A DNA stretch of 64,000 bases. Origin: Cupriavidus nantongensis. GTDB taxonomy: Bacteria > Pseudomonadota > Gammaproteobacteria > Burkholderiales > Burkholderiaceae. The number at the start of each line of letters is the position of its first letter. Within the stretch, counting starts at the first letter, position 1. The translations under genes were made by a program, and so were the position numbers. The notes under the pieces were generated by a model. It saw only the letters and a program-made list of their open reading frames with translations, made no database searches and was not told the origin of the DNA. The stretch spans positions 1,736,001 to 1,800,000 of the forward strand of contig NZ_CP014845.1 in NCBI RefSeq assembly GCF_001598055.1. Direction: 5' to 3'. Of the stretch, positions 1 through 64,000 are shown one piece after another.

Positions 1-1
1 G

Positions 2-301
2 GCGGACGGGGACCACGATGAGTCCAGCCTGGCGCTGGATCGGGGGGAGACGGTGATGGCGGTGCCGCCGGGTTTCGCTGCGGACGCGTCGGCGGCAAGT
101 GGTGCGGATACGCCGGCAGCATCGGCGGCGGCGGTGTCGCCAGCGGCTTCAGGTTCGGCCGCCTATCCGGGCGTTTCCGCCGGTCCCGCAGTCCCGGTCC
201 CACCAGCGGTGCCTGCGCCTGCTGCCCCGCCCGCTTATGTTCCACCCACCAATGCTCCGGCGCCGGCAAGCGGCGCCTTGCCCAACGCGGCACCGGGCTG
301 A
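2..301 (+). CDS. C-terminal part of an unidentified Ala/Pro-rich protein (5' cut by window)
   Basis: The frame is open from base 2 to a TGA at 299-301, so this is the last 99 residues of a gene that begins upstream of the window. The first 30 or so residues are mixed (DGDHDESSLALDRGETVM); the rest is low-complexity Ala/Pro/Val/Ser, typical of a flexible periplasmic or cell-surface tail. I do not recognise a family. An internal ATG at 53 is probably not a start, because the frame is open and codon-like upstream of it. The tandem repeat array follows about 110 bases downstream. Confidence 0.55.
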   Translation, partial: ADGDHDESSLALDRGETVMAVPPGFAADASAASGADTPAASAAAVSPAASGSAAYPGVSAGPAVPVPPAVPAPAAPPAYVPPTNAPAPASGALPNAAPG

Positions 302-412
302 GGTTGGAACGTTGCCGCCCCGCGGAAAGCCGCTGCCGTCCAGGGCAACACGCGCTTGAAGTCGTCCGCGCAGCATGCGCCCCGGCAGCGACACCCTTTG
401 CTGCAGGCCTTC

Positions 413-590
413 CAAACTCCCGATTGCGTACTCCCTCTCCCGCGTGCGGGAGAGGGTTGGGGAGAGGGCCAGGCGTTTTGACGAAGTAATGCGCGTCGGT
501 ATGCCAGTGCCTGCCCTCACCCCCGGCCCCTCTCCCGCAGCACGCGGGAGAGGGGAGCAAACCTGCAGCAGCCTCAATTGCCTCGCGATT
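413..590. repeat. Copy 1 of a ~178-bp intergenic repeat carrying two palindromes
   Basis: The unit begins at CAAACTCCCGATTGCG and ends just before the same sequence recurs at 591. It holds two palindromes built on CCCTCTCCCGC / GCGGGAGAGGG, near 432-456 and 531-557, separated by the shared stretch CCAGGCGTTTTGACGAAGTA and what follows. The palindromic, intergenic, tandem arrangement is REP/BIME-like. Short open frames across it look coincidental. The 302-412 stretch before it holds nothing recognisable. Confidence 0.75.
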
Positions 591-716
591 CAAACTCCCG
601 ATTGCGTACTCCCTCTCCCGCTTGCGGGAGAGGGTCGGGGTGAGGGCCAGGCGTTTCGACGGAGTAAAGCGCGTCGGTATGCCAGTGCCTGCCCTCTCCC
701 CCGGCCCCTCTCCCAC

Positions 717-2035
717 TGTATGGACCGGGGACATAGGTGACAGGTGTGCGAGGACATGGTTGACACTCCCGGGCAGATATCTGCCCGGGAGAACGAACCA
801 TGCCGTGGAGCGCCCGAGACACCATGAGCCTTCGCCTGGAGTTCATTGCCCTGGCTTCCCAGCCGGGATGCAACCGTCGGGAGCTGTGCCGACGGTTCTC
901 GATCAGTCCGCAAACCGCTTATAAGTGGCTGGCCCGGCATCGGCAGGAAGGCGCCGCGGGCTTGGCCGACCGGCCCAGGCGGCCGCACCACAGCCCCGAG
1001 CGCACCGCTGATTTCCTGGAGGAACTGGTGCTGATGCTGCGCCGCGAACACCCGACCTGGGGTGGGCGCAAGATCAGCCGCAGGCTGTCCGACCTGGGCC
1101 ACGCCGAGGTGCCTGCGCCCAGCACGGTGACCTCGATCCTGCATCGACATGGTCTGATCGATCCGCAGGCCAGCGCCCAGGCCACCCCCTGGCGGCGGTT
1201 CGAGCACGACGAACCCAACGAGCTGCTGCAGATGGACTTCAAGGGTCAGGTGCCCAATGAGCAGGGCGTCTGCTTTCCGCTCACGCTGATCGACGACCAT
1301 TCCCGCTTCAACCTGTGCCTGGCAGCCTGCGCGGACCAGCGCCGCCAGACGGTGCAGCAGCAGCTGATTGGGGCCTTCCGCCGCTACGGCCTGCCCCGGC
1401 GCATCACCATGGATAACGGCCCTCCATGGGGAGGCGGCGACGAAGAGGGGCTGGGCTACACCAGGCTGACGGTCTGGTTAATGCAACTAGGGATCCGGGT
1501 CAGCCATTCACGGCCCTATCACCCACAAACACAGGGCAAGGACGAGCGGTTCCACCGCACCCTGAAGGCCGAAGTCCTGCAGCACCGCCGCTTCGTGGAC
1601 AACACCGAGGCGCAGCAGGTCTTCGATCGATATCGCTACGTGTACAACCACGAGCGACCCCATCAGGCCCTGGACATGCAGGTGCCGGCCCAACGCTATC
1701 GCGTGAGCAGCGTGGCCTACCCGGAGGCGCTACCGGAGGTGCAGTACCAGAGCGGCGACCGTGTCTACAAGGTCGACAGCAGCGCACGGATCATAGTTGG
1801 CAACCGGCGCATCAAGATCGGCAAGGCGTTCATCGGCCAGTGGATCGCGCTACGCCCGACCCGGCGCGACGGCGTGTTGGCCATATGGTTCAGCCGCTTT
1901 GAAATCGGCGAAATTAGCCTGCACGCCGCTGCGGCGTGCAGGCCACAAGCATCACCTAGGGACGTAACCCCCTGACGTCTACAATGTGTCCACCATGTCC
2001 TCGCACATGCGTCCACCATGTCCCCGGTCTATACA
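717..2035 (+). mobile_element. Complete IS481-family insertion sequence, 1319 bp
   Basis: The ends are imperfect inverted repeats of about 50 bp: the left end starts TGTATGGACCGGGGACAT and the reverse complement of the right end starts TGTATAGACCGGGGACAT; both continue to a shared GTGCGAGGACATGG. A 6-bp direct duplication TCCCAC flanks it at 711-716 and 2036-2041. It carries one transposase gene. Intact ends, target duplication and open frame together suggest a fairly recent, potentially active insertion into repeat copy 2. Confidence 0.92.
800..1975 (+). CDS. IS481-family DDE transposase
   Basis: 391 residues. The N-terminus carries a helix-turn-helix for end binding (about residues 22-50, CNRRELCRRFSISPQTAYKW), followed by the rve integrase core. 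Candidate catalytic acidic residues are D146 (MDFKG), D205 (MDNGPPW) and E249 (GKDERFHRTLKAE). The D-E spacing is longer than the usual 35 because of a glycine-rich insertion after D205. The MPW start is typical of the family; ATG at 824 is an alternative. About 55 residues after the core (RYRVSS onward) form the C-terminal extension of longer IS481 members. No frameshift or stop is present. Confidence 0.93.
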   Translation: MPWSARDTMSLRLEFIALASQPGCNRRELCRRFSISPQTAYKWLARHRQEGAAGLADRPRRPHHSPERTADFLEELVLMLRREHPTWGGRKISRRLSDLGHAEVPAPSTVTSILHRHGLIDPQASAQATPWRRFEHDEPNELLQMDFKGQVPNEQGVCFPLTLIDDHSRFNLCLAACADQRRQTVQQQLIGAFRRYGLPRRITMDNGPPWGGGDEEGLGYTRLTVWLMQLGIRVSHSRPYHPQTQGKDERFHRTLKAEVLQHRRFVDNTEAQQVFDRYRYVYNHERPHQALDMQVPAQRYRVSSVAYPEALPEVQYQSGDRVYKVDSSARIIVGNRRIKIGKAFIGQWIALRPTRRDGVLAIWFSRFEIGEISLHAAAACRPQASPRDVTP

Positions 2036-2093
2036 TCCCACAAGCGGGAGAGGGGAGCAAACCCGCAGCAGCGTCAGTTGCCTCGGGTCGATT

Positions 2094-2295
2094 CAAACTC
2101 CCGATTGCGTACTCCCTCTCCCGCTTGCGGGAGAGGGTCGGGGTGAGGGCCAGGCGTTTCGACGAAGTAATGCGCGTCGGTATGCCAGTGCTTGCCCTCA
2201 CCCCCGGCCCCTCTCCCGCACGCGGGAGAGGGGAGCAAACCCGCAGCAGCCTCAATTGCCTCGGGGCGATTCAAACTCCGATTGCGTACCAGGCG
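2094..2295. repeat. Copy 3 of the ~178-bp repeat plus the start of a fourth
   Basis: 2094-2271 is a full unit matching copy 1 closely, with the same two CCCTCTCCCGC/GCGGGAGAGGG palindromes. 2272-2295 repeats the first ~17 bases of a further unit, then diverges. The array ends about 30 bases before the stop codon of the leftward DUF1501 gene and could also act as a bidirectional transcript end, but no T-run was seen. Confidence 0.7.
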
Positions 2296-2324
2296 TTCGA
2301 TGCGCCGGTTGCGCTCGGTCTCTT

Positions 2325-3665
2325 TCACACCAACCCAATATCCCGCCCCGCCACCCCCGGAAACACCTGCGCCAGCCGCTCCGCATCCAGCCCGTACAAC
2401 CTGCGGAACAGCCCGCCCAGCAACGCCCGGTACTCGTTGCGCACCGGCCAGTCGCGATCCTGGTTGAGCGTGGCCGCTTCCACCGCGACCTGTTCGCCGG
2501 CGATGCGGCCGCCGCGCACGCTGCCGCCCAGCACCCAGTAGACCGTGCCATGGCCGTGGTCGGTGCCGCGCGTGCCGTTCTCGCGGAAGGTGCGGCCGAA
2601 CTCGGACAGCACCACCACGGTGGTCTTGCTCCATGCGGGACCCATCTCCGAGGCAAAGGCCGACAAACCGCGGCCCAGGTTGTCGAGCAGCCCGGCCAGC
2701 TGGCCCTGCGCGGCGCCCTGGTTGACGTGGGTGTCCCAGCCGCCCACGTCGATAAAGCCCAGGTTGAAGCGCTCGCGCATCAGCCTTGCCATGCGCCGTG
2801 CCTCGACCTCGAAGCCGCGCGCGCTGAGCGCGCGGCGGCTGGCGGCCTGCATCTCCTGCTGGCGCGACGCCATCGTGGCCGGGCCGGCGCCGGCCATGCC
2901 GCCCATGCCGCCCCCTGGCGCTTCCGCCTGCGCCTGGCGCGCGACGGTTTCGCGCAGTTCGAAGCCCTCGTCGATCAGTGACTCGAAACGCGTGCCGCGG
3001 TACATCTGTGCCAGCAGCCTGGCCTGACGCGCATCGAACGGGGCGCGGCCGGCACCCTTGAGCGAGACATTGGGAAGATCGCGCGGGCCGGACAGCACCA
3101 GCGGCAGCCCGTCGGTGAACGCCACCGGCGCAGCCTGGCCGCCCATGGCCTGGGCCAGCCGGTTGAGGAAGCCGCTGCCGCGCAGCGCGGCCGTAGCCTG
3201 GCGGCTTTCGTCATGGCCAGGCAGGCCGGCCTCGATGCCGTCCTGGGTCTCGAAGTGGCTGCGCGACAAATCATGCGTGCCGGCGAACGGCACGAAAGCC
3301 AGTTGGCACTGCTGCCACAGCGGCAGCAGGGTCGGCGCCAGCGCCGGGTGCAGGGCCCAGTCGCCGATCCCGCGCGCAGCGCTGTCGACGCCAAAGGCGG
3401 GTGCCAGCGCCACCGCGGCATTGGGATCGGCGTCGGCACCCGGCGCCGGCGGGCGGCGGATGGCGATATTGGGCCGCACCGCGTAGTAGAAATCGCTGCC
3501 GGCCGGCACCAGCACGCTGGCGGCGTCATAGCCGCCGCGCAGGAATACCAGCAGGAAGCGCGCGTCGGCCTGCGCCGGCAGCGCGTACACGCGCGAGGCG
3601 ATCGCCGGCAGCGCCAGCCCCAGCGCGGCGCCACCCATCGTCTTGACCCATTGTCGGCGTTGCAT
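2325..3665 (-). CDS. DUF1501 family protein with Tat signal
   Basis: 446 residues from the ATG at 3665, chosen because it begins a twin-arginine signal (MQRRQWVKTMGG, then a hydrophobic stretch to about residue 30); the longer upstream frame overlaps the previous gene and looks like shadow. The body has family features, including the GGYDAASVLVP segment near the start and VVVLSEFGRTFRENGTRGTDHGHG toward the end, a sulfatase/alkaline-phosphatase-like metal region. The function of DUF1501 is not established. It lies 17 bases after the DUF1800 gene in the same orientation; the two families are usually paired and are thought to act together in the periplasm. Confidence 0.9.
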   Translation of the reverse strand: MQRRQWVKTMGGAALGLALPAIASRVYALPAQADARFLLVFLRGGYDAASVLVPAGSDFYYAVRPNIAIRRPPAPGADADPNAAVALAPAFGVDSAARGIGDWALHPALAPTLLPLWQQCQLAFVPFAGTHDLSRSHFETQDGIEAGLPGHDESRQATAALRGSGFLNRLAQAMGGQAAPVAFTDGLPLVLSGPRDLPNVSLKGAGRAPFDARQARLLAQMYRGTRFESLIDEGFELRETVARQAQAEAPGGGMGGMAGAGPATMASRQQEMQAASRRALSARGFEVEARRMARLMRERFNLGFIDVGGWDTHVNQGAAQGQLAGLLDNLGRGLSAFASEMGPAWSKTTVVVLSEFGRTFRENGTRGTDHGHGTVYWVLGGSVRGGRIAGEQVAVEAATLNQDRDWPVRNEYRALLGGLFRRLYGLDAERLAQVFPGVAGRDIGLV

Positions 3666-3682
3666 GGTGTTCTCCGTTGCCT

Positions 3683-5287
3683 TCAGCGCTGCATCCATTC
3701 GGGCGAAGCCAGCAGCAGGGTGTTCCATTCCGCCTGCGACTCGGCCTGGCTCAGCGCGGCGCGCGTGGCGGGGCCAAGGGTGGCTTCGATCGCGTCGTAG
3801 TAGAGCTTGTTGCCGATCGTCGGGAAGCGTGCGCCGCGCGGCGTGGCGCCATCGCCCGCGAACAATCCCGCCGGCCCGGACCCGATCGCTCGCGCGATCT
3901 CGAAGCGCCGCACCATCTGCCCCGAACTCGCCCACGCGCTTTCCGCCGAGGGGTAGCCGTCGGGCGCCACGTGGCCGTACAGCGGCTCGCCCAGCTGGTT
4001 CAGCCAGTTCATCACCGGGCGCAGGTTGGCCACCTGCCGGCCTTCATACGCCAGCCGCAGCGACGACACCACATAAACCATCGGGTCCTTGAACTTGCGC
4101 GGCGACGCGCCAGCCTGCCGGTCCAGCTCGGGCGCCAGCAGCATGGTGCGCAGCACCGCGGCGATATCGCCGTCGGTGCGCGTGAAGGTCTGCGCCATGC
4201 GCTCGACCAGCGCGGGCGGCGGGTTGTCGGCAATGAAGTGAGTCGCCAGCCGGGCACTGACAAAGCGTGCCGTGGCCGGCTCGCGCGCCAGCATCGACAC
4301 CGCGCGCGCCACTTCGTCGAAGCCGGACGGCTCGATGCGCTGGCCCAGCAGCAGCTTGGCGCCGAAGTCGTGGCGCGCGGGATTGAACTCGAACAGGCCG
4401 TCGCTGCGATACAGGCTTGCGCGCGCCGGCGGCAGCTTCGGCGGCGGCGTGCCGCGCAGGTTCACGCCCACGCCGGTCAGCACGCGCGCCAGTTCCTGCA
4501 CGTCCTGCTGCGTATAGCGCGAACCGCTGGCGCCGCCGGCCACGCCCAGCGTATGCAGCTCCATCAGCTCGCGCGCGTAGTTCTCATTGACGCGGTTGGC
4601 GCTGCTCTGGGCGTTGTCGAGATAGACCAGCATCGCCGGCGCGGTCACCGTGGCCATGAGCAGGTCGCGGAAACGGCCCAGCGCATGCGGCCGGATCGCG
4701 CGCTCTTCGTAATCGGCCAGCAGTAGCCCGACCTGGCCCTTGCCCGCATAGACGTTGAAATGGTTCATCCAGAACCATGTCATCTGCTCGCGCAACTGCG
4801 CCGGCGAATACAGCGCGCGCAGCAGGTGGCGCCGCGCCACATCGGCCACGATCTCGCGGCCCTGCAGGTTGAGCGCCTGGCGCGCCTGCTGGCGGCTGGC
4901 GTCGTCAGGCAGTGCATCGATGCGCTGGCGCGCCTCGCGCGCGGCCCGGACCTGCGCGGCGGCGCCGTCGCGCAGGTTGGGCAGCGCGGCGATGGCGGCC
5001 GCCAGCTCGGGCGGATCGGCCAGCGGCAGCGCCAGCTGCTGCGCAAGAAAGTCCTTGCGTCCCAGCCGGCGCAGCGCGTCCAGCGAGGCCTGGTCGGCGC
5101 CATAGGTGACGGTATTGAGCCAGCGCAGGTCGGCGGCGGCCGTGGCGCCATGGCCGTCGCCCTGGCCTGTCCCGGCCTGCAGCTGCGCACAGCCTGCCAG
5201 GCACGCGGCCAGCGCCAGCGCCGCGGCGGTGCGCCAGGCGGCCAGGCGCCCACGGCCGGGCGGTTGCGGATGCTGTGCTGGATCCAT
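3683..5287 (-). CDS. DUF1800 family lipoprotein
   Basis: 534 residues. The ATG at 5287 is preceded by AGAGG eight bases upstream and opens a lipoprotein signal peptide with lipobox LAGC near residue 33. The body matches DUF1800: LNTVTYGADQASLDALRRLG near the N-terminus, TWFWMNHFNVYAGKGQVGL, NENYARELMELHTLGV and YTQQDVQELARVLTG. Biochemical role unknown. First gene of a two-gene operon with the DUF1501 protein; its start is about 200 bases from the divergent EamA gene. Confidence 0.9.
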   Translation of the reverse strand: MDPAQHPQPPGRGRLAAWRTAAALALAACLAGCAQLQAGTGQGDGHGATAAADLRWLNTVTYGADQASLDALRRLGRKDFLAQQLALPLADPPELAAAIAALPNLRDGAAAQVRAAREARQRIDALPDDASRQQARQALNLQGREIVADVARRHLLRALYSPAQLREQMTWFWMNHFNVYAGKGQVGLLLADYEERAIRPHALGRFRDLLMATVTAPAMLVYLDNAQSSANRVNENYARELMELHTLGVAGGASGSRYTQQDVQELARVLTGVGVNLRGTPPPKLPPARASLYRSDGLFEFNPARHDFGAKLLLGQRIEPSGFDEVARAVSMLAREPATARFVSARLATHFIADNPPPALVERMAQTFTRTDGDIAAVLRTMLLAPELDRQAGASPRKFKDPMVYVVSSLRLAYEGRQVANLRPVMNWLNQLGEPLYGHVAPDGYPSAESAWASSGQMVRRFEIARAIGSGPAGLFAGDGATPRGARFPTIGNKLYYDAIEATLGPATRAALSQAESQAEWNTLLLASPEWMQR

Positions 5288-5481
5288 GTGGTCCACCTCT
5301 TTCGATTCGATCCCCATCCACATGTTACGTGGCAAGCCCGGGCCGGTTGACGCGGCGACGCTACACGAGTGTTACCAATGCTTTCAGCGGGCGATTGCCG
5401 GAATTGCCAAGACAGCGGCGCCACGCCTCGCTAGCCTTGCGCTTTGCCCTTCCCGCTACCGCAGCGGAAACGCCTGCCAAC

Positions 5482-6405
5482 ATGTCGCGCCCCTTGTCCA
5501 CTGTCGCCTGGCCGCCCGCCATGGCCTTCGTCCTGATCTGGTCCACCGGCTTTATCGTCGGCAAGGCGATCGTGCCGCTGGCCGACACCAGCCTGTTCCT
5601 GCTGGGCCGCTTTGCCGTGGCCGGGCTGATGTTCGTGGCGTGGTCACTGGCCGCGCGCGCGGCCTGGCCGCCGCTGCGCGAGGCGCCGCGCCACCTGCTG
5701 GCCGGCGCGCTGATGCAGGGCCTCTACCTGTGCGCGGGCTACGGCGCCGTTGCCAGCGGCCTGCCGCCGGCGATCATGGCGCTGCTGGGCGCGCTGCAGC
5801 CGCTGCTGACCGCGCTGCTTGCCATCCCCCTGCTGAAAGAGCTACCTTCCAGGCGGACCTGGCACGGCCTGGCGCTGGGTGCGCTCGGCGTTGCGCTGGT
5901 GGTCGCCCCCGCGCTGCGGGCCGGCCCGCACGGCGCGGCCGGCGCGGTATCGCCCGGGATCGTGCTGCTGGGCGTGCTGGCCATTGTCTCCATCACCATG
6001 GGAACCCTGTTGCAGAAGACCGCCATCGCCACCTGTGACCTGCGCGCCAGCTCGGCGTGGCAGAACCTGGGCGCCATGCTGGTCGCCGCCGCGATGGTGG
6101 CGATCCAGGCAGCCGGCGCGCCGCTGCACTGGCAAGGCGGGCCGGCGCTGTGGGCCGGGCTGGCCTGGGCCGCCATCGGCCTGTCCGGCGCCGGCACCTG
6201 GCTGCTGGTCAGCCTGGTGCGGCGCGGCCAGGCCGCCAACGCAGCGGCGCTGATGTTCCTGGCGCCGCCGCTGGCCGCGCTGCAGGCCTGGCTGCTGTTC
6301 GGCGAGCGCCTGGACGCGGTGCAGGCGCTGGGCATGGCGGTGGCAGGGGCCGGCGTCTGGCTGTGCCAGACCCGTGGCAGGATGCGGCATGCCGAAGCCG
6401 GCTGA
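5482..6405 (+). CDS. EamA/DMT-family inner-membrane transporter
   Basis: 307 residues, about ten hydrophobic segments in two EamA repeats (roughly residues 8-140 and 155-300). The second repeat contains the typical LMFLAPPLAALQAWLLFGERLDAVQALGMAVAGAGVWL ending. ATG at 5482 is chosen because it opens the first membrane helix. The substrate cannot be told from sequence; the family exports amino acids and other metabolites. The downstream AraC gene overlaps its end, so the regulator may control this exporter or share its transcript. Confidence 0.88.
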   Translation: MSRPLSTVAWPPAMAFVLIWSTGFIVGKAIVPLADTSLFLLGRFAVAGLMFVAWSLAARAAWPPLREAPRHLLAGALMQGLYLCAGYGAVASGLPPAIMALLGALQPLLTALLAIPLLKELPSRRTWHGLALGALGVALVVAPALRAGPHGAAGAVSPGIVLLGVLAIVSITMGTLLQKTAIATCDLRASSAWQNLGAMLVAAAMVAIQAAGAPLHWQGGPALWAGLAWAAIGLSGAGTWLLVSLVRRGQAANAAALMFLAPPLAALQAWLLFGERLDAVQALGMAVAGAGVWLCQTRGRMRHAEAG

Positions 6406-7153
6406 ATCCCGGCCCGCGCCGCTGGTCGAGCACCGACGCTACCGGCCGCAGCCGGAGGGCCACCAACACGGCTACCACCAGCTGCTGTTCGGCCTGGCCG
6501 GCGCCTCCGAACTGGAACTCGACGGCCACCTCTACCGCGTCGACGACCGCACCGGCCTGATCGTGCCGGCCGGCAGCCATCATGACTACATGGGCTATCA
6601 GGGGAACCTGCAGCTGGTGGCGGACTTCCCCGCGCATTCGGTGGCGCTGCCCGCGCGGCTGATGGAGCGTCCGCGCGCGTTCGCGCTGGACGGCGCCCTT
6701 GGCAACCGGGTGCGGGCACTGGCGGCCGGGCGCACGGCGTTCGGGGCACGGCCGCCGCAGGCAGACTGGCACCTTGCGGCAACCCTGGCCGCCACGCTGG
6801 CCGACAGCCTCGGCATGCCCGCCGACGGCGAGGTCTTTCCGCTGATGGCCGTCGACGCCTACCTGCGCGCCAACCTGGCCGCGCCGCTGCGCGTGCCGGA
6901 GCTGGCCGCGAATTTCGGCTGGAGCGTGCGGCGCTTCCAGACGCTGTTCGCCGAGGCCTTCGGCGATACCCCGCACCGCTACCAGACCCGGCTGCGGCTG
7001 GACCACGCGCTGCAGTGGCTGTCGAACTCCCGGCTGCCGCTGGCCGAGATCGCGCTGATGTCAGGCTACCCGGACCAGACCACGTTCACACGCAGCTTCA
7101 CGCGGCGCTTCGGGCTACCGCCGGGAGCATGGCGCGCCGCCGCGCGCGGCTGA
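6389..7153 (+). CDS. AraC-family transcriptional regulator
   Basis: 254 residues. The N-terminal ~110 residues form a cupin-like sensor (VEHRRYRPQPEGHQHGYHQLLFGL, then VPAGSHHDYMG). The C-terminal ~100 residues carry two helix-turn-helices, ending with MSGYPDQTTFTRSFTRRFGLPPGAWR, the AraC signature. ATG at 6389 is preceded by GCAGGA at good spacing; a GTG at 6374 would add five residues. The start lies inside the EamA gene (17-base overlap), so the two are probably co-transcribed. Ligand unknown. Confidence 0.9.
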   Translation: MPKPAESRPAPLVEHRRYRPQPEGHQHGYHQLLFGLAGASELELDGHLYRVDDRTGLIVPAGSHHDYMGYQGNLQLVADFPAHSVALPARLMERPRAFALDGALGNRVRALAAGRTAFGARPPQADWHLAATLAATLADSLGMPADGEVFPLMAVDAYLRANLAAPLRVPELAANFGWSVRRFQTLFAEAFGDTPHRYQTRLRLDHALQWLSNSRLPLAEIALMSGYPDQTTFTRSFTRRFGLPPGAWRAAARG

Positions 7154-7185
7154 GCCCGAGCGTGCTGACCGCCTTGCGCGACCGG

Positions 7186-7635
7186 TTAGCGAGAGACGAT
7201 ATCCTGGCGCATGGGCCCCAAAATCCCCAGCAATTCCTTCTGCTCGCGTGCCGGCACCTTGAACTTGTTGAGGGATTTCACCAGGTCATCGACCAGCGCA
7301 TCGAAATCGTCATTGCTGATTGCCATGCCGGCATGGGCGGTTTTCATATCGCGGCCCGAATAGGTGCAGGGCCCGCCCGTACCCGCGCAGATCTGTTCGA
7401 CCAGCCGGGTCTTCAGCCGCGGAATATTGGCATTGGCGAACCGGGCGTTGATGCGCGTGTCGGTCGCCACATTGCCGACAAAATCGTCGACCACCGCGGT
7501 AATCGCCGGCATGCCGCCAAGCCGGTCATATAACGACGAAGTCGTGGCAGGCTTGGCACGATCCGGCGTTGCGCAACCGGCTAGCGCAAACACCGCCGTC
7601 AGAAGAAATCCGCACAGAACAGCAGAGATACGCAT
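7186..7635 (-). CDS. Group 1 truncated haemoglobin, predicted lipoprotein
   Basis: 149 residues. A signal peptide ends in the lipobox LAGC (Cys21), so the globin is likely anchored on a membrane rather than cytosolic, which is less usual for this family. The globin fold begins at SLYDRLGGMPAITAVVDDFV and contains KTAHAGMAISNDDFD, where H101 should be the proximal haem ligand. Family roles are oxygen or nitric-oxide handling. It stands alone, convergent with the AraC gene; the divergent neighbour is the amidotransferase-like gene. Confidence 0.9.
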   Translation of the reverse strand: MRISAVLCGFLLTAVFALAGCATPDRAKPATTSSLYDRLGGMPAITAVVDDFVGNVATDTRINARFANANIPRLKTRLVEQICAGTGGPCTYSGRDMKTAHAGMAISNDDFDALVDDLVKSLNKFKVPAREQKELLGILGPMRQDIVSR

Positions 7636-7861
7636 GGCTGCCTCCTTCCCTTACCGAGTGGTTACCGGGGAGTTTCCGGATCGGAGCCAGCGCCGCCGCG
7701 GCGTAAATTGCATTGTCAACTTGCGACGGTCAGGCCGACAGCGCCAGCTTCGGCTTTTTCAGCATAGCAGGTTGGTTCTGCCTTGCTTTCAGGGCGACGA
7801 CGGCATGGCGTTTTCGATACCAAACGGCTAGAGTCGGAGACGACAAGACACGGATGCGGCC

Positions 7862-8665
7862 ATGCCCAAGCCACAGATCCTCACCTATGTCGACGCCGGC
7901 GCGTCGGACTGGACCGCATGCCTGATGCGGACCATCGGCCATCAGCTGCGCGCCGGGGCCTATGAAATCCGCGCGGTGATGGCCAGCGAGATCCGGCACG
8001 ACACCACGCTGTTCGACGACGCGGTGATGTTCGTCATGCCGGGCGGCGCCGACCTGCCCTATTGCGCCTTGCTGAACGGCGCGCCGAACGCGCGCATCCG
8101 GCAGTTTGTCGAGCACGGCGGCGTCTATCTGGGCATCTGCGCGGGCGCCTACTACGCCTGCCGCGAACTCGCCTTCCATGCCGGCACCCGCGGCGCCATC
8201 TGCGGCCCGCGCGAACTGCGGCTGGTCGATGCGGTGGCCGTCGGCTCGCTGCCTGAACTGACCGGCGGCAAGCTCTATGACGGCACCCCGCGCACCACGG
8301 CCGCGGTGGAACTGCGGACCACCGACAAGCTGACCGAAGTCCCGCTATCGCTTTACACCCACTATCACGGCGGCTGCCGCTTCGACTTCGCCGACACCCC
8401 CGGGCCCGGGACCGAGATCCTCGCCGTCTACGCAGACATCGCCGGCACGCCGCCCGCCATCGTCAGCGCGCAGGTCGGCGAAGGCCGCGCGCTGCTGACC
8501 GGGGTCCACCTGGAGATTTCGGAGCGCGAGTGCAAGGATGCGTTGCGCGGACACAGCGATATGTCCGAATACCTCCACGTATGCGACCGGCTGGCCCAAA
8601 CCGGCGATGCGCGGCTGGCGGTTTTTCGGCGGTTGCTGGCGCAGGGTGGGCTCGAGCTGGGCTGA
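7862..8665 (+). CDS. Class I glutamine-amidotransferase-like protein, BPL_N type
   Basis: 267 residues. The sequence resembles the domain found at the N-terminus of fungal biotin-protein ligases: VMPGGADLPYC, then GGVYLGICAGAYYACRE with the nucleophile-elbow cysteine at C93, and SLYTHYHGGCRFDFAD later. There is no biotin-ligase domain, so it is a stand-alone BPL_N protein whose substrate is unknown. It ends 12 bases from the convergent neighbour. Confidence 0.8.
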   Translation: MPKPQILTYVDAGASDWTACLMRTIGHQLRAGAYEIRAVMASEIRHDTTLFDDAVMFVMPGGADLPYCALLNGAPNARIRQFVEHGGVYLGICAGAYYACRELAFHAGTRGAICGPRELRLVDAVAVGSLPELTGGKLYDGTPRTTAAVELRTTDKLTEVPLSLYTHYHGGCRFDFADTPGPGTEILAVYADIAGTPPAIVSAQVGEGRALLTGVHLEISERECKDALRGHSDMSEYLHVCDRLAQTGDARLAVFRRLLAQGGLELG

Positions 8666-8677
8666 AGGGGCGGCACC

Positions 8678-9832
8678 CTAGCGCGCCAGCTTCCCCTCCG
8701 CATGCTCGTTAAAGTAATAAAGGTGCGTATTGTCCGGCGCCTCGCTGACGCCCTCGCCGCTCGGACGGAATTCGATATGGCGCTGGAATTTTTCGCTGTC
8801 GGCCCGCGCATTGCGCTCTGCAGCCTGCAGCGCCTCGGCATAGGGCATCGGGTCCTTGGTTTTCTCGATTTCCAGCAGCAAGGTCTGTTCGTTGACCCGC
8901 ACGCTGTACTTGCCGAGATGGAACAGCAGGTACATCGCCAGCAGGTTGTCATAGTCCTGGTACGCACCGGCCTCGCGGCGGAAGTCGAGCGACAGCACTG
9001 ACGGAAAGCGGTCGGGCAGGTCCTTGAAGGCGATCTTTTCTTCCTCTTGCGGATCGACATAGGTCGAGCCGCGGTACTTCTTGTACAGCACCACATCCAT
9101 GCCGTAGTGGCGCTGGCCCCATTCCCGGATCAGCTTCATCGCCATCTCGGTCGGGATATTGGCGGTGGCTGCCGCGACCAGCCGCTGCGCAGACAACAGC
9201 GTCGCTCCGGTCACCTCCAGGTTGCGGTAGCCGGCGCCATACTTGAAAGCGGCGCCGATGGTCTTGGCGCAGTTCAGGCGCAGGTAGTCATAGCGGATCG
9301 GGCCGTGATGATATTCGGTGTTGCTGCGCTGCTGGTGATAGTCGTCGTTGATGCGGCGGAAATAGGCCGCCAGCGCCGCCTTGTCCGCCGCCGGCACGCC
9401 GTACACCCGCACCCCGATGACCGAGCGCTTGTAGATCTCGCCGAAGTCGAGCCCGAACGATGCGGTCGCGGCGACCGTCGATACGGTCTTGAACAGGTAT
9501 TCCTGCTTGGGGATGGAGACCATCAGGTCGGTGGTGTAGCGGCCGCTCGCGTGCGCGGGGTCGCGGTCGGCGTAGAAGTTGGCCGAGTACACCCTCTCTT
9601 CGCCCGCCGCATCGTCACGCAGCGCCAGCGCGATATGGCCGGCCGATCCGCCCTTGGAGGTGCCGAAGCTGATCAGCAGTTCCATGTCATAGAGGTCTTC
9701 GCGCAGGCGTGACGCGATCTGTTCGAGATTGGCCGGTTCCGGCCCGCCCTTGCTGCCGAATTCGGTGGCCAGTGCCAACCGCGGCAAGAGCAAGACCATC
9801 GCGACGAACCACAGCACCAGCCTCGTTCTCAT
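8678..9832 (-). CDS. Periplasmic protein with possible His/Cys hydrolase motifs, function unknown
   Basis: 384 residues from the ATG at 9832, which opens a signal peptide (MRTRLVLWFVAMVLLLPRLALA). The mature part has GGSAGHIALALRDD and later YDYLRLNCAKTIGAAF. A His in a GHxAL context and a Cys in an NCAKT context recall papain/NlpC-like or DUF4105-type enzymes, but the order and spacing are unusual and I do not assign a family. The charged C-terminus includes VLYKKYRGSTYVDPQEEEK. The longer upstream frame (to 10006) runs through the riboswitch region and is not accepted as the start. Confidence 0.7.
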   Translation of the reverse strand: MRTRLVLWFVAMVLLLPRLALATEFGSKGGPEPANLEQIASRLREDLYDMELLISFGTSKGGSAGHIALALRDDAAGEERVYSANFYADRDPAHASGRYTTDLMVSIPKQEYLFKTVSTVAATASFGLDFGEIYKRSVIGVRVYGVPAADKAALAAYFRRINDDYHQQRSNTEYHHGPIRYDYLRLNCAKTIGAAFKYGAGYRNLEVTGATLLSAQRLVAAATANIPTEMAMKLIREWGQRHYGMDVVLYKKYRGSTYVDPQEEEKIAFKDLPDRFPSVLSLDFRREAGAYQDYDNLLAMYLLFHLGKYSVRVNEQTLLLEIEKTKDPMPYAEALQAAERNARADSEKFQRHIEFRPSGEGVSEAPDNTHLYYFNEHAEGKLAR

Positions 9833-9947
9833 TATTTCCCCCGATTTCTGGATGTCCCCGGGCATGACCAATGACATGCCGACGATACCATGTGGCCCGT
9901 CGCCCCTCGCTCGCCTGCCCCAGCGATCCGGTACAATCCCCCACTTT

Positions 9948-10012
9948 CGAGGACGACCTCGCCCGCACCGGGTATGAATGTCCGGGACGGCCCGGCTCTT
10001 GATCAAGGAGCC
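9948..10012 (+). promoter_or_regulatory. Guanidine-II (mini-ykkC) riboswitch
   Basis: Two small hairpins with ACGR loops: P1 CGAGG-ACGA-CCTCG at 9948-9961 and P2 CCGGG-ACGG-CCCGG at 9982-9995, 20 bases apart, directly upstream of the SMR exporter. The 3' strand of P2 overlaps GGCTC (9994-9998), which can instead pair with GAGCC (10008-10012), part of the ribosome-binding site AAGGAG (10005-10010). Known for the class: guanidinium stabilises the two hairpins. Inferred: this frees the ribosome-binding site. A TACAAT at 9932-9937 is a plausible -10 just upstream. Confidence 0.9.
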
Positions 10013-10015
10013 ATC

Positions 10016-10330
10016 ATGGCTTGGATATATCTCGTCATCGCCGGAGTGCTCGAAGTCCTTTGGGCGTACTCCATGAAGCTGTCCGAGGGGTTTTCGCGCC
10101 CCGGCTACTCGGCCATCACCATCGTGGCCATGATTGCCAGCTTCGCCCTGCTCTCGCTTTCAATGAAAAGCCTGCCGCTCGGCACGGCCTATACCATCTG
10201 GACCGGCATCGGCGCCGTGGGCGCGTTTCTGGTGGGGCTGTTCGTGCTGGGCGAACCGGCCAGCGCAGTCAGAATCCTGGCGGCCGGGCTGATCGTCAGC
10301 GGGCTGGTGATGATGAAGATGGCTTCCTGA
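10016..10330 (+). CDS. gdx: SMR-family guanidinium exporter (Gdx/SugE type)
   Basis: 104 residues, four transmembrane helices, matching Gdx/SugE length. MAWIYLVIAGVLEVLWAYSMK carries the conserved Glu of helix 1 (E13), and GTAYTIWTGIGAVGA is the typical third-helix segment. Riboswitch-linked members of this group are guanidinium/proton antiporters rather than broad drug pumps, and the guanidine-II element upstream supports that. ATG at 10016 follows AAGGAG by five bases. Confidence 0.92.
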   Translation: MAWIYLVIAGVLEVLWAYSMKLSEGFSRPGYSAITIVAMIASFALLSLSMKSLPLGTAYTIWTGIGAVGAFLVGLFVLGEPASAVRILAAGLIVSGLVMMKMAS

Positions 10331-10468
10331 AGCTTCGGCATGCGTTGGCCTGCGCCGGGCTGCTGAATCCCGCGCCGCGGCTGCCCTGGCCGCTCGTTTA
10401 GAATGCCTCGCACGCGCCGCGATTCCGGACGGATCCGGCGCGTTGCCTTGTCATTCACACCGTGCGCA

Positions 10469-11458
10469 ATGAATGCTCCCCTGGAACTCGTCGGAAACCA
10501 TCCGTCGGTCGCCGCCCTGCGCGACCTGGTCGCGCGCGTGGCAAGAAGCCAGGCGCGTACCGTCCTGCTCTACGGTGAAACCGGCACCGGCAAGAGCCTG
10601 GTGGCACGCCTGCTGCACCAGCAGTCCAGCCGCGCGGACGCGGAGTTCATCGACATCAATTGCGCGGCAATCCCGGGGCAATTGCTGGAGTCGGAGTTGT
10701 TCGGCCATGAACGCGGCGCGTTCACCGGCGCGGTGGGCAAGAAGGAAGGGCTGATCGAGGCCGGCAATGGCGGCACGGTGTTCCTGGATGAGGTGCGGGA
10801 GCTCGACCTGGTGATGCAGTCCAAGCTGCTGACGCTGCTGGATGCCCGGCGCTTCCGTCGCGTCGGTGCAATCCGGCCGATCAGTGTCGACGTGCGCTTT
10901 ATCGCCGCCACCAACAAGATCCTGCTCAGCGAGGTCAATGCCGGCAAGTTCCGCGAGGACCTGTACTACCGGCTGCAGGTCATCTCGATCAATATCCCGC
11001 CCTTGCGCGAACGCGGCGACGACATCCTGCTGCTCGCGCACAACGCGCTGCAGCGCTACAACCGCCAGTACGGCAGCCGCATGGAGCGGCTCGACCCGGA
11101 AGTCGAACGCATCTTCCGCGCCTACCGCTGGCCCGGCAATGTGCGCGAACTGGAGAACCTGCTGGAGCGGATCTGCCTGCTCGAGCCGGGCCACTGCGTG
11201 TTGCCGGCCCACCTGCCGGCGCGCATCCTGCGCGAGATGAATCTGGCCGCGGCGGCTCCGGCCGACCCGATGCCCCTGACCGCTGCGCCGGCCGGCCCGC
11301 TGGATTACCACGCCGCCACGGCGCAGTTCCAGGCGGGGTTGATCGAACAGGCCCTGGCGGCCTGCGGCGGCAATCTCGCCGAGGCCGCACGCCGGCTTGG
11401 GCTGAGCCGCCATGCGCTGCGCCACCAGATGAGCAAGCTCGGATTTCCCGCCGGCTGA
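10469..11458 (+). CDS. Sigma-54-dependent activator without an N-terminal sensor domain
   Basis: 329 residues. The AAA+ domain starts almost at once: Walker A GETGTGKS (36-43), the sigma-54-contacting loop GAFTGA (83-88), Walker B VFLDEV (104-109), and RWPGNVRELENLLER. A Fis-type helix-turn-helix closes the protein (GGNLAEAARRLGLSRHALRHQ). No receiver, GAF or PAS domain is present, so activity may be set by a partner or by expression. A matching sigma-54 promoter lies 123 bases downstream in front of the AtuA gene, its likely target. ATG at 10469 is chosen over 10403. Confidence 0.92.
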   Translation: MNAPLELVGNHPSVAALRDLVARVARSQARTVLLYGETGTGKSLVARLLHQQSSRADAEFIDINCAAIPGQLLESELFGHERGAFTGAVGKKEGLIEAGNGGTVFLDEVRELDLVMQSKLLTLLDARRFRRVGAIRPISVDVRFIAATNKILLSEVNAGKFREDLYYRLQVISINIPPLRERGDDILLLAHNALQRYNRQYGSRMERLDPEVERIFRAYRWPGNVRELENLLERICLLEPGHCVLPAHLPARILREMNLAAAAPADPMPLTAAPAGPLDYHAATAQFQAGLIEQALAACGGNLAEAARRLGLSRHALRHQMSKLGFPAG

Positions 11459-11480
11459 CGCGGCGCGTACTTCGCGCAAT

Positions 11481-11497
11481 GGCGTGGAATTCACGCC
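11481..11497. promoter_or_regulatory. Inverted repeat, candidate activator binding site
   Basis: GGCGTG-GAATT-CACGCC is a perfect 6-bp inverted repeat centred about 93 bases upstream of the -24 element, the usual position of an upstream activating sequence for a sigma-54 activator. A second perfect inverted repeat, CTTTGA-TCT-TCAAAG, lies at 11546-11560. Confidence 0.5.
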
Positions 11498-11581
11498 GAC
11501 CAGGCGCGTGAAGATCGCGCACCAACCCATCCCATTGTCACAAGCCTTTGATCTTCAAAGGAAATTTCAGCATCGCCCGGC

Positions 11582-11596
11582 TGGCACAGCTTCTGC
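11582..11596 (+). promoter_or_regulatory. Sigma-54 (-24/-12) promoter
   Basis: TGGCACAGCTTCTGC has GG and GC separated by exactly ten bases, close to the consensus TGGCAC-N5-TTGC. It lies 57 bases upstream of the AtuA start and directly downstream of a sigma-54 activator gene. Confidence 0.8.
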
Positions 11597-11602
11597 GTAT
11601 TC

Positions 11603-11636
11603 GGTGTCGCGTGACTCGCTCTAACGAAGCGACACC
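11603..11636 (+). other. Leader hairpin ahead of the AtuA gene
   Basis: GGTGTCGC (11603-11610) and GCGACACC (11629-11636) form a perfect 8-bp stem with an 18-base loop in the predicted 5' leader, ending six bases before the ribosome-binding site GGAG (11642-11645). It could affect mRNA stability or bind a regulator. There is no T-run, so it is not a terminator. Confidence 0.5.
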
Positions 11637-11653
11637 TAACCGGAGAATGTTGA

Positions 11654-13015
11654 ATGCAGTCGCTGAAGATCATTTGCCCCAATGGCCATCTCGGCTTTGC
11701 CCCGCTGCGCACGGGCAGTTTCGAGATCGGCGTGGCCGCCGGACCGCACTACATCGCGGCCGATTCGGGCAGCGATGATGTCGGGCCGGTGCCGCTTGGC
11801 TCGGATACCTCGACCAGCCCCGAAGCGTGGCAGCGCCACGATCTCGAGCACATGCTGCTGGCCTCGCGGCGGCTGGGCGTGCCGATGATCATCGGTTCAG
11901 CCGGCGATACCGGCACCAACAGCCGCGTCGACCGCTATGTCGAGATCCTGCGCGAGCTCGCGCAACGGCACCGCCTGCCGCGGTTTCGCATCGGCTACTT
12001 CTATTCCGAAGTACCGAAGTCGCTGGTGCGGGACCAAATGGGCGCGGGGGAAACCATCCGCGGCCTCGATGGCTTTGCCGACCTGACCTTGTCCGAACTC
12101 GACGCCACCGACCGCATCGTCGCCATGGCTGGCGTCCACCCATACCTGGAACTGCTGCGCCAGGGCGTCGACGTGATCGTCGGCGGCCGCAGCTCCGATG
12201 CCGCGGTGTTCGCCGCGCCGGCGCTGCACCACGGCTTTGCCGCCGACCATGCCTACTATCTGGGCAAGGTGCTGGAGTGCGCCTCGTTCTGCGCGGAGCC
12301 GTACGGCGGCAAGGAAACCGTGCTGGGCGAAATCACCCGCGACGATGTCCGCGTCACGGCCATGCATCCCGAGCAGCGCTGCACCATTGCCTCGGTGGCC
12401 GGGCATGCGATGTACGAGCGCTCCAATCCGTTCGAGGAATTCGTCGCCGGCGGCAGGCTCGACATGAGCCAGTGCCGCTACGAACAGCTCGATCCGCGCA
12501 CCACCCGCATCACCGGCGCACGCTTCGAACCCGCGCCGCAGGTGCGCGTCAAGCTGGAGGGCTCGGGCAAGGTCGGCGAGCGCTACGTGGGCCTGTGCGG
12601 CATCCGCGACCCGTACACCATCGCCAACGTCGACCGCGTCATTGCCTGGGCGCGCGAACAGGTGCGCGCGCGCTTCGGCGACACCGATTATTCGCTGCAC
12701 TACAACGTATATGGACGGGACGGAGTGATGGGCGAACTGGAACCGCTGCGCGACCGCCCCGGCCACGAGCTTTGCGTGATGGTGCAGGGCGTCGCGCCCA
12801 CGCGCGAGATGGCGGAGGAAGTCGCGATGATCGGCCTGCGCCAGATGTTCTACGCGCGGCTGCCGGATGTGAAGGGCACCGCCGGCTCGGTGTCGTTCCC
12901 GCTGGACGAGGTACTGCACGCCAGCCCCGCCTATCGCTGGACGCTGAACCATACGATGGCAGTGCGCGATCCGCTCGCGCTGTTCCCCACCCATGTCGTC
13001 GAAGCCGGCGTTTGA
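11654..13015 (+). CDS. AtuA-family protein (DUF1446)
   Basis: 453 residues, full length for this family. The N-terminal part contains GSAGDTGTNSRVDRYVEI, and GVDVIVGGRSSDAAVFAAPA is characteristic. The family is named for acyclic terpene utilisation in Pseudomonas, but many members, especially those next to DUF4387, are not in terpene clusters and lack an assigned reaction. ATG at 11654 has GGAG at good spacing; the ATG at 11647 is in another frame. The stop overlaps a possible start (TGATG) of the next gene, indicating an operon driven by the sigma-54 promoter. Confidence 0.88.
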   Translation: MQSLKIICPNGHLGFAPLRTGSFEIGVAAGPHYIAADSGSDDVGPVPLGSDTSTSPEAWQRHDLEHMLLASRRLGVPMIIGSAGDTGTNSRVDRYVEILRELAQRHRLPRFRIGYFYSEVPKSLVRDQMGAGETIRGLDGFADLTLSELDATDRIVAMAGVHPYLELLRQGVDVIVGGRSSDAAVFAAPALHHGFAADHAYYLGKVLECASFCAEPYGGKETVLGEITRDDVRVTAMHPEQRCTIASVAGHAMYERSNPFEEFVAGGRLDMSQCRYEQLDPRTTRITGARFEPAPQVRVKLEGSGKVGERYVGLCGIRDPYTIANVDRVIAWAREQVRARFGDTDYSLHYNVYGRDGVMGELEPLRDRPGHELCVMVQGVAPTREMAEEVAMIGLRQMFYARLPDVKGTAGSVSFPLDEVLHASPAYRWTLNHTMAVRDPLALFPTHVVEAGV

Positions 13016-13041
13016 TGCGCCCCGTTGCCAAGGAAGCCACC

Positions 13042-13413
13042 ATGACCATTGCCAGCCAACCATCGCCCTACCCGGCCGCCGCCCCCACCGCGGCATCGAC
13101 GCAGCCGCTGCACGCGCTCGCCAAGACCATCCGCAGCAAGAACGCCGGCGTCAACAAGATTACCTTCGACATCATTTTCCGCGAGCAAGCCGAATATGAA
13201 CGAGTCAAGCGCTCCCGCGTGCTGACCCGCGAAAGCATGGCCGCGCTGTTCGGCGTGCCGGTCTCGCGCATTTCGGATTTCGTCGAATACGAGCCGGCCT
13301 TCGCCATCAAGTTCACCATGTACCGCGCGCAGCCCAGCGGCAGTGCGGGCGATGGCGATATCTTCGGCGCGCAGCAATATGCGCCGCTGCTGACGCTGGA
13401 GATTCCCGCCTGA
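13042..13413 (+). CDS. DUF4387 domain protein
   Basis: 123 residues. The core LHALAKTIRSKNAGVNKITFDIIF is the DUF4387 N-terminal motif, and SRISDFVEYEPAFAIKFTMYR follows. DUF4387 proteins nearly always accompany AtuA/DUF1446 proteins and may be a small partner subunit; that is family knowledge, not shown here. ATG at 13042 is chosen for AAGGA seven bases upstream; the ATG at 13015 overlaps the AtuA stop and is an alternative. Confidence 0.82.
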   Translation: MTIASQPSPYPAAAPTAASTQPLHALAKTIRSKNAGVNKITFDIIFREQAEYERVKRSRVLTRESMAALFGVPVSRISDFVEYEPAFAIKFTMYRAQPSGSAGDGDIFGAQQYAPLLTLEIPA

Positions 13414-13515
13414 TCTTTCCGCGCGGCCCGCCGTGGCCCGGATGGTCCGGGCCGCGCGCCGGCCGCTTCCGCAGCGTTGCCGCGCTGCTGCAACACGACG
13501 ATTTCGGAACGACGT

Positions 13516-14544
13516 ATGGACAAGACCTGTTTCAAGCGCATCTTGCACCGGCTTGCATGCCGCCTGCCCGTAGCGGTGGCCGCGGCGGCGATGGCCGCCT
13601 CCCCGCTGTCCGCCACCGCTGCGCCGCCCGATCATGCGGCCTCGGTCCCGCCGCTGATGCGGATCGTGGTGCCGTTCTCGGCGGGCGCCAGCAATGACGT
13701 GATCGCGCGCGCCATCGCACCCTCACTGGCCAAGCGCCTCGGCAACACCGTGATCGTGGAGAACCGCCCCGGTGTGGCGGGCGTGCTGGGCGCCGACTAC
13801 GTGGCCAAGGGGCCGCGCGACGGCTCCGTGCTGCTGCTGACGTCGTCGACCTTCCTGACCGCTGCCGCCACGCAGGCGCGCTCGCCGTATGACCCGCTGA
13901 CCGCGTTCGCGCCGGTGGCGCTGGTGGCCGACGGTCCGCTGCTTCTGGCGGTATCGTCCAGCAGCGCGGCATCCCGCTCGATCCGCACGCCGGCCGATCT
14001 TGTCGCCGCGGCGCGCGCCCGGCCTGGGGCGATCAGCTACGGCTCGGCCGGGGTCGGCTCGCTCGGCCAGCTCGCCACCGAACTGCTGTGCGACACCTCG
14101 AAGGTCCAGATGATGCACGTGCCGTACAAGGGCGCGGCCAACGCGCTGATCGACCTGGCCGCCGGGCAGATCGACGTGATGATGTCGAACTACAGCTCGA
14201 TCGCCACGCAGATCAAGTCCGGCAAGGTCAGGCCGCTGGCCGTGACCTCGGCGGCGCCGAACCCCGCGTTTCCGGACTTGCCGCCACTGGCCGCGTCGGT
14301 GCCGGGCTATGGCATCGAGATCTGGGTCGGCGTGCTGGCGCCGGCGGGCGCGCCGGCCGCGCTGGTGCAGCGGCTCAATCGCGAGATTGCCGAAATCGCC
14401 GCGTCGCCGGAAGTGCGCGCGATCCTCGAGCCGGACGGCTCGCGCCCGCTGGCCGCGACGCCTGCGGAGTTCGGCGCGCGCATGAAGCAGGACCTCGCGC
14501 AGTGGAAGCGCATCGCCGTGGAACGCAAGATCATCGCGGAATAG
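13516..14544 (+). CDS. Bug-family (TctC-like) periplasmic solute-binding protein
   Basis: 342 residues from the ATG at 13516, which opens a signal peptide ending near SATAA. Family motifs include RIVVPFSAGASNDVIARAIAPSLA, VIVENRPGVAGVLGADYVAKGPRDG, and VPYKGAANALIDLAAGQIDVM. Such proteins deliver carboxylates to tripartite tricarboxylate transporters; no TctA/TctB genes are in the window, as is common for Bug proteins in this group. It lies 102 bases after DUF4387 and may be in the same sigma-54 transcript, which would suggest that AtuA/DUF4387 act on an imported organic acid. Confidence 0.9.
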   Translation: MDKTCFKRILHRLACRLPVAVAAAAMAASPLSATAAPPDHAASVPPLMRIVVPFSAGASNDVIARAIAPSLAKRLGNTVIVENRPGVAGVLGADYVAKGPRDGSVLLLTSSTFLTAAATQARSPYDPLTAFAPVALVADGPLLLAVSSSSAASRSIRTPADLVAAARARPGAISYGSAGVGSLGQLATELLCDTSKVQMMHVPYKGAANALIDLAAGQIDVMMSNYSSIATQIKSGKVRPLAVTSAAPNPAFPDLPPLAASVPGYGIEIWVGVLAPAGAPAALVQRLNREIAEIAASPEVRAILEPDGSRPLAATPAEFGARMKQDLAQWKRIAVERKIIAE

Positions 14545-14667
14545 GCTCTGCCGCCACGCCCTGCACCGCCTGGCTTACGGGGGTAGAATCTGCGCCTCAC
14601 ACCGTCGAAGGCCGCCCGGTCCGCATGCCGGCCGGATCGCGGGCCTTCTGCCGTTTCGGAGGACCCC

Positions 14668-16524
<1,857 letters not shown>

Positions 16525-16570
16525 CGCGGCGGGCGATCGTCAGGCACGGACAAGCCCCCATCCGGCCAAT

Positions 16571-16897
16571 TCAAAAGAGCTGGCGCCGGCCATCATAGTC
16601 AAGAACGATCCGGTTCATCGCGCCCAGCAGCGCCTGCTCCCCGCCGCCAAGCGCCTGCTCGATCGAGCGCATATAGCCCAGCAGCTGCGCCTGGGCGGCA
16701 TTGGCTACCTCGGTGGTAATTCCCTCGTCGTCATGCAGGATCACATACGACCGCGCGAAACCGTAGACCAGGAAGTACGCGGCGGCGTGGTCCGGATCGG
16801 CGGACATCAGCGCCAGCGATTGCTCCTTGACCTTGAGGAATGCGTCCGTCCCCGGCACGCTGCTGGCAAACTGCTCTGTAACCGTCTTGAAGTCCAT
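16571..16897 (-). CDS. Conserved-looking small protein of unknown function
   Basis: 108 residues, mostly helical in appearance (MDFKTVTEQFASSVPGTDAFLKVKEQSLALM, then NAAQAQLLGYMRSIEQALGGGEQALLG). No signal peptide, membrane helix or metal motif. It begins 32 bases after the XRE regulator in the same direction, so the two are probably co-transcribed. I do not recognise the family; the regulator pairing suggests a partner or target of the same control circuit. Confidence 0.65.
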   Translation of the reverse strand: MDFKTVTEQFASSVPGTDAFLKVKEQSLALMSADPDHAAAYFLVYGFARSYVILHDDEGITTEVANAAQAQLLGYMRSIEQALGGGEQALLGAMNRIVLDYDGRRQLF

Positions 16898-16929
16898 GGA
16901 TAGTCTCTCAGGGGGAAAAAACGAACCGC

Positions 16930-17811
16930 TCAGACCTGCTGCAGCATGCGCCGCAAAAGTCCGGCACCATCGGGGCCCTTGTAGGCGCGTTGCCAGAGTG
17001 CCTCGACCATGTTGGTGTAAAGCGATACCGCTTCCGGCGCGGCCGTGACCGAGGCGATGCCCGCCGAAATGTTGGGAAACTCGCCGAAGCGGAACGGACT
17101 GATGGCCACATACGAGCCGCTTGGCCGCTCGAAGATCTGGAACGTTGCGTGGGGCATGCTCTCGTTGACGATGCCGATCTGCATCCCCGCGTGCTGCTGT
17201 TCCAGCAACACCGCGATGCGCTCCACTTCCGCGCGCGCCGCCAGCGATCGCTCCATGCGGGTCGCGGGAGGCAGGTCCATCCTGCCGACCAGCCCGAAAT
17301 GGACGAACCGCTCAAGCTCGCGCAATCCGATCAGGCTGATGATGGGCGCCGGGTGCGATGCATACGATTCCTTGCGCTCCCGCAGCAAGGCCATGATGGC
17401 CTGGATGCGGCCGTCGTCGTTGTCGCCGCTCTCCCTGAGCATCTGCTCCAGATAGCGGTCATAGTCCGGCGAGGTCAGCAGGAACGATATCGGCTCGAAG
17501 TGGGCAAGGATCCGGGTGGCGCCTTGTTCGAGCTGGCGCATGCGCTCGATGTAGGCGATGGCTGACGGGTAGTATTCCGTGCCCGCGCCGAGCAGCGATT
17601 CCAGCGAGGTATCGAGGATGCCGGCCAGGCGCTCGAGCGTCTCGATCTTGACGATCTCGCCCTTCTCCATGCGATAGACCGCTGCGCGGGAAATGCCCAG
17701 CACCTCGGCAATCTGCTCGGCACGCAGTTGCGCACCGAGCCGATAGGCACGCAGCCGCGCGCCCAGCGCCTCGAAGTCGATCCCGCCGGTTCCGCTGGCG
17801 CGACGTTCCAT
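16930..17811 (-). CDS. XRE-family regulator with large C-terminal domain, candidate regulator of the orotate operon
   Basis: 293 residues from the ATG at 17811. Residues about 10-70 form a Cro/CI helix-turn-helix (LRAYRLGAQLRAEQIAEVLGISRAAVYRMEKGEIVKIETLERLAGIL). The remaining ~220 residues are a ligand-binding-type domain I cannot name. It is divergent from the MFS/pyr operon, with a 240-base region between holding repeats and a long hairpin. That arrangement suggests it controls both itself and the catabolic operon, perhaps in response to orotate, dihydroorotate or carbamoylaspartate; this is inference. Confidence 0.82.
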   Translation of the reverse strand: MERRASGTGGIDFEALGARLRAYRLGAQLRAEQIAEVLGISRAAVYRMEKGEIVKIETLERLAGILDTSLESLLGAGTEYYPSAIAYIERMRQLEQGATRILAHFEPISFLLTSPDYDRYLEQMLRESGDNDDGRIQAIMALLRERKESYASHPAPIISLIGLRELERFVHFGLVGRMDLPPATRMERSLAARAEVERIAVLLEQQHAGMQIGIVNESMPHATFQIFERPSGSYVAISPFRFGEFPNISAGIASVTAAPEAVSLYTNMVEALWQRAYKGPDGAGLLRRMLQQV

Positions 17812-17827
17812 GTCTGTCTCAATAATT

Positions 17828-18042
17828 AGATTTTCGCCACTATAGCACGGTGCCCGCGCCGTGCACATCCATTGCCGGTGCTGCTAGGGAAAAACCCGGA
17901 AACGCCCGAAAAACGCTTGCCATGCCGCGCCAGGCCGCATAGTCTAAAAAAAAAGATTTTCACCAGTGCTACGCAATGCATTCGTGCCGTCCTCCACGAA
18001 TGCAGCGGCGTAGTGCTTTTTAAGAGGCATACAGTCTAAAAA
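17828..18042. promoter_or_regulatory. Divergent control region of the orotate operon: repeats and a large hairpin
   Basis: AGATTTTCGCCA (17828-17839) and AGATTTTCACCA (17954-17965) are near-identical direct repeats. GTCTAAAAA occurs at 17942-17950 and 18034-18042. Between them TGCATTCGTG (17977-17986) and CACGAATGCA (17995-18004) form a perfect 10-bp stem, extended by CTACGC (17969-17974) and GCGTAG (18008-18013), then TGC and five T (18017-18021). The hairpin plus T-run could be an attenuator; the repeats could be operators. TATAGT read leftward at 17844-17839 is a plausible -10 for the regulator. Confidence 0.6.
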
Positions 18043-18052
18043 TGGAGACAGC

Positions 18053-19291
18053 ATGACAAGCCAGCCCCTGACCCAACCCGTAACAGCGACGGAGGCGCCG
18101 ACTTCGCCGTACGCATGGAAAGCCCTGGCCGGCTCCGCCATCGGCTACGCCATGGACGGGTTCGACCTTCTGATCCTGGGCTTCATGCTGCCGGCGATCA
18201 GTGCCTCGCTGCTGCTGACCACCAGCCAGTCCGGCGCGCTGGTCACGTGGACACTGGTCGGGGCCGTGGCCGGCGGCATCATCTTCGGCGCGTTGAGCGA
18301 CCGCTATGGCCGCGTCAGGGTGCTGACGTGGACCATCGTCTTGTTCGCGGCATTCACCGGCATGTGCGCGCTGGCCCAGGGCTTCTGGGACCTGCTGATC
18401 TACCGCACCATTGCCGGCATCGGTCTCGGCGGCGAGTTCGGCATCGGCATGGCGCTGGCCGCCGAGGCGTGGCCGGCCAGCAAGCGCGCGCGCGTATCGT
18501 CCTATGTCGCGCTGGGCTGGCAGGCGGGCGTGCTGATGGCGGCGCTGCTGACGCCGTTGCTGCTGCCGCTGGTGGGTTGGCGCGGCATGTTCGTGATCGG
18601 GGTGCTGCCGGCGCTGGTGGCCTGGTTCATCCGCAACCGGCTGCACGAGCCCGAAGTGTTCGTGCGCAGCGCACGCACGGAGAACAAGCCCAATGCATTC
18701 CGGTTGCTGGTCGCGGATGGCAAGACCACCCGTACCAGCCTTGGCATCGTGATCCTGTGCTCGGTCCAGAACTTCGGCTACTACGGCATCATGATCTGGC
18801 TGCCGACCTACCTGTCCAAGACCCTTGGCTTCTCGCTGACCAAGTCGGCGTTGTGGACCTCGGTGACCATCGTCGGCATGATGATCGGCGTCTATGTCTT
18901 TGGCCACCTGGCGGACCGCATCGGCCGCAAGCCGACTTTCCTGATGTTCCAGGCGGGCGCGGTGGCCATGGTGCTGACCTATGCCAGGCTGTCCGATCCC
19001 ATGACCATGCTGTGGGCCGGCGCCGTCATGGGCATGTTCGTCAACGGCATGATCGGCGGCTATGGCGCGCTGATTTCCGAAGCGTATCCGACCGCGGCCC
19101 GGGCCACCGCACAGAACGTGCTGTTCAACATCGGGCGCGCCGTCGGCGGGCTGGGGCCGATCGTAGTCGGCGCCATCGCCGCTGCGTACTCGTTCCAGCT
19201 GGCAATCGCCCTGCTGGCGAGCATCTACGTGATCGACATGATCGCCACCCTCTTCCTGATCCCCGAACTGAAGGGCGTGGAACTGGAATAA
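18053..19291 (+). CDS. MFS transporter, candidate orotate/dihydroorotate importer
   Basis: 412 residues, 12 predicted helices. MFS loop motifs are clear: GALSDRYGRVRVL after helix 2 and GHLADRIGRKPTF after helix 8. Helix 1 contains YAMDGFDLLILGF, with the Asp pattern of the aromatic acid:proton symporter family that imports small carboxylates. ATG at 18053 follows GGAG by five bases. As first gene of the orotate-type operon it most likely brings in the pathway substrate; specificity is inferred from context only. Confidence 0.85.
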   Translation: MTSQPLTQPVTATEAPTSPYAWKALAGSAIGYAMDGFDLLILGFMLPAISASLLLTTSQSGALVTWTLVGAVAGGIIFGALSDRYGRVRVLTWTIVLFAAFTGMCALAQGFWDLLIYRTIAGIGLGGEFGIGMALAAEAWPASKRARVSSYVALGWQAGVLMAALLTPLLLPLVGWRGMFVIGVLPALVAWFIRNRLHEPEVFVRSARTENKPNAFRLLVADGKTTRTSLGIVILCSVQNFGYYGIMIWLPTYLSKTLGFSLTKSALWTSVTIVGMMIGVYVFGHLADRIGRKPTFLMFQAGAVAMVLTYARLSDPMTMLWAGAVMGMFVNGMIGGYGALISEAYPTAARATAQNVLFNIGRAVGGLGPIVVGAIAAAYSFQLAIALLASIYVIDMIATLFLIPELKGVELE

Positions 19292-19362
19292 GGCCGGAAC
19301 CACGCACCAGCCATTCCCGCGCTGCGCCGTCCGGCGCAGCGCCATCCTCTGGAGTCATCACC

Positions 19363-20211
19363 ATGTGTGCCACCGTGTGTAGCGCGGATTCCGCGGCTAC
19401 CGTAGCCTCCTATCGCTGTCGAATCGTTGAGCATTACTGGGTCAACCAGCGCTACAAGTACATCCGGCTCGAATCGAAGGCCCCGATCGCTGCGATGACC
19501 CGGCCGGGACAGTTCTACCAGCTCAGCTGTCCCACTACCGCCGATGCCCAGCCCTTCCTGCTGCGGCCGATGAGCGTCTATGGCGCCGGCCCGGAAAGCG
19601 GGCGCATCGAGTTTCTCTACAACGTCACCGGCGTTGGCACGCGCGCGATGGCCACGCTCCCGGTCGATGGCCATCTGGACATCGTCGGTCCGCTTGGCAA
19701 CACGTTTACGTTCGAGCCCTCGTTCCGGCGCATTCTGGTGGTCGCGCGCGGCGTCGGGCTGGCGACGATGGCGCCGCTGGTACGCCAGGCCGCCGACGCC
19801 GGCACCGCCATCACCGCGATCATGTCGGCGCGCACCGCAGGCGACCTGATGGAAAAGGAGTTCCTGCGCGGCGCCAGCGCGCAGGTGCACGCCGTGTTCG
19901 ATGCCGACGGCACTTCCTCGGTCGAGGCGGTCGAGGCCCTGGTCCGCCGCCTGATCGACACGCAACGGCCCGATGCGGTCTACACCTGCGGCTCGCATCG
20001 CCTGCTGATGCTGCTGCAGCGCGTCCTGCAGGACCACCCTGGCGTCCAGGGCGAGGTCGCGATGGAGCAGCGCATGGCGTGCGGCATGGGCGTGTGCCTG
20101 TCGTGCGTGCGGCTGTTCGATTGCGACGGCGACAAGCAATTCCTGCGCGTCTGCCGCGAAGGTCCGGTTTTCAAGATTCGTGAGGTGGTGGGGGAGGTGG
20201 AATTTGGCTGA
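19363..20211 (+). CDS. Dihydroorotate dehydrogenase electron-transfer subunit, PyrK-like
   Basis: 282 residues. A ferredoxin-reductase-type FAD domain (PFLLRPMSVYGAG) is followed by an NAD-binding region and a C-terminal [2Fe-2S] site with C240, C245, C248 and C264 (CGMGVCLSC ... VCREGPVF), the PyrK pattern. In class 1B enzymes PyrK passes electrons between NAD(H) and PyrD. Burkholderiales normally make pyrimidines with a quinone-linked PyrD, so an extra class 1B pair inside this operon points to catabolism, with NADH reducing orotate. It overlaps the pyrD-like gene by eight bases. Confidence 0.88.
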   Translation: MCATVCSADSAATVASYRCRIVEHYWVNQRYKYIRLESKAPIAAMTRPGQFYQLSCPTTADAQPFLLRPMSVYGAGPESGRIEFLYNVTGVGTRAMATLPVDGHLDIVGPLGNTFTFEPSFRRILVVARGVGLATMAPLVRQAADAGTAITAIMSARTAGDLMEKEFLRGASAQVHAVFDADGTSSVEAVEALVRRLIDTQRPDAVYTCGSHRLLMLLQRVLQDHPGVQGEVAMEQRMACGMGVCLSCVRLFDCDGDKQFLRVCREGPVFKIREVVGEVEFG

Positions 20212-21154
20212 TCTGACTGTCCGGGTTGGCGACCTGACGTTGCGCAACCCCGTGATGCCCGCATCCGGCTGCTTCGCCATCGAGTACCGCGAGGCGATGG
20301 ATCTCGACCGCCTGGGCGCGCTGGTCATCAAGAGCGTCTCGCCCAAGTCTCGGGCGGGCAACCCCACCCCGCGCGTGGCAGAGACCTTCAGCGGAATGCT
20401 GAATTCGATCGGCATTCCCAGCAAGGGGCTCGACTACTACCGCAAGGAAGTCCTGCCCGCCTATACGCAATACGACACGCCCGTCGTGGTATCGATTTCC
20501 GCCGATACGGCCGAAGAGTTCGGCTCCGCCTGCGAACAGATGTCGCTGCCGGAAGTCGCCGTGATCGAGGCCAATATCTCCTGCCCCAATCTGGAAGCCG
20601 ACGGCATGGCCTTTGCCATGTTGCCCGAGACCACCTACAGGGCTGTCTCAGCGATCCGGCGCCGCACCCGGCACCCGTTCTGGGTCAAGCTGACGCCCAA
20701 CGCGGGCAATATCGCGGCGGTCGCGCGCGCCGCCGAGGAAGCCGGTGCCGATGCGATCGTGATGGGCAACACCGTGCTCGGCATGGCGATCGATATCCGC
20801 ACGCGCCAGCCCAAGCTTGGCAATGTCATGGGAGGCCTGTCCGGGCCGGCGATCAAGCCGATTGCCTTGCGGCTGGTGCACCAGTGCTATCGCGCCGTGC
20901 GCATCCCCATCATCGGCTGCGGCGGCATCCAGAGCGCCGAGGACGCGATCGAGTTCATGCTGGCGGGGGCGTCGGCGGTCCAGGTCGGCACCGCCTCGTT
21001 CCGGGACCCCGGCATCATGCAGAAGATCATCGCCGGGCTCGATGCTTACTGCGACCAAGCCGGCATCGCATCGGTCCGCGACCTGACCGGGCAGGTGATC
21101 CTCGATCGCCAGCTCAGCGACCGCTGGCTGCGCTTCGCGCAGCAGTCGGGTTGA
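20204..21154 (+). CDS. Dihydroorotate dehydrogenase catalytic subunit, class 1B-like
   Basis: 316 residues from a TTG at 20204 with GGAGG six bases upstream; the start lies inside the PyrK-like gene, so translation is probably coupled. The FMN barrel opens LTVRVGDLTLRNPVMPASGCF. The active-site segment EANISCPNLE places a catalytic Cys at C127, the class 1B residue (class 2 enzymes have Ser). IIGCGGIQSAEDAIEFMLAGASAVQVGTA is the phosphate-binding end. With PyrK it should interconvert orotate and dihydroorotate using NAD(H); the operon suggests the reductive direction. A dihydropyrimidine dehydrogenase-like activity is the main alternative. Confidence 0.88.
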   Translation: MADLTVRVGDLTLRNPVMPASGCFAIEYREAMDLDRLGALVIKSVSPKSRAGNPTPRVAETFSGMLNSIGIPSKGLDYYRKEVLPAYTQYDTPVVVSISADTAEEFGSACEQMSLPEVAVIEANISCPNLEADGMAFAMLPETTYRAVSAIRRRTRHPFWVKLTPNAGNIAAVARAAEEAGADAIVMGNTVLGMAIDIRTRQPKLGNVMGGLSGPAIKPIALRLVHQCYRAVRIPIIGCGGIQSAEDAIEFMLAGASAVQVGTASFRDPGIMQKIIAGLDAYCDQAGIASVRDLTGQVILDRQLSDRWLRFAQQSG

Positions 21155-21170
21155 GCAAGGGGACATGCCC

Positions 21171-22442
21171 ATGGATATCCTGGAACTCAAGCCGCTGGCG
21201 GACCAATTGTTCGCCGACATCGGCGCGCTGACGTTCGACGGCGTCGGCATTACCCGCGACAGCTATGGTGCCGGCGAATCGGCCGCGGCCGACTACCTGC
21301 GGCGCTTTGCCGGGCAGCACGGGCTGGACGTGCAGTGCGATCGCGCGGCCAACCTCGTGTTCGCGCTGCCCGATGAAGGCGCGCATGCGCCGGCCGCGTG
21401 GGTCGGCTCGCATGTCGATTCTGTGCCGCAAGGCGGCAACTTCGACGGCCTGGCGGGAATCGTTGCCGGCCTGCTATGCCTGATCGCACGCAAGGCACAG
21501 GGCGGATCCGGCGCCGCGCCGCTGCGCGTGATCGCCTTCCGTGGCGAGGAAAGCGCGTGGTTCGGCAAGGCCTACCTGGGATCTGGCGCCGCGCTGGGCA
21601 AGCTTGGCCCCGACGACCTGGCACTGAAGCACCGCAGTTCGGGCAAGACGCTTGCCGATTGCATGGCCGCGGTCGGCGCCGACGTCGAGGCCATTGCGGC
21701 GCAACAACCCTTGTTCGACCGCGCGGCAGCCGCGGCATACCTGGAACTGCATATTGAACAGGGCCCGGTGATGGTGGCCCGCAAGCTGCCGCTGGCGGTG
21801 GTGCCGGGCATTCGCGGGAACATCCGCCACAACCGCATTGCCTGCCTTGGCGAACCTGGCCATTCCGGCGCGGTGCCGCGCTGGCTGCGCAAGGATGCGA
21901 TGTTCGCCGTGGCCGAGTTGATCACGCGGCTCGACGAACACTGGAAGGTGCTGCTCGAGCGCGGCACGGACCTCGTCGTGACCACGGGTGTGGTGTCCAC
22001 CGACCCCGCGGAGCATTCCATTTCACGGATTCCCGGCAAGGTTGAATTCAGCTTCGAGATGCGCAGCAAGAGCGTGGACACGCTGGAAGGCTTCTACCAG
22101 TTGCTGCGCACGGAGTGCAAGGCCATCAGCCGCGACCGCGGCGTGCATTTCGAGTTCGACCGCCGTATCGAATCGGCACCGGCGACGATGGACCCGGCGC
22201 TGTCGGACCTGCTGCGCGGCGCGTGCGCCGGCGCCGGCGTCCCGATGGAAATGGTGCCGAGCGGCGCCGGGCACGACGCCGCGCTGTTTGCCAATGCCGG
22301 CATCCCCACCGCCATGCTCTTTGTCCGCAACGAGCACGGCTCGCACAACCCGGAAGAAGCGATGGACCTGGACGATTTCATGCTCGGCACCCAGGTCATG
22401 TATCGGGCACTCGAAGGCATCCGCGCCGGGAGGCAGCCATGA
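21171..22442 (+). CDS. M20-family zinc amidohydrolase, candidate N-carbamoyl-L-aspartate amidohydrolase (ureidosuccinase)
   Basis: 423 residues. Metal ligands of the carbamoylase/allantoate amidohydrolase group are in place: H81 and D92 (GSHVDSVPQGGNFDG), E126/E127 (RGEESAWFG), H194 (LHIEQGP) and a C-terminal His near 392 (HGSHNPEE). This group removes carbamoyl groups from N-carbamoyl amino acids. Placed between dihydroorotate dehydrogenase and dihydroorotase genes, the natural substrate is N-carbamoyl-L-aspartate, giving aspartate, CO2 and ammonia. ATG at 21171 is preferred to 21165 because AAGGGG then sits eight bases away. ATGA overlap with the next gene. Confidence 0.85.
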   Translation: MDILELKPLADQLFADIGALTFDGVGITRDSYGAGESAAADYLRRFAGQHGLDVQCDRAANLVFALPDEGAHAPAAWVGSHVDSVPQGGNFDGLAGIVAGLLCLIARKAQGGSGAAPLRVIAFRGEESAWFGKAYLGSGAALGKLGPDDLALKHRSSGKTLADCMAAVGADVEAIAAQQPLFDRAAAAAYLELHIEQGPVMVARKLPLAVVPGIRGNIRHNRIACLGEPGHSGAVPRWLRKDAMFAVAELITRLDEHWKVLLERGTDLVVTTGVVSTDPAEHSISRIPGKVEFSFEMRSKSVDTLEGFYQLLRTECKAISRDRGVHFEFDRRIESAPATMDPALSDLLRGACAGAGVPMEMVPSGAGHDAALFANAGIPTAMLFVRNEHGSHNPEEAMDLDDFMLGTQVMYRALEGIRAGRQP

Positions 22443-23482
22443 CCGTGCAGACCCTGACCATCCGCCGCCCGGACGACTGGCACCTGCACCTGCGCGACGG
22501 CGACCTGCTGCGCGCGGTGCTGCCGGCGTCGGCCAGCCAGTCCGGCCGCGCCGTGGTGATGCCCAACCTGAAACCGCCGGTTACCACCGCGGAAGCGGCC
22601 ATCGCCTATCGTGAACGTATCGTTGGCGCATTGCCGCCGGGATCCGCCTTCACGCCGCTGATGACCTGCTACCTGTGCGACACCACCGCCGCAGCGGAGA
22701 TCCGCGCCGGTTTCGACGCCGGTGCCTTTGCCGCCGCAAAGCTGTATCCCGCCGGCGCGACCACCCATTCCGAGTACGGCGTGACCTCGATCGACCGCAT
22801 AGCGGACGTGCTGGCGGTCATGCAGGACATCGGCATGCCGCTGCTGATCCACGGCGAAAGCACCGATCCTGCGGTCGATGTCTTCGATCGCGAAGCCGCG
22901 TTCCTGCAGGCCACGTTGCGGCCACTGCTGGCGCGCTATCCGCGCCTGAAGGTGGTGCTGGAACATATCACCACCGCCGAAGCGGCCGATTTCGTCCTTT
23001 GCGACATCAGCGGCAGGCTGGCCGCCACCATCACGCCGCAGCACCTGATGTTCAACCGCAATGCCATGTTCGCGGGCGGCATCCGGCCGCACTACTACTG
23101 CCTGCCGGTCTTGAAGCGCGAGCGGCACCGGCTGGCGCTGCGCCGCGCCGCGACCTCGGGCTCGCCGGCATTCTTTCTCGGCACCGACTCGGCACCGCAC
23201 GACACGCAAGCCAAGCAATCCGCCTGCGGTTGTGCAGGGATCTTCAGCGCGCCGGTCGCGTTGCAGGCCTACCTGACCGTGTTCGAAGAGGAGCACGCGC
23301 TGGATCGCTTCGAAGCCTTCGCCAGCGACAACGGCGCGCGCTTCTACGGCATGCCCCCGAACCAGGACACGATCACGTTCCACCGCAGCCCCATGCAGGT
23401 GCCAGAACAGCTCGAACTGCCGGACGGCCGGCGCATCCGGCAGTTCCTCGCCGGCGAGACCCTGCCCTGGACGCTGGCCTAG
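22439..23482 (+). CDS. pyrC: Dihydroorotase, class II
   Basis: 347 residues, the same length as E. coli PyrC, and all key residues are visible: H15 and H17 (WHLHLRDG), carboxylated-Lys candidate K101 (AAAKLYPAGATT), H138 (LLIHGE), H176 (LEHITT) and D250 (LGTDSAPH). It interconverts dihydroorotate and N-carbamoyl-L-aspartate; here ring opening is the likely direction. ATG overlaps the previous stop (ATGA). It is probably a second, catabolic copy beside a housekeeping one elsewhere, which cannot be checked from this window. Confidence 0.93.
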   Translation: MTVQTLTIRRPDDWHLHLRDGDLLRAVLPASASQSGRAVVMPNLKPPVTTAEAAIAYRERIVGALPPGSAFTPLMTCYLCDTTAAAEIRAGFDAGAFAAAKLYPAGATTHSEYGVTSIDRIADVLAVMQDIGMPLLIHGESTDPAVDVFDREAAFLQATLRPLLARYPRLKVVLEHITTAEAADFVLCDISGRLAATITPQHLMFNRNAMFAGGIRPHYYCLPVLKRERHRLALRRAATSGSPAFFLGTDSAPHDTQAKQSACGCAGIFSAPVALQAYLTVFEEEHALDRFEAFASDNGARFYGMPPNQDTITFHRSPMQVPEQLELPDGRRIRQFLAGETLPWTLA

Positions 23483-23513
23483 CCGACGCCAACCCTCATC
23501 GGATCGCATCATC

Positions 23514-24935
23514 ATGACCAATACCTATCGCACCGAAGCCGACCTGCTCGGCGAACGCCAGGTGCCGGCCGACGCCTACTACGGCGTCCACACGCTGCGG
23601 GCCTGGGAGAACTTCCAGATCAGCGGCACGCCCATCTCGTCGTGGCCCGAGCTGATCATTGCGCTGGCATCGGTCAAGCAGGCTGCGGCCGAGGCCAACG
23701 CTGAGCTTGGCCTGCTGCCTGCAAACCAGCGCGACGCCATCCTGGCCGCGTGCCATGACGTGCGCGAGGGCATGCTGCACGACCAGTTCATCGTCGACAC
23801 GATCCAGGGCGGAGCCGGCACGTCGACTAACATGAATGCCAACGAGGTGATCTGCAACCGGGCACTCGAGCACATGGGGCACGGCAAGGGCGAATACCGC
23901 TTCCTGCATCCCAACGAGCACGTCAACATGGCGCAGAGCACCAATGACGTCTATCCGACCGCGCTGCGCATTGCCACGTACTTTGCCATCGAGCACCTGC
24001 TCGAAGCGATGGAAGTCCTGCGCGCGGCGTTCGAACGCAAGTCGACCGAGTTCGCCGGCCTGCTCAAGCTCGGCCGCACCCAGTTGCAGGATGCGGTGCC
24101 GATGACGCTGGGGCAGGAGTTCTCCACCTACGCGGTCATGCTCGAAGAAGACATGGCGCGCCTGCGCGAAACCGCCTTGCTGATCCGCGAGATCAATCTG
24201 GGCGCCACCGCGATCGGCACCGGCATCACCGCGCACCCTGACTATGCGCCGAAGGCCTTGTCCGCGCTGCGCCGCATCACCGGCATCAACCTGTGCCTCG
24301 CGCCCAACCTGGTCGAAGCCACGCAGGATTGCGGCGCCTTCGTGCAGATCTCCGGTGTGCTCAAGCGCATCGCCGTCAAGCTGTCCAAGACCTGCAACGA
24401 CCTGCGGCTGCTGTCGAGCGGGCCGCGCGCCGGCTTTGGCGAGATCAACCTGCCGCCGATGCAGGCGGGCTCGTCGATCATGCCGGGCAAGGTCAACCCC
24501 GTCATTCCCGAGGTGGTCAATCAGATCGCCTTCGAAGTGTTCGGCAACGACACCACCATCACCTTTGCCGCCGAGGCCGGCCAGTTGCAGCTCAACGCCT
24601 TCGAGCCGGTGATTGCCGCCAGCCTGCTCCGCAGTTTCCGCCACCTGACCAATGGCTGCCTGACGCTGGCGTACAAGTGCGTCGACGGCATTACCGCCAA
24701 CCCCGAACGCCTGCGCGAGACCATCGAGCGCTCAATCGCACTGGTCACGGCGCTCAATCCGGTGATCGGCTACAAGAACGCGACCTCGGTCGCCGCCGAG
24801 GCCCATGCCAAAGGCACCACCATCCGAGAAGTGGTGCTGGCACGCGGCCTGATGACTGCCGAGGCGCTCGACGACGCATTGCGCCCGGAATCCCTGATCC
24901 GGCCGCGTGCCGACACGCCGGGCGGCAAGCCATGA
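23514..24935 (+). CDS. aspA: Aspartate ammonia-lyase
   Basis: 473 residues, full length. The fumarase/aspartase signature [12 protein letters not shown] lies near residue 320, with the substrate segment [13 protein letters not shown] near 105 and [19 protein letters not shown] near 130. The NMNANEVI form favours aspartase over fumarase. The enzyme turns aspartate into fumarate and ammonia, the logical next step after ureidosuccinase. It follows pyrC by 31 bases. Confidence 0.92.
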
Positions 24936-25003
24936 ACGGCAGGCACGGCCAGTACGGCGGCGGCGCCGCGTAGCCCCTAGCAACAGATCCTTTGCCGGCC
25001 GCT

Positions 25004-25021
25004 CGCCCGTCATCACGGGCG
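25004..25021 (+). other. Hairpin between aspA and the malic enzyme gene
   Basis: CGCCCGT-CATC-ACGGGCG is a perfect 7-bp stem with a tight loop, followed within ten bases by CCCCCTTTT. It may dampen or process the operon transcript; the T-run is too short for a confident terminator call. Confidence 0.4.
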
Positions 25022-25059
25022 GTGGCCCCCTTTTGCCCAAAATTCTCTCAAACCCCGAC

Positions 25060-26364
25060 ATGGACGACGCCTTCAGGCAAAGCGCCCTCGCGTACCACCG
25101 CACCCCGACACCCGGCAAGATCGCCGTCACGCCGACCAAGCCCCTCGGCAACCAGCACGACCTGGCGCTGGCCTATTCGCCTGGCGTCGCCGCCGCCTGC
25201 GAGGCCATCCACGCCGAGCCCATGGACGCCCGGCACTACACCGCCCGCAACAACCTTGTCGGCGTGATCACCAACGGCACGGCGGTGCTGGGACTGGGCA
25301 ACCTCGGGCCGCTCGCCGCCAAGCCCGTCATGGAAGGCAAGGCCTGCCTGTTCAAGCTGTTCGCGGATATCGATGTCTTCGACCTGGAGCTGGCGGAGAC
25401 CGACCCCGGCAAGCTGGTCGATGCCATCGCGATGCTGGAGCCCACCTTCGGCGGCATCAACCTCGAAGACATCAAGGCCCCGGAGTGCTTCCACGTCGAA
25501 CAGGCCCTGCGCCAGCGGATGCAGATCCCGGTGTTCCACGACGACCAGCATGGCACCGCGATCATCGCCGCCGCGGCAATCCTGAACGGCCTCAAGGTGG
25601 CCGGCAAGGCGATCGACCGCGTCAGGCTGGTGTGCTCCGGGGCCGGTGCCGCCGCGCTGGCGTGCCTGGACCTGCTGGTCAGCCTTGGACTGCCGCGCGG
25701 CCACATCGCCGTGCTCGATTCGCGCGGCGTCATCCTGGCGGACCGGCCAGCGCTCGATCCCAGCAAGCGCCGCTTCGCGCAGGATCCCGCCATCTGCGCG
25801 GCACGAACCCTCGGCGAGGCACTGGAAGGCGCCGACGTGTTCCTGGGCTGCTCCAGTGCGGGGGTGCTCGAGCCTGCCATGCTGCGCGGCATGCGCGAAC
25901 GGCCGCTGATCCTGGCGCTGGCCAACCCCGAACCGGAAATCCGCCCGGAAGCGGCGCGCCAGGCGCGGCCGGACTGCCTGGTCGCGACCGGCCGCTCCGA
26001 CTATCCCAACCAGGTCAACAACGTGCTGTGCTTCCCGTTCATTTTCCGGGGCGCGCTCGACGTGGGTGCGACCACGATCACCGAATCGATGAAGCTGGCC
26101 TGCGTACACGCGTTGGCCGCACTGGCCGAAGAAGCGCCCGGGCCCGAAGTTGCGGCCGCCTACCCCGGCAGGTCGCTGGCATTCGGACCCGACTACCTGA
26201 TTCCTACGCCATTCGATCCGCGCCTGATCACCCGCCTGGCCCCGGCAGTGGCCCAGGCGGCCGCCGATGCCGGCGTGGCGCGACGCCCGATCGCAGACAT
26301 GGCGGCCTATCGCGCGCAGCTCGCGGCGCGCCGCCGGCAAGTTTTTCCACGCCACACCAACTGA
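25060..26364 (+). CDS. Malic enzyme, short form without PTA domain
   Basis: 434 residues. The malic domain has [48 protein letters not shown] and [21 protein letters not shown]; the NAD(P)-binding domain follows with [16 protein letters not shown]. It decarboxylates malate to pyruvate. Many proteobacterial malic enzymes carry a C-terminal phosphotransacetylase-like domain; this one does not. The start is uncertain: ATG at 25060 lacks a good ribosome-binding site. In this operon it completes the route orotate to pyruvate, assuming a fumarase elsewhere. Confidence 0.9.
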
Positions 26365-26382
26365 AAACAATAGGAGGAGACC

Positions 26383-27450
26383 ATGCAACCAAAACACTCG
26401 GCCCTGGCCGCGGCGGCCATCGCCGCGAGCCTGGCACAGCCGGCCCTGGCGCAGTCCAGCGTCACCCTGTATGGGCAGGTCGACGCCTTCGTCGGCAGCA
26501 CCCGCGCCGCTGGCGGCGAGCGCACGGCCATCGTCGGTGCCGGCGGCATGCAGACGTCCTACTGGGGCATGCGCGGCGCCGAAGACCTCGGTGACGGGCT
26601 CAAGGCGATCTTCGACCTGAACGGCTTCTACCGCGTCGACACCGGGCGCTTCGGCCGCTCCGATGCCGACGGCTTCCTGACCCGCAGCGCCTATGTCGGG
26701 CTGCAATCCTCGAAGTACGGCACCGTGCGGCTAGGGCGCAATACCACGCCGTATTTCCTGTCGACGATCCTGTTCAATCCGCTGGTCGATTCCTACAATT
26801 TCAGCCCGTCGATTTTCCACACCTACAGGACGGCAACCGATGGGCGCGTGTTCGATCCCGGCATCATCGGCGATTCCGGATGGTCGAACTCGGTCGTGTA
26901 CTCCTCGCCAACCGCCGGCGGCCTGACCGCGAACCTGATCTATGCCTTCGGCGAGCAGCCGGGCAGCCCCGGCCAGAACAAATGGGGCGGCAACGTAACC
27001 TGGTTCAACGGCGCCTTCGCCGCGACCGCAGCCTTGCAGCAGGTACGATTCAACGGCATCCCCGGCGACGTGACGGCACCCGCAGCCCTCGCCGGCTTCG
27101 ACAAGCAGACTGCGGCGCAGCTTGGCGTCACCTATGACTTCGGTGTCGCCAAGCTGTTCGGGCAGGCCCAGTACATCCGCACCGCCATCAACGGCGCGCA
27201 GGGCGATATCCGGCATGCGAACGGACAGGTCGGCGCATCGATCCCTGCCGGTGGGGGCAATGTGTTGGTCTCCTATGCCTATGGCAACACCCGCAACGAT
27301 GCAGCCGGGATGGGCCGGCATACGGCCGGCATTGCCTATGACTACAACCTGTCAAAGCGGACCGATCTGTATGCCGCATACTTCTACGACCGCGTCACGG
27401 GGCGCCCGCATGCCGAGACGATAGGTGCCGGCATGCGGCATCGGTTCTAG
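26383..27450 (+). CDS. Outer-membrane general porin, Gram-negative trimeric type
   Basis: 355 residues with a signal peptide ending LAQPALA. The mature start SSVTLYGQVDAFVG and the final RHRF are typical of the 16-strand Burkholderiales porin family; SRGAEDLGDGLKAIF-type segments (here MRGAEDLGDGLKAIFDLNG) and the VRLGRN loop are present. A strong AGGAGGAG precedes the ATG, and the gap to the malic enzyme gene is 18 bases, so it is the last gene of the orotate-type operon and probably admits the substrate through the outer membrane. Confidence 0.92.
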   Translation: MQPKHSALAAAAIAASLAQPALAQSSVTLYGQVDAFVGSTRAAGGERTAIVGAGGMQTSYWGMRGAEDLGDGLKAIFDLNGFYRVDTGRFGRSDADGFLTRSAYVGLQSSKYGTVRLGRNTTPYFLSTILFNPLVDSYNFSPSIFHTYRTATDGRVFDPGIIGDSGWSNSVVYSSPTAGGLTANLIYAFGEQPGSPGQNKWGGNVTWFNGAFAATAALQQVRFNGIPGDVTAPAALAGFDKQTAAQLGVTYDFGVAKLFGQAQYIRTAINGAQGDIRHANGQVGASIPAGGGNVLVSYAYGNTRNDAAGMGRHTAGIAYDYNLSKRTDLYAAYFYDRVTGRPHAETIGAGMRHRF

Positions 27451-27690
27451 GGTCAGGACCGCTGGCGCGTTGGCGTTGGCCTTGGCCGTTATGTCGTTAC
27501 GCCGTCACGCCGACACGGCCCCGGGGCTGTGGCGGCCTGCAGCAGGCGGCGCTGGCAGCCGGTCGCCGTTCATACCGAAAATTCATGAAAATTGCTCAAT
27601 AACTCAATTTACATGACTTTGTGCGTCTCCTAAAGTCGGTTCCACCCCCGCCCTTCCCCGACCTCCCCCGACTTATTACGGAGACCATCC

Positions 27691-28392
27691 ATGCCCCAAC
27701 CGGCCCCGTACCGCCGTCCTTACTGGGACACGCAGCCCGCCTATCGTTTCGATCCCTATGCCTCGACCGCGCTGCGCTCGCCGTCGCAGCCGCTGGTGCA
27801 GATTCCGCAGTCGCTGTCCGAAGTCACCGGCCCGCGCTTCGGCGCCGAGTTCGTGCGCGCGGGCGACAACGACCTGACCGCAGGCCACGGCGGCGAGCCG
27901 ATCGGCGAGCGCATCCTGGTCAGCGGCCGGGTCCTCGACGAGAACGGCCGCCCGGTGCCCGACGCGCTGATCGAGATCTGGCAGGCCAACGCCGCCGGCC
28001 GCTACGTGCACAAGCGCGACCAGCACGACGCCCCGCTCGATCCGTATTTCTCCGGCGAGGGCCGCGTCGTTACCGATGCCGACGGCCGCTACCAGTTCAA
28101 GACCATCAAGCCGGGCGCCTATCCCTGGCGCAATCACCACAACGCCTGGCGGCCGCAGCATATCCACTTCTCGCTGTTCGGCAACGCGTATGCCACGCGG
28201 CTGGTGACGCAGATGTATTTCCCCGGCGACCCGCTGCTGCCGTTCGACCCGATCTTCAACTGCGTGCCGGACGAGAAGGCGCGCGACCGGCTGATCGCCG
28301 GCTTCGACTGGGAGACCACGCAGCCGGAATACGCGCTGGGCTACCGTTTCGATATCGTGCTGCGTGGCCGCGATGCCACGCCGATGGAGTAA
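27691..28392 (+). CDS. pcaH: Protocatechuate 3,4-dioxygenase beta subunit
   Basis: 233 residues. The intradiol dioxygenase fold is clear: GRVLDENGRPVPDALIEIWQANAAGRYVH and GAYPWRNHHNAWRPQHIHFSLFG, the latter carrying the Tyr and two His iron ligands. With PcaG it opens protocatechuate to 3-carboxy-cis,cis-muconate. GGAG precedes the ATG. The 240-base upstream region has an AT-rich stretch with a direct repeat AAAATT-CATG-AAAATT near 27579; no pca regulator gene is adjacent. Confidence 0.95.
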   Translation: MPQPAPYRRPYWDTQPAYRFDPYASTALRSPSQPLVQIPQSLSEVTGPRFGAEFVRAGDNDLTAGHGGEPIGERILVSGRVLDENGRPVPDALIEIWQANAAGRYVHKRDQHDAPLDPYFSGEGRVVTDADGRYQFKTIKPGAYPWRNHHNAWRPQHIHFSLFGNAYATRLVTQMYFPGDPLLPFDPIFNCVPDEKARDRLIAGFDWETTQPEYALGYRFDIVLRGRDATPME

Positions 28393-28396
28393 GACC

Positions 28397-28966
28397 ATGC
28401 TATATGCCACCGCTTCCCAGACTGTCGGCCCCTACCTGCACATCGGCCTGAGCGGCCTGAACTGCGCCGACCTGACCGCCGACGCGCCGGAACTGGCGGG
28501 CCAGCGCATCGTCATCGAGGGCCGCGTGACCGACGCCCTCGGCGCGCCGGTGCCCGACGGCATGGTCGAGCTCTGGCAGGCCAACCCGGCCGGCCGCTAC
28601 CGCCATCCGGAGGACACGCGCGACCTGCCGCTGGTGCCGGGCTTTACCGGCTTCGGCCGCGTGCCCACGGCCGAGGACGGCTCGTTCCGCTTTGTCACGG
28701 TCAAGCCGGGCGTGGTGCCCGGTGCGGACGGCAAGCCGCAGGCCCCGCACCTGATGGTGTCGGTGTTCATGCGCGGCCTGCTCAAGCACGTGGCCACGCG
28801 CATGTACTTTCCTGACGAGGCGGCCGCCAACGCCGCCGACGGCGTGCTGGCACGGGTGCCGGCCGATCGGCGCGGCACGCTGGTCGCCACCGCGCAGGGC
28901 AACGGCACGCTGCGCTGGGACGTGGTGCTGCAGGGCCCCGGCGAGACGGTGTTCTTCGACATCTGA
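28397..28966 (+). CDS. pcaG: Protocatechuate 3,4-dioxygenase alpha subunit
   Basis: 189 residues from the ATG at 28397, four bases after the pcaH stop. SQTVGPYLHIGL opens the protein and GRVTDALGAPVPDGMVELWQANPAGRYRHPED is the intradiol motif; as expected for the alpha subunit, the iron ligands are missing. Operon with pcaH, pcaB and the pcaD-pcaC fusion. Confidence 0.95.
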   Translation: MLYATASQTVGPYLHIGLSGLNCADLTADAPELAGQRIVIEGRVTDALGAPVPDGMVELWQANPAGRYRHPEDTRDLPLVPGFTGFGRVPTAEDGSFRFVTVKPGVVPGADGKPQAPHLMVSVFMRGLLKHVATRMYFPDEAAANAADGVLARVPADRRGTLVATAQGNGTLRWDVVLQGPGETVFFDI

Positions 28967-29026
28967 CGCATTTCTTTTACCGGTGCCGTCGCCCGCGTGG
29001 CGACGGCACGCACCCAGGCGCCCCCC

Positions 29027-30427
29027 ATGCCAAGCTCGACCCGCCTTACCGATCCGATGGCCGGCAGCCCGGCCGCGCTCGCAATCTTTTCCGATACCGG
29101 CACCGTGCAGCGCATGCTCGCCGTCGAGGCCGCACTGGCACGCGCCGAAGCACGCTGCGGCGTGATTCCGGCCGCGGCCGCCGCGGCCATCGCCGAAGTC
29201 TGCGCCGAAGTCAGCACCGACCCCGCCGTCATCGACCTGGACGCGCTCGCACAGTCCGCCGTTGCCGCCGGCAACCTCGCCATTCCCTTCGTCAAACAGC
29301 TGACCGCCGCGGTGGCCGCGCGCGATGCCGAGGCCGCGCGCTTCGTCCACTGGGGCGCCACCAGCCAGGACATCATCGACACCGCGCTGGTCCTGCAGCT
29401 CGGCGCGGCGCTGCCCGCGCTACAGGCCGACCTGCTCGCGCTCGGCCATGCGTGCGCGGCGCTGGCGACGGCGCACCGCGACACGCCGATGGTGGGCCGC
29501 ACCTGGCTGCAGCATGCCCTGCCCACCACCTTCGGCCTCAAGGCCGCGGGCTGGCTGGATGCCTTGCGGCGCGACCTGTCGCGCCTGGACGCGGCCCGCC
29601 GCCACGCCGGCGCGCTGCAGTTCGGCGGTGCCGCCGGCACGCTCGCCAGCCTGGGCGCGGCTGCGCCGGCCGTGGCGCGCGAGCTTGCCCGCGAACTGCA
29701 GCTGGACCTGCCCGCGCTGCCGTGGCATGCGCATCGCGACCGGCTGGTAGAGGTCGCCACGGCGCTCGGCATGCTGGTCGGCACGCTGGGCAAGATGGCG
29801 CGCGATATCTCGCTGCTGATGCAGACCGAGGTCGCCGAAGTCGCCGAGCCGTCCGGCCCCGGCCGCGGCGGCTCCAGCACCATGCCGCACAAGCGCAATC
29901 CGGTCGGCTGCGCCGCGGTGCTGAGCGCGGCGGTGCGCGTGCCGCCGCTGGTGGCCACCATGCTGGCCGGCATGGTGCAGGAGCACGAGCGCGCGCTCGG
30001 CGGCTGGCAGGCGGAGTGGGACACCTTGCCCCAGATCGTCACCCTCGCCGCCGGTGCGCTGCGCCAGATGGGCGAAGTGGCCGTCGGCCTGCAGGTCGAC
30101 GGCGAGCGCATGCGCGCCAACCTCGACCTGACGCACGGCCTGATCCTGGGCGAGGCGGCCATGCTCGAACTCGGCGGCCGCATCGGCCGGCTCCAGGCGC
30201 ATCACCTGGTCGAGCAGGCGTCGCGCCGCGCGGCCGCGCAGCGCACCACGCTGCGCCAGGCGCTGGCGCAGACGCTTGCCGACGATCCCGCGCACGCCGG
30301 GCTGCTCGACGATGCCACCCTCGACCGCCTGGCCGACCCCGCCAACTACGCCGGCCAGTCCGCCGCCTTTACCGATGCCGCCGTGCACGCGTGGCACGCG
30401 GCACTGGCGCAACGCGCGGCCGACTGA
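29027..30427 (+). CDS. pcaB: 3-carboxy-cis,cis-muconate cycloisomerase
   Basis: 466 residues. The fumarase-superfamily signature GSSTMPHKRNPVG and VHWGATSQDIIDTA are present, with the Ala/Leu-rich helical body of bacterial PcaB. It lactonises carboxymuconate to 4-carboxymuconolactone. ATG at 29027 is preferred; a GTG at 28997 would add ten residues. It lies 60 bases after pcaG. Confidence 0.93.
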   Translation: MPSSTRLTDPMAGSPAALAIFSDTGTVQRMLAVEAALARAEARCGVIPAAAAAAIAEVCAEVSTDPAVIDLDALAQSAVAAGNLAIPFVKQLTAAVAARDAEAARFVHWGATSQDIIDTALVLQLGAALPALQADLLALGHACAALATAHRDTPMVGRTWLQHALPTTFGLKAAGWLDALRRDLSRLDAARRHAGALQFGGAAGTLASLGAAAPAVARELARELQLDLPALPWHAHRDRLVEVATALGMLVGTLGKMARDISLLMQTEVAEVAEPSGPGRGGSSTMPHKRNPVGCAAVLSAAVRVPPLVATMLAGMVQEHERALGGWQAEWDTLPQIVTLAAGALRQMGEVAVGLQVDGERMRANLDLTHGLILGEAAMLELGGRIGRLQAHHLVEQASRRAAAQRTTLRQALAQTLADDPAHAGLLDDATLDRLADPANYAGQSAAFTDAAVHAWHAALAQRAAD

Positions 30428-30456
30428 TTCCACCGAACCGCCTACTGGAGATCGCA

Positions 30457-31644
30457 TTGCCCTATCTCGACCACGCCGGAGCACGGCTCTTCTATACGGT
30501 CGACGGCCCGGACCATGCGCCGGCCATCGTTTTTTCCAATTCGCTCGGCACCGACCACACCATGTGGCAGGCGCAAGCCGACGCGCTCGCCGGGCGCTTG
30601 CGCGTGGTGCGCTATGACACGCGCGGCACCGGGCGCTCCGCCGCGCCCGGCGACGCCTTCACCATGGAGCAGCTCGGCGGCGACGTGCTGGCGCTGCTGG
30701 ATGCGCTGGACATTGCGCAGGCCGTGTTCTGCGGCGTGTCGATGGGCGGCCTGACCGGCATGTGGCTGGGGGTCCATGCGCCGCAGCGCTTCAGCAAGAT
30801 CGTGCTGGCTAATACCGCGGCCAGGATTGGCGATGCCGAGAGCTGGAACACGCGCATCGCCGGCGTGCTGCGCGACGGCATGCATGGCATGGTCGAGCCG
30901 TCGGTGCAGCGCTGGTTCACGCCGGGCTTCGCCGCCAGCGCCAGACGCGCGCTCGATCCGATGCGCGCGGTGCTGGCCGGGCTGGATCCGCGCGGCTACG
31001 CCGCCTGCTGTGCCGCCGTGCGCGACGCAGACTTCCGCGAGAGCGTGCGCACCATCGCCGTGCCGGTGCTGGTGATCGCGGGCAGCAGCGATCCGTCCAC
31101 CACCGCGCAGCAAGGCCGCGAACTGGCCGATGCCATCCCGGGCGCCCGCTTCGTCGAGCTGCCCGCGGCGCATATCTCCAATGTCGAACAACCGGGGCGC
31201 TTCACCGCGGCGCTGCTCGACTTTATCCGCGGCCGCCTGCCGGTCAGCGATGACCAGTCCCGCTACGAAGCCGGCCTCGCCGTGCGGCGCGAGGTGCTCG
31301 GCAGCGCCCACGTGGATCGTTCGCTGACGCGGCTGTCACCGCTCAACGAGGAATTCCAGAACCTGATCACGCGCTACGCCTGGGGCGAAATCTGGACCCG
31401 CGAAGGCCTGCCGCGGCACACGCGCAGCCTGCTGACCATCGCCATGATGGTGGCACTGAACCGCGCGGAAGAACTGAAGCTGCATCTGCGCGCCGCCGCC
31501 AACAATGGCGTCACGCGCGACCAGATCAAGGAGGTGCTGCTGCAGACCGCGATCTATTGCGGCGTGCCGGCTGCAAATTCGGCTTTCCATCTGGCGGAAG
31601 AGGTGTTTGCGGAGATGGATGAGGCGGGGCGCAAACCGGTGTAA
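30457..31644 (+). CDS. pcaL: Fused 3-oxoadipate enol-lactonase / 4-carboxymuconolactone decarboxylase
   Basis: 395 residues from a TTG at 30457 with GGAG six bases upstream; no ATG gives a complete N-terminus. Residues 1-260 are an alpha/beta hydrolase (PcaD) with nucleophile GVSMGG and His in PAAHISNVEQP. Residues about 265-395 are PcaC, starting YEAGLAVRREVLGSAHVDRS and containing HLRAAANNGVTRDQIKEVLLQTAIYCGVPAAN. PcaD-PcaC fusions, called PcaL, are known. It converts carboxymuconolactone to 3-oxoadipate in one polypeptide. Confidence 0.92.
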   Translation: MPYLDHAGARLFYTVDGPDHAPAIVFSNSLGTDHTMWQAQADALAGRLRVVRYDTRGTGRSAAPGDAFTMEQLGGDVLALLDALDIAQAVFCGVSMGGLTGMWLGVHAPQRFSKIVLANTAARIGDAESWNTRIAGVLRDGMHGMVEPSVQRWFTPGFAASARRALDPMRAVLAGLDPRGYAACCAAVRDADFRESVRTIAVPVLVIAGSSDPSTTAQQGRELADAIPGARFVELPAAHISNVEQPGRFTAALLDFIRGRLPVSDDQSRYEAGLAVRREVLGSAHVDRSLTRLSPLNEEFQNLITRYAWGEIWTREGLPRHTRSLLTIAMMVALNRAEELKLHLRAAANNGVTRDQIKEVLLQTAIYCGVPAANSAFHLAEEVFAEMDEAGRKPV

Positions 31645-31726
31645 CAGGTATTCATCACGGAGAAATAGCAGCTCGCCTTCAGCCTGCCGGTGCGGAACCG
31701 GTCCCATGTCATACAATCTCGCCGAC

Positions 31727-31743
31727 TGGCATCCCGGATGCCA
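31727..31743. other. Perfect palindrome between pcaL and the DUF808 gene
   Basis: TGGCATCC-C-GGATGCCA, 8-bp arms around one base. It may be an operator. The rest of the 239-base gap shows no gene; ATACAATCT at 31711-31719 resembles a -10 just upstream of the palindrome, so it could overlap the start site of the DUF808 transcript. Confidence 0.45.
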
Positions 31744-31883
31744 GGCTACCATCGCCGCCGGTGCGACCTCCAACCAGCGGCCGGTACAAAACCTGCTTGG
31801 GCGGATCCACGACATCGAGGAGCATGACCGAATGACACACTGGCTGCATCAGCGGCAGCGTTGCCGCGCGCGGAGGCCCTGAC

Positions 31884-32828
31884 ATGGCGGGTTCGAGCTT
31901 GCTGGTATTGATCGACGATATCGCCACCATCCTGGACGATGTCGCCGTCATGAGCAAAATGGCGGCCAAGAAGACCGCCGGCGTGCTGGGCGATGACCTG
32001 GCGTTGAACGCGCAACAAGTCAGCGGCGTGAAGGCCGAGCGCGAGCTGCCGGTGGTCTGGGCGGTCGCGCTGGGATCGATCCGCAACAAGGTGATCCTGG
32101 TGCCGGCGGCACTGGCGATCAGCGCCTGGGCCCCGTGGGCGGTGGTGCCGTTGCTGATGATCGGCGGCGCGTTTCTTTGCTACGAAGGCTTTGAAAAACT
32201 GGCACACCGGTTCCTGCACAGCAAGGCCGAGGACGCCGCCCACCACGCGCGCGAAGTCCAGGCCGTGGCCGACCCCGCCGTCGACATGGTCGCCTTCGAA
32301 AAAGAGAAGATCAAGGGCGCGGTCCGCACCGACTTCATCCTGTCCGCGGAAATCATCGTGATCTCGCTCGGCACCGTCGCCAACGCGCCCTTCGGCCAGC
32401 GGCTCGCCGTCCTGTGCGCGATCGCGGTCATCATGACGGTCGGCGTCTATGGCCTGGTGGCCGGCATCGTCAAGCTCGACGACGCGGGCCTGTACCTGAG
32501 CAAGCAGGCATCGGCGGGACTGCGCTGGCTGGGGCAGGGTCTGCTGCGGCTGGCGCCGCTGCTGATGAAGACCTTGTCGTTCGCCGGAACGGCGGCGATG
32601 TTCCTGGTCGGCGGCGGCATCCTGATGCACGGCATCCCGGCCATGCACCATGTGACCGAAGCCGCGGCACTGGCGGTGGCATCGGTGCCGGCAATCGGCG
32701 GCGTGCTGGCGGTGCTGGCGCCGGTGGTGATCGACGGCATCGCCGGCATCATCGCCGGCGGGCTGGTGCTGGCGGTTGTGAGCGTGGTGAAGGCGGGGAT
32801 GCGGGCGGTGAGGCCTTCGGCGCGGTAG
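31884..32828 (+). CDS. DUF808 (YedI-type) inner-membrane protein
   Basis: 314 residues. The N-terminus [40 protein letters not shown] is characteristic of DUF808, followed by about six to seven membrane helices ([47 protein letters not shown]). Function unknown; some relatives sit in stress operons. It stands alone, and the candidate sRNA promoter begins 65 bases after its stop. Confidence 0.88.
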
Positions 32829-32893
32829 GTGCGGGCGCGGGGATCGGCGCGTGACCCTACCTTGGTGGGATCTCGCACAGAACTGCATGGCGG

Positions 32894-32936
32894 TGTGACG
32901 GGCGTCACCGGCGCTTCTGGCGCGCCTGCCTAGAAT
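32894..32936 (+). promoter_or_regulatory. Class II CRP-type promoter of candidate sRNA 1
   Basis: TGTGA-CGGGCG-TCACC at 32894-32909 (nine of ten CRP half-site bases) and -10 hexamer TAGAAT at 32931-32936. A start at 32943 would place the site centre at -41.5, the class II position. No coding gene lies downstream in this direction. Confidence 0.7.
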
Positions 32937-32942
32937 CTCACG

Positions 32943-33016
32943 TAACGGTCTTGTTCACGACCGTTAATCCCCGCACTTTCCGCCAGCTGCTCCCCGGGCA
33001 CTGGCGGCATTTTTTT
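32943..33016 (+). ncRNA. Candidate small RNA 1 (~74 nt), CRP-type regulated
   Basis: From the predicted start the RNA folds as TAACGGTC (32943-32950), 8-base loop, GACCGTTA (32959-32966): a perfect 8-bp 5' hairpin beginning at +1. A C-rich linker follows, then an intrinsic terminator ending in seven T at 33016. The terminator loop is C-rich (CTGCTCCCCGGGCA), suited to pairing with ribosome-binding sites. Promoter spacing, hairpin at +1 and terminator fit a stand-alone sRNA, and a second unit with the same plan is at 58281-58352. Confidence 0.65.
32980..33016 (+). terminator. Intrinsic terminator of sRNA 1
   Basis: CCGCCAG (32980-32986) and CTGGCGG (33001-33007) form a perfect 7-bp stem, followed by CA and seven T (33010-33016). 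Confidence 0.85.
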
Positions 33017-33041
33017 GCGCTTCGCAGAAGAGCGTTCCCGT

Positions 33042-33182
33042 TCAGCGCATCCAGAAGCCGACAGCCATGGCCACGGCAACGGCCAGCACAAGCAGGATAG
33101 GCACGGCGCGTTTGCGGCGGCCCCGCCTTGGATAGCGATGGAATTCGCCGAGGCCGCCGTTGGTCAGTTTTTCCCAGTCCAT
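33042..33182 (-). CDS. Small single-helix membrane protein, 46 residues
   Basis: The frame reads MDWEKLTNGGLGEFHRYPR, then a basic stretch, then a hydrophobic helix (AVPILLVLAVAVAMAVGFW, about residues 26-44) and MR at the end. The positive charges before the helix fit an N-in orientation. No good ribosome-binding site is visible, which keeps confidence moderate. It lies between sRNA 1 and the outer-membrane barrel gene, in the orientation of the cyclase operon, 116 bases after it, so it may be that operon's last gene. Confidence 0.45.
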   Translation of the reverse strand: MDWEKLTNGGLGEFHRYPRRGRRKRAVPILLVLAVAVAMAVGFWMR

Positions 33183-33298
33183 GAGAAGCGCAAAGTGTCC
33201 ATGTCAGGCGCAGCAGGCGATTGTGGCAGCGCCCGCCGCACGATACTGTGCCCGCCGGCACAATCTGCGCCAGTCCATCGCCAAGCCTGTCGCACCGC

Positions 33299-34672
33299 TC
33301 AGAACTCCATCAGCACGCCGGTGCTGATACTGCCGGCGCGGTAGCGGAACAGGGGGATGGAGTCGTCGGACTGCTGGTACAGGCCCTGGACATAGATCGA
33401 GAGATCGGACCCTTGGCGATAGGTGTAGCGCAGCAGCACCTGGCTGAGCACCTGCCGTCGGCGCGTGTCGCCGAACAGTGCGCGGAAGTACGGCTGGCGA
33501 TCGCGCAATTCCTGGCGCTGCGCGAGCGCCACCACCAGATGGCGCGGATGCGGCAGCCATGTCAGGTTGGCAAGGATGGCGTAGCCATCGCGGTCGCCAC
33601 CCGCGCGTTCGTTACGGGCCAGGTCGCGGATGACACCAACGGCAGCCGACACTTGCAGGTTGGGCGCAAGGTCCAGCCGGCCGCGCAGGCGCAAGTCGTG
33701 GCGGCGCGCGTCGAAGGCATGGCCGTCGGGATAGCGGTCGAGTGCCATGCTGGTGTCGACGCCGATCCGGTAAGTCTTGCCGGCCAGCTGGCGCTCCGGC
33801 AGCCAGTAGCCCAGCAGCGTGCTGGCGCCATACTGGTACGGCCGCCCGCCCAGCCACGTGTAGCCGAGCGCGGCCTGCCCCTCCACCAGCCCGACGCGGG
33901 TCTCGCTGCCGTAGTGGACGGCCAGGCTGGTGCCGGACTGGTTATAGTCGTGGCGCCGGGCGTACTGGCGGATCGAGGCGCCCGCGGACACGTTCAGGCC
34001 TTCGACGCCGCCGGTGCCCCAGTTCACGCTGCCATCCATGCCGGCAAAGCGGTCCGCCTGCGCCAGTTGCGACGGCTGCAGCAGCAGGTAGGGCAGCCGC
34101 GCCCCCGGTGCCAGCGGCACCACCGGATCGCGCGGGCCATAGTTGGCATTGGTGGTGTAGCCGGCCTGCAGCGACAGCTGCCCGCGCAGGCGCGGATCCG
34201 GGCGCTTGCATCCGCCCCGCACAAAAGAATCGATCAGCAACCGGATCGCCGGCGGCACATCGGCGCCGCCTTGCAGCTGCGAAAACTGCGTGAAGGCGCG
34301 CTCGCGTTCGCCCAGCTCGCACAGGGCAATGGCGATGTCGAGCCGTGCGCCGGCGTGCGGCAGCGGCAGCCGCTCGACATCGAGCAGCAGCTGCCGCGCC
34401 GCGTCGAAGTCGCCGTCGCGCATCGCGCCATGGACACGCTGGTAGAACGATTCGTAAGCCCCGCCCGCGTCGAAAGCCGCGGCGGGCAATTCTGCGACGA
34501 TGAGACCCGTTGATCCCGGCTGGCGCGGCGCCGCCAGATCCGGCATGGCTGGGCGGGCGGGAAGCACGGGCTGGGCCGAGTGCGACGAGTGCGCCCATTG
34601 CGCCGCACCCGCAGCACACATCAGCATTGCGCACAGCTTCGCCCGCGTGCACCGGGCACGCGCATCAGGCAA
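33299..34672 (-). CDS. Outer-membrane beta-barrel protein with helical periplasmic N-domain
   Basis: 457 residues from a TTG at 34672 (GGAG seven bases upstream), overlapping the cyclase stop by eight bases. A signal peptide is followed by about 130 helical, TPR-like residues (FDAARQLLLDVERLPLPHAGARLDIAIALCELGERERAF), then alternating barrel strands from about residue 185, closing with a terminal Phe (STGVLMEF), the outer-membrane assembly signal. The layout recalls Slam-type (DUF560) barrels that move lipoproteins to the surface, but I cannot confirm that. It is co-transcribed with fecR and the cyclase. Confidence 0.75.
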   Translation of the reverse strand: MPDARARCTRAKLCAMLMCAAGAAQWAHSSHSAQPVLPARPAMPDLAAPRQPGSTGLIVAELPAAAFDAGGAYESFYQRVHGAMRDGDFDAARQLLLDVERLPLPHAGARLDIAIALCELGERERAFTQFSQLQGGADVPPAIRLLIDSFVRGGCKRPDPRLRGQLSLQAGYTTNANYGPRDPVVPLAPGARLPYLLLQPSQLAQADRFAGMDGSVNWGTGGVEGLNVSAGASIRQYARRHDYNQSGTSLAVHYGSETRVGLVEGQAALGYTWLGGRPYQYGASTLLGYWLPERQLAGKTYRIGVDTSMALDRYPDGHAFDARRHDLRLRGRLDLAPNLQVSAAVGVIRDLARNERAGGDRDGYAILANLTWLPHPRHLVVALAQRQELRDRQPYFRALFGDTRRRQVLSQVLLRYTYRQGSDLSIYVQGLYQQSDDSIPLFRYRAGSISTGVLMEF

Positions 34673-36593
34673 CAGCCGGCTCCGACAGGTCGAAAGGCTG
34701 CGGACAGGGCCGCCCGCGGACCGCGTAGATCTGCTCGGCGCGGCTGCGCCCGCGCAAGCGCGCGCGGCCGACCGGCTCCAGCACGTGGCGCTGCGCCAGC
34801 GCCGCGGTCCCCTCGCCCACCAGCAGGTCGGCCGAAACCGCCTTGCACAGGTCCTGCAGGCGCGACGCGATATTGACCGTATCGCCGATGGCCGTGTAGC
34901 TCTTGCGCAGCGGCGAGCCGATCTCGCCGACCACGGCGTCGCCGCTATGCAGTCCGATGCAGATGCGCACCGGCGCCAGCCACGGGCATACCGCCTGCAG
35001 CCGCGCGTTGAGCGCCGGCATGCCGGACAGGATGGCGCAGGCGCATGCCAGGCCGCGGTCCGCATGGTCGGGCTGATCGAGCGGGGCGTTCCAGAACGCC
35101 ATCACCGCATCCCCGATGTACTTGTCGACCGTGCCGCCTGCGGCATGGATCTGCGCGGTCAGCGCTTCCAGCACGATCTCGGTCACCTTGACCAGCCGCT
35201 CCGGTGCCATGGTTTCGGCAAGCGCGGTGTAGCCCTCCATGTCGGCGAACAGCACGGTCAGGGTCCGGCGCATGGGCAGCATCGCCTCGTAGCCGCGCTC
35301 GCGCAGCACGGCTTCCATCACCGCGGGCGGCAGGTAGCGGCGGAAACGGCGCTGGAACTGCCGCGCCTGCGCGCGCGCCAGCGCCCACTCCGCCGGCGCC
35401 TGCAAGACCAGCAGCATCAGCATGGCCACCACAGGCAGCACCGCTGCGCGCCCGGCCGCGCCCGGCGGCAAGCCCAGCAGCACCAGCAGCCATAGCCCGG
35501 CCATGCCGGTCAGGGCGCCATAGGCCGCCAGCAGGTTGCCGCCGCGCGACAACCAGGCGAGCCCAAGCACCGTAGCAATGGTCCAGGCCCAGCCCAGCCA
35601 CGGCAGCATCAGCCGCGGCGAGGGCGCCGCGGCTTCCGCCAGCAGCCAGTCGAGCATTTCGGCATGCGCCATCACGCCCGGCAGGCGTGGATCGTGCGGG
35701 CTGACGACATGGTCCGACAGGCCGAGTGCCGACGCGCCGACGAGCACATAACGTCCCGCCAGCGCTTGCGCCGGCACGCGCCGGGCCAGCACGTCGACTG
35801 CGCTGAATACCGGAAACCCTGCGCTCGCATGGCGCCACGGAATGGGCACGAAGCCGTCGGCCTCCCTTGCCGCCGCCATCAGCGGCGCCAATGCAGGCCA
35901 GGGCAGCGCCGCGGGCAGGCCGGGCCTGGCGCACAGCAGGGCTGCCGCCGCCAGCATCGGATACTGCTGGCCCGCATAGCCGATCACCGGCGCGATGCGC
36001 CGCACCACCCCGTCGGCATCCACCTGGGGCGTGATATGGCCGACGCAGTCGCCGGGGGCGGCGGCGAAGAAATTGCCGAGATGGCCCGTCGCGGCCGGCA
36101 CCCCGGCCAGTCCTGCGGCGGTCGACGGTTCGGCCGACGCCGGCAGCGCGCCCCCGGGATGGCCCGTCCGCACCGCTGCCGGCGTCAGGTAGAAGGCCTG
36201 CGAAAACACCATCCGGTGCCGCCTGGCAAGCGTTAGCAAGGCGGCGTCCGCGGCAGCATCACGGGGCTCCGGAAATACCATGTCCAGCGCCACCACGCGG
36301 GCTCCATGCCGCGTGAAGAGCTCGCCGGCCAGGCCGGCGACGACTTCGCGCGGCCATGGCCAGGGCCCGACGACATCCAGGCTGGCCTCGTCGATCTCGA
36401 TCACCGCGACATGCGCCGACTGGCCGGCGGACGGGCCCAGCCGCCAGCGCAGGTCAGCCATCAGGTCCTCCAGCCGGTGGAACCAGCGCGGCGACCACGT
36501 GCCGCTGCCAAGCAGGGCGCTGGCACCCAGCACCAGCGCAAACAGCCCCGGGCGCAGCCAGTCGCGCGGCGTGGCCGCGCCTAGCGCCCCCAA
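34665..36593 (-). CDS. CHASE2-domain class III adenylate/guanylate cyclase
   Basis: 642 residues from a TTG at 36593; the longer frame is shadow of fecR. After one N-terminal helix comes an extracytoplasmic CHASE2 sensor (about 40-320, with VAVIEIDEASLDVVGPWPWPREV), three helices (330-400), and a cyclase domain (440-630). Visible catalytic features are D451 (LFADMEGYT), K491 and D495 (VDKYIGDAVMAFWN), and YTAIGDTVNIASRLQ. The Lys at the purine-selecting position favours cAMP. fecR overlaps its start by 13 bases and a Crp-type regulator is divergent, so this is the likely source of that regulator's ligand. Confidence 0.9.
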   Translation of the reverse strand: MGALGAATPRDWLRPGLFALVLGASALLGSGTWSPRWFHRLEDLMADLRWRLGPSAGQSAHVAVIEIDEASLDVVGPWPWPREVVAGLAGELFTRHGARVVALDMVFPEPRDAAADAALLTLARRHRMVFSQAFYLTPAAVRTGHPGGALPASAEPSTAAGLAGVPAATGHLGNFFAAAPGDCVGHITPQVDADGVVRRIAPVIGYAGQQYPMLAAAALLCARPGLPAALPWPALAPLMAAAREADGFVPIPWRHASAGFPVFSAVDVLARRVPAQALAGRYVLVGASALGLSDHVVSPHDPRLPGVMAHAEMLDWLLAEAAAPSPRLMLPWLGWAWTIATVLGLAWLSRGGNLLAAYGALTGMAGLWLLVLLGLPPGAAGRAAVLPVVAMLMLLVLQAPAEWALARAQARQFQRRFRRYLPPAVMEAVLRERGYEAMLPMRRTLTVLFADMEGYTALAETMAPERLVKVTEIVLEALTAQIHAAGGTVDKYIGDAVMAFWNAPLDQPDHADRGLACACAILSGMPALNARLQAVCPWLAPVRICIGLHSGDAVVGEIGSPLRKSYTAIGDTVNIASRLQDLCKAVSADLLVGEGTAALAQRHVLEPVGRARLRGRSRAEQIYAVRGRPCPQPFDLSEPAVA

Positions 36594-37942
36594 TTTGTCG
36601 CCCCGACCGCGGTCTGCCCGGAGGCGCCGATCTGGCTGCTGAACACGTAGCCGGCCTGCGACGCGTCGGTGCCGGCCAGCGCGCCGCGCACCGTGGCATT
36701 GCCCGCGGCCTGGTCGCTGCGCATCATGCCGTCGGAGGTCACCGAGCCTTGCGCGCGCATCTGGTGGCTGAGCTGGCCGGTGCTGACCGTCAGGCTTGTG
36801 TCGAAGCGGCGCTTGCCGAAGTCGACCACCAGCGATGGATCGGCCACGGTGGCCGCGGTCGCCTTGCCGTCGCCCACCACGTAGGCCTCGGCCCCCTTGA
36901 GCTGGAAGCCGAACACCCCCTTGAGCGGCATCGTCATCGGCTCGCGCGTATCGCGCACCAGGGCGAACGGCCCGAAACCTCCCATCGCGACGATGTCGTG
37001 GACGCCGGCGCGCAAAGCCTCCAGGGTGATGTCCGCGGGCAGGCTGGCGAGCGCCTGGTAGCGCCCCCAGAACAGCTTCTGCGCCTCCGGCGGAGGTGGC
37101 GGGGGAGGCGGCGGGCGCACCACCGGCGTCTCGGGGACGGGCGCAGGGGCGGGACGCGGCTCTGGCAGCGATCTGACGGCATCGCCGAATGCAATCTCGT
37201 TGGCGGTGACGACGGCCGGTGCGCCCACCGCGGAGGTCCTGACCTGCCCGCCGGCGGCGCTGCCTTCGTCCTTGCCGGGCGGTGCCACCGCTTCCGGCGA
37301 CAGGTGCTGGAACTGCGGCCCGAGCAGCGTCGGCTGGGTCTCGCCATGGCGCAGCTGCAGGATGCTGCCGCCCGCCTGGCTCGACAGCCCGGTGCCGCCC
37401 TCGCACGGGCCCATGCCGGCGGGACGGCAGCCGGCCAGGAACGGCGACATCACAATGCCGCCGGCACGCACGCTGACACGCGTGGTCCGCGCGTCGGTGA
37501 AGACCGAGAAGTCGGTGCCGCGGATGCCGATCGCCGCCACCGGGGTATTCATGCGGAAACGCTCGCGCGCGGCCTGGGCGCCCTCACCGGAGATGGTGCG
37601 CACCACGCCGCGGTTCAGGCGCAGCTTGATCCGCGTGTTGGCGGGCGCAGCGCTGTCGTAGACGTAGGCCTCGATGGTAAGGCTGGAGTTGGGGCGCAGG
37701 CTGACAAAGCCGCGGTCCACCGTGTTGACGTAGACATAGCCGTCGCTGCCGGTCTGCACCGTCACGCCCTCGTGCAGGGCGTTGCCGGCTTGCAGCAACT
37801 GGCGCTCGCCGTGCGCCTCGATCCAGGCGCTGCCGGCCACCACGGCTACCTTGCCCACCTCGGCCGGCGCTTGCGCCCAGGCCAGCCGCACCCAGCCGAT
37901 CGACAGCACGCCGACCAGCAATCCCCGGATTATCGCTTTCAT
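36581..37942 (-). CDS. FecR-domain periplasmic protein
   Basis: 453 residues with a signal peptide (cut near LAWAQ). The FecR domain spans about 30-165, with GVVRTISGEG and FRMNTPVAAIGIRGTDFSVFTD. A nine-proline run at 277-285 separates it from a C-terminal beta-rich domain (about 290-453). FecR proteins in FecR-CHASE2-cyclase operons are thought to supply the periplasmic signal to the cyclase. First gene of the leftward operon fecR-cyclase-barrel; its start is about 130 bases from the shared Crp site. Confidence 0.88.
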   Translation of the reverse strand: MKAIIRGLLVGVLSIGWVRLAWAQAPAEVGKVAVVAGSAWIEAHGERQLLQAGNALHEGVTVQTGSDGYVYVNTVDRGFVSLRPNSSLTIEAYVYDSAAPANTRIKLRLNRGVVRTISGEGAQAARERFRMNTPVAAIGIRGTDFSVFTDARTTRVSVRAGGIVMSPFLAGCRPAGMGPCEGGTGLSSQAGGSILQLRHGETQPTLLGPQFQHLSPEAVAPPGKDEGSAAGGQVRTSAVGAPAVVTANEIAFGDAVRSLPEPRPAPAPVPETPVVRPPPPPPPPPEAQKLFWGRYQALASLPADITLEALRAGVHDIVAMGGFGPFALVRDTREPMTMPLKGVFGFQLKGAEAYVVGDGKATAATVADPSLVVDFGKRRFDTSLTVSTGQLSHQMRAQGSVTSDGMMRSDQAAGNATVRGALAGTDASQAGYVFSSQIGASGQTAVGATNWGR

Positions 37943-38040
37943 TGCAACCCCTTCTGACTTCAGTGCGGCGCAAGGGCCGCACGCCCGGGCCTGTGCGGGT
38001 CGCTCTTCAGGGCTCCCGCATCGTCGACCGGCTGGCGACG

Positions 38041-38111
38041 ATGATGACCGAGCCACGCCCGGCGCTTTGTGACAGGAGTCACAAACCTGGCCAACGCGGA
38101 CGTGTTAGCTT
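38041..38111. promoter_or_regulatory. Divergent Crp-type promoter between fecR and crp-like genes
   Basis: TTTGTGAC-AGGA-GTCACAAA (38066-38085) is a perfect 8-bp-arm palindrome and the best CRP match in the window. Rightward, TTAGCT/TAGCTT (38105-38111) begins 37-38 bases from the first base of the TGTGA; leftward, CATCAT (38046-38041) begins exactly 37 from the other end. Both directions could therefore be class II promoters from one site, giving autoregulation and co-control of the cyclase operon. Confidence 0.75.
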
Positions 38112-38158
38112 GGACGTGGGGTGACAGCTATGTAACGTCCATGTCTAGAATTTCAGCA

Positions 38159-38878
38159 ATGAAGCCGCTTGACCTGCTCAGGCGACAACGTCTCCTGGCC
38201 GGCCTGAATGACGAAACGCTGCGCGAACTGCAGGCCGAGATCAGGATTCAGCGTTTCCGCAAGCGCGAATTTGTCGTCCACCACGGCGCCGCCGGCGATT
38301 CGCTGATGATGCTGCTGAGCGGGCGGCTCCAGGTCATCGCACTGGCCGAGGACGGGCGGGAAGTGGGGCTCGATTTCGTCGAGCCGGGCGATTATTTCGG
38401 CGAGCTGTCCATCATCGACGGCCTGCCCCGCTCTGCCTCGATCGTCGCCAGCGTCGATTCGCAGGTCGGCTTCCTGCCCCGGCACAAGGCGAAGTGGCTG
38501 TTCTACAACCACCCGAGCGTGGTCGAGACCGTGCTGCAGAAGCTGTGCAACACGATCCGCCAGGCTTCCAGCTACCGTTCGATGCTGGGCATGAACCGGG
38601 CCTATTCGCGCGTCTATGCGATCCTGATGAGCGCCGCGCGCAACCCGACCGGCAACCTCGTCACGATCGAGAACCTGCCCAATCAGCAGGGTATCGCGAT
38701 CATGGCCAATGTCAGCCGCGAAACCGTGTCGCGCGCCATCCACGCGCTGGTCAGCACGGGGATCGTCCAGAAGGACCTGCGCCGCCTGATCGTGCGCGAA
38801 CCGGTCATCCTGGAAAAGCTGGCCAAGGGCGAAGCCGAGATTCAGGTACGCAAGAAGCCCGAGGCAAAGGCGGCGTAG
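38159..38878 (+). CDS. Crp/Fnr-family cyclic-nucleotide-type regulator
   Basis: 239 residues. The cyclic-nucleotide pocket is recognisable: GELSIIDGLPRSASI (81-95) with the Arg-Ser pair that contacts the phosphate in E. coli CRP. There are no clustered cysteines, so it is not FNR-like. The recognition helix SRETVSR (186-192) keeps the Arg, Glu and Arg that read TGTGA in CRP, and TGTGA-N6-TCACA sites are repeated through the next 21 kb. ATG at 38159 or 38141. Its 3' end overlaps the convergent glycosyltransferase gene by 37 bases. Confidence 0.9.
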   Translation: MKPLDLLRRQRLLAGLNDETLRELQAEIRIQRFRKREFVVHHGAAGDSLMMLLSGRLQVIALAEDGREVGLDFVEPGDYFGELSIIDGLPRSASIVASVDSQVGFLPRHKAKWLFYNHPSVVETVLQKLCNTIRQASSYRSMLGMNRAYSRVYAILMSAARNPTGNLVTIENLPNQQGIAIMANVSRETVSRAIHALVSTGIVQKDLRRLIVREPVILEKLAKGEAEIQVRKKPEAKAA

Positions 38879-41247
38879 CGTTCGCCGATCTTGCGCCAGT
38901 CGCCGCCCGCGGCGACCTTGGCGCGCGCCGACCCGACCAGCGCATCATGGCGGGCGGGGTCGAGCGCGCGCGCGGCGCGCAGGGCGCCGGCAAGGTCGTC
39001 GGCCTCAATCGGCACGAAGTCCTCCCACGCGGCCAGGCCGCTGCCGCGCGCGCCGAACGCCGTGCTCAGCACCAGCAAGCCGCTGGCGGTGTACTCGGCC
39101 AGCTTCAGGTTGGTGCCTGAGCCGGCTCGCACGGGATTGAGGCCATAATCCGCCAGGCCGAGCCACAGCGACTTCTCGGCGGCATCGACCACCCCCAGCA
39201 TGGCGACGTTGCCCGGCAGCGCCGCCGCGTCGAGCATGCCGCAGACCGAGCCCATGATGGCAAAGTCCAGCGCCGGGCTGCGCGCCGCCGCCGCCAGCAC
39301 CAGCAACGCGGCTTCCAGATTGGGGCCGTGCGCGCTGCCCATGAACAAGGCCAGCGGCCGCTCCTTGCCCAGGCGGCGCCCGCGCGTGTTGCGCTCGGCC
39401 ACCGGCACGAACGGCGTCTCGGCGATCTCGATGCCGTTGGCCAGCACCGCCACCGGCGTGCCGGCGAGCTGGTACAGCTCGCGCAGGCGCCCGGCATCCT
39501 GCTCGCTGCAAGCCGTCACGCCGCGCGCCTGTTCGGCGCACTGGCGCTCGAAATGCCGGACCAACTGGGCCGCCCAGGCGTGCCGGCCATACATGCCCGC
39601 CTTCAGGTCGTACTCGACGTTGTGCGCCTCGTACAGGTGCGGACGCGGCTCGCCGGCAGCCTGCAAGGCGGGAAAGCCGTACGGATGCGCGCAAACCGCC
39701 AGCTGCGCGCTGCGCAGTTGCTCGCGCAGCGCCTCGAGCCACTGCGGTACGCTGTCCGGATGCATCGCGGCGGCCAGGTCGCCAGCCGACACACCGAGCT
39801 TGTGCTCGAGATCCCGGGCCTGCTCGCGCAGGCGCGGCGTCACCGGCACCACCTCCTCCACCACCCCTGGCGCCAGCGGCCTGGCATGGCGCGGCATCGC
39901 GGTCTCCGCCAGGTTGACGAAGCGCACGTCGAAGGCCTGCGCCAGGTGCCGGTAGAGCCCGAACAGCCGCAGCTTGCCGCCGCTGACCACCGGTTCGACC
40001 GGAAACGTATTGACCACCACGACGCGCGGCTTGGCCGGACGCGCCACATGCGGCGCCGCGGGCGCCGGGGCAGCACCGGACAGCAGCCAGTCGCCGAAGG
40101 CCTGCCAGTGGATCGCCGCCGCGCGATCGCGCGCGCGCAAGCCCATCGCGGCGACACCGGCCGGGTCGGTGGCAAGCCGGGCGATGGCCGCGCCGAGCGA
40201 TTGCGCGTCGGGCGCCGCGATCACGCCATTGACGCCGTCTTCGATCAGTTCGGTGGGTCCGCCGCTATCGCTGACGGTCAACACCGGCCGGCCGCACAGC
40301 ATTGCCTCCAGCGTGATCAGGCCATAGTCCTCCTGGTACGGCACGAACGGCACGAATGCCGCGCGCGCGTAGGCCTGGGCCAGTTCCGCGTCGGTCAGCC
40401 GGCCCAGGAACTGGATGCCGTCGTAGCGCGCCGCGCGCGCGCGCAGGGCTTTCTCTTCGGGGCCGGCGCCGGCGATGCGCAGCGGCAGGGCCGCGCCGCT
40501 GCGCCCGTAGGCGTCGATCAGCAAGTCGATGCGCTTGGCGCCCACCAGCCGGCTCGCGGTAAAGATGCCGGCGTCGTCGGGCAACGTGGTGGGCGCGAGC
40601 CCTTCCAGCCCGGTCGGGTGATGGCATACCTCGACGGCGCAGCCGGCGGGAAAATGCGCGGCGCGGTCCCGCACGGTGCGCGAGATCGCCGCGTAGCGCC
40701 GGATATGGCCGGGCTGCATGCCGATGCGGTCGAGCAGGTGGACCACCGCGCGCGCGAACGTCCCGGGAAAATGCAGCAGTTCCGGCGGCGCATCGGCGCG
40801 CGTCAGTGCGGCCAGCAGGGTCTCGGCCGCCTCCGCCGGATCCAGGCTTTCGCCGCCGTGGCCGGCCAGCAAGGCGGCCTCGAGCATCGGCGGCAGCCGC
40901 AGGCGCGCCACCGCGGCGGCGTCCGGCGGGCGCGCCAGGTGCGCCGGGCACGTGTCATAGAGGCCGCGCAGCTTGTGCTGCAGGTAGACCATATGGTTGG
41001 GATGCCGGACCATCCACGCCGGGTACTTGGTGCTGATGACGAGGTCGAAGTGGCTCAGGTCCAGCCGCGCGAAGGTGCGGTAACTGCCGATCAGCTCGAC
41101 CAGGTTGCGCTCCGGGCTTGGCAGCTTGATCAGCTCGGCCACCACGCCCGCGCGCCGGTTCAGCTCGCGCAGCATGCCCCACCACAGGTTCTCGGCACCG
41201 CCGATGATGAAAGGCACCGGACTCGGTGCCACGATCGCTACTCTCAT
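38842..41247 (-). CDS. Tandem glycosyltransferase (two GT-B units), polysaccharide synthesis
   Basis: 801 residues. Residues 1 to about 400 form a GT4-type unit (APSPVPFIIGGAENLWW at the start; FVPYQEDYGLITLEAMLCGRPVLT at the donor site). Residues about 410-801 form a second unit (VVVNTFPVEPVVSGGKLRLFGLYRHLA; LNPVRAGSGTNLKLAEYTASGLLVLST). The two probably add successive sugars to a lipid-linked glycan on the cytoplasmic face. Last gene of the long leftward export operon, 48 bases after the previous glycosyltransferase. Confidence 0.85.
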   Translation of the reverse strand: MRVAIVAPSPVPFIIGGAENLWWGMLRELNRRAGVVAELIKLPSPERNLVELIGSYRTFARLDLSHFDLVISTKYPAWMVRHPNHMVYLQHKLRGLYDTCPAHLARPPDAAAVARLRLPPMLEAALLAGHGGESLDPAEAAETLLAALTRADAPPELLHFPGTFARAVVHLLDRIGMQPGHIRRYAAISRTVRDRAAHFPAGCAVEVCHHPTGLEGLAPTTLPDDAGIFTASRLVGAKRIDLLIDAYGRSGAALPLRIAGAGPEEKALRARAARYDGIQFLGRLTDAELAQAYARAAFVPFVPYQEDYGLITLEAMLCGRPVLTVSDSGGPTELIEDGVNGVIAAPDAQSLGAAIARLATDPAGVAAMGLRARDRAAAIHWQAFGDWLLSGAAPAPAAPHVARPAKPRVVVVNTFPVEPVVSGGKLRLFGLYRHLAQAFDVRFVNLAETAMPRHARPLAPGVVEEVVPVTPRLREQARDLEHKLGVSAGDLAAAMHPDSVPQWLEALREQLRSAQLAVCAHPYGFPALQAAGEPRPHLYEAHNVEYDLKAGMYGRHAWAAQLVRHFERQCAEQARGVTACSEQDAGRLRELYQLAGTPVAVLANGIEIAETPFVPVAERNTRGRRLGKERPLALFMGSAHGPNLEAALLVLAAAARSPALDFAIMGSVCGMLDAAALPGNVAMLGVVDAAEKSLWLGLADYGLNPVRAGSGTNLKLAEYTASGLLVLSTAFGARGSGLAAWEDFVPIEADDLAGALRAARALDPARHDALVGSARAKVAAGGDWRKIGERYAAFASGFLRT

Positions 41248-41295
41248 GTGTTCCGCCCTACCATGATGTGGTCAGTTGTCTGCGCGGCGCGCCGC

Positions 41296-42321
41296 TCACG
41301 ACGTCAGCGTCGCGACCACGTGTTCCCAGCCGATGCCACGTGCCAGCAGCATCTGCCGGCCCGCCACGCCCATCTCGGCGGCCTGCGCCGGACGGGCCGC
41401 GATGGCTTCCAGCGTCGCGGCGAGCGCGTCCGGATCCGGCGGCACCACCCAGCCGTTCTCGCCATGCCGCACGAACTCGAGCGGTCCGCCGCCGTCGCTG
41501 CAGACCACCACCGGCTTGGACGAGAGCATCGCCTCGAGCGGCACATAGCCGTAGTCTTCGTCGCGCGCGGGGAAGCACACGGCCAGCGCGCGCGCATAGA
41601 AGTGCAGCTTTTCCTGTTCGCTGATCTCGCCCAGCAGCGCCACGCGGTGGCCAACGCCCAGCGCCTCGATCCGCTGGCGCAGCATTTCCATCTGCCCGCC
41701 GGTGCCGGCCAGCACGATCGACAGCCCGGCGCGCAGCCGCGCCGCGGCCTCGACCAGCAGCGCCTGGCGCTTGAGGGTCTCGAGCCGGCTCGGCATGAAG
41801 ATGAACGGCAGCGCCGCTTCGCAGCGGAACTGCCCCGCCAGCGGCGGCGGGTGATAGAGCGGCTCGGCCTCGATCTGGTTGTACTGCCACAGCCGCTGCG
41901 CCACGCGCTGCGAGTTGGCAAAGCGTCGGCGCGCGCGGCCCAGGCCGGCATTGTCGAAGGCAATCACGCGCTCGCGCAGGCGCCGCAGCGAGGGCGTGGC
42001 CGCGGCCTCGGCGTACAGGTCGTACACGGCGCGATGCTGGTGCATCACCCACACGTGGTGCTCCGGGTGCGCGAGTCCCCAGCCCGGAAACTGCAGGCTG
42101 ATCACGCGGTCGATCTCCACGCCGTTGGGGCGGTGCATGTCGATCGCCGCGGCATGCGCCATGGACTGCTCGACGGCATCGTCCGGCCCGAAGCGGAACG
42201 GCAGCCGCAGCACCTCGAGCGCGTGGCCAGCTTCGCGCAGCGCGGCGGCGAGATTGGCGATGTGGTATTCGGCGCCGCCGTGCAGGAACGGCACCAGGTT
42301 CGCGGTCAGCAGGATCTTCAC
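41296..42321 (-). CDS. GT4-family glycosyltransferase
   Basis: 341 residues from a GTG at 42321 (GTGAAGATCCTGCTG), overlapping the methyltransferase stop by four bases. LTANLVPFLHGGAEYHIANLAAAL opens the acceptor domain; FPARDEDYGYVPLEAMLSSKPVVVCSDGGGPLEFV is the nucleotide-sugar site with the E-x7-E pattern. Likely donor is a GDP- or UDP-sugar, with GDP-mannose suggested by manC in the operon. Confidence 0.88.
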   Translation of the reverse strand: MKILLTANLVPFLHGGAEYHIANLAAALREAGHALEVLRLPFRFGPDDAVEQSMAHAAAIDMHRPNGVEIDRVISLQFPGWGLAHPEHHVWVMHQHRAVYDLYAEAAATPSLRRLRERVIAFDNAGLGRARRRFANSQRVAQRLWQYNQIEAEPLYHPPPLAGQFRCEAALPFIFMPSRLETLKRQALLVEAAARLRAGLSIVLAGTGGQMEMLRQRIEALGVGHRVALLGEISEQEKLHFYARALAVCFPARDEDYGYVPLEAMLSSKPVVVCSDGGGPLEFVRHGENGWVVPPDPDALAATLEAIAARPAQAAEMGVAGRQMLLARGIGWEHVVATLTS

Positions 42322-43916
42322 GATGCGGCGGCTGCGTGCAGCGTCGTCGGCGAAGCCGGCGGCAGCAGCGGCTTGCGCGCGATCAGCGCGTAGTCCTGCG
42401 GTCCGCACAGGTGGCCGTTGACGCGCTCGGTCAAGGGGTCGTCGCCCGGCACCTTGGCCGATGCCGGATAGGGATTGAGCCGCAGCACCTGCGGCGCCTC
42501 GAAGCCATGGAACGCCAGCAGGAACGACAGCGACGTCGGCGTGACCGGGTTGCGATGCGAGAAGTCATGATAGAAGGTGTGGCTGCCCACCAGCAGGTTC
42601 TCGGGATTCGGCGTCTCGAGCAGGATCGAACCGCCCGGCGCCAGCACCCGCGCCGCATTGGCGATCATCGCGTACAGCACCTCGAACGGCAGGTGCTCGA
42701 CCACATGGAAGGCCGTGATTGCGCCGAGCGCGGCGGCCGGCATGCGCGCCAGCGCTTCGACGCCGTCACAGGCGTCCACCTCCAGCCCGCGGCCGCGGCA
42801 GAACGCGACCATCGCGCTGTTGAGGTCGACGCCGCGCGCGGCAATGCCGCGTTCGGCCAGCAGTTCAAGCCATTCGCCCCGTCCGCAGCCGATATCGAGC
42901 ACCGGGCCGGCTTGCGCCTCGCGCAGGGCCTCGATCCAGCCGTCATAGGCGCGCAGCTTGCGGCGGATCTCCTCGCGCGAGCCCCGGTTCGCGTCCTCGA
43001 AGGCCATGTAATAGGCCTCGATCTGCGCGCGCAGGTCCGCGCCGGATGCGGCCTCGCCGCGCGCGTCCGTGCCGGCGCCGTAGTGCGGCAACAGGCCCGG
43101 CGCCGGCGGCGCGGTACGGCGCTCGCCCATGCGCGACAGGCGCTCGTGGGTCAGCTCGGCCGAGAGCTTTTCCAGCTGGTCTTCCAGCGCGTCGATCCGC
43201 GCGCGCGCGTCGCGCTGTTCGCGCAGCGCATTCAGCACGCTGCCCGCAATGGCCTCGATCGGCTTGCGCCAGCCACGCTGCGCGCGCAGCATGCCGTCGC
43301 GTTGCCGCTGCAGCGCGTCGGCAAGCCAGATGCCCGCCGCCTCGCGCCGCGCCAGGCGCTGCTCGTAGCGGCAAAACGCATGCCGCGCCAGGGTGCCCAG
43401 CCCCAGCCGCTGCGCCAGCCGCGCCGCCAGGTACCGTGCCAGCAGCCCGCCGCCGCCGGCCAGGCGCACGCCGCGGCGGCGGCCCTCGGCCGAGCTGCGC
43501 AGCTGTGCCGCGACCCACAGCCGGCTGCCGGTAAGCGCCAGCACCGCGGCGTAGTGGGCGGCGCCGGCATCGTCCGGCTCGCGCCCCAGCAGCAGCCGGT
43601 AGGCGTACCCGACAAACTCGGCCCGCGGGATCGATAGCAGGTGCACCGGATGCAGCGCCCCGTCCGCGCCGGCACAGGCCAGTTCGGGCAGCGCGGGCTC
43701 GGGCAGGCTCAAGTAGTCGGCGGACAGCGGATCGAGCGCGCTGGCCTTGCCGTCGGCTGCGGCGGCCTCGGCGCGCACGCGCGCGACCAGCGCCTCCAGC
43801 GCCGCGCGTGCCTGCTCGCGCGCTGGCGCAGAGTCAGCATCGCCCGCGCCTTGCGCGGGCGCGGATGGCACGCCAGGTACAGGCGGCTCGGATAACGCTT
43901 GATGCTCAAGAGGCAA
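42318..43916 (-). CDS. DUF4214 plus SAM-dependent methyltransferase, ABC glycan-export operon
   Basis: 532 residues from a TTG at 43916, preceded by AAGGAG; it overlaps the wzt gene by 11 bases. Residues about 98-145 form a DUF4214 domain (SIPRAEFVGYAYRLLLGREPDDAGAAHY), followed by helical and coiled-coil segments (to about 265) and a class I methyltransferase from about 335 (VLDIGCGRGEWLELL). Methyltransferases with coiled coils next to Wzt often cap O-antigen chains and so set length. The DUF4214 domain is shared with the S-layer-like protein of this region. Confidence 0.87.
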   Translation of the reverse strand: MPLEHQALSEPPVPGVPSAPAQGAGDADSAPAREQARAALEALVARVRAEAAAADGKASALDPLSADYLSLPEPALPELACAGADGALHPVHLLSIPRAEFVGYAYRLLLGREPDDAGAAHYAAVLALTGSRLWVAAQLRSSAEGRRRGVRLAGGGGLLARYLAARLAQRLGLGTLARHAFCRYEQRLARREAAGIWLADALQRQRDGMLRAQRGWRKPIEAIAGSVLNALREQRDARARIDALEDQLEKLSAELTHERLSRMGERRTAPPAPGLLPHYGAGTDARGEAASGADLRAQIEAYYMAFEDANRGSREEIRRKLRAYDGWIEALREAQAGPVLDIGCGRGEWLELLAERGIAARGVDLNSAMVAFCRGRGLEVDACDGVEALARMPAAALGAITAFHVVEHLPFEVLYAMIANAARVLAPGGSILLETPNPENLLVGSHTFYHDFSHRNPVTPTSLSFLLAFHGFEAPQVLRLNPYPASAKVPGDDPLTERVNGHLCGPQDYALIARKPLLPPASPTTLHAAAAS

Positions 43917-45174
43917 AAGGAATCTCCTTGTCGGCTTGCGCACCGTCACGCGCGCGCTGCGGCGTCGCGCTGAAGCCGACCGGCAGCTCGCACACCCCCG
44001 CGAAGGCGTGGGCGCCAAATGCCGACACTTCAAACTCGAGCGCGTTGTCCAGCCAGTGCTGGCAGTTGTGAAGGTGGGTCAGCTCCGAATGGACCGCGAG
44101 CGTGACCGAATAGCTGCCCGGCGCCAGCCGCACCGGGAAGTCGAAGCGGCATTCCGATACCGTGCCGCGGCTGAACGCGACACGGCGCCCCAGCAGGCCG
44201 GTATTGGTGCCGAAGATGTCCTGGCCGAACCGGTCGCGCAGCAGGAAGCCGACATTGAGCGCCACGTCGTCATCCGAGGCCACGGCAAGCCGCAGGCTGA
44301 CCGCGTCGCCGCAGGCGAACTTGCGCGTGTCCCGGCCTTGTCCGTCATGCAGCGTCGCGGCCACGATGCGCGTGCGCCGTTGGCCGTAGTCACCATCGCC
44401 ATCGCGAACTGACATCTGCATGCCGGCCGGAACCCCGGCAATCAGCCGGAAATAGCGGCTCACGGCCTGCTCCGGCGGGCCATCGAACAGCAGCCGCCCC
44501 GCTTCCAGCACCACCGCGCGGTTGCACACCAGCTTGACCGCATTGACATCGTGCGACACAAACAGGATGCCGCCGCCCTGTTCGCGGAACTCGCGGATCC
44601 TGGCGATGCACTTCTGCTGGAAACGGGCGTCGCCGACCGACAGCGCTTCGTCGACCACAAAGCAATCGGGGTCGGCGTGAATGGCGATGGCAAAGCCAAG
44701 GCGCATCGCCATGCCCGACGAATACGTGCGCACCGGCGCATCGATGAACGGCCCCAGCTCGGAGAACGCGATGATGGCGTCCTGCTTGCGCCGCACTTCC
44801 GCGGCACCCATGCCCAGCAGCCTGGCATTGATGTCGATGTTGTCGCGCCCCGACAGGTTGGGGTCGAAACCCGTGCCCAGTTCGAGCAAGCCGGTGACGC
44901 GGCCCGCATGGCGGATCGTGCCTGCGTCGGGCAGCAGTACGCCGGTCACCAGCTTGAGCAGCGTGGACTTGCCCGCGCCATTGCGACCGATCACGCCGAC
45001 CGCGTCGCCGGGCCTGACTTCCAGGCTGACGCCGTCGAGCGCCTGGTGGTCGCGATGGCAGGCGCGGCGCAGCAGCGCCTCCCTGAGCCGGTCCGCTGGC
45101 GATGCGTAGAGGCGGAACGCCTTGCTGACGCGCGTCAGCGCGAGCAGCGGCGCGGTGGACGCAGTGCCTGGCAT
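43906..45174 (-). CDS. wzt: ABC polysaccharide exporter ATPase with glycan-binding C-domain (Wzt)
   Basis: 422 residues. The ATPase domain has Walker A VIGRNGAGKSTLLK, signature YSSGMAMRLGFA and Walker B CFVVDEALSVGDARFQQKC, all typical of Wzt. Residues about 275-422 form the beta-sandwich C-domain (SVTLAVHSELTHLHNC) that recognises the chain end in carbohydrate-specific Wzt proteins. With Wzm it flips a finished glycan across the inner membrane. Confidence 0.92.
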   Translation of the reverse strand: MPGTASTAPLLALTRVSKAFRLYASPADRLREALLRRACHRDHQALDGVSLEVRPGDAVGVIGRNGAGKSTLLKLVTGVLLPDAGTIRHAGRVTGLLELGTGFDPNLSGRDNIDINARLLGMGAAEVRRKQDAIIAFSELGPFIDAPVRTYSSGMAMRLGFAIAIHADPDCFVVDEALSVGDARFQQKCIARIREFREQGGGILFVSHDVNAVKLVCNRAVVLEAGRLLFDGPPEQAVSRYFRLIAGVPAGMQMSVRDGDGDYGQRRTRIVAATLHDGQGRDTRKFACGDAVSLRLAVASDDDVALNVGFLLRDRFGQDIFGTNTGLLGRRVAFSRGTVSECRFDFPVRLAPGSYSVTLAVHSELTHLHNCQHWLDNALEFEVSAFGAHAFAGVCELPVGFSATPQRARDGAQADKEIPFAS

Positions 45175-45175
45175 G

Positions 45176-45955
45176 TCAGAGCAAGTCCCGTAGTTCGCGT
45201 TCCAGGCGCCGCTTCAGCCAGCGCGCGGCCAGCAGCAGCACGGCAGCAAGCAGCGCCAGCGCCGCCAGCGGGGCCGGCGCCGGCAGCCGCGCGCCAAGGA
45301 TGATGACGTGGACCGCGTCGATGGCCCAGTACGCGGGGTTGAGCGACAGCAGGCCGCGCGCCCACGGCGGCAGGATCTCTGGCAGGTAGACCACCGGCGT
45401 CATCCAGAAGCCGAACTGCAGCGCGACGGCGACGATATTGCGCACGTCCGGCAGGAACACCTCGAGCATGCCCAGCACGATGCCGGCGCCATAGGCGAAG
45501 GCGCCCAGCAGGCCGATCACCACCGGCAGCGCCAGCCATGCCGGGTTGAACGGAAAGCCGATCACGGCCAGGTACGCGGCATAGAGCACCATCGCTATGC
45601 CGTAGACCGCCAGTTCCACCGCGACCACGTGCAGCGGCATCAGCCCCAGGCTCACCGGGACCTTGCGGATCAGGTGCGCCTTGGCGGTGTAGACCGAGGA
45701 CAGGCGCGACAGCGTGTTGGCAAACAGGTTCCATGCCAGCATCCCGCCGATCAGGTACACCGTATAGGCGTAGGGGCTGGCGTCGCTGCCGAGCCGCGCC
45801 CGCATCAGGTGCGAGAACACGGTGCTGAATACGACGATCAGGCACAGCGGATGGATGATCAGCCAGGCCATGCCGAATAGCTGTCCCTGCTGGCGGTCTA
45901 CCAGTTCCTGCCGCGCGAACAGCAGCATCGTCGAAAGTGCCTGGCGCCTAGCCAT
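45176..45955 (-). CDS. wzm: ABC-2 polysaccharide export permease (Wzm)
   Basis: 259 residues, six membrane helices, ABC-2 family. ARQELVDRQQGQLFGMAWLIIHPL at the N-terminus and FWMTPVVYLPEILPPWARGLLSLNPAYWAIDAVH near the end are typical of O-antigen/capsule permeases. One base separates its stop from the wzt start. Confidence 0.92.
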   Translation of the reverse strand: MARRQALSTMLLFARQELVDRQQGQLFGMAWLIIHPLCLIVVFSTVFSHLMRARLGSDASPYAYTVYLIGGMLAWNLFANTLSRLSSVYTAKAHLIRKVPVSLGLMPLHVVAVELAVYGIAMVLYAAYLAVIGFPFNPAWLALPVVIGLLGAFAYGAGIVLGMLEVFLPDVRNIVAVALQFGFWMTPVVYLPEILPPWARGLLSLNPAYWAIDAVHVIILGARLPAPAPLAALALLAAVLLLAARWLKRRLERELRDLL

Positions 45956-45987
45956 GGTACGGGTGCCCGCGTTTGCGCATGGACGTT

Positions 45988-47487
45988 TCAGGCATGCCGC
46001 ACCGACGCCTGTGCGGTTCCGGCCTGCGCCGGCGCACGGCCATAGTTGTCTTCGAAGCGCACGATGTCATCTTCGCCGAGATAGTTGCCGCATTGCACTT
46101 CGATCAGCACCAGCTCGCCGCTGCCGGGGTTGTGCAGCCGGTGCTTCTGCCCTGCGGGAATGTAGGTGGACTGGTTCGCCAGCAGCCGCGCGCGCTGCGT
46201 GCCGTTCTCGACCAGCGCCTCGCCCGACACCACGATCCAATGCTCGTAGCGATGGGCATGCAGCTGCAGCGACAGCGACTGTCCGGGCGCGACCACGATG
46301 CGCTTGACCTTGAAACGCTCGCCCTCCACCAGCACGGAATACGCGCCCCATGGCCGCCTGACCGTCCGATGGTGCCGGCAGGCGTCGTGCCCCTTGCGCT
46401 GCAGCGCCGTGACGATATGGCGCACGTCCTCCGCATGCTCGCGGTGCGCCACCAGCAGCGCGTCCTCGGTGTCGACGATCATCAGGTTGTCGAGTCCTAC
46501 GGCGCCGACCACGCGCTCGCTGCGGATATAGCAGCGGCGCGTGTTGTGCAGCACGGCGTCGGCGCTGACGCTGTTGCCGTCGCCGTCCTGCGGCAGCAGC
46601 GCGCTGACGCTCGACCACGAGCCGACATCGCTCCAGCGCATGGTGTTGCGCACCACGGCGACGCGCTGCGAGCGCTCCATCAAGGCAAAATCCAGCGACT
46701 GCGCACGCACGGCCTCGAACGCCGCCGGGTCGAGCTCCAGCGACAGCTGGTCGCCGGCGCGCAGTTCGCGGCCGCTGCGGACGCTGCCGGCGGCCTGGTC
46801 GGCGATATCCGCGGCGTAGCGCTGCAGCTCCGCCAGCACGGCGCCGGCCGAGAAGCAGAACATGCCGGAATTCCACAGGTAGTCGCCACTGGCCAGATAG
46901 GTCCTGGCCAACTCCAGCGCGGGCTTCTCGACGAAGCGGCACGCCAGGTGCGCCAGCTCGCCCGCCGTGCCGATGGGCGGTCCGGCCTGGATGTAGCCGT
47001 AGCCGGTCTCCGGCGCGGTAGGCGCCACGCCGAAGGTTGCCAGCCATCCCTGGCGCGCCACCTGCGCTGCCGCGGCCACGGCCTCGACAAAGCTCTCCAG
47101 CGGCTCGATCAGGTGGTCGGCGGGCAGCACCAGCATCAGCGCATGGTCGCCGTGCCGGCGCGCGACCCAGCTCGCGGCCGCGGCAATCGCGGCGGCGGTG
47201 TTGCGGCCCACCGGCTCGAGCAGGAAGCTGCACGGCATGGCGCGCGCCTCACTGCGCGCCAGGATGTCGCGTGCGAGAAAGTAGATTTCGCGGTTGATGA
47301 CGGTCACCACCTCGCGCACGCCAGGCAGCGCCGCGACGCGATTGAACGTCTTCTGCAGCAGGCTCTCGCCATCCGCCAGCGTCATCATCGGCTTGGGGAA
47401 GGTTTCGCGCGACACCGGCCAGAGCCGGGTGCCGGCACCACCGGAAATCACCACCGGGACCAGTACCGGCAGGTCAGTGTTGTCCAT
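45988..47487 (-). CDS. manC: Mannose-1-phosphate guanylyltransferase / mannose-6-phosphate isomerase
   Basis: 499 residues. The N-terminal nucleotidyltransferase has VPVVISGGAGTRLWPVSRETFPKP; the C-terminal cupin has RRPWGAYSVLVEGERFKVKRI and LHAHRYEHWIVVSGEAL, the isomerase pattern of bifunctional type II enzymes. It supplies GDP-mannose for the glycosyltransferases of this operon. The first 14 bases overlap the tolC-like gene. No GDP-mannose dehydratase or perosamine synthase is in the window. Confidence 0.93.
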   Translation of the reverse strand: MDNTDLPVLVPVVISGGAGTRLWPVSRETFPKPMMTLADGESLLQKTFNRVAALPGVREVVTVINREIYFLARDILARSEARAMPCSFLLEPVGRNTAAAIAAAASWVARRHGDHALMLVLPADHLIEPLESFVEAVAAAAQVARQGWLATFGVAPTAPETGYGYIQAGPPIGTAGELAHLACRFVEKPALELARTYLASGDYLWNSGMFCFSAGAVLAELQRYAADIADQAAGSVRSGRELRAGDQLSLELDPAAFEAVRAQSLDFALMERSQRVAVVRNTMRWSDVGSWSSVSALLPQDGDGNSVSADAVLHNTRRCYIRSERVVGAVGLDNLMIVDTEDALLVAHREHAEDVRHIVTALQRKGHDACRHHRTVRRPWGAYSVLVEGERFKVKRIVVAPGQSLSLQLHAHRYEHWIVVSGEALVENGTQRARLLANQSTYIPAGQKHRLHNPGSGELVLIEVQCGNYLGEDDIVRFEDNYGRAPAQAGTAQASVRHA

Positions 47488-48964
47488 GTCTGGGGTCTCC
47501 AAAGGGCTTCGTTCCTGCTGATACGTCCGGCAACCGGTTCGCGGCCACGCGTTCGCGCCGTCCGGGCCGCTCCGGCTGGGCCACGACGGCGTCGCCCGAA
47601 AACTGCGCACTGGCATCGCGCACGTCCTGCTCGGTGAGCTGGCCCGCCGCAAACAGCAGCCGCAATCGCGTGATGACGTTGGTATAGCGGGCGCGGGCCA
47701 GGTTGCGGCGCGCGGTATGGAGCTGCTGCTGCGCATTGAGCAGGTCCAGGTTGACGCGCATGCCCGCCGCGATGCTCAGGCGCGTCGCGCGCAGCAGTTC
47801 CCGCGCGGCCTGTTCCGCCTGCTCGTAGGCGCCGACCTTGACCACGCTGCTGAGGGCCAGGTCGAACTGCTTGCGCACCTCGTCCGTGACCTCGGTACGG
47901 CGCCCGTCGAACTCGGCCATCGCCTTGCGGTAGTTGGCTTCGGCCTGGCTGACCTGGGCGCTGACGGCACCGCCGCTGAACAGCGGCAAGGCCACCTGCA
48001 GTCCGACGTACGCGGTGTCGTATTTGGTATTCAGCGTGTTGACGGTTTCCGACTTGTTCTCGCCGTAGCTGGCCACCAGATCGACCCTGGGCAGGTGGCC
48101 GGCACGCGCGCGGCCGATATCCTGCCGCGCCGCTTCCACGCCGTGCTCGCGCGACTGCAGCTCGGGATTGTTGGCGACGGCGGCATCGGTCCAGTACCCG
48201 ATATCGGCCGGCGCCGGTCCTTGCGCGCGGAACCCCGGCGACAATGTCGCCAGCAGGCGGTCCTGGCCGCCCTGGCTGGCACCGAGGATCGCGTCCAGGC
48301 GCTTGCGCGCGGCCGTCAGGCCGTCGCGTGCCTCGATCACCTGCGCCGCCGCAAGGTCGAGCCGGGCCTGCGTCTCGACGATGTCAGTGCGGGCGCCCTC
48401 GCCCTTGTCGAAGAAGCGCCAGTTCTGTTTCAGCTGCTCTTGCAATGCGTCGCGCTCCGCCTCGGCCAGCGCGATCACGTCATGGGCCTCGAGCACCTCG
48501 GTGTAGGCTGTCACCACGCGCAGGGCCAGCTCCTGGCGGCGGCTGTCGAACAATGCCGCGCTGGCCTGCGACTGCGCTTCGCCCTGGCGGAAGCGCGACC
48601 AGTAGTCCCAGTTAAACAGCGGCTGGCGCAGCTGCACCGCGCCGCTGTAGCTGCGATAGAACTCGGTGGTGGTCTGGTCGCCGAGGCGGGGGCCGGCGTA
48701 GCGGGTGATGTCCGAACGGTTGCGCGCCCAGTTGTAGGTGAACTGGACCTGCGGCAACAGGAAGGAGCGCCCGATCACTCGGTACTGCTCGCCGGCGGCG
48801 GCCTCTTCGATCGCCGCGCGATAGCGGGGATCCTGCGCGAGCGCCAGCTGATAGGCATCGAGCAGCGTCATGGCCTGCGCCGCGGCAAGCCCCGGCGCGC
48901 ACAACAGGCAAGCGGCGGCGAGCGTGGCAAGCACGCCGGTTCCAGCGCGAACGACCCGCATCAT
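47474..48964 (-). CDS. TolC-family outer-membrane channel of type I secretion
   Basis: 496 residues with a signal peptide ending LAAAQA. Two repeats of the outer-membrane efflux domain are visible (LDAYQLALAQDPRYRAAIEEA and YWTDAAVANNPELQSREHGVEAARQDI), with AGMRVNLDLLNAQQQLHTARRNLARARY in the second. It overlaps the HlyD-like gene by four bases (ATGA) and forms the outer part of the secretion system. Confidence 0.92.
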   Translation of the reverse strand: MMRVVRAGTGVLATLAAACLLCAPGLAAAQAMTLLDAYQLALAQDPRYRAAIEEAAAGEQYRVIGRSFLLPQVQFTYNWARNRSDITRYAGPRLGDQTTTEFYRSYSGAVQLRQPLFNWDYWSRFRQGEAQSQASAALFDSRRQELALRVVTAYTEVLEAHDVIALAEAERDALQEQLKQNWRFFDKGEGARTDIVETQARLDLAAAQVIEARDGLTAARKRLDAILGASQGGQDRLLATLSPGFRAQGPAPADIGYWTDAAVANNPELQSREHGVEAARQDIGRARAGHLPRVDLVASYGENKSETVNTLNTKYDTAYVGLQVALPLFSGGAVSAQVSQAEANYRKAMAEFDGRRTEVTDEVRKQFDLALSSVVKVGAYEQAEQAARELLRATRLSIAAGMRVNLDLLNAQQQLHTARRNLARARYTNVITRLRLLFAAGQLTEQDVRDASAQFSGDAVVAQPERPGRRERVAANRLPDVSAGTKPFGDPRHGQH

Positions 48965-50313
48965 TCCTCCGTCAGCGCCGTTCTCGCGCGATCGGCTACC
49001 GGCTTGAACAGGTAGCTGAGCATGGTGCGCTCGCCGGTCTTGATAAACACCTCCACCGGCATGCCGGGCCGGACCTGGTGGCCGGCAAGCCGGTTCATGC
49101 CATCCGGCGTCACTTGCGCGCGGATCTTGTAGTACGGCGCGCCCTCTTCCTCGGTCAGGCGGTCCGCCGAGACGACCGAGACCGCTGCCGGGATGCGCGG
49201 CGTGCGGCTCTGGTTGAACGCGGTGAACATCAGTTCCACCGGCAGCCCGCTGTTGACCTTGTCGATCAGGTTGACCGGCACCCGGGCCTCGACTTCGAGC
49301 GGCTCGCCGTCAGGCACCACATCCATCAGCCTGGCGCCGGGCGCGACCACGCCGCCCTGGGTAAAGATGGCAAGTCCCACCACCGAGCCGGACACCGGCG
49401 CACGCACCTGTGTGTTGGCCACGTCGAAGTCGAGTCCCTCCAGCCGGCTGCGCAGCATGCGCACATCGCGCTGTGCTTCGCCCAGCAGCGTCCGCACTTC
49501 CTTCTGTTCCTGCTCGCGGCGCAGGCTGGCGCGGATGCGCAGTTCGGTAAGCTGGCTCTGGGTGCGGCCGATGGTGCCCAGGTCCGCCGAGATTTCGCCG
49601 TTGACCTGCGCGTAGAGCCGTTCCGTGTCGAGCAGGCGGTTGCGCGGCAGGTAGCCTTCGCGCGCCAGCTCGCGCATGTTCTGCAATTGCTCGCGCAGTG
49701 CGGCCAGCTGCTGCTGCTTGTTCTGGCGCGCATCGCGCAGCCCGTTGAGCTGGGATTGCAGGCCCGTGATGCCCTCGGCAATGGTACCGAGCTCCTTCTG
49801 CAAGGCCTGCCGGCGCGAGGCAAAGAGCTGCCGCTGCACGGCGACCACCTCGGCCACGCCGGGATCCGATGCGGCCTCGCGTTCGAGCTCGCCGAAGTCG
49901 ATCTCGGCAAGGCCGTCGCGCTCGGCCAGCAGGCGCGCCTCGACCGCAAGCGTGGTCAGCAACTGCGCCCGCGTCGCCTCGGCCTGGGCACGCGCCTGCG
50001 TATGGTTCATGGTGACCAGGACCTGCCCCGCCATGACCTTGTCACCGTCCTTGACCAGGATCTTCTCGACGATGCCGCCGCTCGGGTGCTGCACCACCTT
50101 GCGATTGCCCGAGACGATGACCGTGCCCGCCACCGGCACGCCCTTGTCCAGCGGCGCCAGCGCCGCCCACAGCAGAAAGCCGCCGAGGCCGCCGGCAATC
50201 ACGGTCCAGCCGATGCGGCTGTAGCGGCGTGCCGGCGCCGCGGGTGCGGATGCAGGCGGGAATGGCTGCGCGGCGGCGGCCGGCGGCAGCGACGATGCAT
50301 GGTTGGAAGACAT
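48961..50313 (-). CDS. HlyD-family membrane fusion protein of type I secretion
   Basis: 450 residues. One N-terminal membrane helix (IGWTVIAGGLGGFLLWAALAPLDKG), the lipoyl-type segment VSGNRKVVQHPSGGIVEKILVKDGDKVMAGQVLVT, a long coiled coil (about 105-285), and a C-terminal beta domain (GLPVELMFTAFNQSRTPRIPAAVSVVSADRLTEEEGAPYYKI). This is the PrtE/RsaE type. It bridges the ABC ATPase and the TolC-like channel. Confidence 0.92.
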   Translation of the reverse strand: MSSNHASSLPPAAAAQPFPPASAPAAPARRYSRIGWTVIAGGLGGFLLWAALAPLDKGVPVAGTVIVSGNRKVVQHPSGGIVEKILVKDGDKVMAGQVLVTMNHTQARAQAEATRAQLLTTLAVEARLLAERDGLAEIDFGELEREAASDPGVAEVVAVQRQLFASRRQALQKELGTIAEGITGLQSQLNGLRDARQNKQQQLAALREQLQNMRELAREGYLPRNRLLDTERLYAQVNGEISADLGTIGRTQSQLTELRIRASLRREQEQKEVRTLLGEAQRDVRMLRSRLEGLDFDVANTQVRAPVSGSVVGLAIFTQGGVVAPGARLMDVVPDGEPLEVEARVPVNLIDKVNSGLPVELMFTAFNQSRTPRIPAAVSVVSADRLTEEEGAPYYKIRAQVTPDGMNRLAGHQVRPGMPVEVFIKTGERTMLSYLFKPVADRARTALTEE

Positions 50314-50324
50314 AGCGATTCAGA

Positions 50325-52079
50325 TCAGGAATGGGTGCCGGTGGCGCGCGCGGGCTCGCCCTGCGCCGCCGCAACCGGCTTGCCGGCGTGTTGCGGCTGC
50401 GCGCGCTGTTGCATTGCGCGCAGCACCTCCTGCGTCGGACCGAACGCGTGCGAGGTGCCGTCCTGCAGCACCAGCAGCCGGGTCGTGACGGCCAGCACGC
50501 TGCTGCGGTGGCTGACGATGACGACGGTGGCGCCACGTTCGCGGCACAGCGTGATCGCGCGCGCCAGCGCCGCCTCGCCGGCTTCGTCCAGGTTGGAGTT
50601 CGGTTCATCGAGCACGACCAGCGCCGGCGAGCCATACAGCGCACGCGCCAGCGCGATGCGTTGCTTCTGCCCGCCCGACAGCCCCGCGCCATCCGCGCCA
50701 AGTTCGGTGCCGTAGCCCTTGGGCAGCTTCAGCACCATGTCGTGCACACCGGCGAGGCGCGCGGCTTCGACCACCGCCTCGGCATCGACCTCGCCGAAGC
50801 GTGCGATGTTCTCCGCCACCGTCCCCGCGAACAGCTCGATGTCCTGCGGCAGGTAGCCGACGAACGGTCCCAGTTCATCCTTGTTCCATTGCCAGACATC
50901 GGCGCCATCGAGCCGCACCTCGCCCGCGAATGGCGGCCAGACGCCAACAAGAAGACGCGCCAGCGTGGATTTGCCCGAGGCGCTGGGGCCGATCACGCCA
51001 AGCACCTCGCCCGGCGGCAGCGCGAAGTTGACGTTCTTCAGCACCGGCGCCGTGCCCGGCGCGCCGGCGACCAGGCGCGACACGGCCAGCTGCCCGCGCG
51101 GGCGCGGCAGCGACATGGCGCTGCGCCGCGCCGGATTGGCCGCCAGCAGCTTGTGCAGGCGCTCGTGGGCCGCGCGCACCGCGCTCCACTGCTTCCACCC
51201 GCCGATCACGCCTTCGACCGGGCTCAGGGTCTTGCCCATCAGGATCGACGCCGCGATCATCATCCCGGCCGTGATCTCGTTATCCAGCACCAGCAAGGCA
51301 CCGACGCCCAGCACCATCGACTGCAACGCGATGCGAGCGAAGCGGGTCCATGCGCCGACCATCGACGCCTTCTCGCTCGCCTCGCCCTGCTTGCCGAGGA
51401 AGGCTTCGTGAATGCGCAGCCAGCGCGCCTGCAACGGGCCCAGCATGCCCATCGCCTCGATCGCCTCGGCATTGCGCAGCGTCACCGTGGCCGACTCGGC
51501 CGAACGCAGCGACAGGCGGCCCGCTTCGTCGAGCGGCTGGCGCGAGATGCGCTCGTTGACCACCGCCAGCGCGATCAGCACGGCGGCACCGCACAGCGCG
51601 AACAGCCCGAGATGGAAGTCGAACAGGAAGATCACGCCCAGATAGAGCGGAAACCACGGTGCGTCGAAGAACGCAAACAACGTCGAGCCGGAAATGAACT
51701 GGCGCAGCGTGGTCAGGTCGTTGAGCGCCTGGCCGGCGATGTAGCCGCCCTGGCGCAGGTTGGTCTCGAAGGCGGCGGTATAGATGCGCCGGTTGAGCTG
51801 GGCATCGAGCTGGGCACCGACATGGATGGCAACCTGGCTGCGCACATACTCCAGCACCGAGATCAGGGCAAACAGTCCCAGCGTGATGGCGCTCAGCATC
51901 CACAGCGTGGTCTCGCTGCGGCTCTGCAGTACGCGGTCGTAGACCTGCAGCATGTAGAGCGACGGCACGAGCATCAGCAGGTTGATCACGGCACTGAACA
52001 CGCCGATATTGCGCAAGGCACTCTTGTGCGCGCGCAGGGCTGTCAGGATTTCACTGCCGGGATGCGCGGATTGGCTCAT
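50325..52079 (-). CDS. Type I secretion permease/ATPase, PrtD/RsaD type
   Basis: 584 residues from the ATG at 52079. Six-helix membrane domain (about 20-320) then ATPase domain with Walker [11 protein letters not shown], signature [15 protein letters not shown] and the PrtD-type Walker [13 protein letters not shown]. There is no N-terminal C39 peptidase or C39-like domain, so it should export proteins with an uncleaved C-terminal signal, such as the RTX protein at 59840. First gene of the ~13-kb leftward operon; its upstream region holds three Crp-type sites. Confidence 0.92.
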
Positions 52080-52140
52080 ATGGATTTGCGGATACACCTT
52101 AAGCACTGCGGAGAACGGCACCTGCGGCGCCCGATCGCTT

Positions 52141-52234
52141 TGTGACGTGGTGTCACAAAGCAGGTGCGAATTCTGGATGAGGGCCGGGGCGGTGCTTGTG
52201 ATGTCCATCACAAAATTGTGTGAGGTGGGTCACG
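52141..52234 (-). promoter_or_regulatory. Triple Crp-type site upstream of the secretion/export operon
   Basis: TTGTGAT-GTCC-ATCACAA (core 52197-52212) is a perfect palindrome; reading leftward, CAGAAT at 52175-52170 begins exactly 37 bases from it (class II, start near 52163). A second site, TGTGA-GGTGGG-TCACG, is at 52219-52234. A third, TTTGTGAC and GTCACAAA at 52139-52159, has seven bases between TGTGA and TCACA instead of six and lies downstream of the predicted start, where it could repress or fine-tune. Confidence 0.7.
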
Positions 52235-52279
52235 GTGGCCCTCTGTCCTGCGTACGCTATTTCCGCGGCTCGCCCGTTC

Positions 52280-53437
52280 TCACCACCGCCGGAACTCCGG
52301 CTCCCCCGCGGGCGCGGCGGCGGCGCCGTCGCGCAGCACGCTCTCGTAGAGGGCGTGATAGCGTCGCCGCATCGTGCCCGCGCTGAACTTCTCGACAAAG
52401 CGGGCGCGGGCGTTGCGGCCGAGGGATTCGGCCAGCGCGGGGTCGGCATGCAGGCGCGCCAGTGCCGCGCGCAGGGCGTGCGGATCGGACGGCGGCACCA
52501 CGTAGCCGGTGTGGCCGTGCAGGTTGACGTAGCTGCTGCCGGTGCCGATCTCGGAAGACACCAGCGGCTTGCCGAACATCGCGCCTTCGAGCAGCGTGAC
52601 GCCGAACGCTTCCGAGCGCAGGTGCGAGGGAAAGACGACACCCCGGCAAAGCGACAGCAGCGCATGCTTGTCGGCGTCCGGCAGCACGCCGAGGAAGCTC
52701 ACGTTGTCCAGCCCCAGCGCCGCCGCCTGCTGCCTCAAGGCGTCTTCCTGCGGCCCGGTGCCGAGGATGACGACGCGGAACGCGGCGTCGCGGCATGCCT
52801 GCATCAGGATATGCAGGCCCTTGTAGTAGCGGATCACGCCGACGAACAGGAAAAATCCCTCCCCCACCCGATCGCGCCACATGTCGACGCGGCCGGGGTC
52901 GGCCTCGCACTCGGTCGCATCGAGCCCGATCGGGATGGTATGCACGCGCGCGCGATGGCGGCGCAGCACGTCGCTGGTGTCGAGATAGTTGGGCGAGGTG
53001 GCGACGATGGCATGCATGCTGTCCAGGAAGCGATGCATCAGCGGCGCGTACACGGGCATCAGCAGCCGCTGGCGCACGATGTCCGAGTGATAGGTCACGA
53101 TCGCCGGCACGCGTACGCTCGCGGCAAAATGCAGCACATCGCCGAAGGGCCAGGGGAAGTGATACTGCACGACATCGGCCCGCGCGACCGCGCGCCTGAA
53201 GTGCGCCAGCGCGCTGAACGAGATCGGCGTCGACGCCGGCGCCAGGTGCGTACGCGCGCGCGTGATGCGGACCCCGTCGATCTCCAGTTCGCGCTGCGCG
53301 CCGCGGGCGTGCCGGCTTAGCGTGAACACCTCGTGCGTGACGCCGTGGGTCTGGCTGCGCGCCAGTTGGCGGATGACCTGTTCGATGCCCCCGTACGAGT
53401 CCGGGTAATACACCTTGAAGACGTGAAGGATATGCAT
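52280..53437 (-). CDS. GT4-family glycosyltransferase, mannosyltransferase-like
   Basis: 385 residues. HVFKVYYPDSYGGIEQVIRQLA opens the protein; FFLFVGVIRYYKGLHILMQA and PSHLRSEAFGVTLLEGAMFGKPLVSSEIGTGSSYV form the donor site, with E-x7-E type residues. It resembles WbaZ/PimB-like mannosyltransferases. It lies upstream of the secretion operon in the same direction, with its own Crp-type divergent promoter at 53506-53521. Confidence 0.88.
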   Translation of the reverse strand: MHILHVFKVYYPDSYGGIEQVIRQLARSQTHGVTHEVFTLSRHARGAQRELEIDGVRITRARTHLAPASTPISFSALAHFRRAVARADVVQYHFPWPFGDVLHFAASVRVPAIVTYHSDIVRQRLLMPVYAPLMHRFLDSMHAIVATSPNYLDTSDVLRRHRARVHTIPIGLDATECEADPGRVDMWRDRVGEGFFLFVGVIRYYKGLHILMQACRDAAFRVVILGTGPQEDALRQQAAALGLDNVSFLGVLPDADKHALLSLCRGVVFPSHLRSEAFGVTLLEGAMFGKPLVSSEIGTGSSYVNLHGHTGYVVPPSDPHALRAALARLHADPALAESLGRNARARFVEKFSAGTMRRRYHALYESVLRDGAAAAPAGEPEFRRW

Positions 53438-53478
53438 GGGCGTGGCTTGGCATCCGGCCTGGTCGGCGCTGGTGGCAG

Positions 53479-53548
53479 AGTCTCTCGTGGCACGCGCAGG
53501 CGCAGTGTGATGGCCGTCACAGAACGCCGGGGGCGGGATCGCTATGGT
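53479..53548. promoter_or_regulatory. Divergent Crp-type promoter between two glycosyltransferase genes
   Basis: TGTGA-TGGCCG-TCACA at 53506-53521. Rightward, TATGGT at 53543-53548 begins 37 bases from the site start, giving a start near 53555. Leftward, GAGACT at 53484-53479 begins 37 bases from the other end, a weaker -10, giving a start near 53472. Confidence 0.7.
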
Positions 53549-53556
53549 TGCGCCTC

Positions 53557-54774
53557 ATGCCCCAGTCCTCTTCCCTCCTGGCCGAGCCGCTGCGCGTTGC
53601 GGTAGGCGCCGTTTCGCTGTCCTCCCCGCTGACCGGGATCGGCCAGTACACGCGCCACCTGGTGCGCGAGCTGGCGGTGCTGGGCGCTGCGCCGCACTGC
53701 TTCCTCGGGGCAGGCTGGAGCGAGCCGCCGGCAGTCGGCCCGCAACCCTGGGCCGATGGCCTGGCGTCGTCCCACACCGGGCACGCGCCGGCGTGGCGCA
53801 GCGCGGCGCGCGGTCTGTTGCGGCGGTCCGGGGTGGCGCACCTGGCCTCGCGCGCGTGGCAGGCGCACCGGTTCCGCGCCGGCTTGCCGCGCGATGCGGC
53901 GCTCTACCATGAAACCAATTTCCTGCCGTTCTGCTTTGGCACGCTGCCGACCGTGCTCACCGCGCACGACGTGTCGTGGCTGCGCTATCCGGAGACCCAT
54001 CCCGCTGCGCGGGTGAGCCTGCTGCACCGCTACTTTCCCCGCGCACTGGCCCGCGCCGACCGCGTCATCGTGGTGTCCGAGTTCGTGCGCGCCGAGCTGC
54101 TGGCGCTGTGCGAGATCGATCCCGGCAAGATTCGCGTGGTCCACAACGGCGTCGCGCCTGTATTCCAGCCGCGCGCCGCCGACGCGCTGCGGCCGGTACT
54201 GGCACGCCATGGGCTGCTGCCCGGCGGCTACCTGCTGGCACTGGGCACGCTGGAGCCGCGCAAGCGGCTATCGACCGCACTGCGTGCGCACCAGCGCCTG
54301 CCGGCCGCGCTGCGGCGCCATATGCCGCTGGTACTGGCCGGCATCAAGGGCTGGCTGACCAGCGCGCTGGAGCGCGAGATGGCGCCCGCCGTGGCGCGCG
54401 GCGAGGTGCGCGTGGCGGGCTACATCTCGGATGCCGACCTGCCGAGCGTCGTCGCCGGCGCCTGCGCGATGGTCTACCCGTCCATCTACGAAGGCTTCGG
54501 CCTGCCACCGCTTGAAGCCATGGCCTGCGGCGTGCCGGTGATTTGCTCGGACCGCTCGGCGCTGCCCGGCGTGGTCGGCGATGGCGGCGTATTGCTGGAC
54601 CCTGACGATATCGATGGCTTCAGCGCGGCGATGCTGCGCGCCTGCGAGGACACGCACTGGCGCTCCGCCATCGGCGCACGCGCGCTGCGCCGCGCCGCCG
54701 GCTTCAGCTGGCAGCGCTGCGCGCGCGAAACGCTCGATGTCTATGGCGAATTGCTCCGCACCAGGCGCGGGTGA
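53557..54774 (+). CDS. GT4-family glycosyltransferase
   Basis: 405 residues. VAVGAVSLSSPLTGIGQYTRHLVREL, YHETNFLPFCFGTLPTVLTAHDVSWLRYPETHP and ALGTLEPRKRLSTAL are typical of bacterial mannosyl/rhamnosyl transferases; PSIYEGFGLPPLEAMACGVPVICSDRSALPGVVGDGG is the donor site. No ribosome-binding site precedes the ATG, and the predicted start of transcription (53555) is only two bases upstream, so the mRNA may be leaderless. A TTG at 53548 lies within the -10 region and is unlikely. Confidence 0.88.
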   Translation: MPQSSSLLAEPLRVAVGAVSLSSPLTGIGQYTRHLVRELAVLGAAPHCFLGAGWSEPPAVGPQPWADGLASSHTGHAPAWRSAARGLLRRSGVAHLASRAWQAHRFRAGLPRDAALYHETNFLPFCFGTLPTVLTAHDVSWLRYPETHPAARVSLLHRYFPRALARADRVIVVSEFVRAELLALCEIDPGKIRVVHNGVAPVFQPRAADALRPVLARHGLLPGGYLLALGTLEPRKRLSTALRAHQRLPAALRRHMPLVLAGIKGWLTSALEREMAPAVARGEVRVAGYISDADLPSVVAGACAMVYPSIYEGFGLPPLEAMACGVPVICSDRSALPGVVGDGGVLLDPDDIDGFSAAMLRACEDTHWRSAIGARALRRAAGFSWQRCARETLDVYGELLRTRRG

Positions 54775-54789
54775 CGGCACGCTGAGGAA

Positions 54790-54832
54790 TGTGACAGCCG
54801 TCACGGAGCAGGAAGAGTCTGCCAGCTACGCT
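54790..54832 (+). promoter_or_regulatory. Class II Crp-type promoter of the GtrA/DUF6311/GT2 operon
   Basis: TGTGA-CAGCCG-TCACG at 54790-54805 and TACGCT at 54827-54832, 37 bases apart start to start. Predicted transcription start near 54839, giving a 33-base leader to the ATG at 54872. Confidence 0.7.
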
Positions 54833-54871
54833 TGCCGCTTTGACCCAGTGAGAAAGCAAGGCAGCCAGAGC

Positions 54872-55102
54872 ATGAGCCACGCCATTCAGTTCGACATCGT
54901 CGTGGACGGGTTCCGCATTCCGTGTACGGCTTCCGCAGAGGCCGGTTCGCAGGCGCGCCGTTGCGCCGGCGGGCCGGCCGCGGACATCGATGCCGCGCTG
55001 GAACGGCTGCAGCATGCCGCGCGCTTGCGCTTCCTGCAGGGAGCGGCACCGCCGGTGTTGGTGCTGCGCGAGCACCTGCATGCCGCCGGAGCTTGCCCGT
55101 GA
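54872..55102 (+). CDS. Small protein of unknown function heading the GtrA operon
   Basis: 76 residues: a short beta-like start (AIQFDIVVDGFRIPCTASAEAG), then a helical part (DIDAALERLQHAARLRFLQGA) and a hydrophobic end (PPVLVLREHLHAAG). No membrane helix or known domain. Support comes from position: it fits between a Crp-type promoter and gtrA, whose GTG overlaps its stop (GTGA), so it is probably translated and coupled. Confidence 0.6.
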   Translation: MSHAIQFDIVVDGFRIPCTASAEAGSQARRCAGGPAADIDAALERLQHAARLRFLQGAAPPVLVLREHLHAAGACP

Positions 55103-55542
55103 CGGGTCAGCGCGGCCATGGCGGCACGCACGCGCCGCCGGCGCGCGCGGCGTTCGGCCGTTACGTGCTGACCGGCTGCGCCCTGTTGCTGGCGGATCTT
55201 GCCCTGTTCCTTGCGCTGACGCATGCCGGCATTGCACCTGCGGCAGCGCAGGCGGCGAGCCGCGGCACCGGCGCGATCATCGGCTTTGTCGCGCACAAGT
55301 GCTATTCCTTCCGGCACGGCGGCGTGGATGCGCGCGGCCTGCTTTCCCAGGGCGGCGGCTATGGCGCGCTGACGCTCGGCGGCGTGGCGCTATCGCCCAT
55401 CATCCTCGCGCTGGCACTGCGGCTCTGCGGCGAGCGGCTGCTGGTCGCCAAGCTGGCCGCGGAAGTCGTGATGGCGGGCATCAACTTCATGGCGATGCGC
55501 TGGCTGTTCCGTCCGCGCCAGCGTTGCGCCGCCACGCCATGA
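55099..55542 (+). CDS. GtrA-family membrane protein
   Basis: 147 residues from a GTG at 55099 with GGAG upstream. Four helices in GtrA style: FGRYVLTGCALLLADLALFLAL, ASRGTGAIIGFVAHKCYSFRH, LSPIILALALRLCGERLL and KLAAEVVMAGINFMAMRWLF. GtrA proteins are thought to flip or present polyprenyl-linked sugars; a GtrB-like GT2 is two genes downstream. ATGA overlap with the next gene. Confidence 0.85.
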   Translation: MTGQRGHGGTHAPPARAAFGRYVLTGCALLLADLALFLALTHAGIAPAAAQAASRGTGAIIGFVAHKCYSFRHGGVDARGLLSQGGGYGALTLGGVALSPIILALALRLCGERLLVAKLAAEVVMAGINFMAMRWLFRPRQRCAATP

Positions 55543-57218
55543 TGGCCAGCGTCATGCGCGCGGCAGTGCGCCATGCGGCGACCGAACTGCCACTCGGCCG
55601 GCGCGTCGCCCTTGCGCTGCTGCTGGCGCTGATCCTGGCCCCTGCGGTATGGTCTCCGGCGGTCATGCTGGGCACGGATCCGGCGTTGCGCTTTCCGCAG
55701 GGCGACCAGGCGCAGGCGCTGGCCGGCGCCTGGTATTACTACGCCGATAGCTGGCGGCTGCCGCTGTTCGCGATGCGGGTGCCCGGCATCGACGGCCTGC
55801 GCAGCGTGATCTTCACCGACAGCATTCCGCTGTTCGCGCTCGCCGGCAAGCTGTGGTACCGGTTGGGCGGCGCCACGCCGGAGCTGATGCCTGCCTGGCT
55901 GTGGCTCTGCGTGTTCGGGCAGGCCTGGGCCATGACCTTGCTGCTGGACCGGCTGGGCCTGCGCCATGCCATTCACGTTGCCGCCGGCACCGTGCTGGCG
56001 CTGGTCATGCCTGCGTTGCTGTTCCGGTACTGGATGTGGCATCTCGCGCTATGTGGCCACTTTGTGCTGATCCTGGCACTAGCGCTGGCACTGCGCCCGC
56101 CCGAAGCCACGGTGCGCGCCCCGCTGGACTGGCGGTGGCCCACGCTGCTGGTGGTGGCCCTGTACATTCATCCGTACCTGCTCGCCATGAGCCTGTCCTT
56201 CTTCCTGCTGAGCGCGGCGCGCAGCGCGTTTGCGCCGATGCCGGACGCGCCGCGCGGCGCGCTGACGGCCGTTGGCCTGACCCTGGGCGTGCTTGGCATT
56301 GCGCTCTGGCTCGGCGGCTATCTCGGCCAGGGGCTGATGCGCGGCAGCGAGGGCTTCGCCATCTATTCGATGAACCTGCTCGCCCCGTTCGGCGCGATGG
56401 GCAAGAGCGGCCTGCTGCCGGGCAGCGGGCATTTTGCGCGCGGCACGCCCGGCCAGATGGAGGGGTTCAACTACCTTGGGCTGGGCGTGCTGGCGGGCCT
56501 GCTGCTGGTGGCGGGCGCCGCGTGCGCGGGGCGCGCGGCACCGCTGCGCGCCGCGGCCCGGCGGCAATGGCCGCTGCTGGTGCTGCTGGCCGGCCTGACG
56601 CTCTACGCTCTCTCCACTACCGTCCATGTCGGCGGCTATCGGCTGCTGCGCTACGACTGGCCGGCGGGGCTGCAGGGCCTGACCGCAACCTTCCGTGCCT
56701 CGGGCCGCTTCTTCTGGCCGGTGGGCTACGCCATTGCCGCCTTCGTGCTCTATGGACTGTCGCGCTGCTACCGCCCGCGCACGGCCGCGGCGTTGATGGT
56801 GGCGGTCGCCGCGCTGCAGTGGCTCGATACCGCGGTACTGCGCACGGTGGTGGTTAGCGAGAAGCCGATGGATCCGGTGTCGTCCGATCCGCTCGTCGGC
56901 GCGCTGGTCGGGCGCCATGCCGCGGTCGCGTTCCATCCCCCGGTGGGCTGCTCGGACGACCGTGCCGCGATGCATGGCGGCTTTGCCCTGCAGCTGCTGG
57001 CCGCGCGCGGCGGCCTCGCCATCAACAGTCTCTCGGGCGCACGCCAGCACACCGACTGCACGCGCGTCACGGCAGACCTGTCGCGGCAGGTGCTCGCACC
57101 GGGCGTGCTGGTCGTGCTCGGTCCGCCGTATGACGCGCAGTACATCGCCGGGCGCGGGTGGACAGCCCATTGCCTGGCCCGGCATGGCCTGCATTTCTGT
57201 AGCTCCGGCACCAGGTGA
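55539..57218 (+). CDS. DUF6311-type multispanning membrane protein, GT-C-like
   Basis: 559 residues with about ten to eleven helices, then a soluble C-terminal part from about residue 450 with several cysteines (HPPVGCSDDRAA, QHTDCTR, HCLARHGLHFC). The long first periplasmic loop (MLGTDPALRFPQGDQAQALAGAWYYYADSWRLPLFAM) recalls GT-C enzymes that use lipid-linked sugar donors. Between GtrA and a GtrB-like gene it occupies the GtrC position, so it may decorate a surface glycan. The family assignment is from memory of context and moderately sure. Confidence 0.78.
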   Translation: MMASVMRAAVRHAATELPLGRRVALALLLALILAPAVWSPAVMLGTDPALRFPQGDQAQALAGAWYYYADSWRLPLFAMRVPGIDGLRSVIFTDSIPLFALAGKLWYRLGGATPELMPAWLWLCVFGQAWAMTLLLDRLGLRHAIHVAAGTVLALVMPALLFRYWMWHLALCGHFVLILALALALRPPEATVRAPLDWRWPTLLVVALYIHPYLLAMSLSFFLLSAARSAFAPMPDAPRGALTAVGLTLGVLGIALWLGGYLGQGLMRGSEGFAIYSMNLLAPFGAMGKSGLLPGSGHFARGTPGQMEGFNYLGLGVLAGLLLVAGAACAGRAAPLRAAARRQWPLLVLLAGLTLYALSTTVHVGGYRLLRYDWPAGLQGLTATFRASGRFFWPVGYAIAAFVLYGLSRCYRPRTAAALMVAVAALQWLDTAVLRTVVVSEKPMDPVSSDPLVGALVGRHAAVAFHPPVGCSDDRAAMHGGFALQLLAARGGLAINSLSGARQHTDCTRVTADLSRQVLAPGVLVVLGPPYDAQYIAGRGWTAHCLARHGLHFCSSGTR

Positions 57219-57223
57219 TCCCC

Positions 57224-58273
57224 ATGAAAGCCAGCGAACCGACGGAGCTGTCCGTCATCATCCCCGCCCACAACGAAGCGGCCAGCCTGCCGCTGGCGCT
57301 GCCCCGCATCGTCAGCGAACTCGCGCGGGTCGTGTCGCGCTTCGAGATCGTCATCGTCAATGACGGTTCCAGCGACCAGACCGCGGCAGTGGCCGACGAG
57401 CTTGCGCGGCGCCACCGCTTCGTGCGTGCCATCCATTTTTCGCGCAACTTCGGCAAGGAGGCTGCGCTGGAAGCGGGGCTGGCCTATGCCCGCGGCCGCG
57501 GGCTGCTCTTCATCGACGCCGACCTGCAGCACCCGCCCGCCCTGATCCCGCAGATGGTCAGTGCCTGGCGCGCCGGAGCCGACGTGGTCAACGCGCGCAA
57601 GCGGCATCGCGGCGAGGAACATGCCGCCTATGCCGCGGCGTCGCGCCTGTTCTACCGGATGTTCGAGCGCGCCACCGGCTTTGCCTTCGAAGGCGCCAGC
57701 GACTACAAGCTGCTCGACCGCCAGGTGGCCGATGCCTTGCTGCGCTGTCCGGAACGGGACCGCTTCTTTCGCGGGCTGGTGGCGTGGGTGGGGTTTCGCC
57801 AGGTCGATATTCCCTTCGACGTGGCGCCCCGCGAAGCCGGGCATTCCTCATGGTCGGCGGCCGGCCTGCTGCGCTATTCGCTGCGCAGCCTGGTGGCGTT
57901 CTCGTCGTTACCGCTGCAGGCAGTCGCCGTGGCTGGCTTTGCCGGGGTGGTGCTGAGCTTCCTGCTGATCTTGCAGACGGTGGCGCGCTATCTCGCCGGC
58001 AGTTCCCTGGATGGTTTTACCACCGTGATCATTGCGCAGGCCGCGTTCAGCAGTCTGTTGCTGCTTGCGGTGGGTGTGCTGGCGGTCTATCTGGCCCGCA
58101 TCTATGACGCGCAAAAACAGCGGCCGTCATTTTTTATACGCGACTCTGACAGAAGCGTACGAGGTGATATCGCATTGCCGGACATGGACATCCAACCGGC
58201 ACCGCCGCGCGTGCATACGCCCCTGACGGCTTGTGATACCGATCACAGCCGGTTGGATCGCGAGCTTCTATAG
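57224..58273 (+). CDS. GT2-family polyprenyl-phosphate glycosyltransferase (GtrB/DPM1-like)
   Basis: 349 residues. SVIIPAHNEAASLP, the metal site FIDADLQHPP, and FSRNFGKEAALEAGLAYARG are typical of polyprenyl-phosphate sugar synthases; two C-terminal helices (about 235-310) complete the GtrB layout. ATG at 57224 is preferred to GTG at 57215. The last ~40 residues are soluble and overlap a Crp-type site; the stop codon lies inside the -10 of sRNA 2. Confidence 0.9.
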   Translation: MKASEPTELSVIIPAHNEAASLPLALPRIVSELARVVSRFEIVIVNDGSSDQTAAVADELARRHRFVRAIHFSRNFGKEAALEAGLAYARGRGLLFIDADLQHPPALIPQMVSAWRAGADVVNARKRHRGEEHAAYAAASRLFYRMFERATGFAFEGASDYKLLDRQVADALLRCPERDRFFRGLVAWVGFRQVDIPFDVAPREAGHSSWSAAGLLRYSLRSLVAFSSLPLQAVAVAGFAGVVLSFLLILQTVARYLAGSSLDGFTTVIIAQAAFSSLLLLAVGVLAVYLARIYDAQKQRPSFFIRDSDRSVRGDIALPDMDIQPAPPRVHTPLTACDTDHSRLDRELL

Positions 58274-58274
58274 T
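58232..58274 (+). promoter_or_regulatory. Class II Crp-type promoter of candidate sRNA 2
   Basis: TGTGA-TACCGA-TCACA at 58232-58247, a full ten-base match, and TATAGT at 58269-58274, 37 bases apart start to start. The site is within the last codons of the GT2 gene and the gene's TAG stop is part of the -10 hexamer. Predicted start at 58281. Confidence 0.75.
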
Positions 58275-58280
58275 GGGACC

Positions 58281-58352
58281 TGTTGGCGCAATGACCCCGC
58301 CAACTTTCCCGTTATCGCCAGGCTGCCCCCGCACGCCTGGCATCTTTTTTTT
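58281..58352 (+). ncRNA. Candidate small RNA 2 (~72 nt), CRP-type regulated
   Basis: From the predicted start, GTTGGCG (58282-58288) pairs with CGCCAAC (58298-58304) around a 9-base loop. A pyrimidine-rich linker follows, then a terminator hairpin with a C-rich loop (TGCCCCCGCAC) and eight T. Size, order of elements, C-rich loop and promoter geometry all match candidate sRNA 1, although the sequences differ. It may also end the upstream GT2 operon. Confidence 0.65.
58317..58352 (+). terminator. Intrinsic terminator of sRNA 2 and the GtrA/GT2 operon
   Basis: GCCAGGC (58317-58323) and GCCTGGC (58335-58341) form a perfect 7-bp stem, followed by ATC and eight T (58345-58352). Confidence 0.88.
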
Positions 58353-58486
58353 GGGGCTTTCCACGTGCGTTGTCTCCTCTGCCGCTTGCTGGAGAGGGAA
58401 TACACAACTGGTGCAGGAGTGCCTGAGGTACAGAGGGGCGAGAGCAAGGGCGGGCGCATCAACCAGGTAATGCCCCCGCCCCCAGC

Positions 58487-58732
58487 TCAATGCGAACCCC
58501 TCCGTATTCGTCGCGCCGGCCTTGGCTTGGCGGCCGGCCCCGAAAGCGGATGCCGGCTCACCGGCGCGACCGTGACGTGCTGATTCGGGAAGAGCCGCTC
58601 GGCAGCCTCTTTGGCCTGCGTACAGCTCAGATATTCCCCATTGAAGACGACGGCAAACTCTCCGACATGCTGCTCGATCGCCCAACCCGTTTCCGTACGA
58701 ACCACTATTGTTATACGCTCAACCACCTTCAT
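58487..58732 (-). CDS. Small conserved-looking protein, paralogue of the one at 63161
   Basis: 81 residues. The core ITIVVRTETGWAIEQHVGEF ... CTQAKEAAERLFPNQHVTV aligns with FVLVMREDDGGWHVRMLTDG ... TRQEAVAAAAEAFPSLHIDV of the protein at 63161: both share GW, a QA/EA helix, FP and HxxV. The C-terminus is basic (KPRPARRIRRG). GGGGA lies directly before the ATG. Function unknown; the two copies flank the region of the secreted RTX protein. Confidence 0.65.
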   Translation of the reverse strand: MKVVERITIVVRTETGWAIEQHVGEFAVVFNGEYLSCTQAKEAAERLFPNQHVTVAPVSRHPLSGPAAKPRPARRIRRGSH

Positions 58733-59078
58733 TCCCCGTATGAGCCGTGCTTTGCATCACGGTCTTTTTTCATTGATCAAGCCAAAGGCTCAATACACCG
58801 ATCGAATCAATATTCCCTGGTCGCTGTTCCCCTTGCCGCGGGCACCTGGCTTTCAGGCAGCGCAAGCCTATGGTGCCCTCAATCGCGTATCCACTCATCA
58901 CCCAAACATGGGATGCCTGAGCGTCCCACAAAATTGGTATTGACACATCAGCTTTGCCACAAACAACAAAATCATAACAACATTGCAACGGAATTATTAA
59001 AGCCATTTCTCTGGAAAGCAAGACAACTTTCGGCGGGTTCGACCGAGACCCCACCAAAGGGGATTGCCGCGGCCATGC
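58733..59078. other. AT-rich region without a supported gene
   Basis: About 350 bases of clearly lower GC than the surroundings, with TTGACA at 58940-58945 but no good -10 at 17 bases. Open frames across it lack codon bias and recognisable content. It separates the small protein at 58487 from the Crp-type promoter at 59079 and may hold control elements for the leftward gene or foreign DNA. Confidence 0.5.
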
Positions 59079-59121
59079 TGTGACACCCGTCACACCTCAT
59101 GCCGGATGCCACGGCTAGCCT
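59079..59121 (+). promoter_or_regulatory. Class II Crp-type promoter of the XRE gene
   Basis: TGTGA-CACCCG-TCACA at 59079-59094, a full ten-base match, and TAGCCT at 59116-59121, 37 bases apart start to start. Predicted start near 59128, giving a 45-base leader. Confidence 0.72.
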
Positions 59122-59172
59122 TGCCTTTCGACAGGCACGCATCGCCAGGTGCGCTTCTCAGGGCAAGACAAC

Positions 59173-59547
59173 ATGCATGACGTGGAGTACATCGAGCATG
59201 AAGGCCGGCGCTTCGTGCTGGTTCCGGAACGGACATGGAAGGACATCAAGGGCGGCCTCCAGCGGCTGCTGGAGGCCGCCGGCAAGGACGCGGCCACGGC
59301 GCCTGCGTTTGCCCCGCCCTTGCTGGTGCAGGCCGCGATTTCCGCCGGCAGCTCAGAGCTGCGCGCATGGCGCCGCTTCCGCGGCCTGCCGAGTTCTCAG
59401 CTGGCCCAGCGCGTCGGCGTGACGCGCGCCTATATCTCGATGATCGAAACCGGGCGGCGCCGGCCCGCTGCCGACCTGCTGCACCGGCTTGCGCGCGAAC
59501 TGGAGATCCCGGTCTGCGCGCTGGTAGCGAGCCACGGCGACGATTAG
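59173..59547 (+). CDS. XRE-family DNA-binding protein
   Basis: 124 residues. The N-terminal part (YIEHEGRRFVLVPERTWKDIKGGLQRLLEAAG) resembles an antitoxin-like segment; residues about 62-115 are a Cro/CI helix-turn-helix (AWRRFRGLPSSQLAQRVGVTRAYISMIETGRRRPAADLLHRLAREL). No toxin gene is adjacent. Its Crp-type promoter and position ahead of the S-layer-like gene suggest it is a second-tier regulator. ATG at 59173; a GTG at 59149 is possible. Confidence 0.82.
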   Translation: MHDVEYIEHEGRRFVLVPERTWKDIKGGLQRLLEAAGKDAATAPAFAPPLLVQAAISAGSSELRAWRRFRGLPSSQLAQRVGVTRAYISMIETGRRRPAADLLHRLARELEIPVCALVASHGDD

Positions 59548-59631
59548 GCGCGGCACGCGACGGCGCGCTGGCACACAACCCACCCCGAGCATTTCCGCGA
59601 ATCGTTGCACGGCCACCGCTTTGCGCGTTTT

Positions 59632-59674
59632 TGTGGCCCCAGTCACTGTTTCGGTTTGCGCATTTCCGGATACT
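59632..59674 (+). promoter_or_regulatory. Degenerate Crp-type promoter of the S-layer-like gene
   Basis: TGTGG-CCCCAG-TCACT at 59632-59647 matches eight of ten half-site bases; GATACT at 59669-59674 begins exactly 37 bases from the site start. Predicted start near 59681, leaving a leader of about 159 bases. The spacing, shared with the other sites, is the main support. Confidence 0.5.
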
Positions 59675-59700
59675 GCCCCCGACGCGTTTTCCAGCGTGTC

Positions 59701-59739
59701 GCAGCCTGCACTGCCAATGCCGTTGGCAGCGCAGGCTGC
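59701..59739 (+). other. Long 5' leader hairpin of the S-layer-like mRNA
   Basis: GCAGCCTGC-A-CTGCCAA (59701-59717), loop TGCCG, then TTGGCAG-C-GCAGGCTGC (59723-59739): 16 base pairs with a single mismatch. It lies about 20 bases after the predicted start in a 159-base leader. Long structured leaders often stabilise mRNAs of very abundant surface proteins. No T-run follows. Confidence 0.6.
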
Positions 59740-59839
59740 AACGGAAGCGAGATCCGGATTTCCTGCTGGCCCGCGCCGCGGCATTGCAGGGCGAAGCCCA
59801 GATCGCTTGTCGCCTATCTTTACCTCCTAGGAGAACTCC

Positions 59840-62800
59840 ATGGCAGCATCTGCCTACTACGATCAGGTCCAGAAGGTCTATATCGCCTACTACGGCCGCC
59901 CGGCTGACCCCACTGGCCTGGAATTCTGGGCCACCAAGCTCGACGGCGTCGGCGGCAACCTGAATGCCATCATCGATGCCTTCGGCAATTCCGCCGAGTC
60001 GATCGCGCTCTACGGCAACCAGAGCATCGAAGCCAAGATCAACGCGATTTACCAGCAACTGTTCGGCCGCGACGCCGAACCCGCCGGGCTGGCCTTCTAT
60101 GCCGGCCTGCTGGCGACCGTTCCGCCCAAGGCGACGCTGGCCAGCATCGCGCTGGACATCGTCAACGGCGCGCAAGGCAGCGACAAGGTCGCCGTCGATG
60201 CCAAGCTGGCAGCCGCCGAAGGCTTTACCGCCGCGCTGAACACGACCCCCGAGATCCTGAAGTACAGCGGCGAATGGGCCGCCCAGCAGGCGCGCGACTG
60301 GCTCAAGCCGGTCGACCAGCCCGGCGAAGGCTCCAACCCGCAGGCCGTGATCGACAAGATCGTCGCCGGCCCGGCACCGCAACCCGGCAGCAAGGTGCTG
60401 ACCACCGCCATCGACACCATCACGCTCGGCGCCGCCGACACCGTGACCGGCGGCACCGAGACCCTGACCCAGGGCGACTCGATCAGCGGCCCGGGCAAGG
60501 TGGTCCTGAGCCTGGCTGCCAAGCAGGACCTCTACTCCGGCACCACCATCGCCGGCGCGAGCAAGGTCACCATCCAGCCGACCGGCGACGTGGCCGTCAC
60601 CACCAAGAACTGGACCGACATCCAGCAGGTCGTGGTCGAGAAGGTCAAGGGCGACGTGAGCCTGGAAGACCTGCAGGGCGCCTCCACCCAGTACGACCTC
60701 GTCGACGCGATCCAGGCCGAAGACAAGATCACGCTGAACTTCGACGGCCAGCAGATCCAGGGCAAGGAAGCCAACGTCTCGGTCAAGGAAGTCAATGCGA
60801 CGGTAGAGGTCAACACCGACGCCGGCTTCGACGTCGAGACCATCAACCTGACCATCAACGACGACAAGGCGGGCTTCGAGTCGAACCTGACCGACCTGAT
60901 CGGCGACGGCACCAAGACGCTGAACATCAAGGGCGGCCAGGCCGGCCTGAACTTCGGCATCAAGGGCGCGCTGGACTCGACCCTGACCACCATCGACGCC
61001 TCGGGCGCGCTGGCCAACCTGAGCCTGAACATCTCGGAATCCGACCAGCAGGTCAACGTCAAGCTGGGCTCGGGCAACGACGTGCTGAACGTCGGCGACT
61101 CGCTGCGCACCGGTGACGTGATCGATGGCGGCGCAGGTGCGGACAAGGTCGTCGCCGTGTTCGACGCCAACGCCACGGTCGCCGAAGCCAACCGCGCGCC
61201 GACCATGAGCCGCGTCGAGACGCTGGATGCCACGTTCCTGAACGCGGTCCACCTGGACGGCACCAACATCAACGACCTGGCCACCATCAACCTGAAGGGC
61301 TCGACCGGCCGTGCCGACTTCAACAACTTCGACAGCACGCTGAAGACCCTGAACATCCAGGGCAACCTGGCGCAGGGCGTCGCAGTGGACTACGACGGCC
61401 AGGCGCTGACCACGCTCGATATCAACATCGAAGGCACCACCAGCGTGATCGGCAACGCCGGCAATCCGTCTGGCATCCGCGTCATCAACGCGGACAAGGT
61501 GGCGCTGAGCCACAACGGCAGCGAGAGCGTGGTGATTTCGCGCGGGCTGCAGGTGGACGACTCGTTCTCGGGCCGCTACACCTCCGCCCTGTCGATGACC
61601 AACAGCTCCGCCGGTAACCTGACCATGGATGGCGACCACTACACGGACGGCTTCATCCTCGACGGCAACACCGTGCAGCGCGTGAACATCAAGTCGACCG
61701 GCCTGCGCGACCTGTCGCTGGGCAACCAGTTCGTAAGCCTGATGGATGAAGCGACCAACCTGCAGCACCTGGTCGTGGAAGGCGCCACCGACAGCGACAT
61801 CGAGATCGGCCGCGTGGGCGATTCCCGTGCCGCCGGCGACCTCGAAACCGTGAAGCTCAGCACCGGCATCAGCACCGAGTTCACCTCGTGGGGCATCGAT
61901 GCCGCCGACGCCGACAAGCGTGCCACCATCACCAGCATCGACGTTGCCGCCGCGGCTTCCGGCCACATGCATCTGCTCGGCGGCTTCGAAGGCGGCGACT
62001 GGCTGCAGGCTGCATCGGTCAACCTGATGAAGGTCGACGTGGCCGCCGGCGCATCGGTGGACGGCGACGCCAGCGGCATGGTGTGGGCGAATGGCCAGGG
62101 CTATGCTGGCCTCGACATCCCGGTCGCCTACTCCAACCTGGTGCGCCTGGACCTGGACGAGCAGGCCGGCGCCGACAGCAAGCTGATCCTGTCGGGTTCC
62201 GGCGAGGTCACCGGCTTCGCCTTCGAGGACAACAACTTCGCCACCATCGACGCGTCGGCCCTGAAGGGCAGCGGCGTGACGATCGTGATGGAAGATCCGT
62301 CCGACGCGGCAGCGTTCAGCTTCATCGGCTCGGGCCAGCGTGATGTGGTCTACGCCTCGAACAGCGCCGATACGCTCAACGGCGGCGCCGGCGACGACAC
62401 GCTGTATGGCAACGGCGGTGCGGACGTGATCAAGGGCGAAGCCGGCAACGACGAACTGTTCGGCGGCGAAGGCAACGACACGCTCGACGGCGGTGCAGGC
62501 GATGACTTTATCGCCGGCGGCCTCCACGCCGACGTGCTGACCGGTGGCGCGGGCGCGGACTCGTTCTACTTCAACTTCGACCAGAGCCACCTGGCCGAGG
62601 CCGGCAAGTCCACCAACCCGGGCGCTGCGGCCAAGCAGGACGTCATCACCGACTTCAAGGTCGCCGAGGACACCATCCTGGTCGACGTGACCAACCCGCT
62701 GGCACAGGGCGACTACGCCATGTACGTGACCAACGCCCCGGGCGGCAACGGCTTCCCGGCATTCGCCTACTACATCGGCGATGGCGTGGACCCGGTCAAC

Positions 62801-63028
62801 GTGGTGATCCGCGTGGGTACGTACAACGAAGACGGCTCGTTCAACTACAACGCCAACGGCACTGACCTGCAGCTGCTGTTCAACACCGAAGGCGAAGCGT
62901 TCAACCCGCTCGACTTCACGCTGAACAACGGCGCCCAGGCCTTCGTACAGGCCGAGCACGAAGTCGCGCTGCTGGGCGCGGCGAACCAGCTGGGCAGCCT
63001 GTCGACCTCGGACCTGGTCTGGGTCTGA
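59840..63028 (+). CDS. DUF4214/RTX secreted protein, S-layer-like
   Basis: 1062 residues, acidic, no cysteine seen, no N-terminal signal peptide. Two DUF4214 units open it (YYDQVQKVYIAYYGRPADPTG; INAIYQQLFGRDAEPAGLAFY, within about residues 5-110). A long beta-repeat body follows, with a short RTX-like stretch near 414-445 and Ca-binding nonapeptides at about 845-908 (GGAGDDTLYGNGGADVIKG and similar). The C-terminus ends hydrophobic (SLSTSDLVWV), fitting an uncleaved type I signal. This layout matches Caulobacter RsaA-like S-layer proteins. AGGAG six bases before the ATG; strong terminator after. Confidence 0.85.
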   Translation: MAASAYYDQVQKVYIAYYGRPADPTGLEFWATKLDGVGGNLNAIIDAFGNSAESIALYGNQSIEAKINAIYQQLFGRDAEPAGLAFYAGLLATVPPKATLASIALDIVNGAQGSDKVAVDAKLAAAEGFTAALNTTPEILKYSGEWAAQQARDWLKPVDQPGEGSNPQAVIDKIVAGPAPQPGSKVLTTAIDTITLGAADTVTGGTETLTQGDSISGPGKVVLSLAAKQDLYSGTTIAGASKVTIQPTGDVAVTTKNWTDIQQVVVEKVKGDVSLEDLQGASTQYDLVDAIQAEDKITLNFDGQQIQGKEANVSVKEVNATVEVNTDAGFDVETINLTINDDKAGFESNLTDLIGDGTKTLNIKGGQAGLNFGIKGALDSTLTTIDASGALANLSLNISESDQQVNVKLGSGNDVLNVGDSLRTGDVIDGGAGADKVVAVFDANATVAEANRAPTMSRVETLDATFLNAVHLDGTNINDLATINLKGSTGRADFNNFDSTLKTLNIQGNLAQGVAVDYDGQALTTLDINIEGTTSVIGNAGNPSGIRVINADKVALSHNGSESVVISRGLQVDDSFSGRYTSALSMTNSSAGNLTMDGDHYTDGFILDGNTVQRVNIKSTGLRDLSLGNQFVSLMDEATNLQHLVVEGATDSDIEIGRVGDSRAAGDLETVKLSTGISTEFTSWGIDAADADKRATITSIDVAAAASGHMHLLGGFEGGDWLQAASVNLMKVDVAAGASVDGDASGMVWANGQGYAGLDIPVAYSNLVRLDLDEQAGADSKLILSGSGEVTGFAFEDNNFATIDASALKGSGVTIVMEDPSDAAAFSFIGSGQRDVVYASNSADTLNGGAGDDTLYGNGGADVIKGEAGNDELFGGEGNDTLDGGAGDDFIAGGLHADVLTGGAGADSFYFNFDQSHLAEAGKSTNPGAAAKQDVITDFKVAEDTILVDVTNPLAQGDYAMYVTNAPGGNGFPAFAYYIGDGVDPVNVVIRVGTYNEDGSFNYNANGTDLQLLFNTEGEAFNPLDFTLNNGAQAFVQAEHEVALLGAANQLGSLSTSDLVWV

Positions 63029-63059
63029 TCGTTATCCGGTAGTTGTAGCTTGCAGTGGG

Positions 63060-63089
63060 AAGGGCTGGCCGCGGGCCAGCCCTTTTTTT
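63060..63089 (+). terminator. Intrinsic terminator of the S-layer-like gene
   Basis: AAGGGCTGGCC (63060-63070) pairs with GGCCAGCCCTT (63074-63084) over 11 bp with a three-base loop; the T-run extends to 63089. The strongest terminator in the window. Confidence 0.93.
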
Positions 63090-63160
63090 CCAGTCGGATG
63101 GCAGCACGCCACTGGTCCCGCCTGCGTCCCGCGAACGTATGCGATCGCTCGCAATATCGT

Positions 63161-63382
63161 ATGAATGCCCGCTTCATGATGCCCGATGCCGCTCCTCCCC
63201 GGCCTCCGTTTGTGCTGGTCATGCGCGAAGACGACGGCGGATGGCACGTCCGGATGCTGACCGACGGCTATATCGTCTCGTTGACCGAAACCTTCTCCAC
63301 GCGGCAGGAAGCAGTCGCCGCCGCGGCGGAGGCCTTTCCCAGCCTCCATATCGACGTCGGCAGCCATGGTTCCGGCGGTTGA
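63161..63382 (+). CDS. Small conserved-looking protein, paralogue of the one at 58487
   Basis: 73 residues from ATG 63161 (63176 and 63179 are alternatives; none has a good ribosome-binding site). FVLVMREDDGGWHVRMLTDGYIVSL and TRQEAVAAAAEAFPSLHIDV match the core of the 58487 protein. It follows the S-layer terminator in the same direction. Function unknown; a small alpha/beta fold is likely. Confidence 0.6.
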   Translation: MNARFMMPDAAPPRPPFVLVMREDDGGWHVRMLTDGYIVSLTETFSTRQEAVAAAAEAFPSLHIDVGSHGSGG

Positions 63383-63481
63383 GGCGTCGGGACATCGGCG
63401 CGACGCGCGTTGACGGAGCGAGGAGATATCATTCTGCGCAGTCCCCCGGCGGATCCGGCCCGACCATTGGAAAGCACCAGG

Positions 63482-64000
63482 ATGTTTCCCCAGACCGTTG
63501 CGAGCGCGCTCGACCAGGCCCTGCGCCGCTGGGCACTTGTGCCCGACGCCGAACCCGTCCTGACGCCGACCAGTTGCCTGCAACCGGTGTCATACCAAGG
63601 CCAGCCGGCCATGCTCAAGCTTGCCATGTGCGACGAAGAACGGCGTGGCAATGCCGTCATGGCGTGGTGGAACGGCAGCAAGGCGGCGGCACTGGTCCTG
63701 GCTCAGGGTGACGACGCCGTCGTCATGCAGCGCGCGGAATCCGCAGCTTCGCTCGCGCAGCTTTCGCGGACAGAACGAGACGACGCCGCCATGCGGATCG
63801 CCTGCGCAGTGCTGGAGAGATTGCACGCCCATGCCGCGCCTGGCCGGCCGCCCCTTGTCTCCTTGCGCGACTGGTTTGCGCCATTGACAAACCCGTCCTG
63901 GCCCGACGAAAGCATTCTCCGGTTAGCCGCCACGGTGGCAAAGGACCTGTTGTCGGCCCCCGCCATCGATCAGGTCGTGCTTCACGGCGATATGCACCAT
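63482..64000 (+). CDS. Aminoglycoside/hydroxyurea phosphotransferase family kinase (3' cut by window)
   Basis: The frame is open from ATG 63482 to the last base, 173 residues so far. QPAMLKLAMCDEERRGNAVMAWWNG holds the ATP-site Lys and Glu region, and the fragment ends at VVLHGDMHH, the start of the HGDxxxxN catalytic motif. This fits the APH(6)/streptomycin 6-kinase-like (APH_6_hur) family. Chromosomal members are often not resistance genes. The rest lies beyond the window. Confidence 0.8.
   Translation, partial: MFPQTVASALDQALRRWALVPDAEPVLTPTSCLQPVSYQGQPAMLKLAMCDEERRGNAVMAWWNGSKAAALVLAQGDDAVVMQRAESAASLAQLSRTERDDAAMRIACAVLERLHAHAAPGRPPLVSLRDWFAPLTNPSWPDESILRLAATVAKDLLSAPAIDQVVLHGDMHH

Follow-up and report, generated by a model that had tools for sequence, protein, structure and literature searches.

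Several described systems share parts with the locus reported here. Class II promoters of Escherichia coli carry CRP sites at −41.5 (PMC8561392). Our locus has the same TGTGA-N6-TCACA core, centred 41.5 bp upstream of the predicted start, and an RExVxR recognition helix, but in contrast to E. coli its regulon is small, private and grouped around the regulator's own gene. The cascade of NsrA, CHASE2 cyclases and Clr in Sinorhizobium meliloti (PMC5498481, PMC13001267, PMC7529298) likewise combines an outer-membrane barrel, CHASE2 adenylate/guanylate cyclases and a CRP-family regulator, with a FecR-domain protein among the predicted targets and surface polysaccharide among the targets. Unlike here, the Clr box was proposed there as HGTYHCNNNNGRWACW, and the targets include infection control and succinoglycan, whereas here S-layer export and glycan genes are found at one locus. 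A CHASE2 cyclase cluster of Campylobacterota holds a phosphodiesterase, a FecR outer-membrane protein and a TPR protein (PMC9239204). It shares with our locus the CHASE2 cyclase and FecR neighbourhood together with a helix-repeat or barrel protein; an S-layer/glycan regulon or a set of Crp sites does not appear in the accessible part of its description (PMC9239204). No phosphodiesterase was recognised at our locus, unlike in that cluster.

RsaA of Caulobacter is an S-layer protein of the RTX type, anchored through the O-antigen. Type I secretion serves its S-layer (PMC10765051). The likeness extends to the RTX-type protein and to a nearby type I exporter and glycan export of the Wzm/Wzt type; the N-terminal DUF4214 and the built-in Crp-type circuit set our locus apart. 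NpdA S-layers are also betaproteobacterial, but their genes lie beside a type II secretion cluster (PMC10765051), ours beside a type I system. The locus is a new variant made of known parts, and the literature searched yielded no description of such a system.

The window analysed comprises 64,000 nt of Cupriavidus nantongensis (GCF_001598055.1, contig NZ_CP014845.1, 1,736,001-1,800,000, forward strand). Judged from sequence, a block of surface-coat genes in it has a sensor-cyclase and a Crp-like regulator of its own, together with a matching promoter set (Table 1). One internal signal probably switches this coat on, since a largely similar set of parts is found again in many Burkholderiales families. 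A self-contained signal-to-coat regulon is in our opinion the best explanation of the locus, with a probability of roughly three in four.

Table 1. Features of the locus in window coordinates
Feature	Position	Strand	Remarks
Crp-type site, 1 mismatch	32894..32909	+	candidate sRNA A promoter; both half-sites and the −10 unchanged across four species
−10 TAGAAT	32931-32936	+	+37 from site 32894
Candidate sRNA A	32942..33016	+	~75 nt, two hairpins, terminator
N-terminal helices and outer-membrane-type beta-barrel protein	33299..34654	-	start within ORF
CHASE2 sensor with class III adenylate/guanylate cyclase	34665..36587	-	PF05226 1e-43, PF00211 8.7e-15
FecR-domain protein	36581..37945	-	PF04773 7.9e-12
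−10-like CATCAT	38041..38046	-	37 bases leftward of 38068; conserved in four species; possible promoter of FecR/cyclase/barrel operon
Crp-type palindrome, exact	38068..38083	.	between divergent fecR and crp
−10 TAGCTT	38106	+	+38 from site 38068, rightward
Crp-like regulator	38159..38878	+	239 aa, cNMP_binding and HTH_Crp_2
GT4-type glycosyltransferase	38842..41247	-	801 aa
GT4-type glycosyltransferase	41296..42408	-	370 aa
Methyltransferase	42318..44033	-	with DUF4214 segment
Wzt-type ABC ATPase	43906..45174	-	Wzt_C glycan-binding domain
Wzm-type ABC-2 permease	45176..45955	-	
ManC-type mannose-1-phosphate guanylyltransferase/isomerase	45988..47736	-	ORF overlaps upstream gene; start probably later
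TolC-family outer membrane protein, type I secretion	47474..48964	-	TIGR01844 345.6 bits, above cut-off
HlyD-family adaptor	48961..50313	-	TIGR01843 407.4 bits, above cut-off
PrtD-type type I secretion ABC transporter	50325..52079	-	TIGR01842 747.9 bits, above cut-off; start taken as internal ATG 52079
TGTGA-N7-TCACA palindrome	52141..52157	.	just 3' of predicted exporter transcript start; half-sites kept in four species
−10 CAGAAT	52170..52175	-	exporter/glycan operon, +37
Crp-type site, exact	52197..52212	-	exporter operon
Upstream second site, 1 mismatch	52219..52234	.	22 bp from 52197; without own −10; in all four species
GT4-type glycosyltransferase	52280..53437	-	
−10-like GAGACT	53479..53484	-	37 bases leftward of 53506; conserved in four species
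Crp-type site, exact	53506..53521	.	between divergent glycosyltransferase genes
−10 TATGGT	53543	+	+37 from site 53506, rightward
GT4-type glycosyltransferase	53557..54774	+	ATG ~2 nt from predicted start site
Crp-type site, 1 mismatch	54790..54805	+	−10 TACGCT
−10 TACGCT	54827	+	+37 from site 54790
Short ORF and DUF6311 protein	54872..57218	+	ORF 54872-55102 overlaps start of DUF6311 ORF 54990-57218
GT2 glycosyltransferase	57215..58273	+	3' end overlaps site 58232
Crp-type site, exact	58232..58247	+	candidate sRNA B promoter
−10 TATAGT	58269	+	+37 from site 58232
Candidate sRNA B	58280..58352	+	~72 nt, two hairpins, terminator
Crp-type site, exact	59079..59094	+	−10 TAGCCT
−10 TAGCCT	59116	+	+37 from site 59079
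XRE-type HTH regulator	59173..59547	+	PF01381 1.9e-11 on longer ORF 59149-59547
Degenerate site, 2 mismatches	59632..59647	+	S-layer gene promoter, ~160-nt leader
−10 GATACT	59669	+	+37 from site 59632
S-layer-like protein	59840..63028	+	1062 aa; DUF4214 N-terminus, RTX repeats C-terminus

Sites, spacing and conservation

The preliminary description of this stretch had listed eight TGTGA-N6-TCACA-type sites, all of which are present. With at most one mismatch the window holds 8 sites against 0.73 expected from dinucleotide shuffles, and none of 100 shuffles reached 8. At two mismatches or fewer, 12 sites compared with 12.9 expected, no excess over chance, so that site 59632 with its two mismatches needs other support. 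Its half-sites and −10 were invariant in four species, and the second copy of the gene, on contig C1, keeps both the site and GATACT at +37. Five of the nine exact sites in the 7.14-Mb genome lie inside 21 kb at the locus (approximate scan probability 5e-8).

Counting as −10-like any hexamer whose second base is A and whose sixth is T, we found one at +37 from seven of the eight sites and at +38 from the remaining one (38068, TAGCTT), as previously noted; all eight thus place the site centre at about −41.5 from the predicted start, as in class II promoters. Outside the cluster, where 45 of 47 places with at most one mismatch were compared, a hexamer stood at +37/+38 in 9/90 orientations or 9/45 places (Fisher p 1.5e-7 by orientation, 2.7e-5 by place). 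A stricter count of window sites with at most one mismatch, in which 52219 is a miss and 59632 is excluded, gave 7/8 versus 9/45 (p 5e-4). Two of the hexamers, TACGCT and TAGCCT, are weak and match three of the six positions of TATAAT each. Spacing is tight without being invariant, since the 59079 promoter, spaced at +37 in the window, has +38 in three sister species; the earlier claim of invariance was overstated, the range being 37-38 here and about 35-38 in relatives.

Site 52197 had to be reassigned to the minus strand (CAGAAT, 52175-52170), on which it would act. Site 52219 was absent from the preliminary list, which also overlooked the divergent operon, the −10s that lie on either side of both sites located between divergent genes, and probable targets outside the window. 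The list of targets was too short: the FecR/CHASE2-cyclase operon and a second glycosyltransferase probably share these two sites in the opposite direction, and in a further genome (G076) fecR has a site directed towards it, with TAGTAT at +38. Nor is the regulon likely to be confined to the 27 kb first proposed; probable further members are another S-layer locus, on C1, two glycosyltransferase genes in a different part of C2 and a DUF4214 gene. The C1 S-layer gene, to which the genome scan led, encodes 993 of the 1062 residues identically and follows an XRE gene that has TATGCT at +37; this XRE region had no full counterpart in three sister species, one of which gave a single 47-base match.

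Across four species the half-sites (80/80 positions) and −10s (48/48) were invariant, against 108/160 positions in the spacer and 37/48 in the centre. Regulator and sites go together among congeners. The regulator was present at 97-98% in 3/59 congeners, and the four genomes that carry it, the window genome included, have 5-9 exact sites each; the 56 without it have 0-3 (mean 1.12 versus 0.79 for the reversed pattern).

Two of the promoters would drive small RNAs, which we propose from hairpins, terminators and conservation. In ungapped comparison of four species, candidate sRNA A was invariant at 63/70 positions versus 37/100 upstream, and candidate sRNA B at 70/70 versus 60/100. Candidate B occurs in 4/60 congeners, the four with the cluster; candidate A matched no Rfam family at gathering score, and no target of either stood out within the cluster.

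The regulator and its neighbours

The Crp-like protein belongs to the CRP/FNR superfamily (PF00027 1.9e-20, PF13545 1.4e-08, both above cut-off) and not to the global CRP equivalog (NCBIfam PRK11753.1, 67.7 bits, cut-off 266). It is 21% identical to E. coli CRP, and in the recognition helix R187, E188, V190 and R192 are invariant between the two. Gly71, Glu72, Arg82, Ser83, Thr127 and Ser128 form the cAMP pocket of E. coli CRP. The window protein keeps all of these except Thr127, which is aligned with Ala, or with Ser if the alignment is shifted by one. The Thr127-Ser128 pair thus reads Ala-Ser here, and Asn-Asn, Ser-Ser or Thr-Ser in remoter relatives; in the Allopusillimonas orthologue (73%) the phosphate-binding Arg is replaced by Gly. 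The pocket therefore looks conserved in part only. That orthologue is preceded by a site of the autoregulatory type (one mismatch, −10 at +38).

The CHASE2/class III cyclase gene, recovered by the genome-wide scan too, adjoins the FecR-domain gene as in CHASE2-FecR modules, and since their operon is divergent from crp, a cAMP source and its receptor would lie side by side. The cyclase aligns with adenylate cyclases through the Asp and Lys positions. For the barrel protein, which had no match in Pfam or NCBIfam, the best AlphaFold model reached a mean pLDDT of 70.5 and a pTM of 0.56, the other four models 39-60; porins were its best Foldseek matches and the cellulose exporter BcsC was also listed. 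This combination of helices and barrel could also belong to a polysaccharide exporter, BcsC being an example, instead of a sensor. Because the genome contains 11 cNMP_binding matches and four class III cyclase domains, cross-talk with other cNMP proteins or cyclases is possible.

The RTX repeats (PF00353) of the 59840..63028 product and the nearby PrtD/HlyD/TolC set are those of a type I RTX S-layer, and the product is presumably an S-layer protein. Type II secretion (gsp) genes were lacking among the proteins scanned from 31884 to 63028, where the type I set was found.

Around 31 related regulators (805 kb, about 15 families of one order) we counted 29 exact sites and none of the reversed pattern; the surroundings of 20 other Crp-family genes (400 kb) gave one. 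Twenty-six of the 29 precede, by no more than 450 bp, a gene that has a relative in the window (S-layer protein 10, exporter 8, fecR 3, crp 3, wzt 1, manC 1). A −10 at 36-38 followed in the gene-facing direction at 18/26 and facing away at 6/26; 8/26 gene-facing sites were without one, and 11/31 regions held no exact site. The pair of FecR and CHASE2 cyclase was found in 19/31 regions versus 0/20 controls, and was missing from 12/31, some of them on short contigs; the barrel protein recurred in 3/31 regions only, at E 1e-10.

Proposed mechanism and alternatives

The FecR-domain protein, perhaps together with the barrel protein, would report an envelope or outside signal to the CHASE2 adenylate cyclase, whose cAMP would bind the adjoining Crp-like protein. 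Its dimer, on TGTGA-N6-TCACA near −41.5, would recruit RNA polymerase in class II fashion to the type I exporter/glycan operon, the glycosyltransferases, the XRE regulator, the S-layer-like protein and the two candidate sRNAs. Autoregulation of crp, and probably of the cyclase operon, would lead to positive feedback. The local Crp-type regulon on class II promoters first proposed is well supported by genome-wide density, four-species conservation, congener co-occurrence and order-wide recurrence.

Chance palindromes next to chance −10s would agree with the window count at two mismatches or fewer, but density, spacing, conservation, shuffles, co-occurrence and recurrence all speak against them: a chance origin of the set with at most one mismatch is very unlikely, and the explanation as a whole has a negligible probability. 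If another, global CRP-family protein of the host bound the sites, the neighbouring crp-like gene would be incidental. The site is indeed the general CRP consensus and the genome offers the 11 cNMP_binding matches mentioned above; however, congeners hold 1-10 Crp-family matches each and yet the 56 without the regulator stay near the reversed-pattern level, and related regulators carry sites along in many families, so that we regard this option as quite improbable.

The same regulon and promoters might respond to another ligand than cAMP, be it c-di-GMP, cGMP or none, which we consider unlikely. Xanthomonas Clp and Burkholderia Bcam1349 use c-di-GMP. The Arg lost in Allopusillimonas, the Ala aligned with Thr127 and a PF00211 domain able to make cGMP would fit such a change, whereas the GEL and Arg-Ser retained in the window pocket, the cyclase's alignment at the Asp and Lys positions and the FecR/CHASE2-cyclase pair beside the regulator in 19/31 regions versus 0/20 argue for cAMP. 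Finally, a protein at −41.5 overlaps the −35 region and might block polymerase there, and the N7 palindrome at 52141, downstream of a predicted start, lies where a repressor might bind. Repression is nevertheless very improbable: the stretch separating site and −10 varies among species and the −10 itself does not, as expected if an activator replaces −35 contacts, and about −41.5 is the position of class II activators among CRP/FNR proteins (PMC8561392).

Returning to the self-contained regulon, we tentatively suggest, at rather less than even odds, that it is an insulated, transferable module in which FecR envelope sensor, CHASE2 cyclase, Crp-like receptor and private promoters turn an exported S-layer of the DUF4214/RTX type on or off as a unit with its glycan anchor, across many Burkholderiales families. 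Positive feedback would arise from class II promoters pointing both ways at the crp/cyclase junction, and might make the coat all-or-none (bistable); in the Cupriavidus version a second tier would come from two sRNAs specific to the regulon.

S-layers are major bacterial surface structures and, in our judgement, little is known about what leads a Gram-negative cell to make one. The locus offers a testable sensor-to-coat circuit with few, predictable promoters and relatives in about 15 families. cAMP-Crp is usually taught as global carbon regulation; its logic appears here in the form of a local module that has a cyclase and an address of its own. Such a module would make it possible to ask by what means a second messenger that can diffuse stays private.

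Crp-type sites and promoter geometry

The eight Crp-type sites of the preliminary description (TGTGA-N6-TCACA, beginning at 32894, 38068, 52197, 53506, 54790, 58232, 59079 and, in degenerate form, 59632) are all present in the sequence. Eight palindromes in the window depart from this pattern at no more than one position, against 0.73 in shuffled sequences. The 7.14-Mb genome (three contigs, the window being C2:1736001-1800000) contains nine exact sites, and five of these fall in the window stretch from 38068 to 59094; such sites are not equally dense genome-wide. Sites with at most one mismatch numbered 55 in the genome, compared with 22 for the reversed pattern.

A -10-like hexamer, defined by A at position 2 and T at position 6 (A2/T6), starts 37 bases after the first base of the site in seven of these eight and 38 bases after it in the remaining one, whereas each other spacing from 20 to 59 gave zero or one such hexamer. 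Beyond the cluster, where 45 of 47 places were readable (two were absent from the listing), a hexamer at +37 or +38 occurred in 9 of 90 orientations, that is at 9 of 45 places. The statistic varies with the choice of site set, and stricter counts were also computed; with 52219 taken as a miss and 59632 excluded, the contrast persists (7/8 against 9/45 places, p 5e-4). The geometry had been called invariant. It is indeed tight, within one base here, but the 59079 promoter has its -10 at +38 in three sister species, and the spacing is therefore 37 or 38. At the four exact sites elsewhere in the genome (C1:1673238, 1721483 and 3654612; C2:1908189) there was no -10 at +37 or +38. C1:1721483 and C1:3654612 share the same flanking sequence, inverted relative to each other, next to a terminator-like hairpin, and are probably copies of one mobile element. 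Two-mismatch sites at 26067, 33247 and 43504 were dismissed as chance; the first two do show a hexamer at 36-38 when read in one direction or in both.

The regulator is present at 97-98% identity in 3 of 59 congeners. When the eight promoters were aligned over the four species, the half-sites were invariant (80/80 columns), as were the -10 hexamers (48/48), compared with 108/160 in the spacer, 37/48 in the palindrome centre and 224/304 upstream; the region past the -10 was fairly conserved (51/56, then 252/304). Judged by these alignments, the promoters are under purifying selection. Among 60 genus genomes, the four regulator holders have 9, 5, 6 and 5 exact sites, whereas the 56 without it have 0 to 3 (mean 1.12, little more than the 0.79 of the reversed pattern). 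Each congener genome also has one to ten Crp-family matches, so Crp proteins other than this regulator seemingly rely little on the exact palindrome there.

Targets of the putative regulon

Features of the cluster and likely targets outside it
Feature	Position	-10 hexamer	Remark
Barrel protein	33299-34654		N-terminal helices and beta-barrel in predicted model
CHASE2 adenylate/guanylate cyclase	34665-36587		operon divergent from crp-like gene
FecR-domain protein	36581-37945		divergent from crp-like gene
Crp-like regulator	38159-38878
Candidate sRNA A	32942-33016
Candidate sRNA B	58280-58352
S-layer-like protein	59840-63028
Likely target	C1:3647248	TATGCT at +37	before gene of three-HTH XRE protein, then second S-layer gene
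Likely target	C2:1019540	TAACCT at +37	before genes of GT2 glycosyltransferase and PIG-V-type mannosyltransferase
Likely target	C1:1675708	TAGGGT at +37	before gene of DUF4214 protein

The preliminary description overlooked the FecR/cyclase/barrel operon divergent from the crp-like gene (Table). ORFs at 33299-35065 and 34945-35934 are wrong frames that masked the cyclase gene. Since the cyclase operon adjoins the crp-like gene, a second messenger and its receptor are presumably made side by side. Two of the eight sites, 38068 and 53506, sit between divergent genes. Read in the other direction, these two are also followed by an A2/T6 hexamer at +37 (CATCAT and GAGACT, respectively), and none of the other six is. 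Both hexamers are kept in four species, and we interpret each of the two sites as serving class II promoters in both directions. In G076, the genome of a relative, fecR itself is faced by a site that has TAGTAT at +38. For the barrel protein, which has a close relative in C. taiwanensis, the best model reached a mean pLDDT of 70.5 and a pTM of 0.56, the remaining models being lower. Its best Foldseek matches were porins, with the cellulose exporter BcsC at rank 13; the protein may be part of a glycan or coat exporter instead of a sensor.

At the exporter promoter (52197) a further site lies 22 bp upstream in all four species. A TGTGA-N7-TCACA palindrome at 52141-52157, likewise present in four species, follows closely on the start predicted for the exporter transcript and is possibly a feedback site or the site of another regulator. 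The glycosyltransferase gene at 53557 would begin about 2 nt past the predicted transcript start (53543-53559, a stretch conserved in four species), and its mRNA is possibly leaderless. The S-layer gene has a leader of about 160 nt (59675-59839) with an inverted repeat, GCAGCCTGC / GCAGGCTGC, noted by eye, possibly an mRNA-stabilising element. Membership of the S-layer-like protein in the NpdA family was set aside provisionally, on gene neighbourhood.

Nine places outside the cluster have a -10 at +37 or +38; three were pursued as likely, biologically sensible targets (Table) and six were treated as unproven. The three-HTH XRE protein is related to that of the window, and the S-layer protein encoded behind it (stretch L117:5618-8806, C1:3648617-3651805) is identical to the window's at 993 of 1062 residues. 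DNA homology between the two copies extends from just upstream of the -10 to just past the gene end; the C1 promoter retains TGTGGCC-N4-TCAC and GATACT at +37 (spacing by eye), and its spacer has diverged. In the sister species, a search for this C1 region gave only a single match, of 47 bases. All three sister species retain the half-sites at C2:1019540 and have a -10-like hexamer at +36 or +37 (by eye). A stretch of lower GC (0.60; L115, C1:1668000-1684000), within which C1:1675708 falls, contains a DUF4214 protein gene, four sites mismatched at no more than one position inside 5.4 kb, and genes of phage-like appearance (by eye).

Downstream of 32894 and 58232, folding gave stretches of about 75 and 72 nt with two hairpins each, the second followed by a T run. 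Behind 58232, 70/70 positions are unchanged in four species, against 60/100 before the site; behind 32894 the figures are 63/70 and 37/100. The 58280 stretch was found solely in genomes with the cluster. The two stretches are convincing sRNA candidates. No Rfam match reached the gathering score in 30000-64000, and six sub-threshold matches there were taken as chance. Pairing of segments of A and B with 19 start regions by RNAduplex yielded no clear target; the TolC gene (z -2.5), the lone result below z -2 in 38 tests, was taken as chance. A kinship of A and B is not claimed, their similarity being matched by 26 of 1000 shuffles and located in the terminator hairpin.

A probable cyclase-bearing module across the order

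Searching 399 genomes of the order with a profile of the regulator gave a match at E <= 1e-35 in 149 of them. We compared 31 regions (805,345 bp), comprising all 30 other genomes with a best match of at least 184 bits, from 14 further families, and Allopusillimonas, with 20 control regions, 400,000 bp in total, centred on Crp-family genes of lower score, 20 of many such matches. Selection of the 31 rested on the score of the regulator. Allopusillimonas, G060, G076 and G093 were already known when the hypothesis was formed; these four regions account for 3 of the 29 exact sites. These 29 (reversed pattern 0) compare with one in the controls, and sites with at most one mismatch numbered 57 (reversed 8) against 6 (reversed 5). 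An exact site was present in 20 regions and in none of the other 11.

With each site assigned to the nearest related gene, 26 of the 29 are followed, no more than 450 bp downstream, by a gene with a relative in the window: S-layer protein (10), type I ABC exporter (8), fecR (3), crp (3), wzt (1, the G076 site at 4299, although its -10 faces fecR) and manC (1). A -10-like hexamer at 36-38 faced the gene at 18 of the 26 and faced away at 6 (p 0.001); counts at 35, 36, 37 and 38 were 6, 6, 7 and 8 gene-facing against 4, 3, 1 and 2 away-facing. FecR is accompanied by a CHASE2 cyclase in 19 of the 31 regions and in none of the 20 controls, one of which has a CHASE2-cyclase match alone. S-layer relatives were present in 13 regions against 0 controls and type I ABC exporters in 15 against 3; the barrel protein was found in only three regions at E 1e-10. 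Three regions (L162, L163 and L167, from genomes G115, G411 and G356) carry a separate site, mismatched at one position at most, for each of the fecR, S-layer and exporter genes; on sequence, this arrangement is the regulon in minimal form, with three targets.

Cyclic AMP made by the cyclase would act through the neighbouring Crp-like receptor on class II promoters of S-layer and exporter genes. The recognition-helix residues R-E-x-V-x-R, common to the regulator and E. coli CRP, fit the TGTGA half-site, and activators of class II, bound near -41.5, are able to compensate for an absent -35 (PMC8561392). The ligand is the weakest link because the cAMP pocket is only partly kept: in the window protein Gly-Glu and Arg-Ser are retained and Thr127 aligns with Ala, which slightly lowers our confidence in the main reading, and the Allopusillimonas orthologue (73%) lacks the Arg. 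The nearest parallels are the NsrA-CHASE2 cyclase-Clr cascade of S. meliloti (PMC5498481, PMC13001267, PMC7529298) and the CHASE2-FecR-TPR cluster of Campylobacterota (PMC9239204). Among the matches listed in a full-text search, from which subscription journals are mostly missing, no title or abstract describes the module.

In conclusion, the core observation of the preliminary description was right and, over genus and order, stronger than stated there. Its interpretation as a Crp-type regulon is well supported at its core but was too narrow and should be widened to a putative signal-to-coat module with its own cyclase, which would be activated, probably through cAMP. As the order-wide counts indicate, the association of regulator, cyclase and S-layer or exporter promoters with the exact site is widespread and not a peculiarity of one strain.
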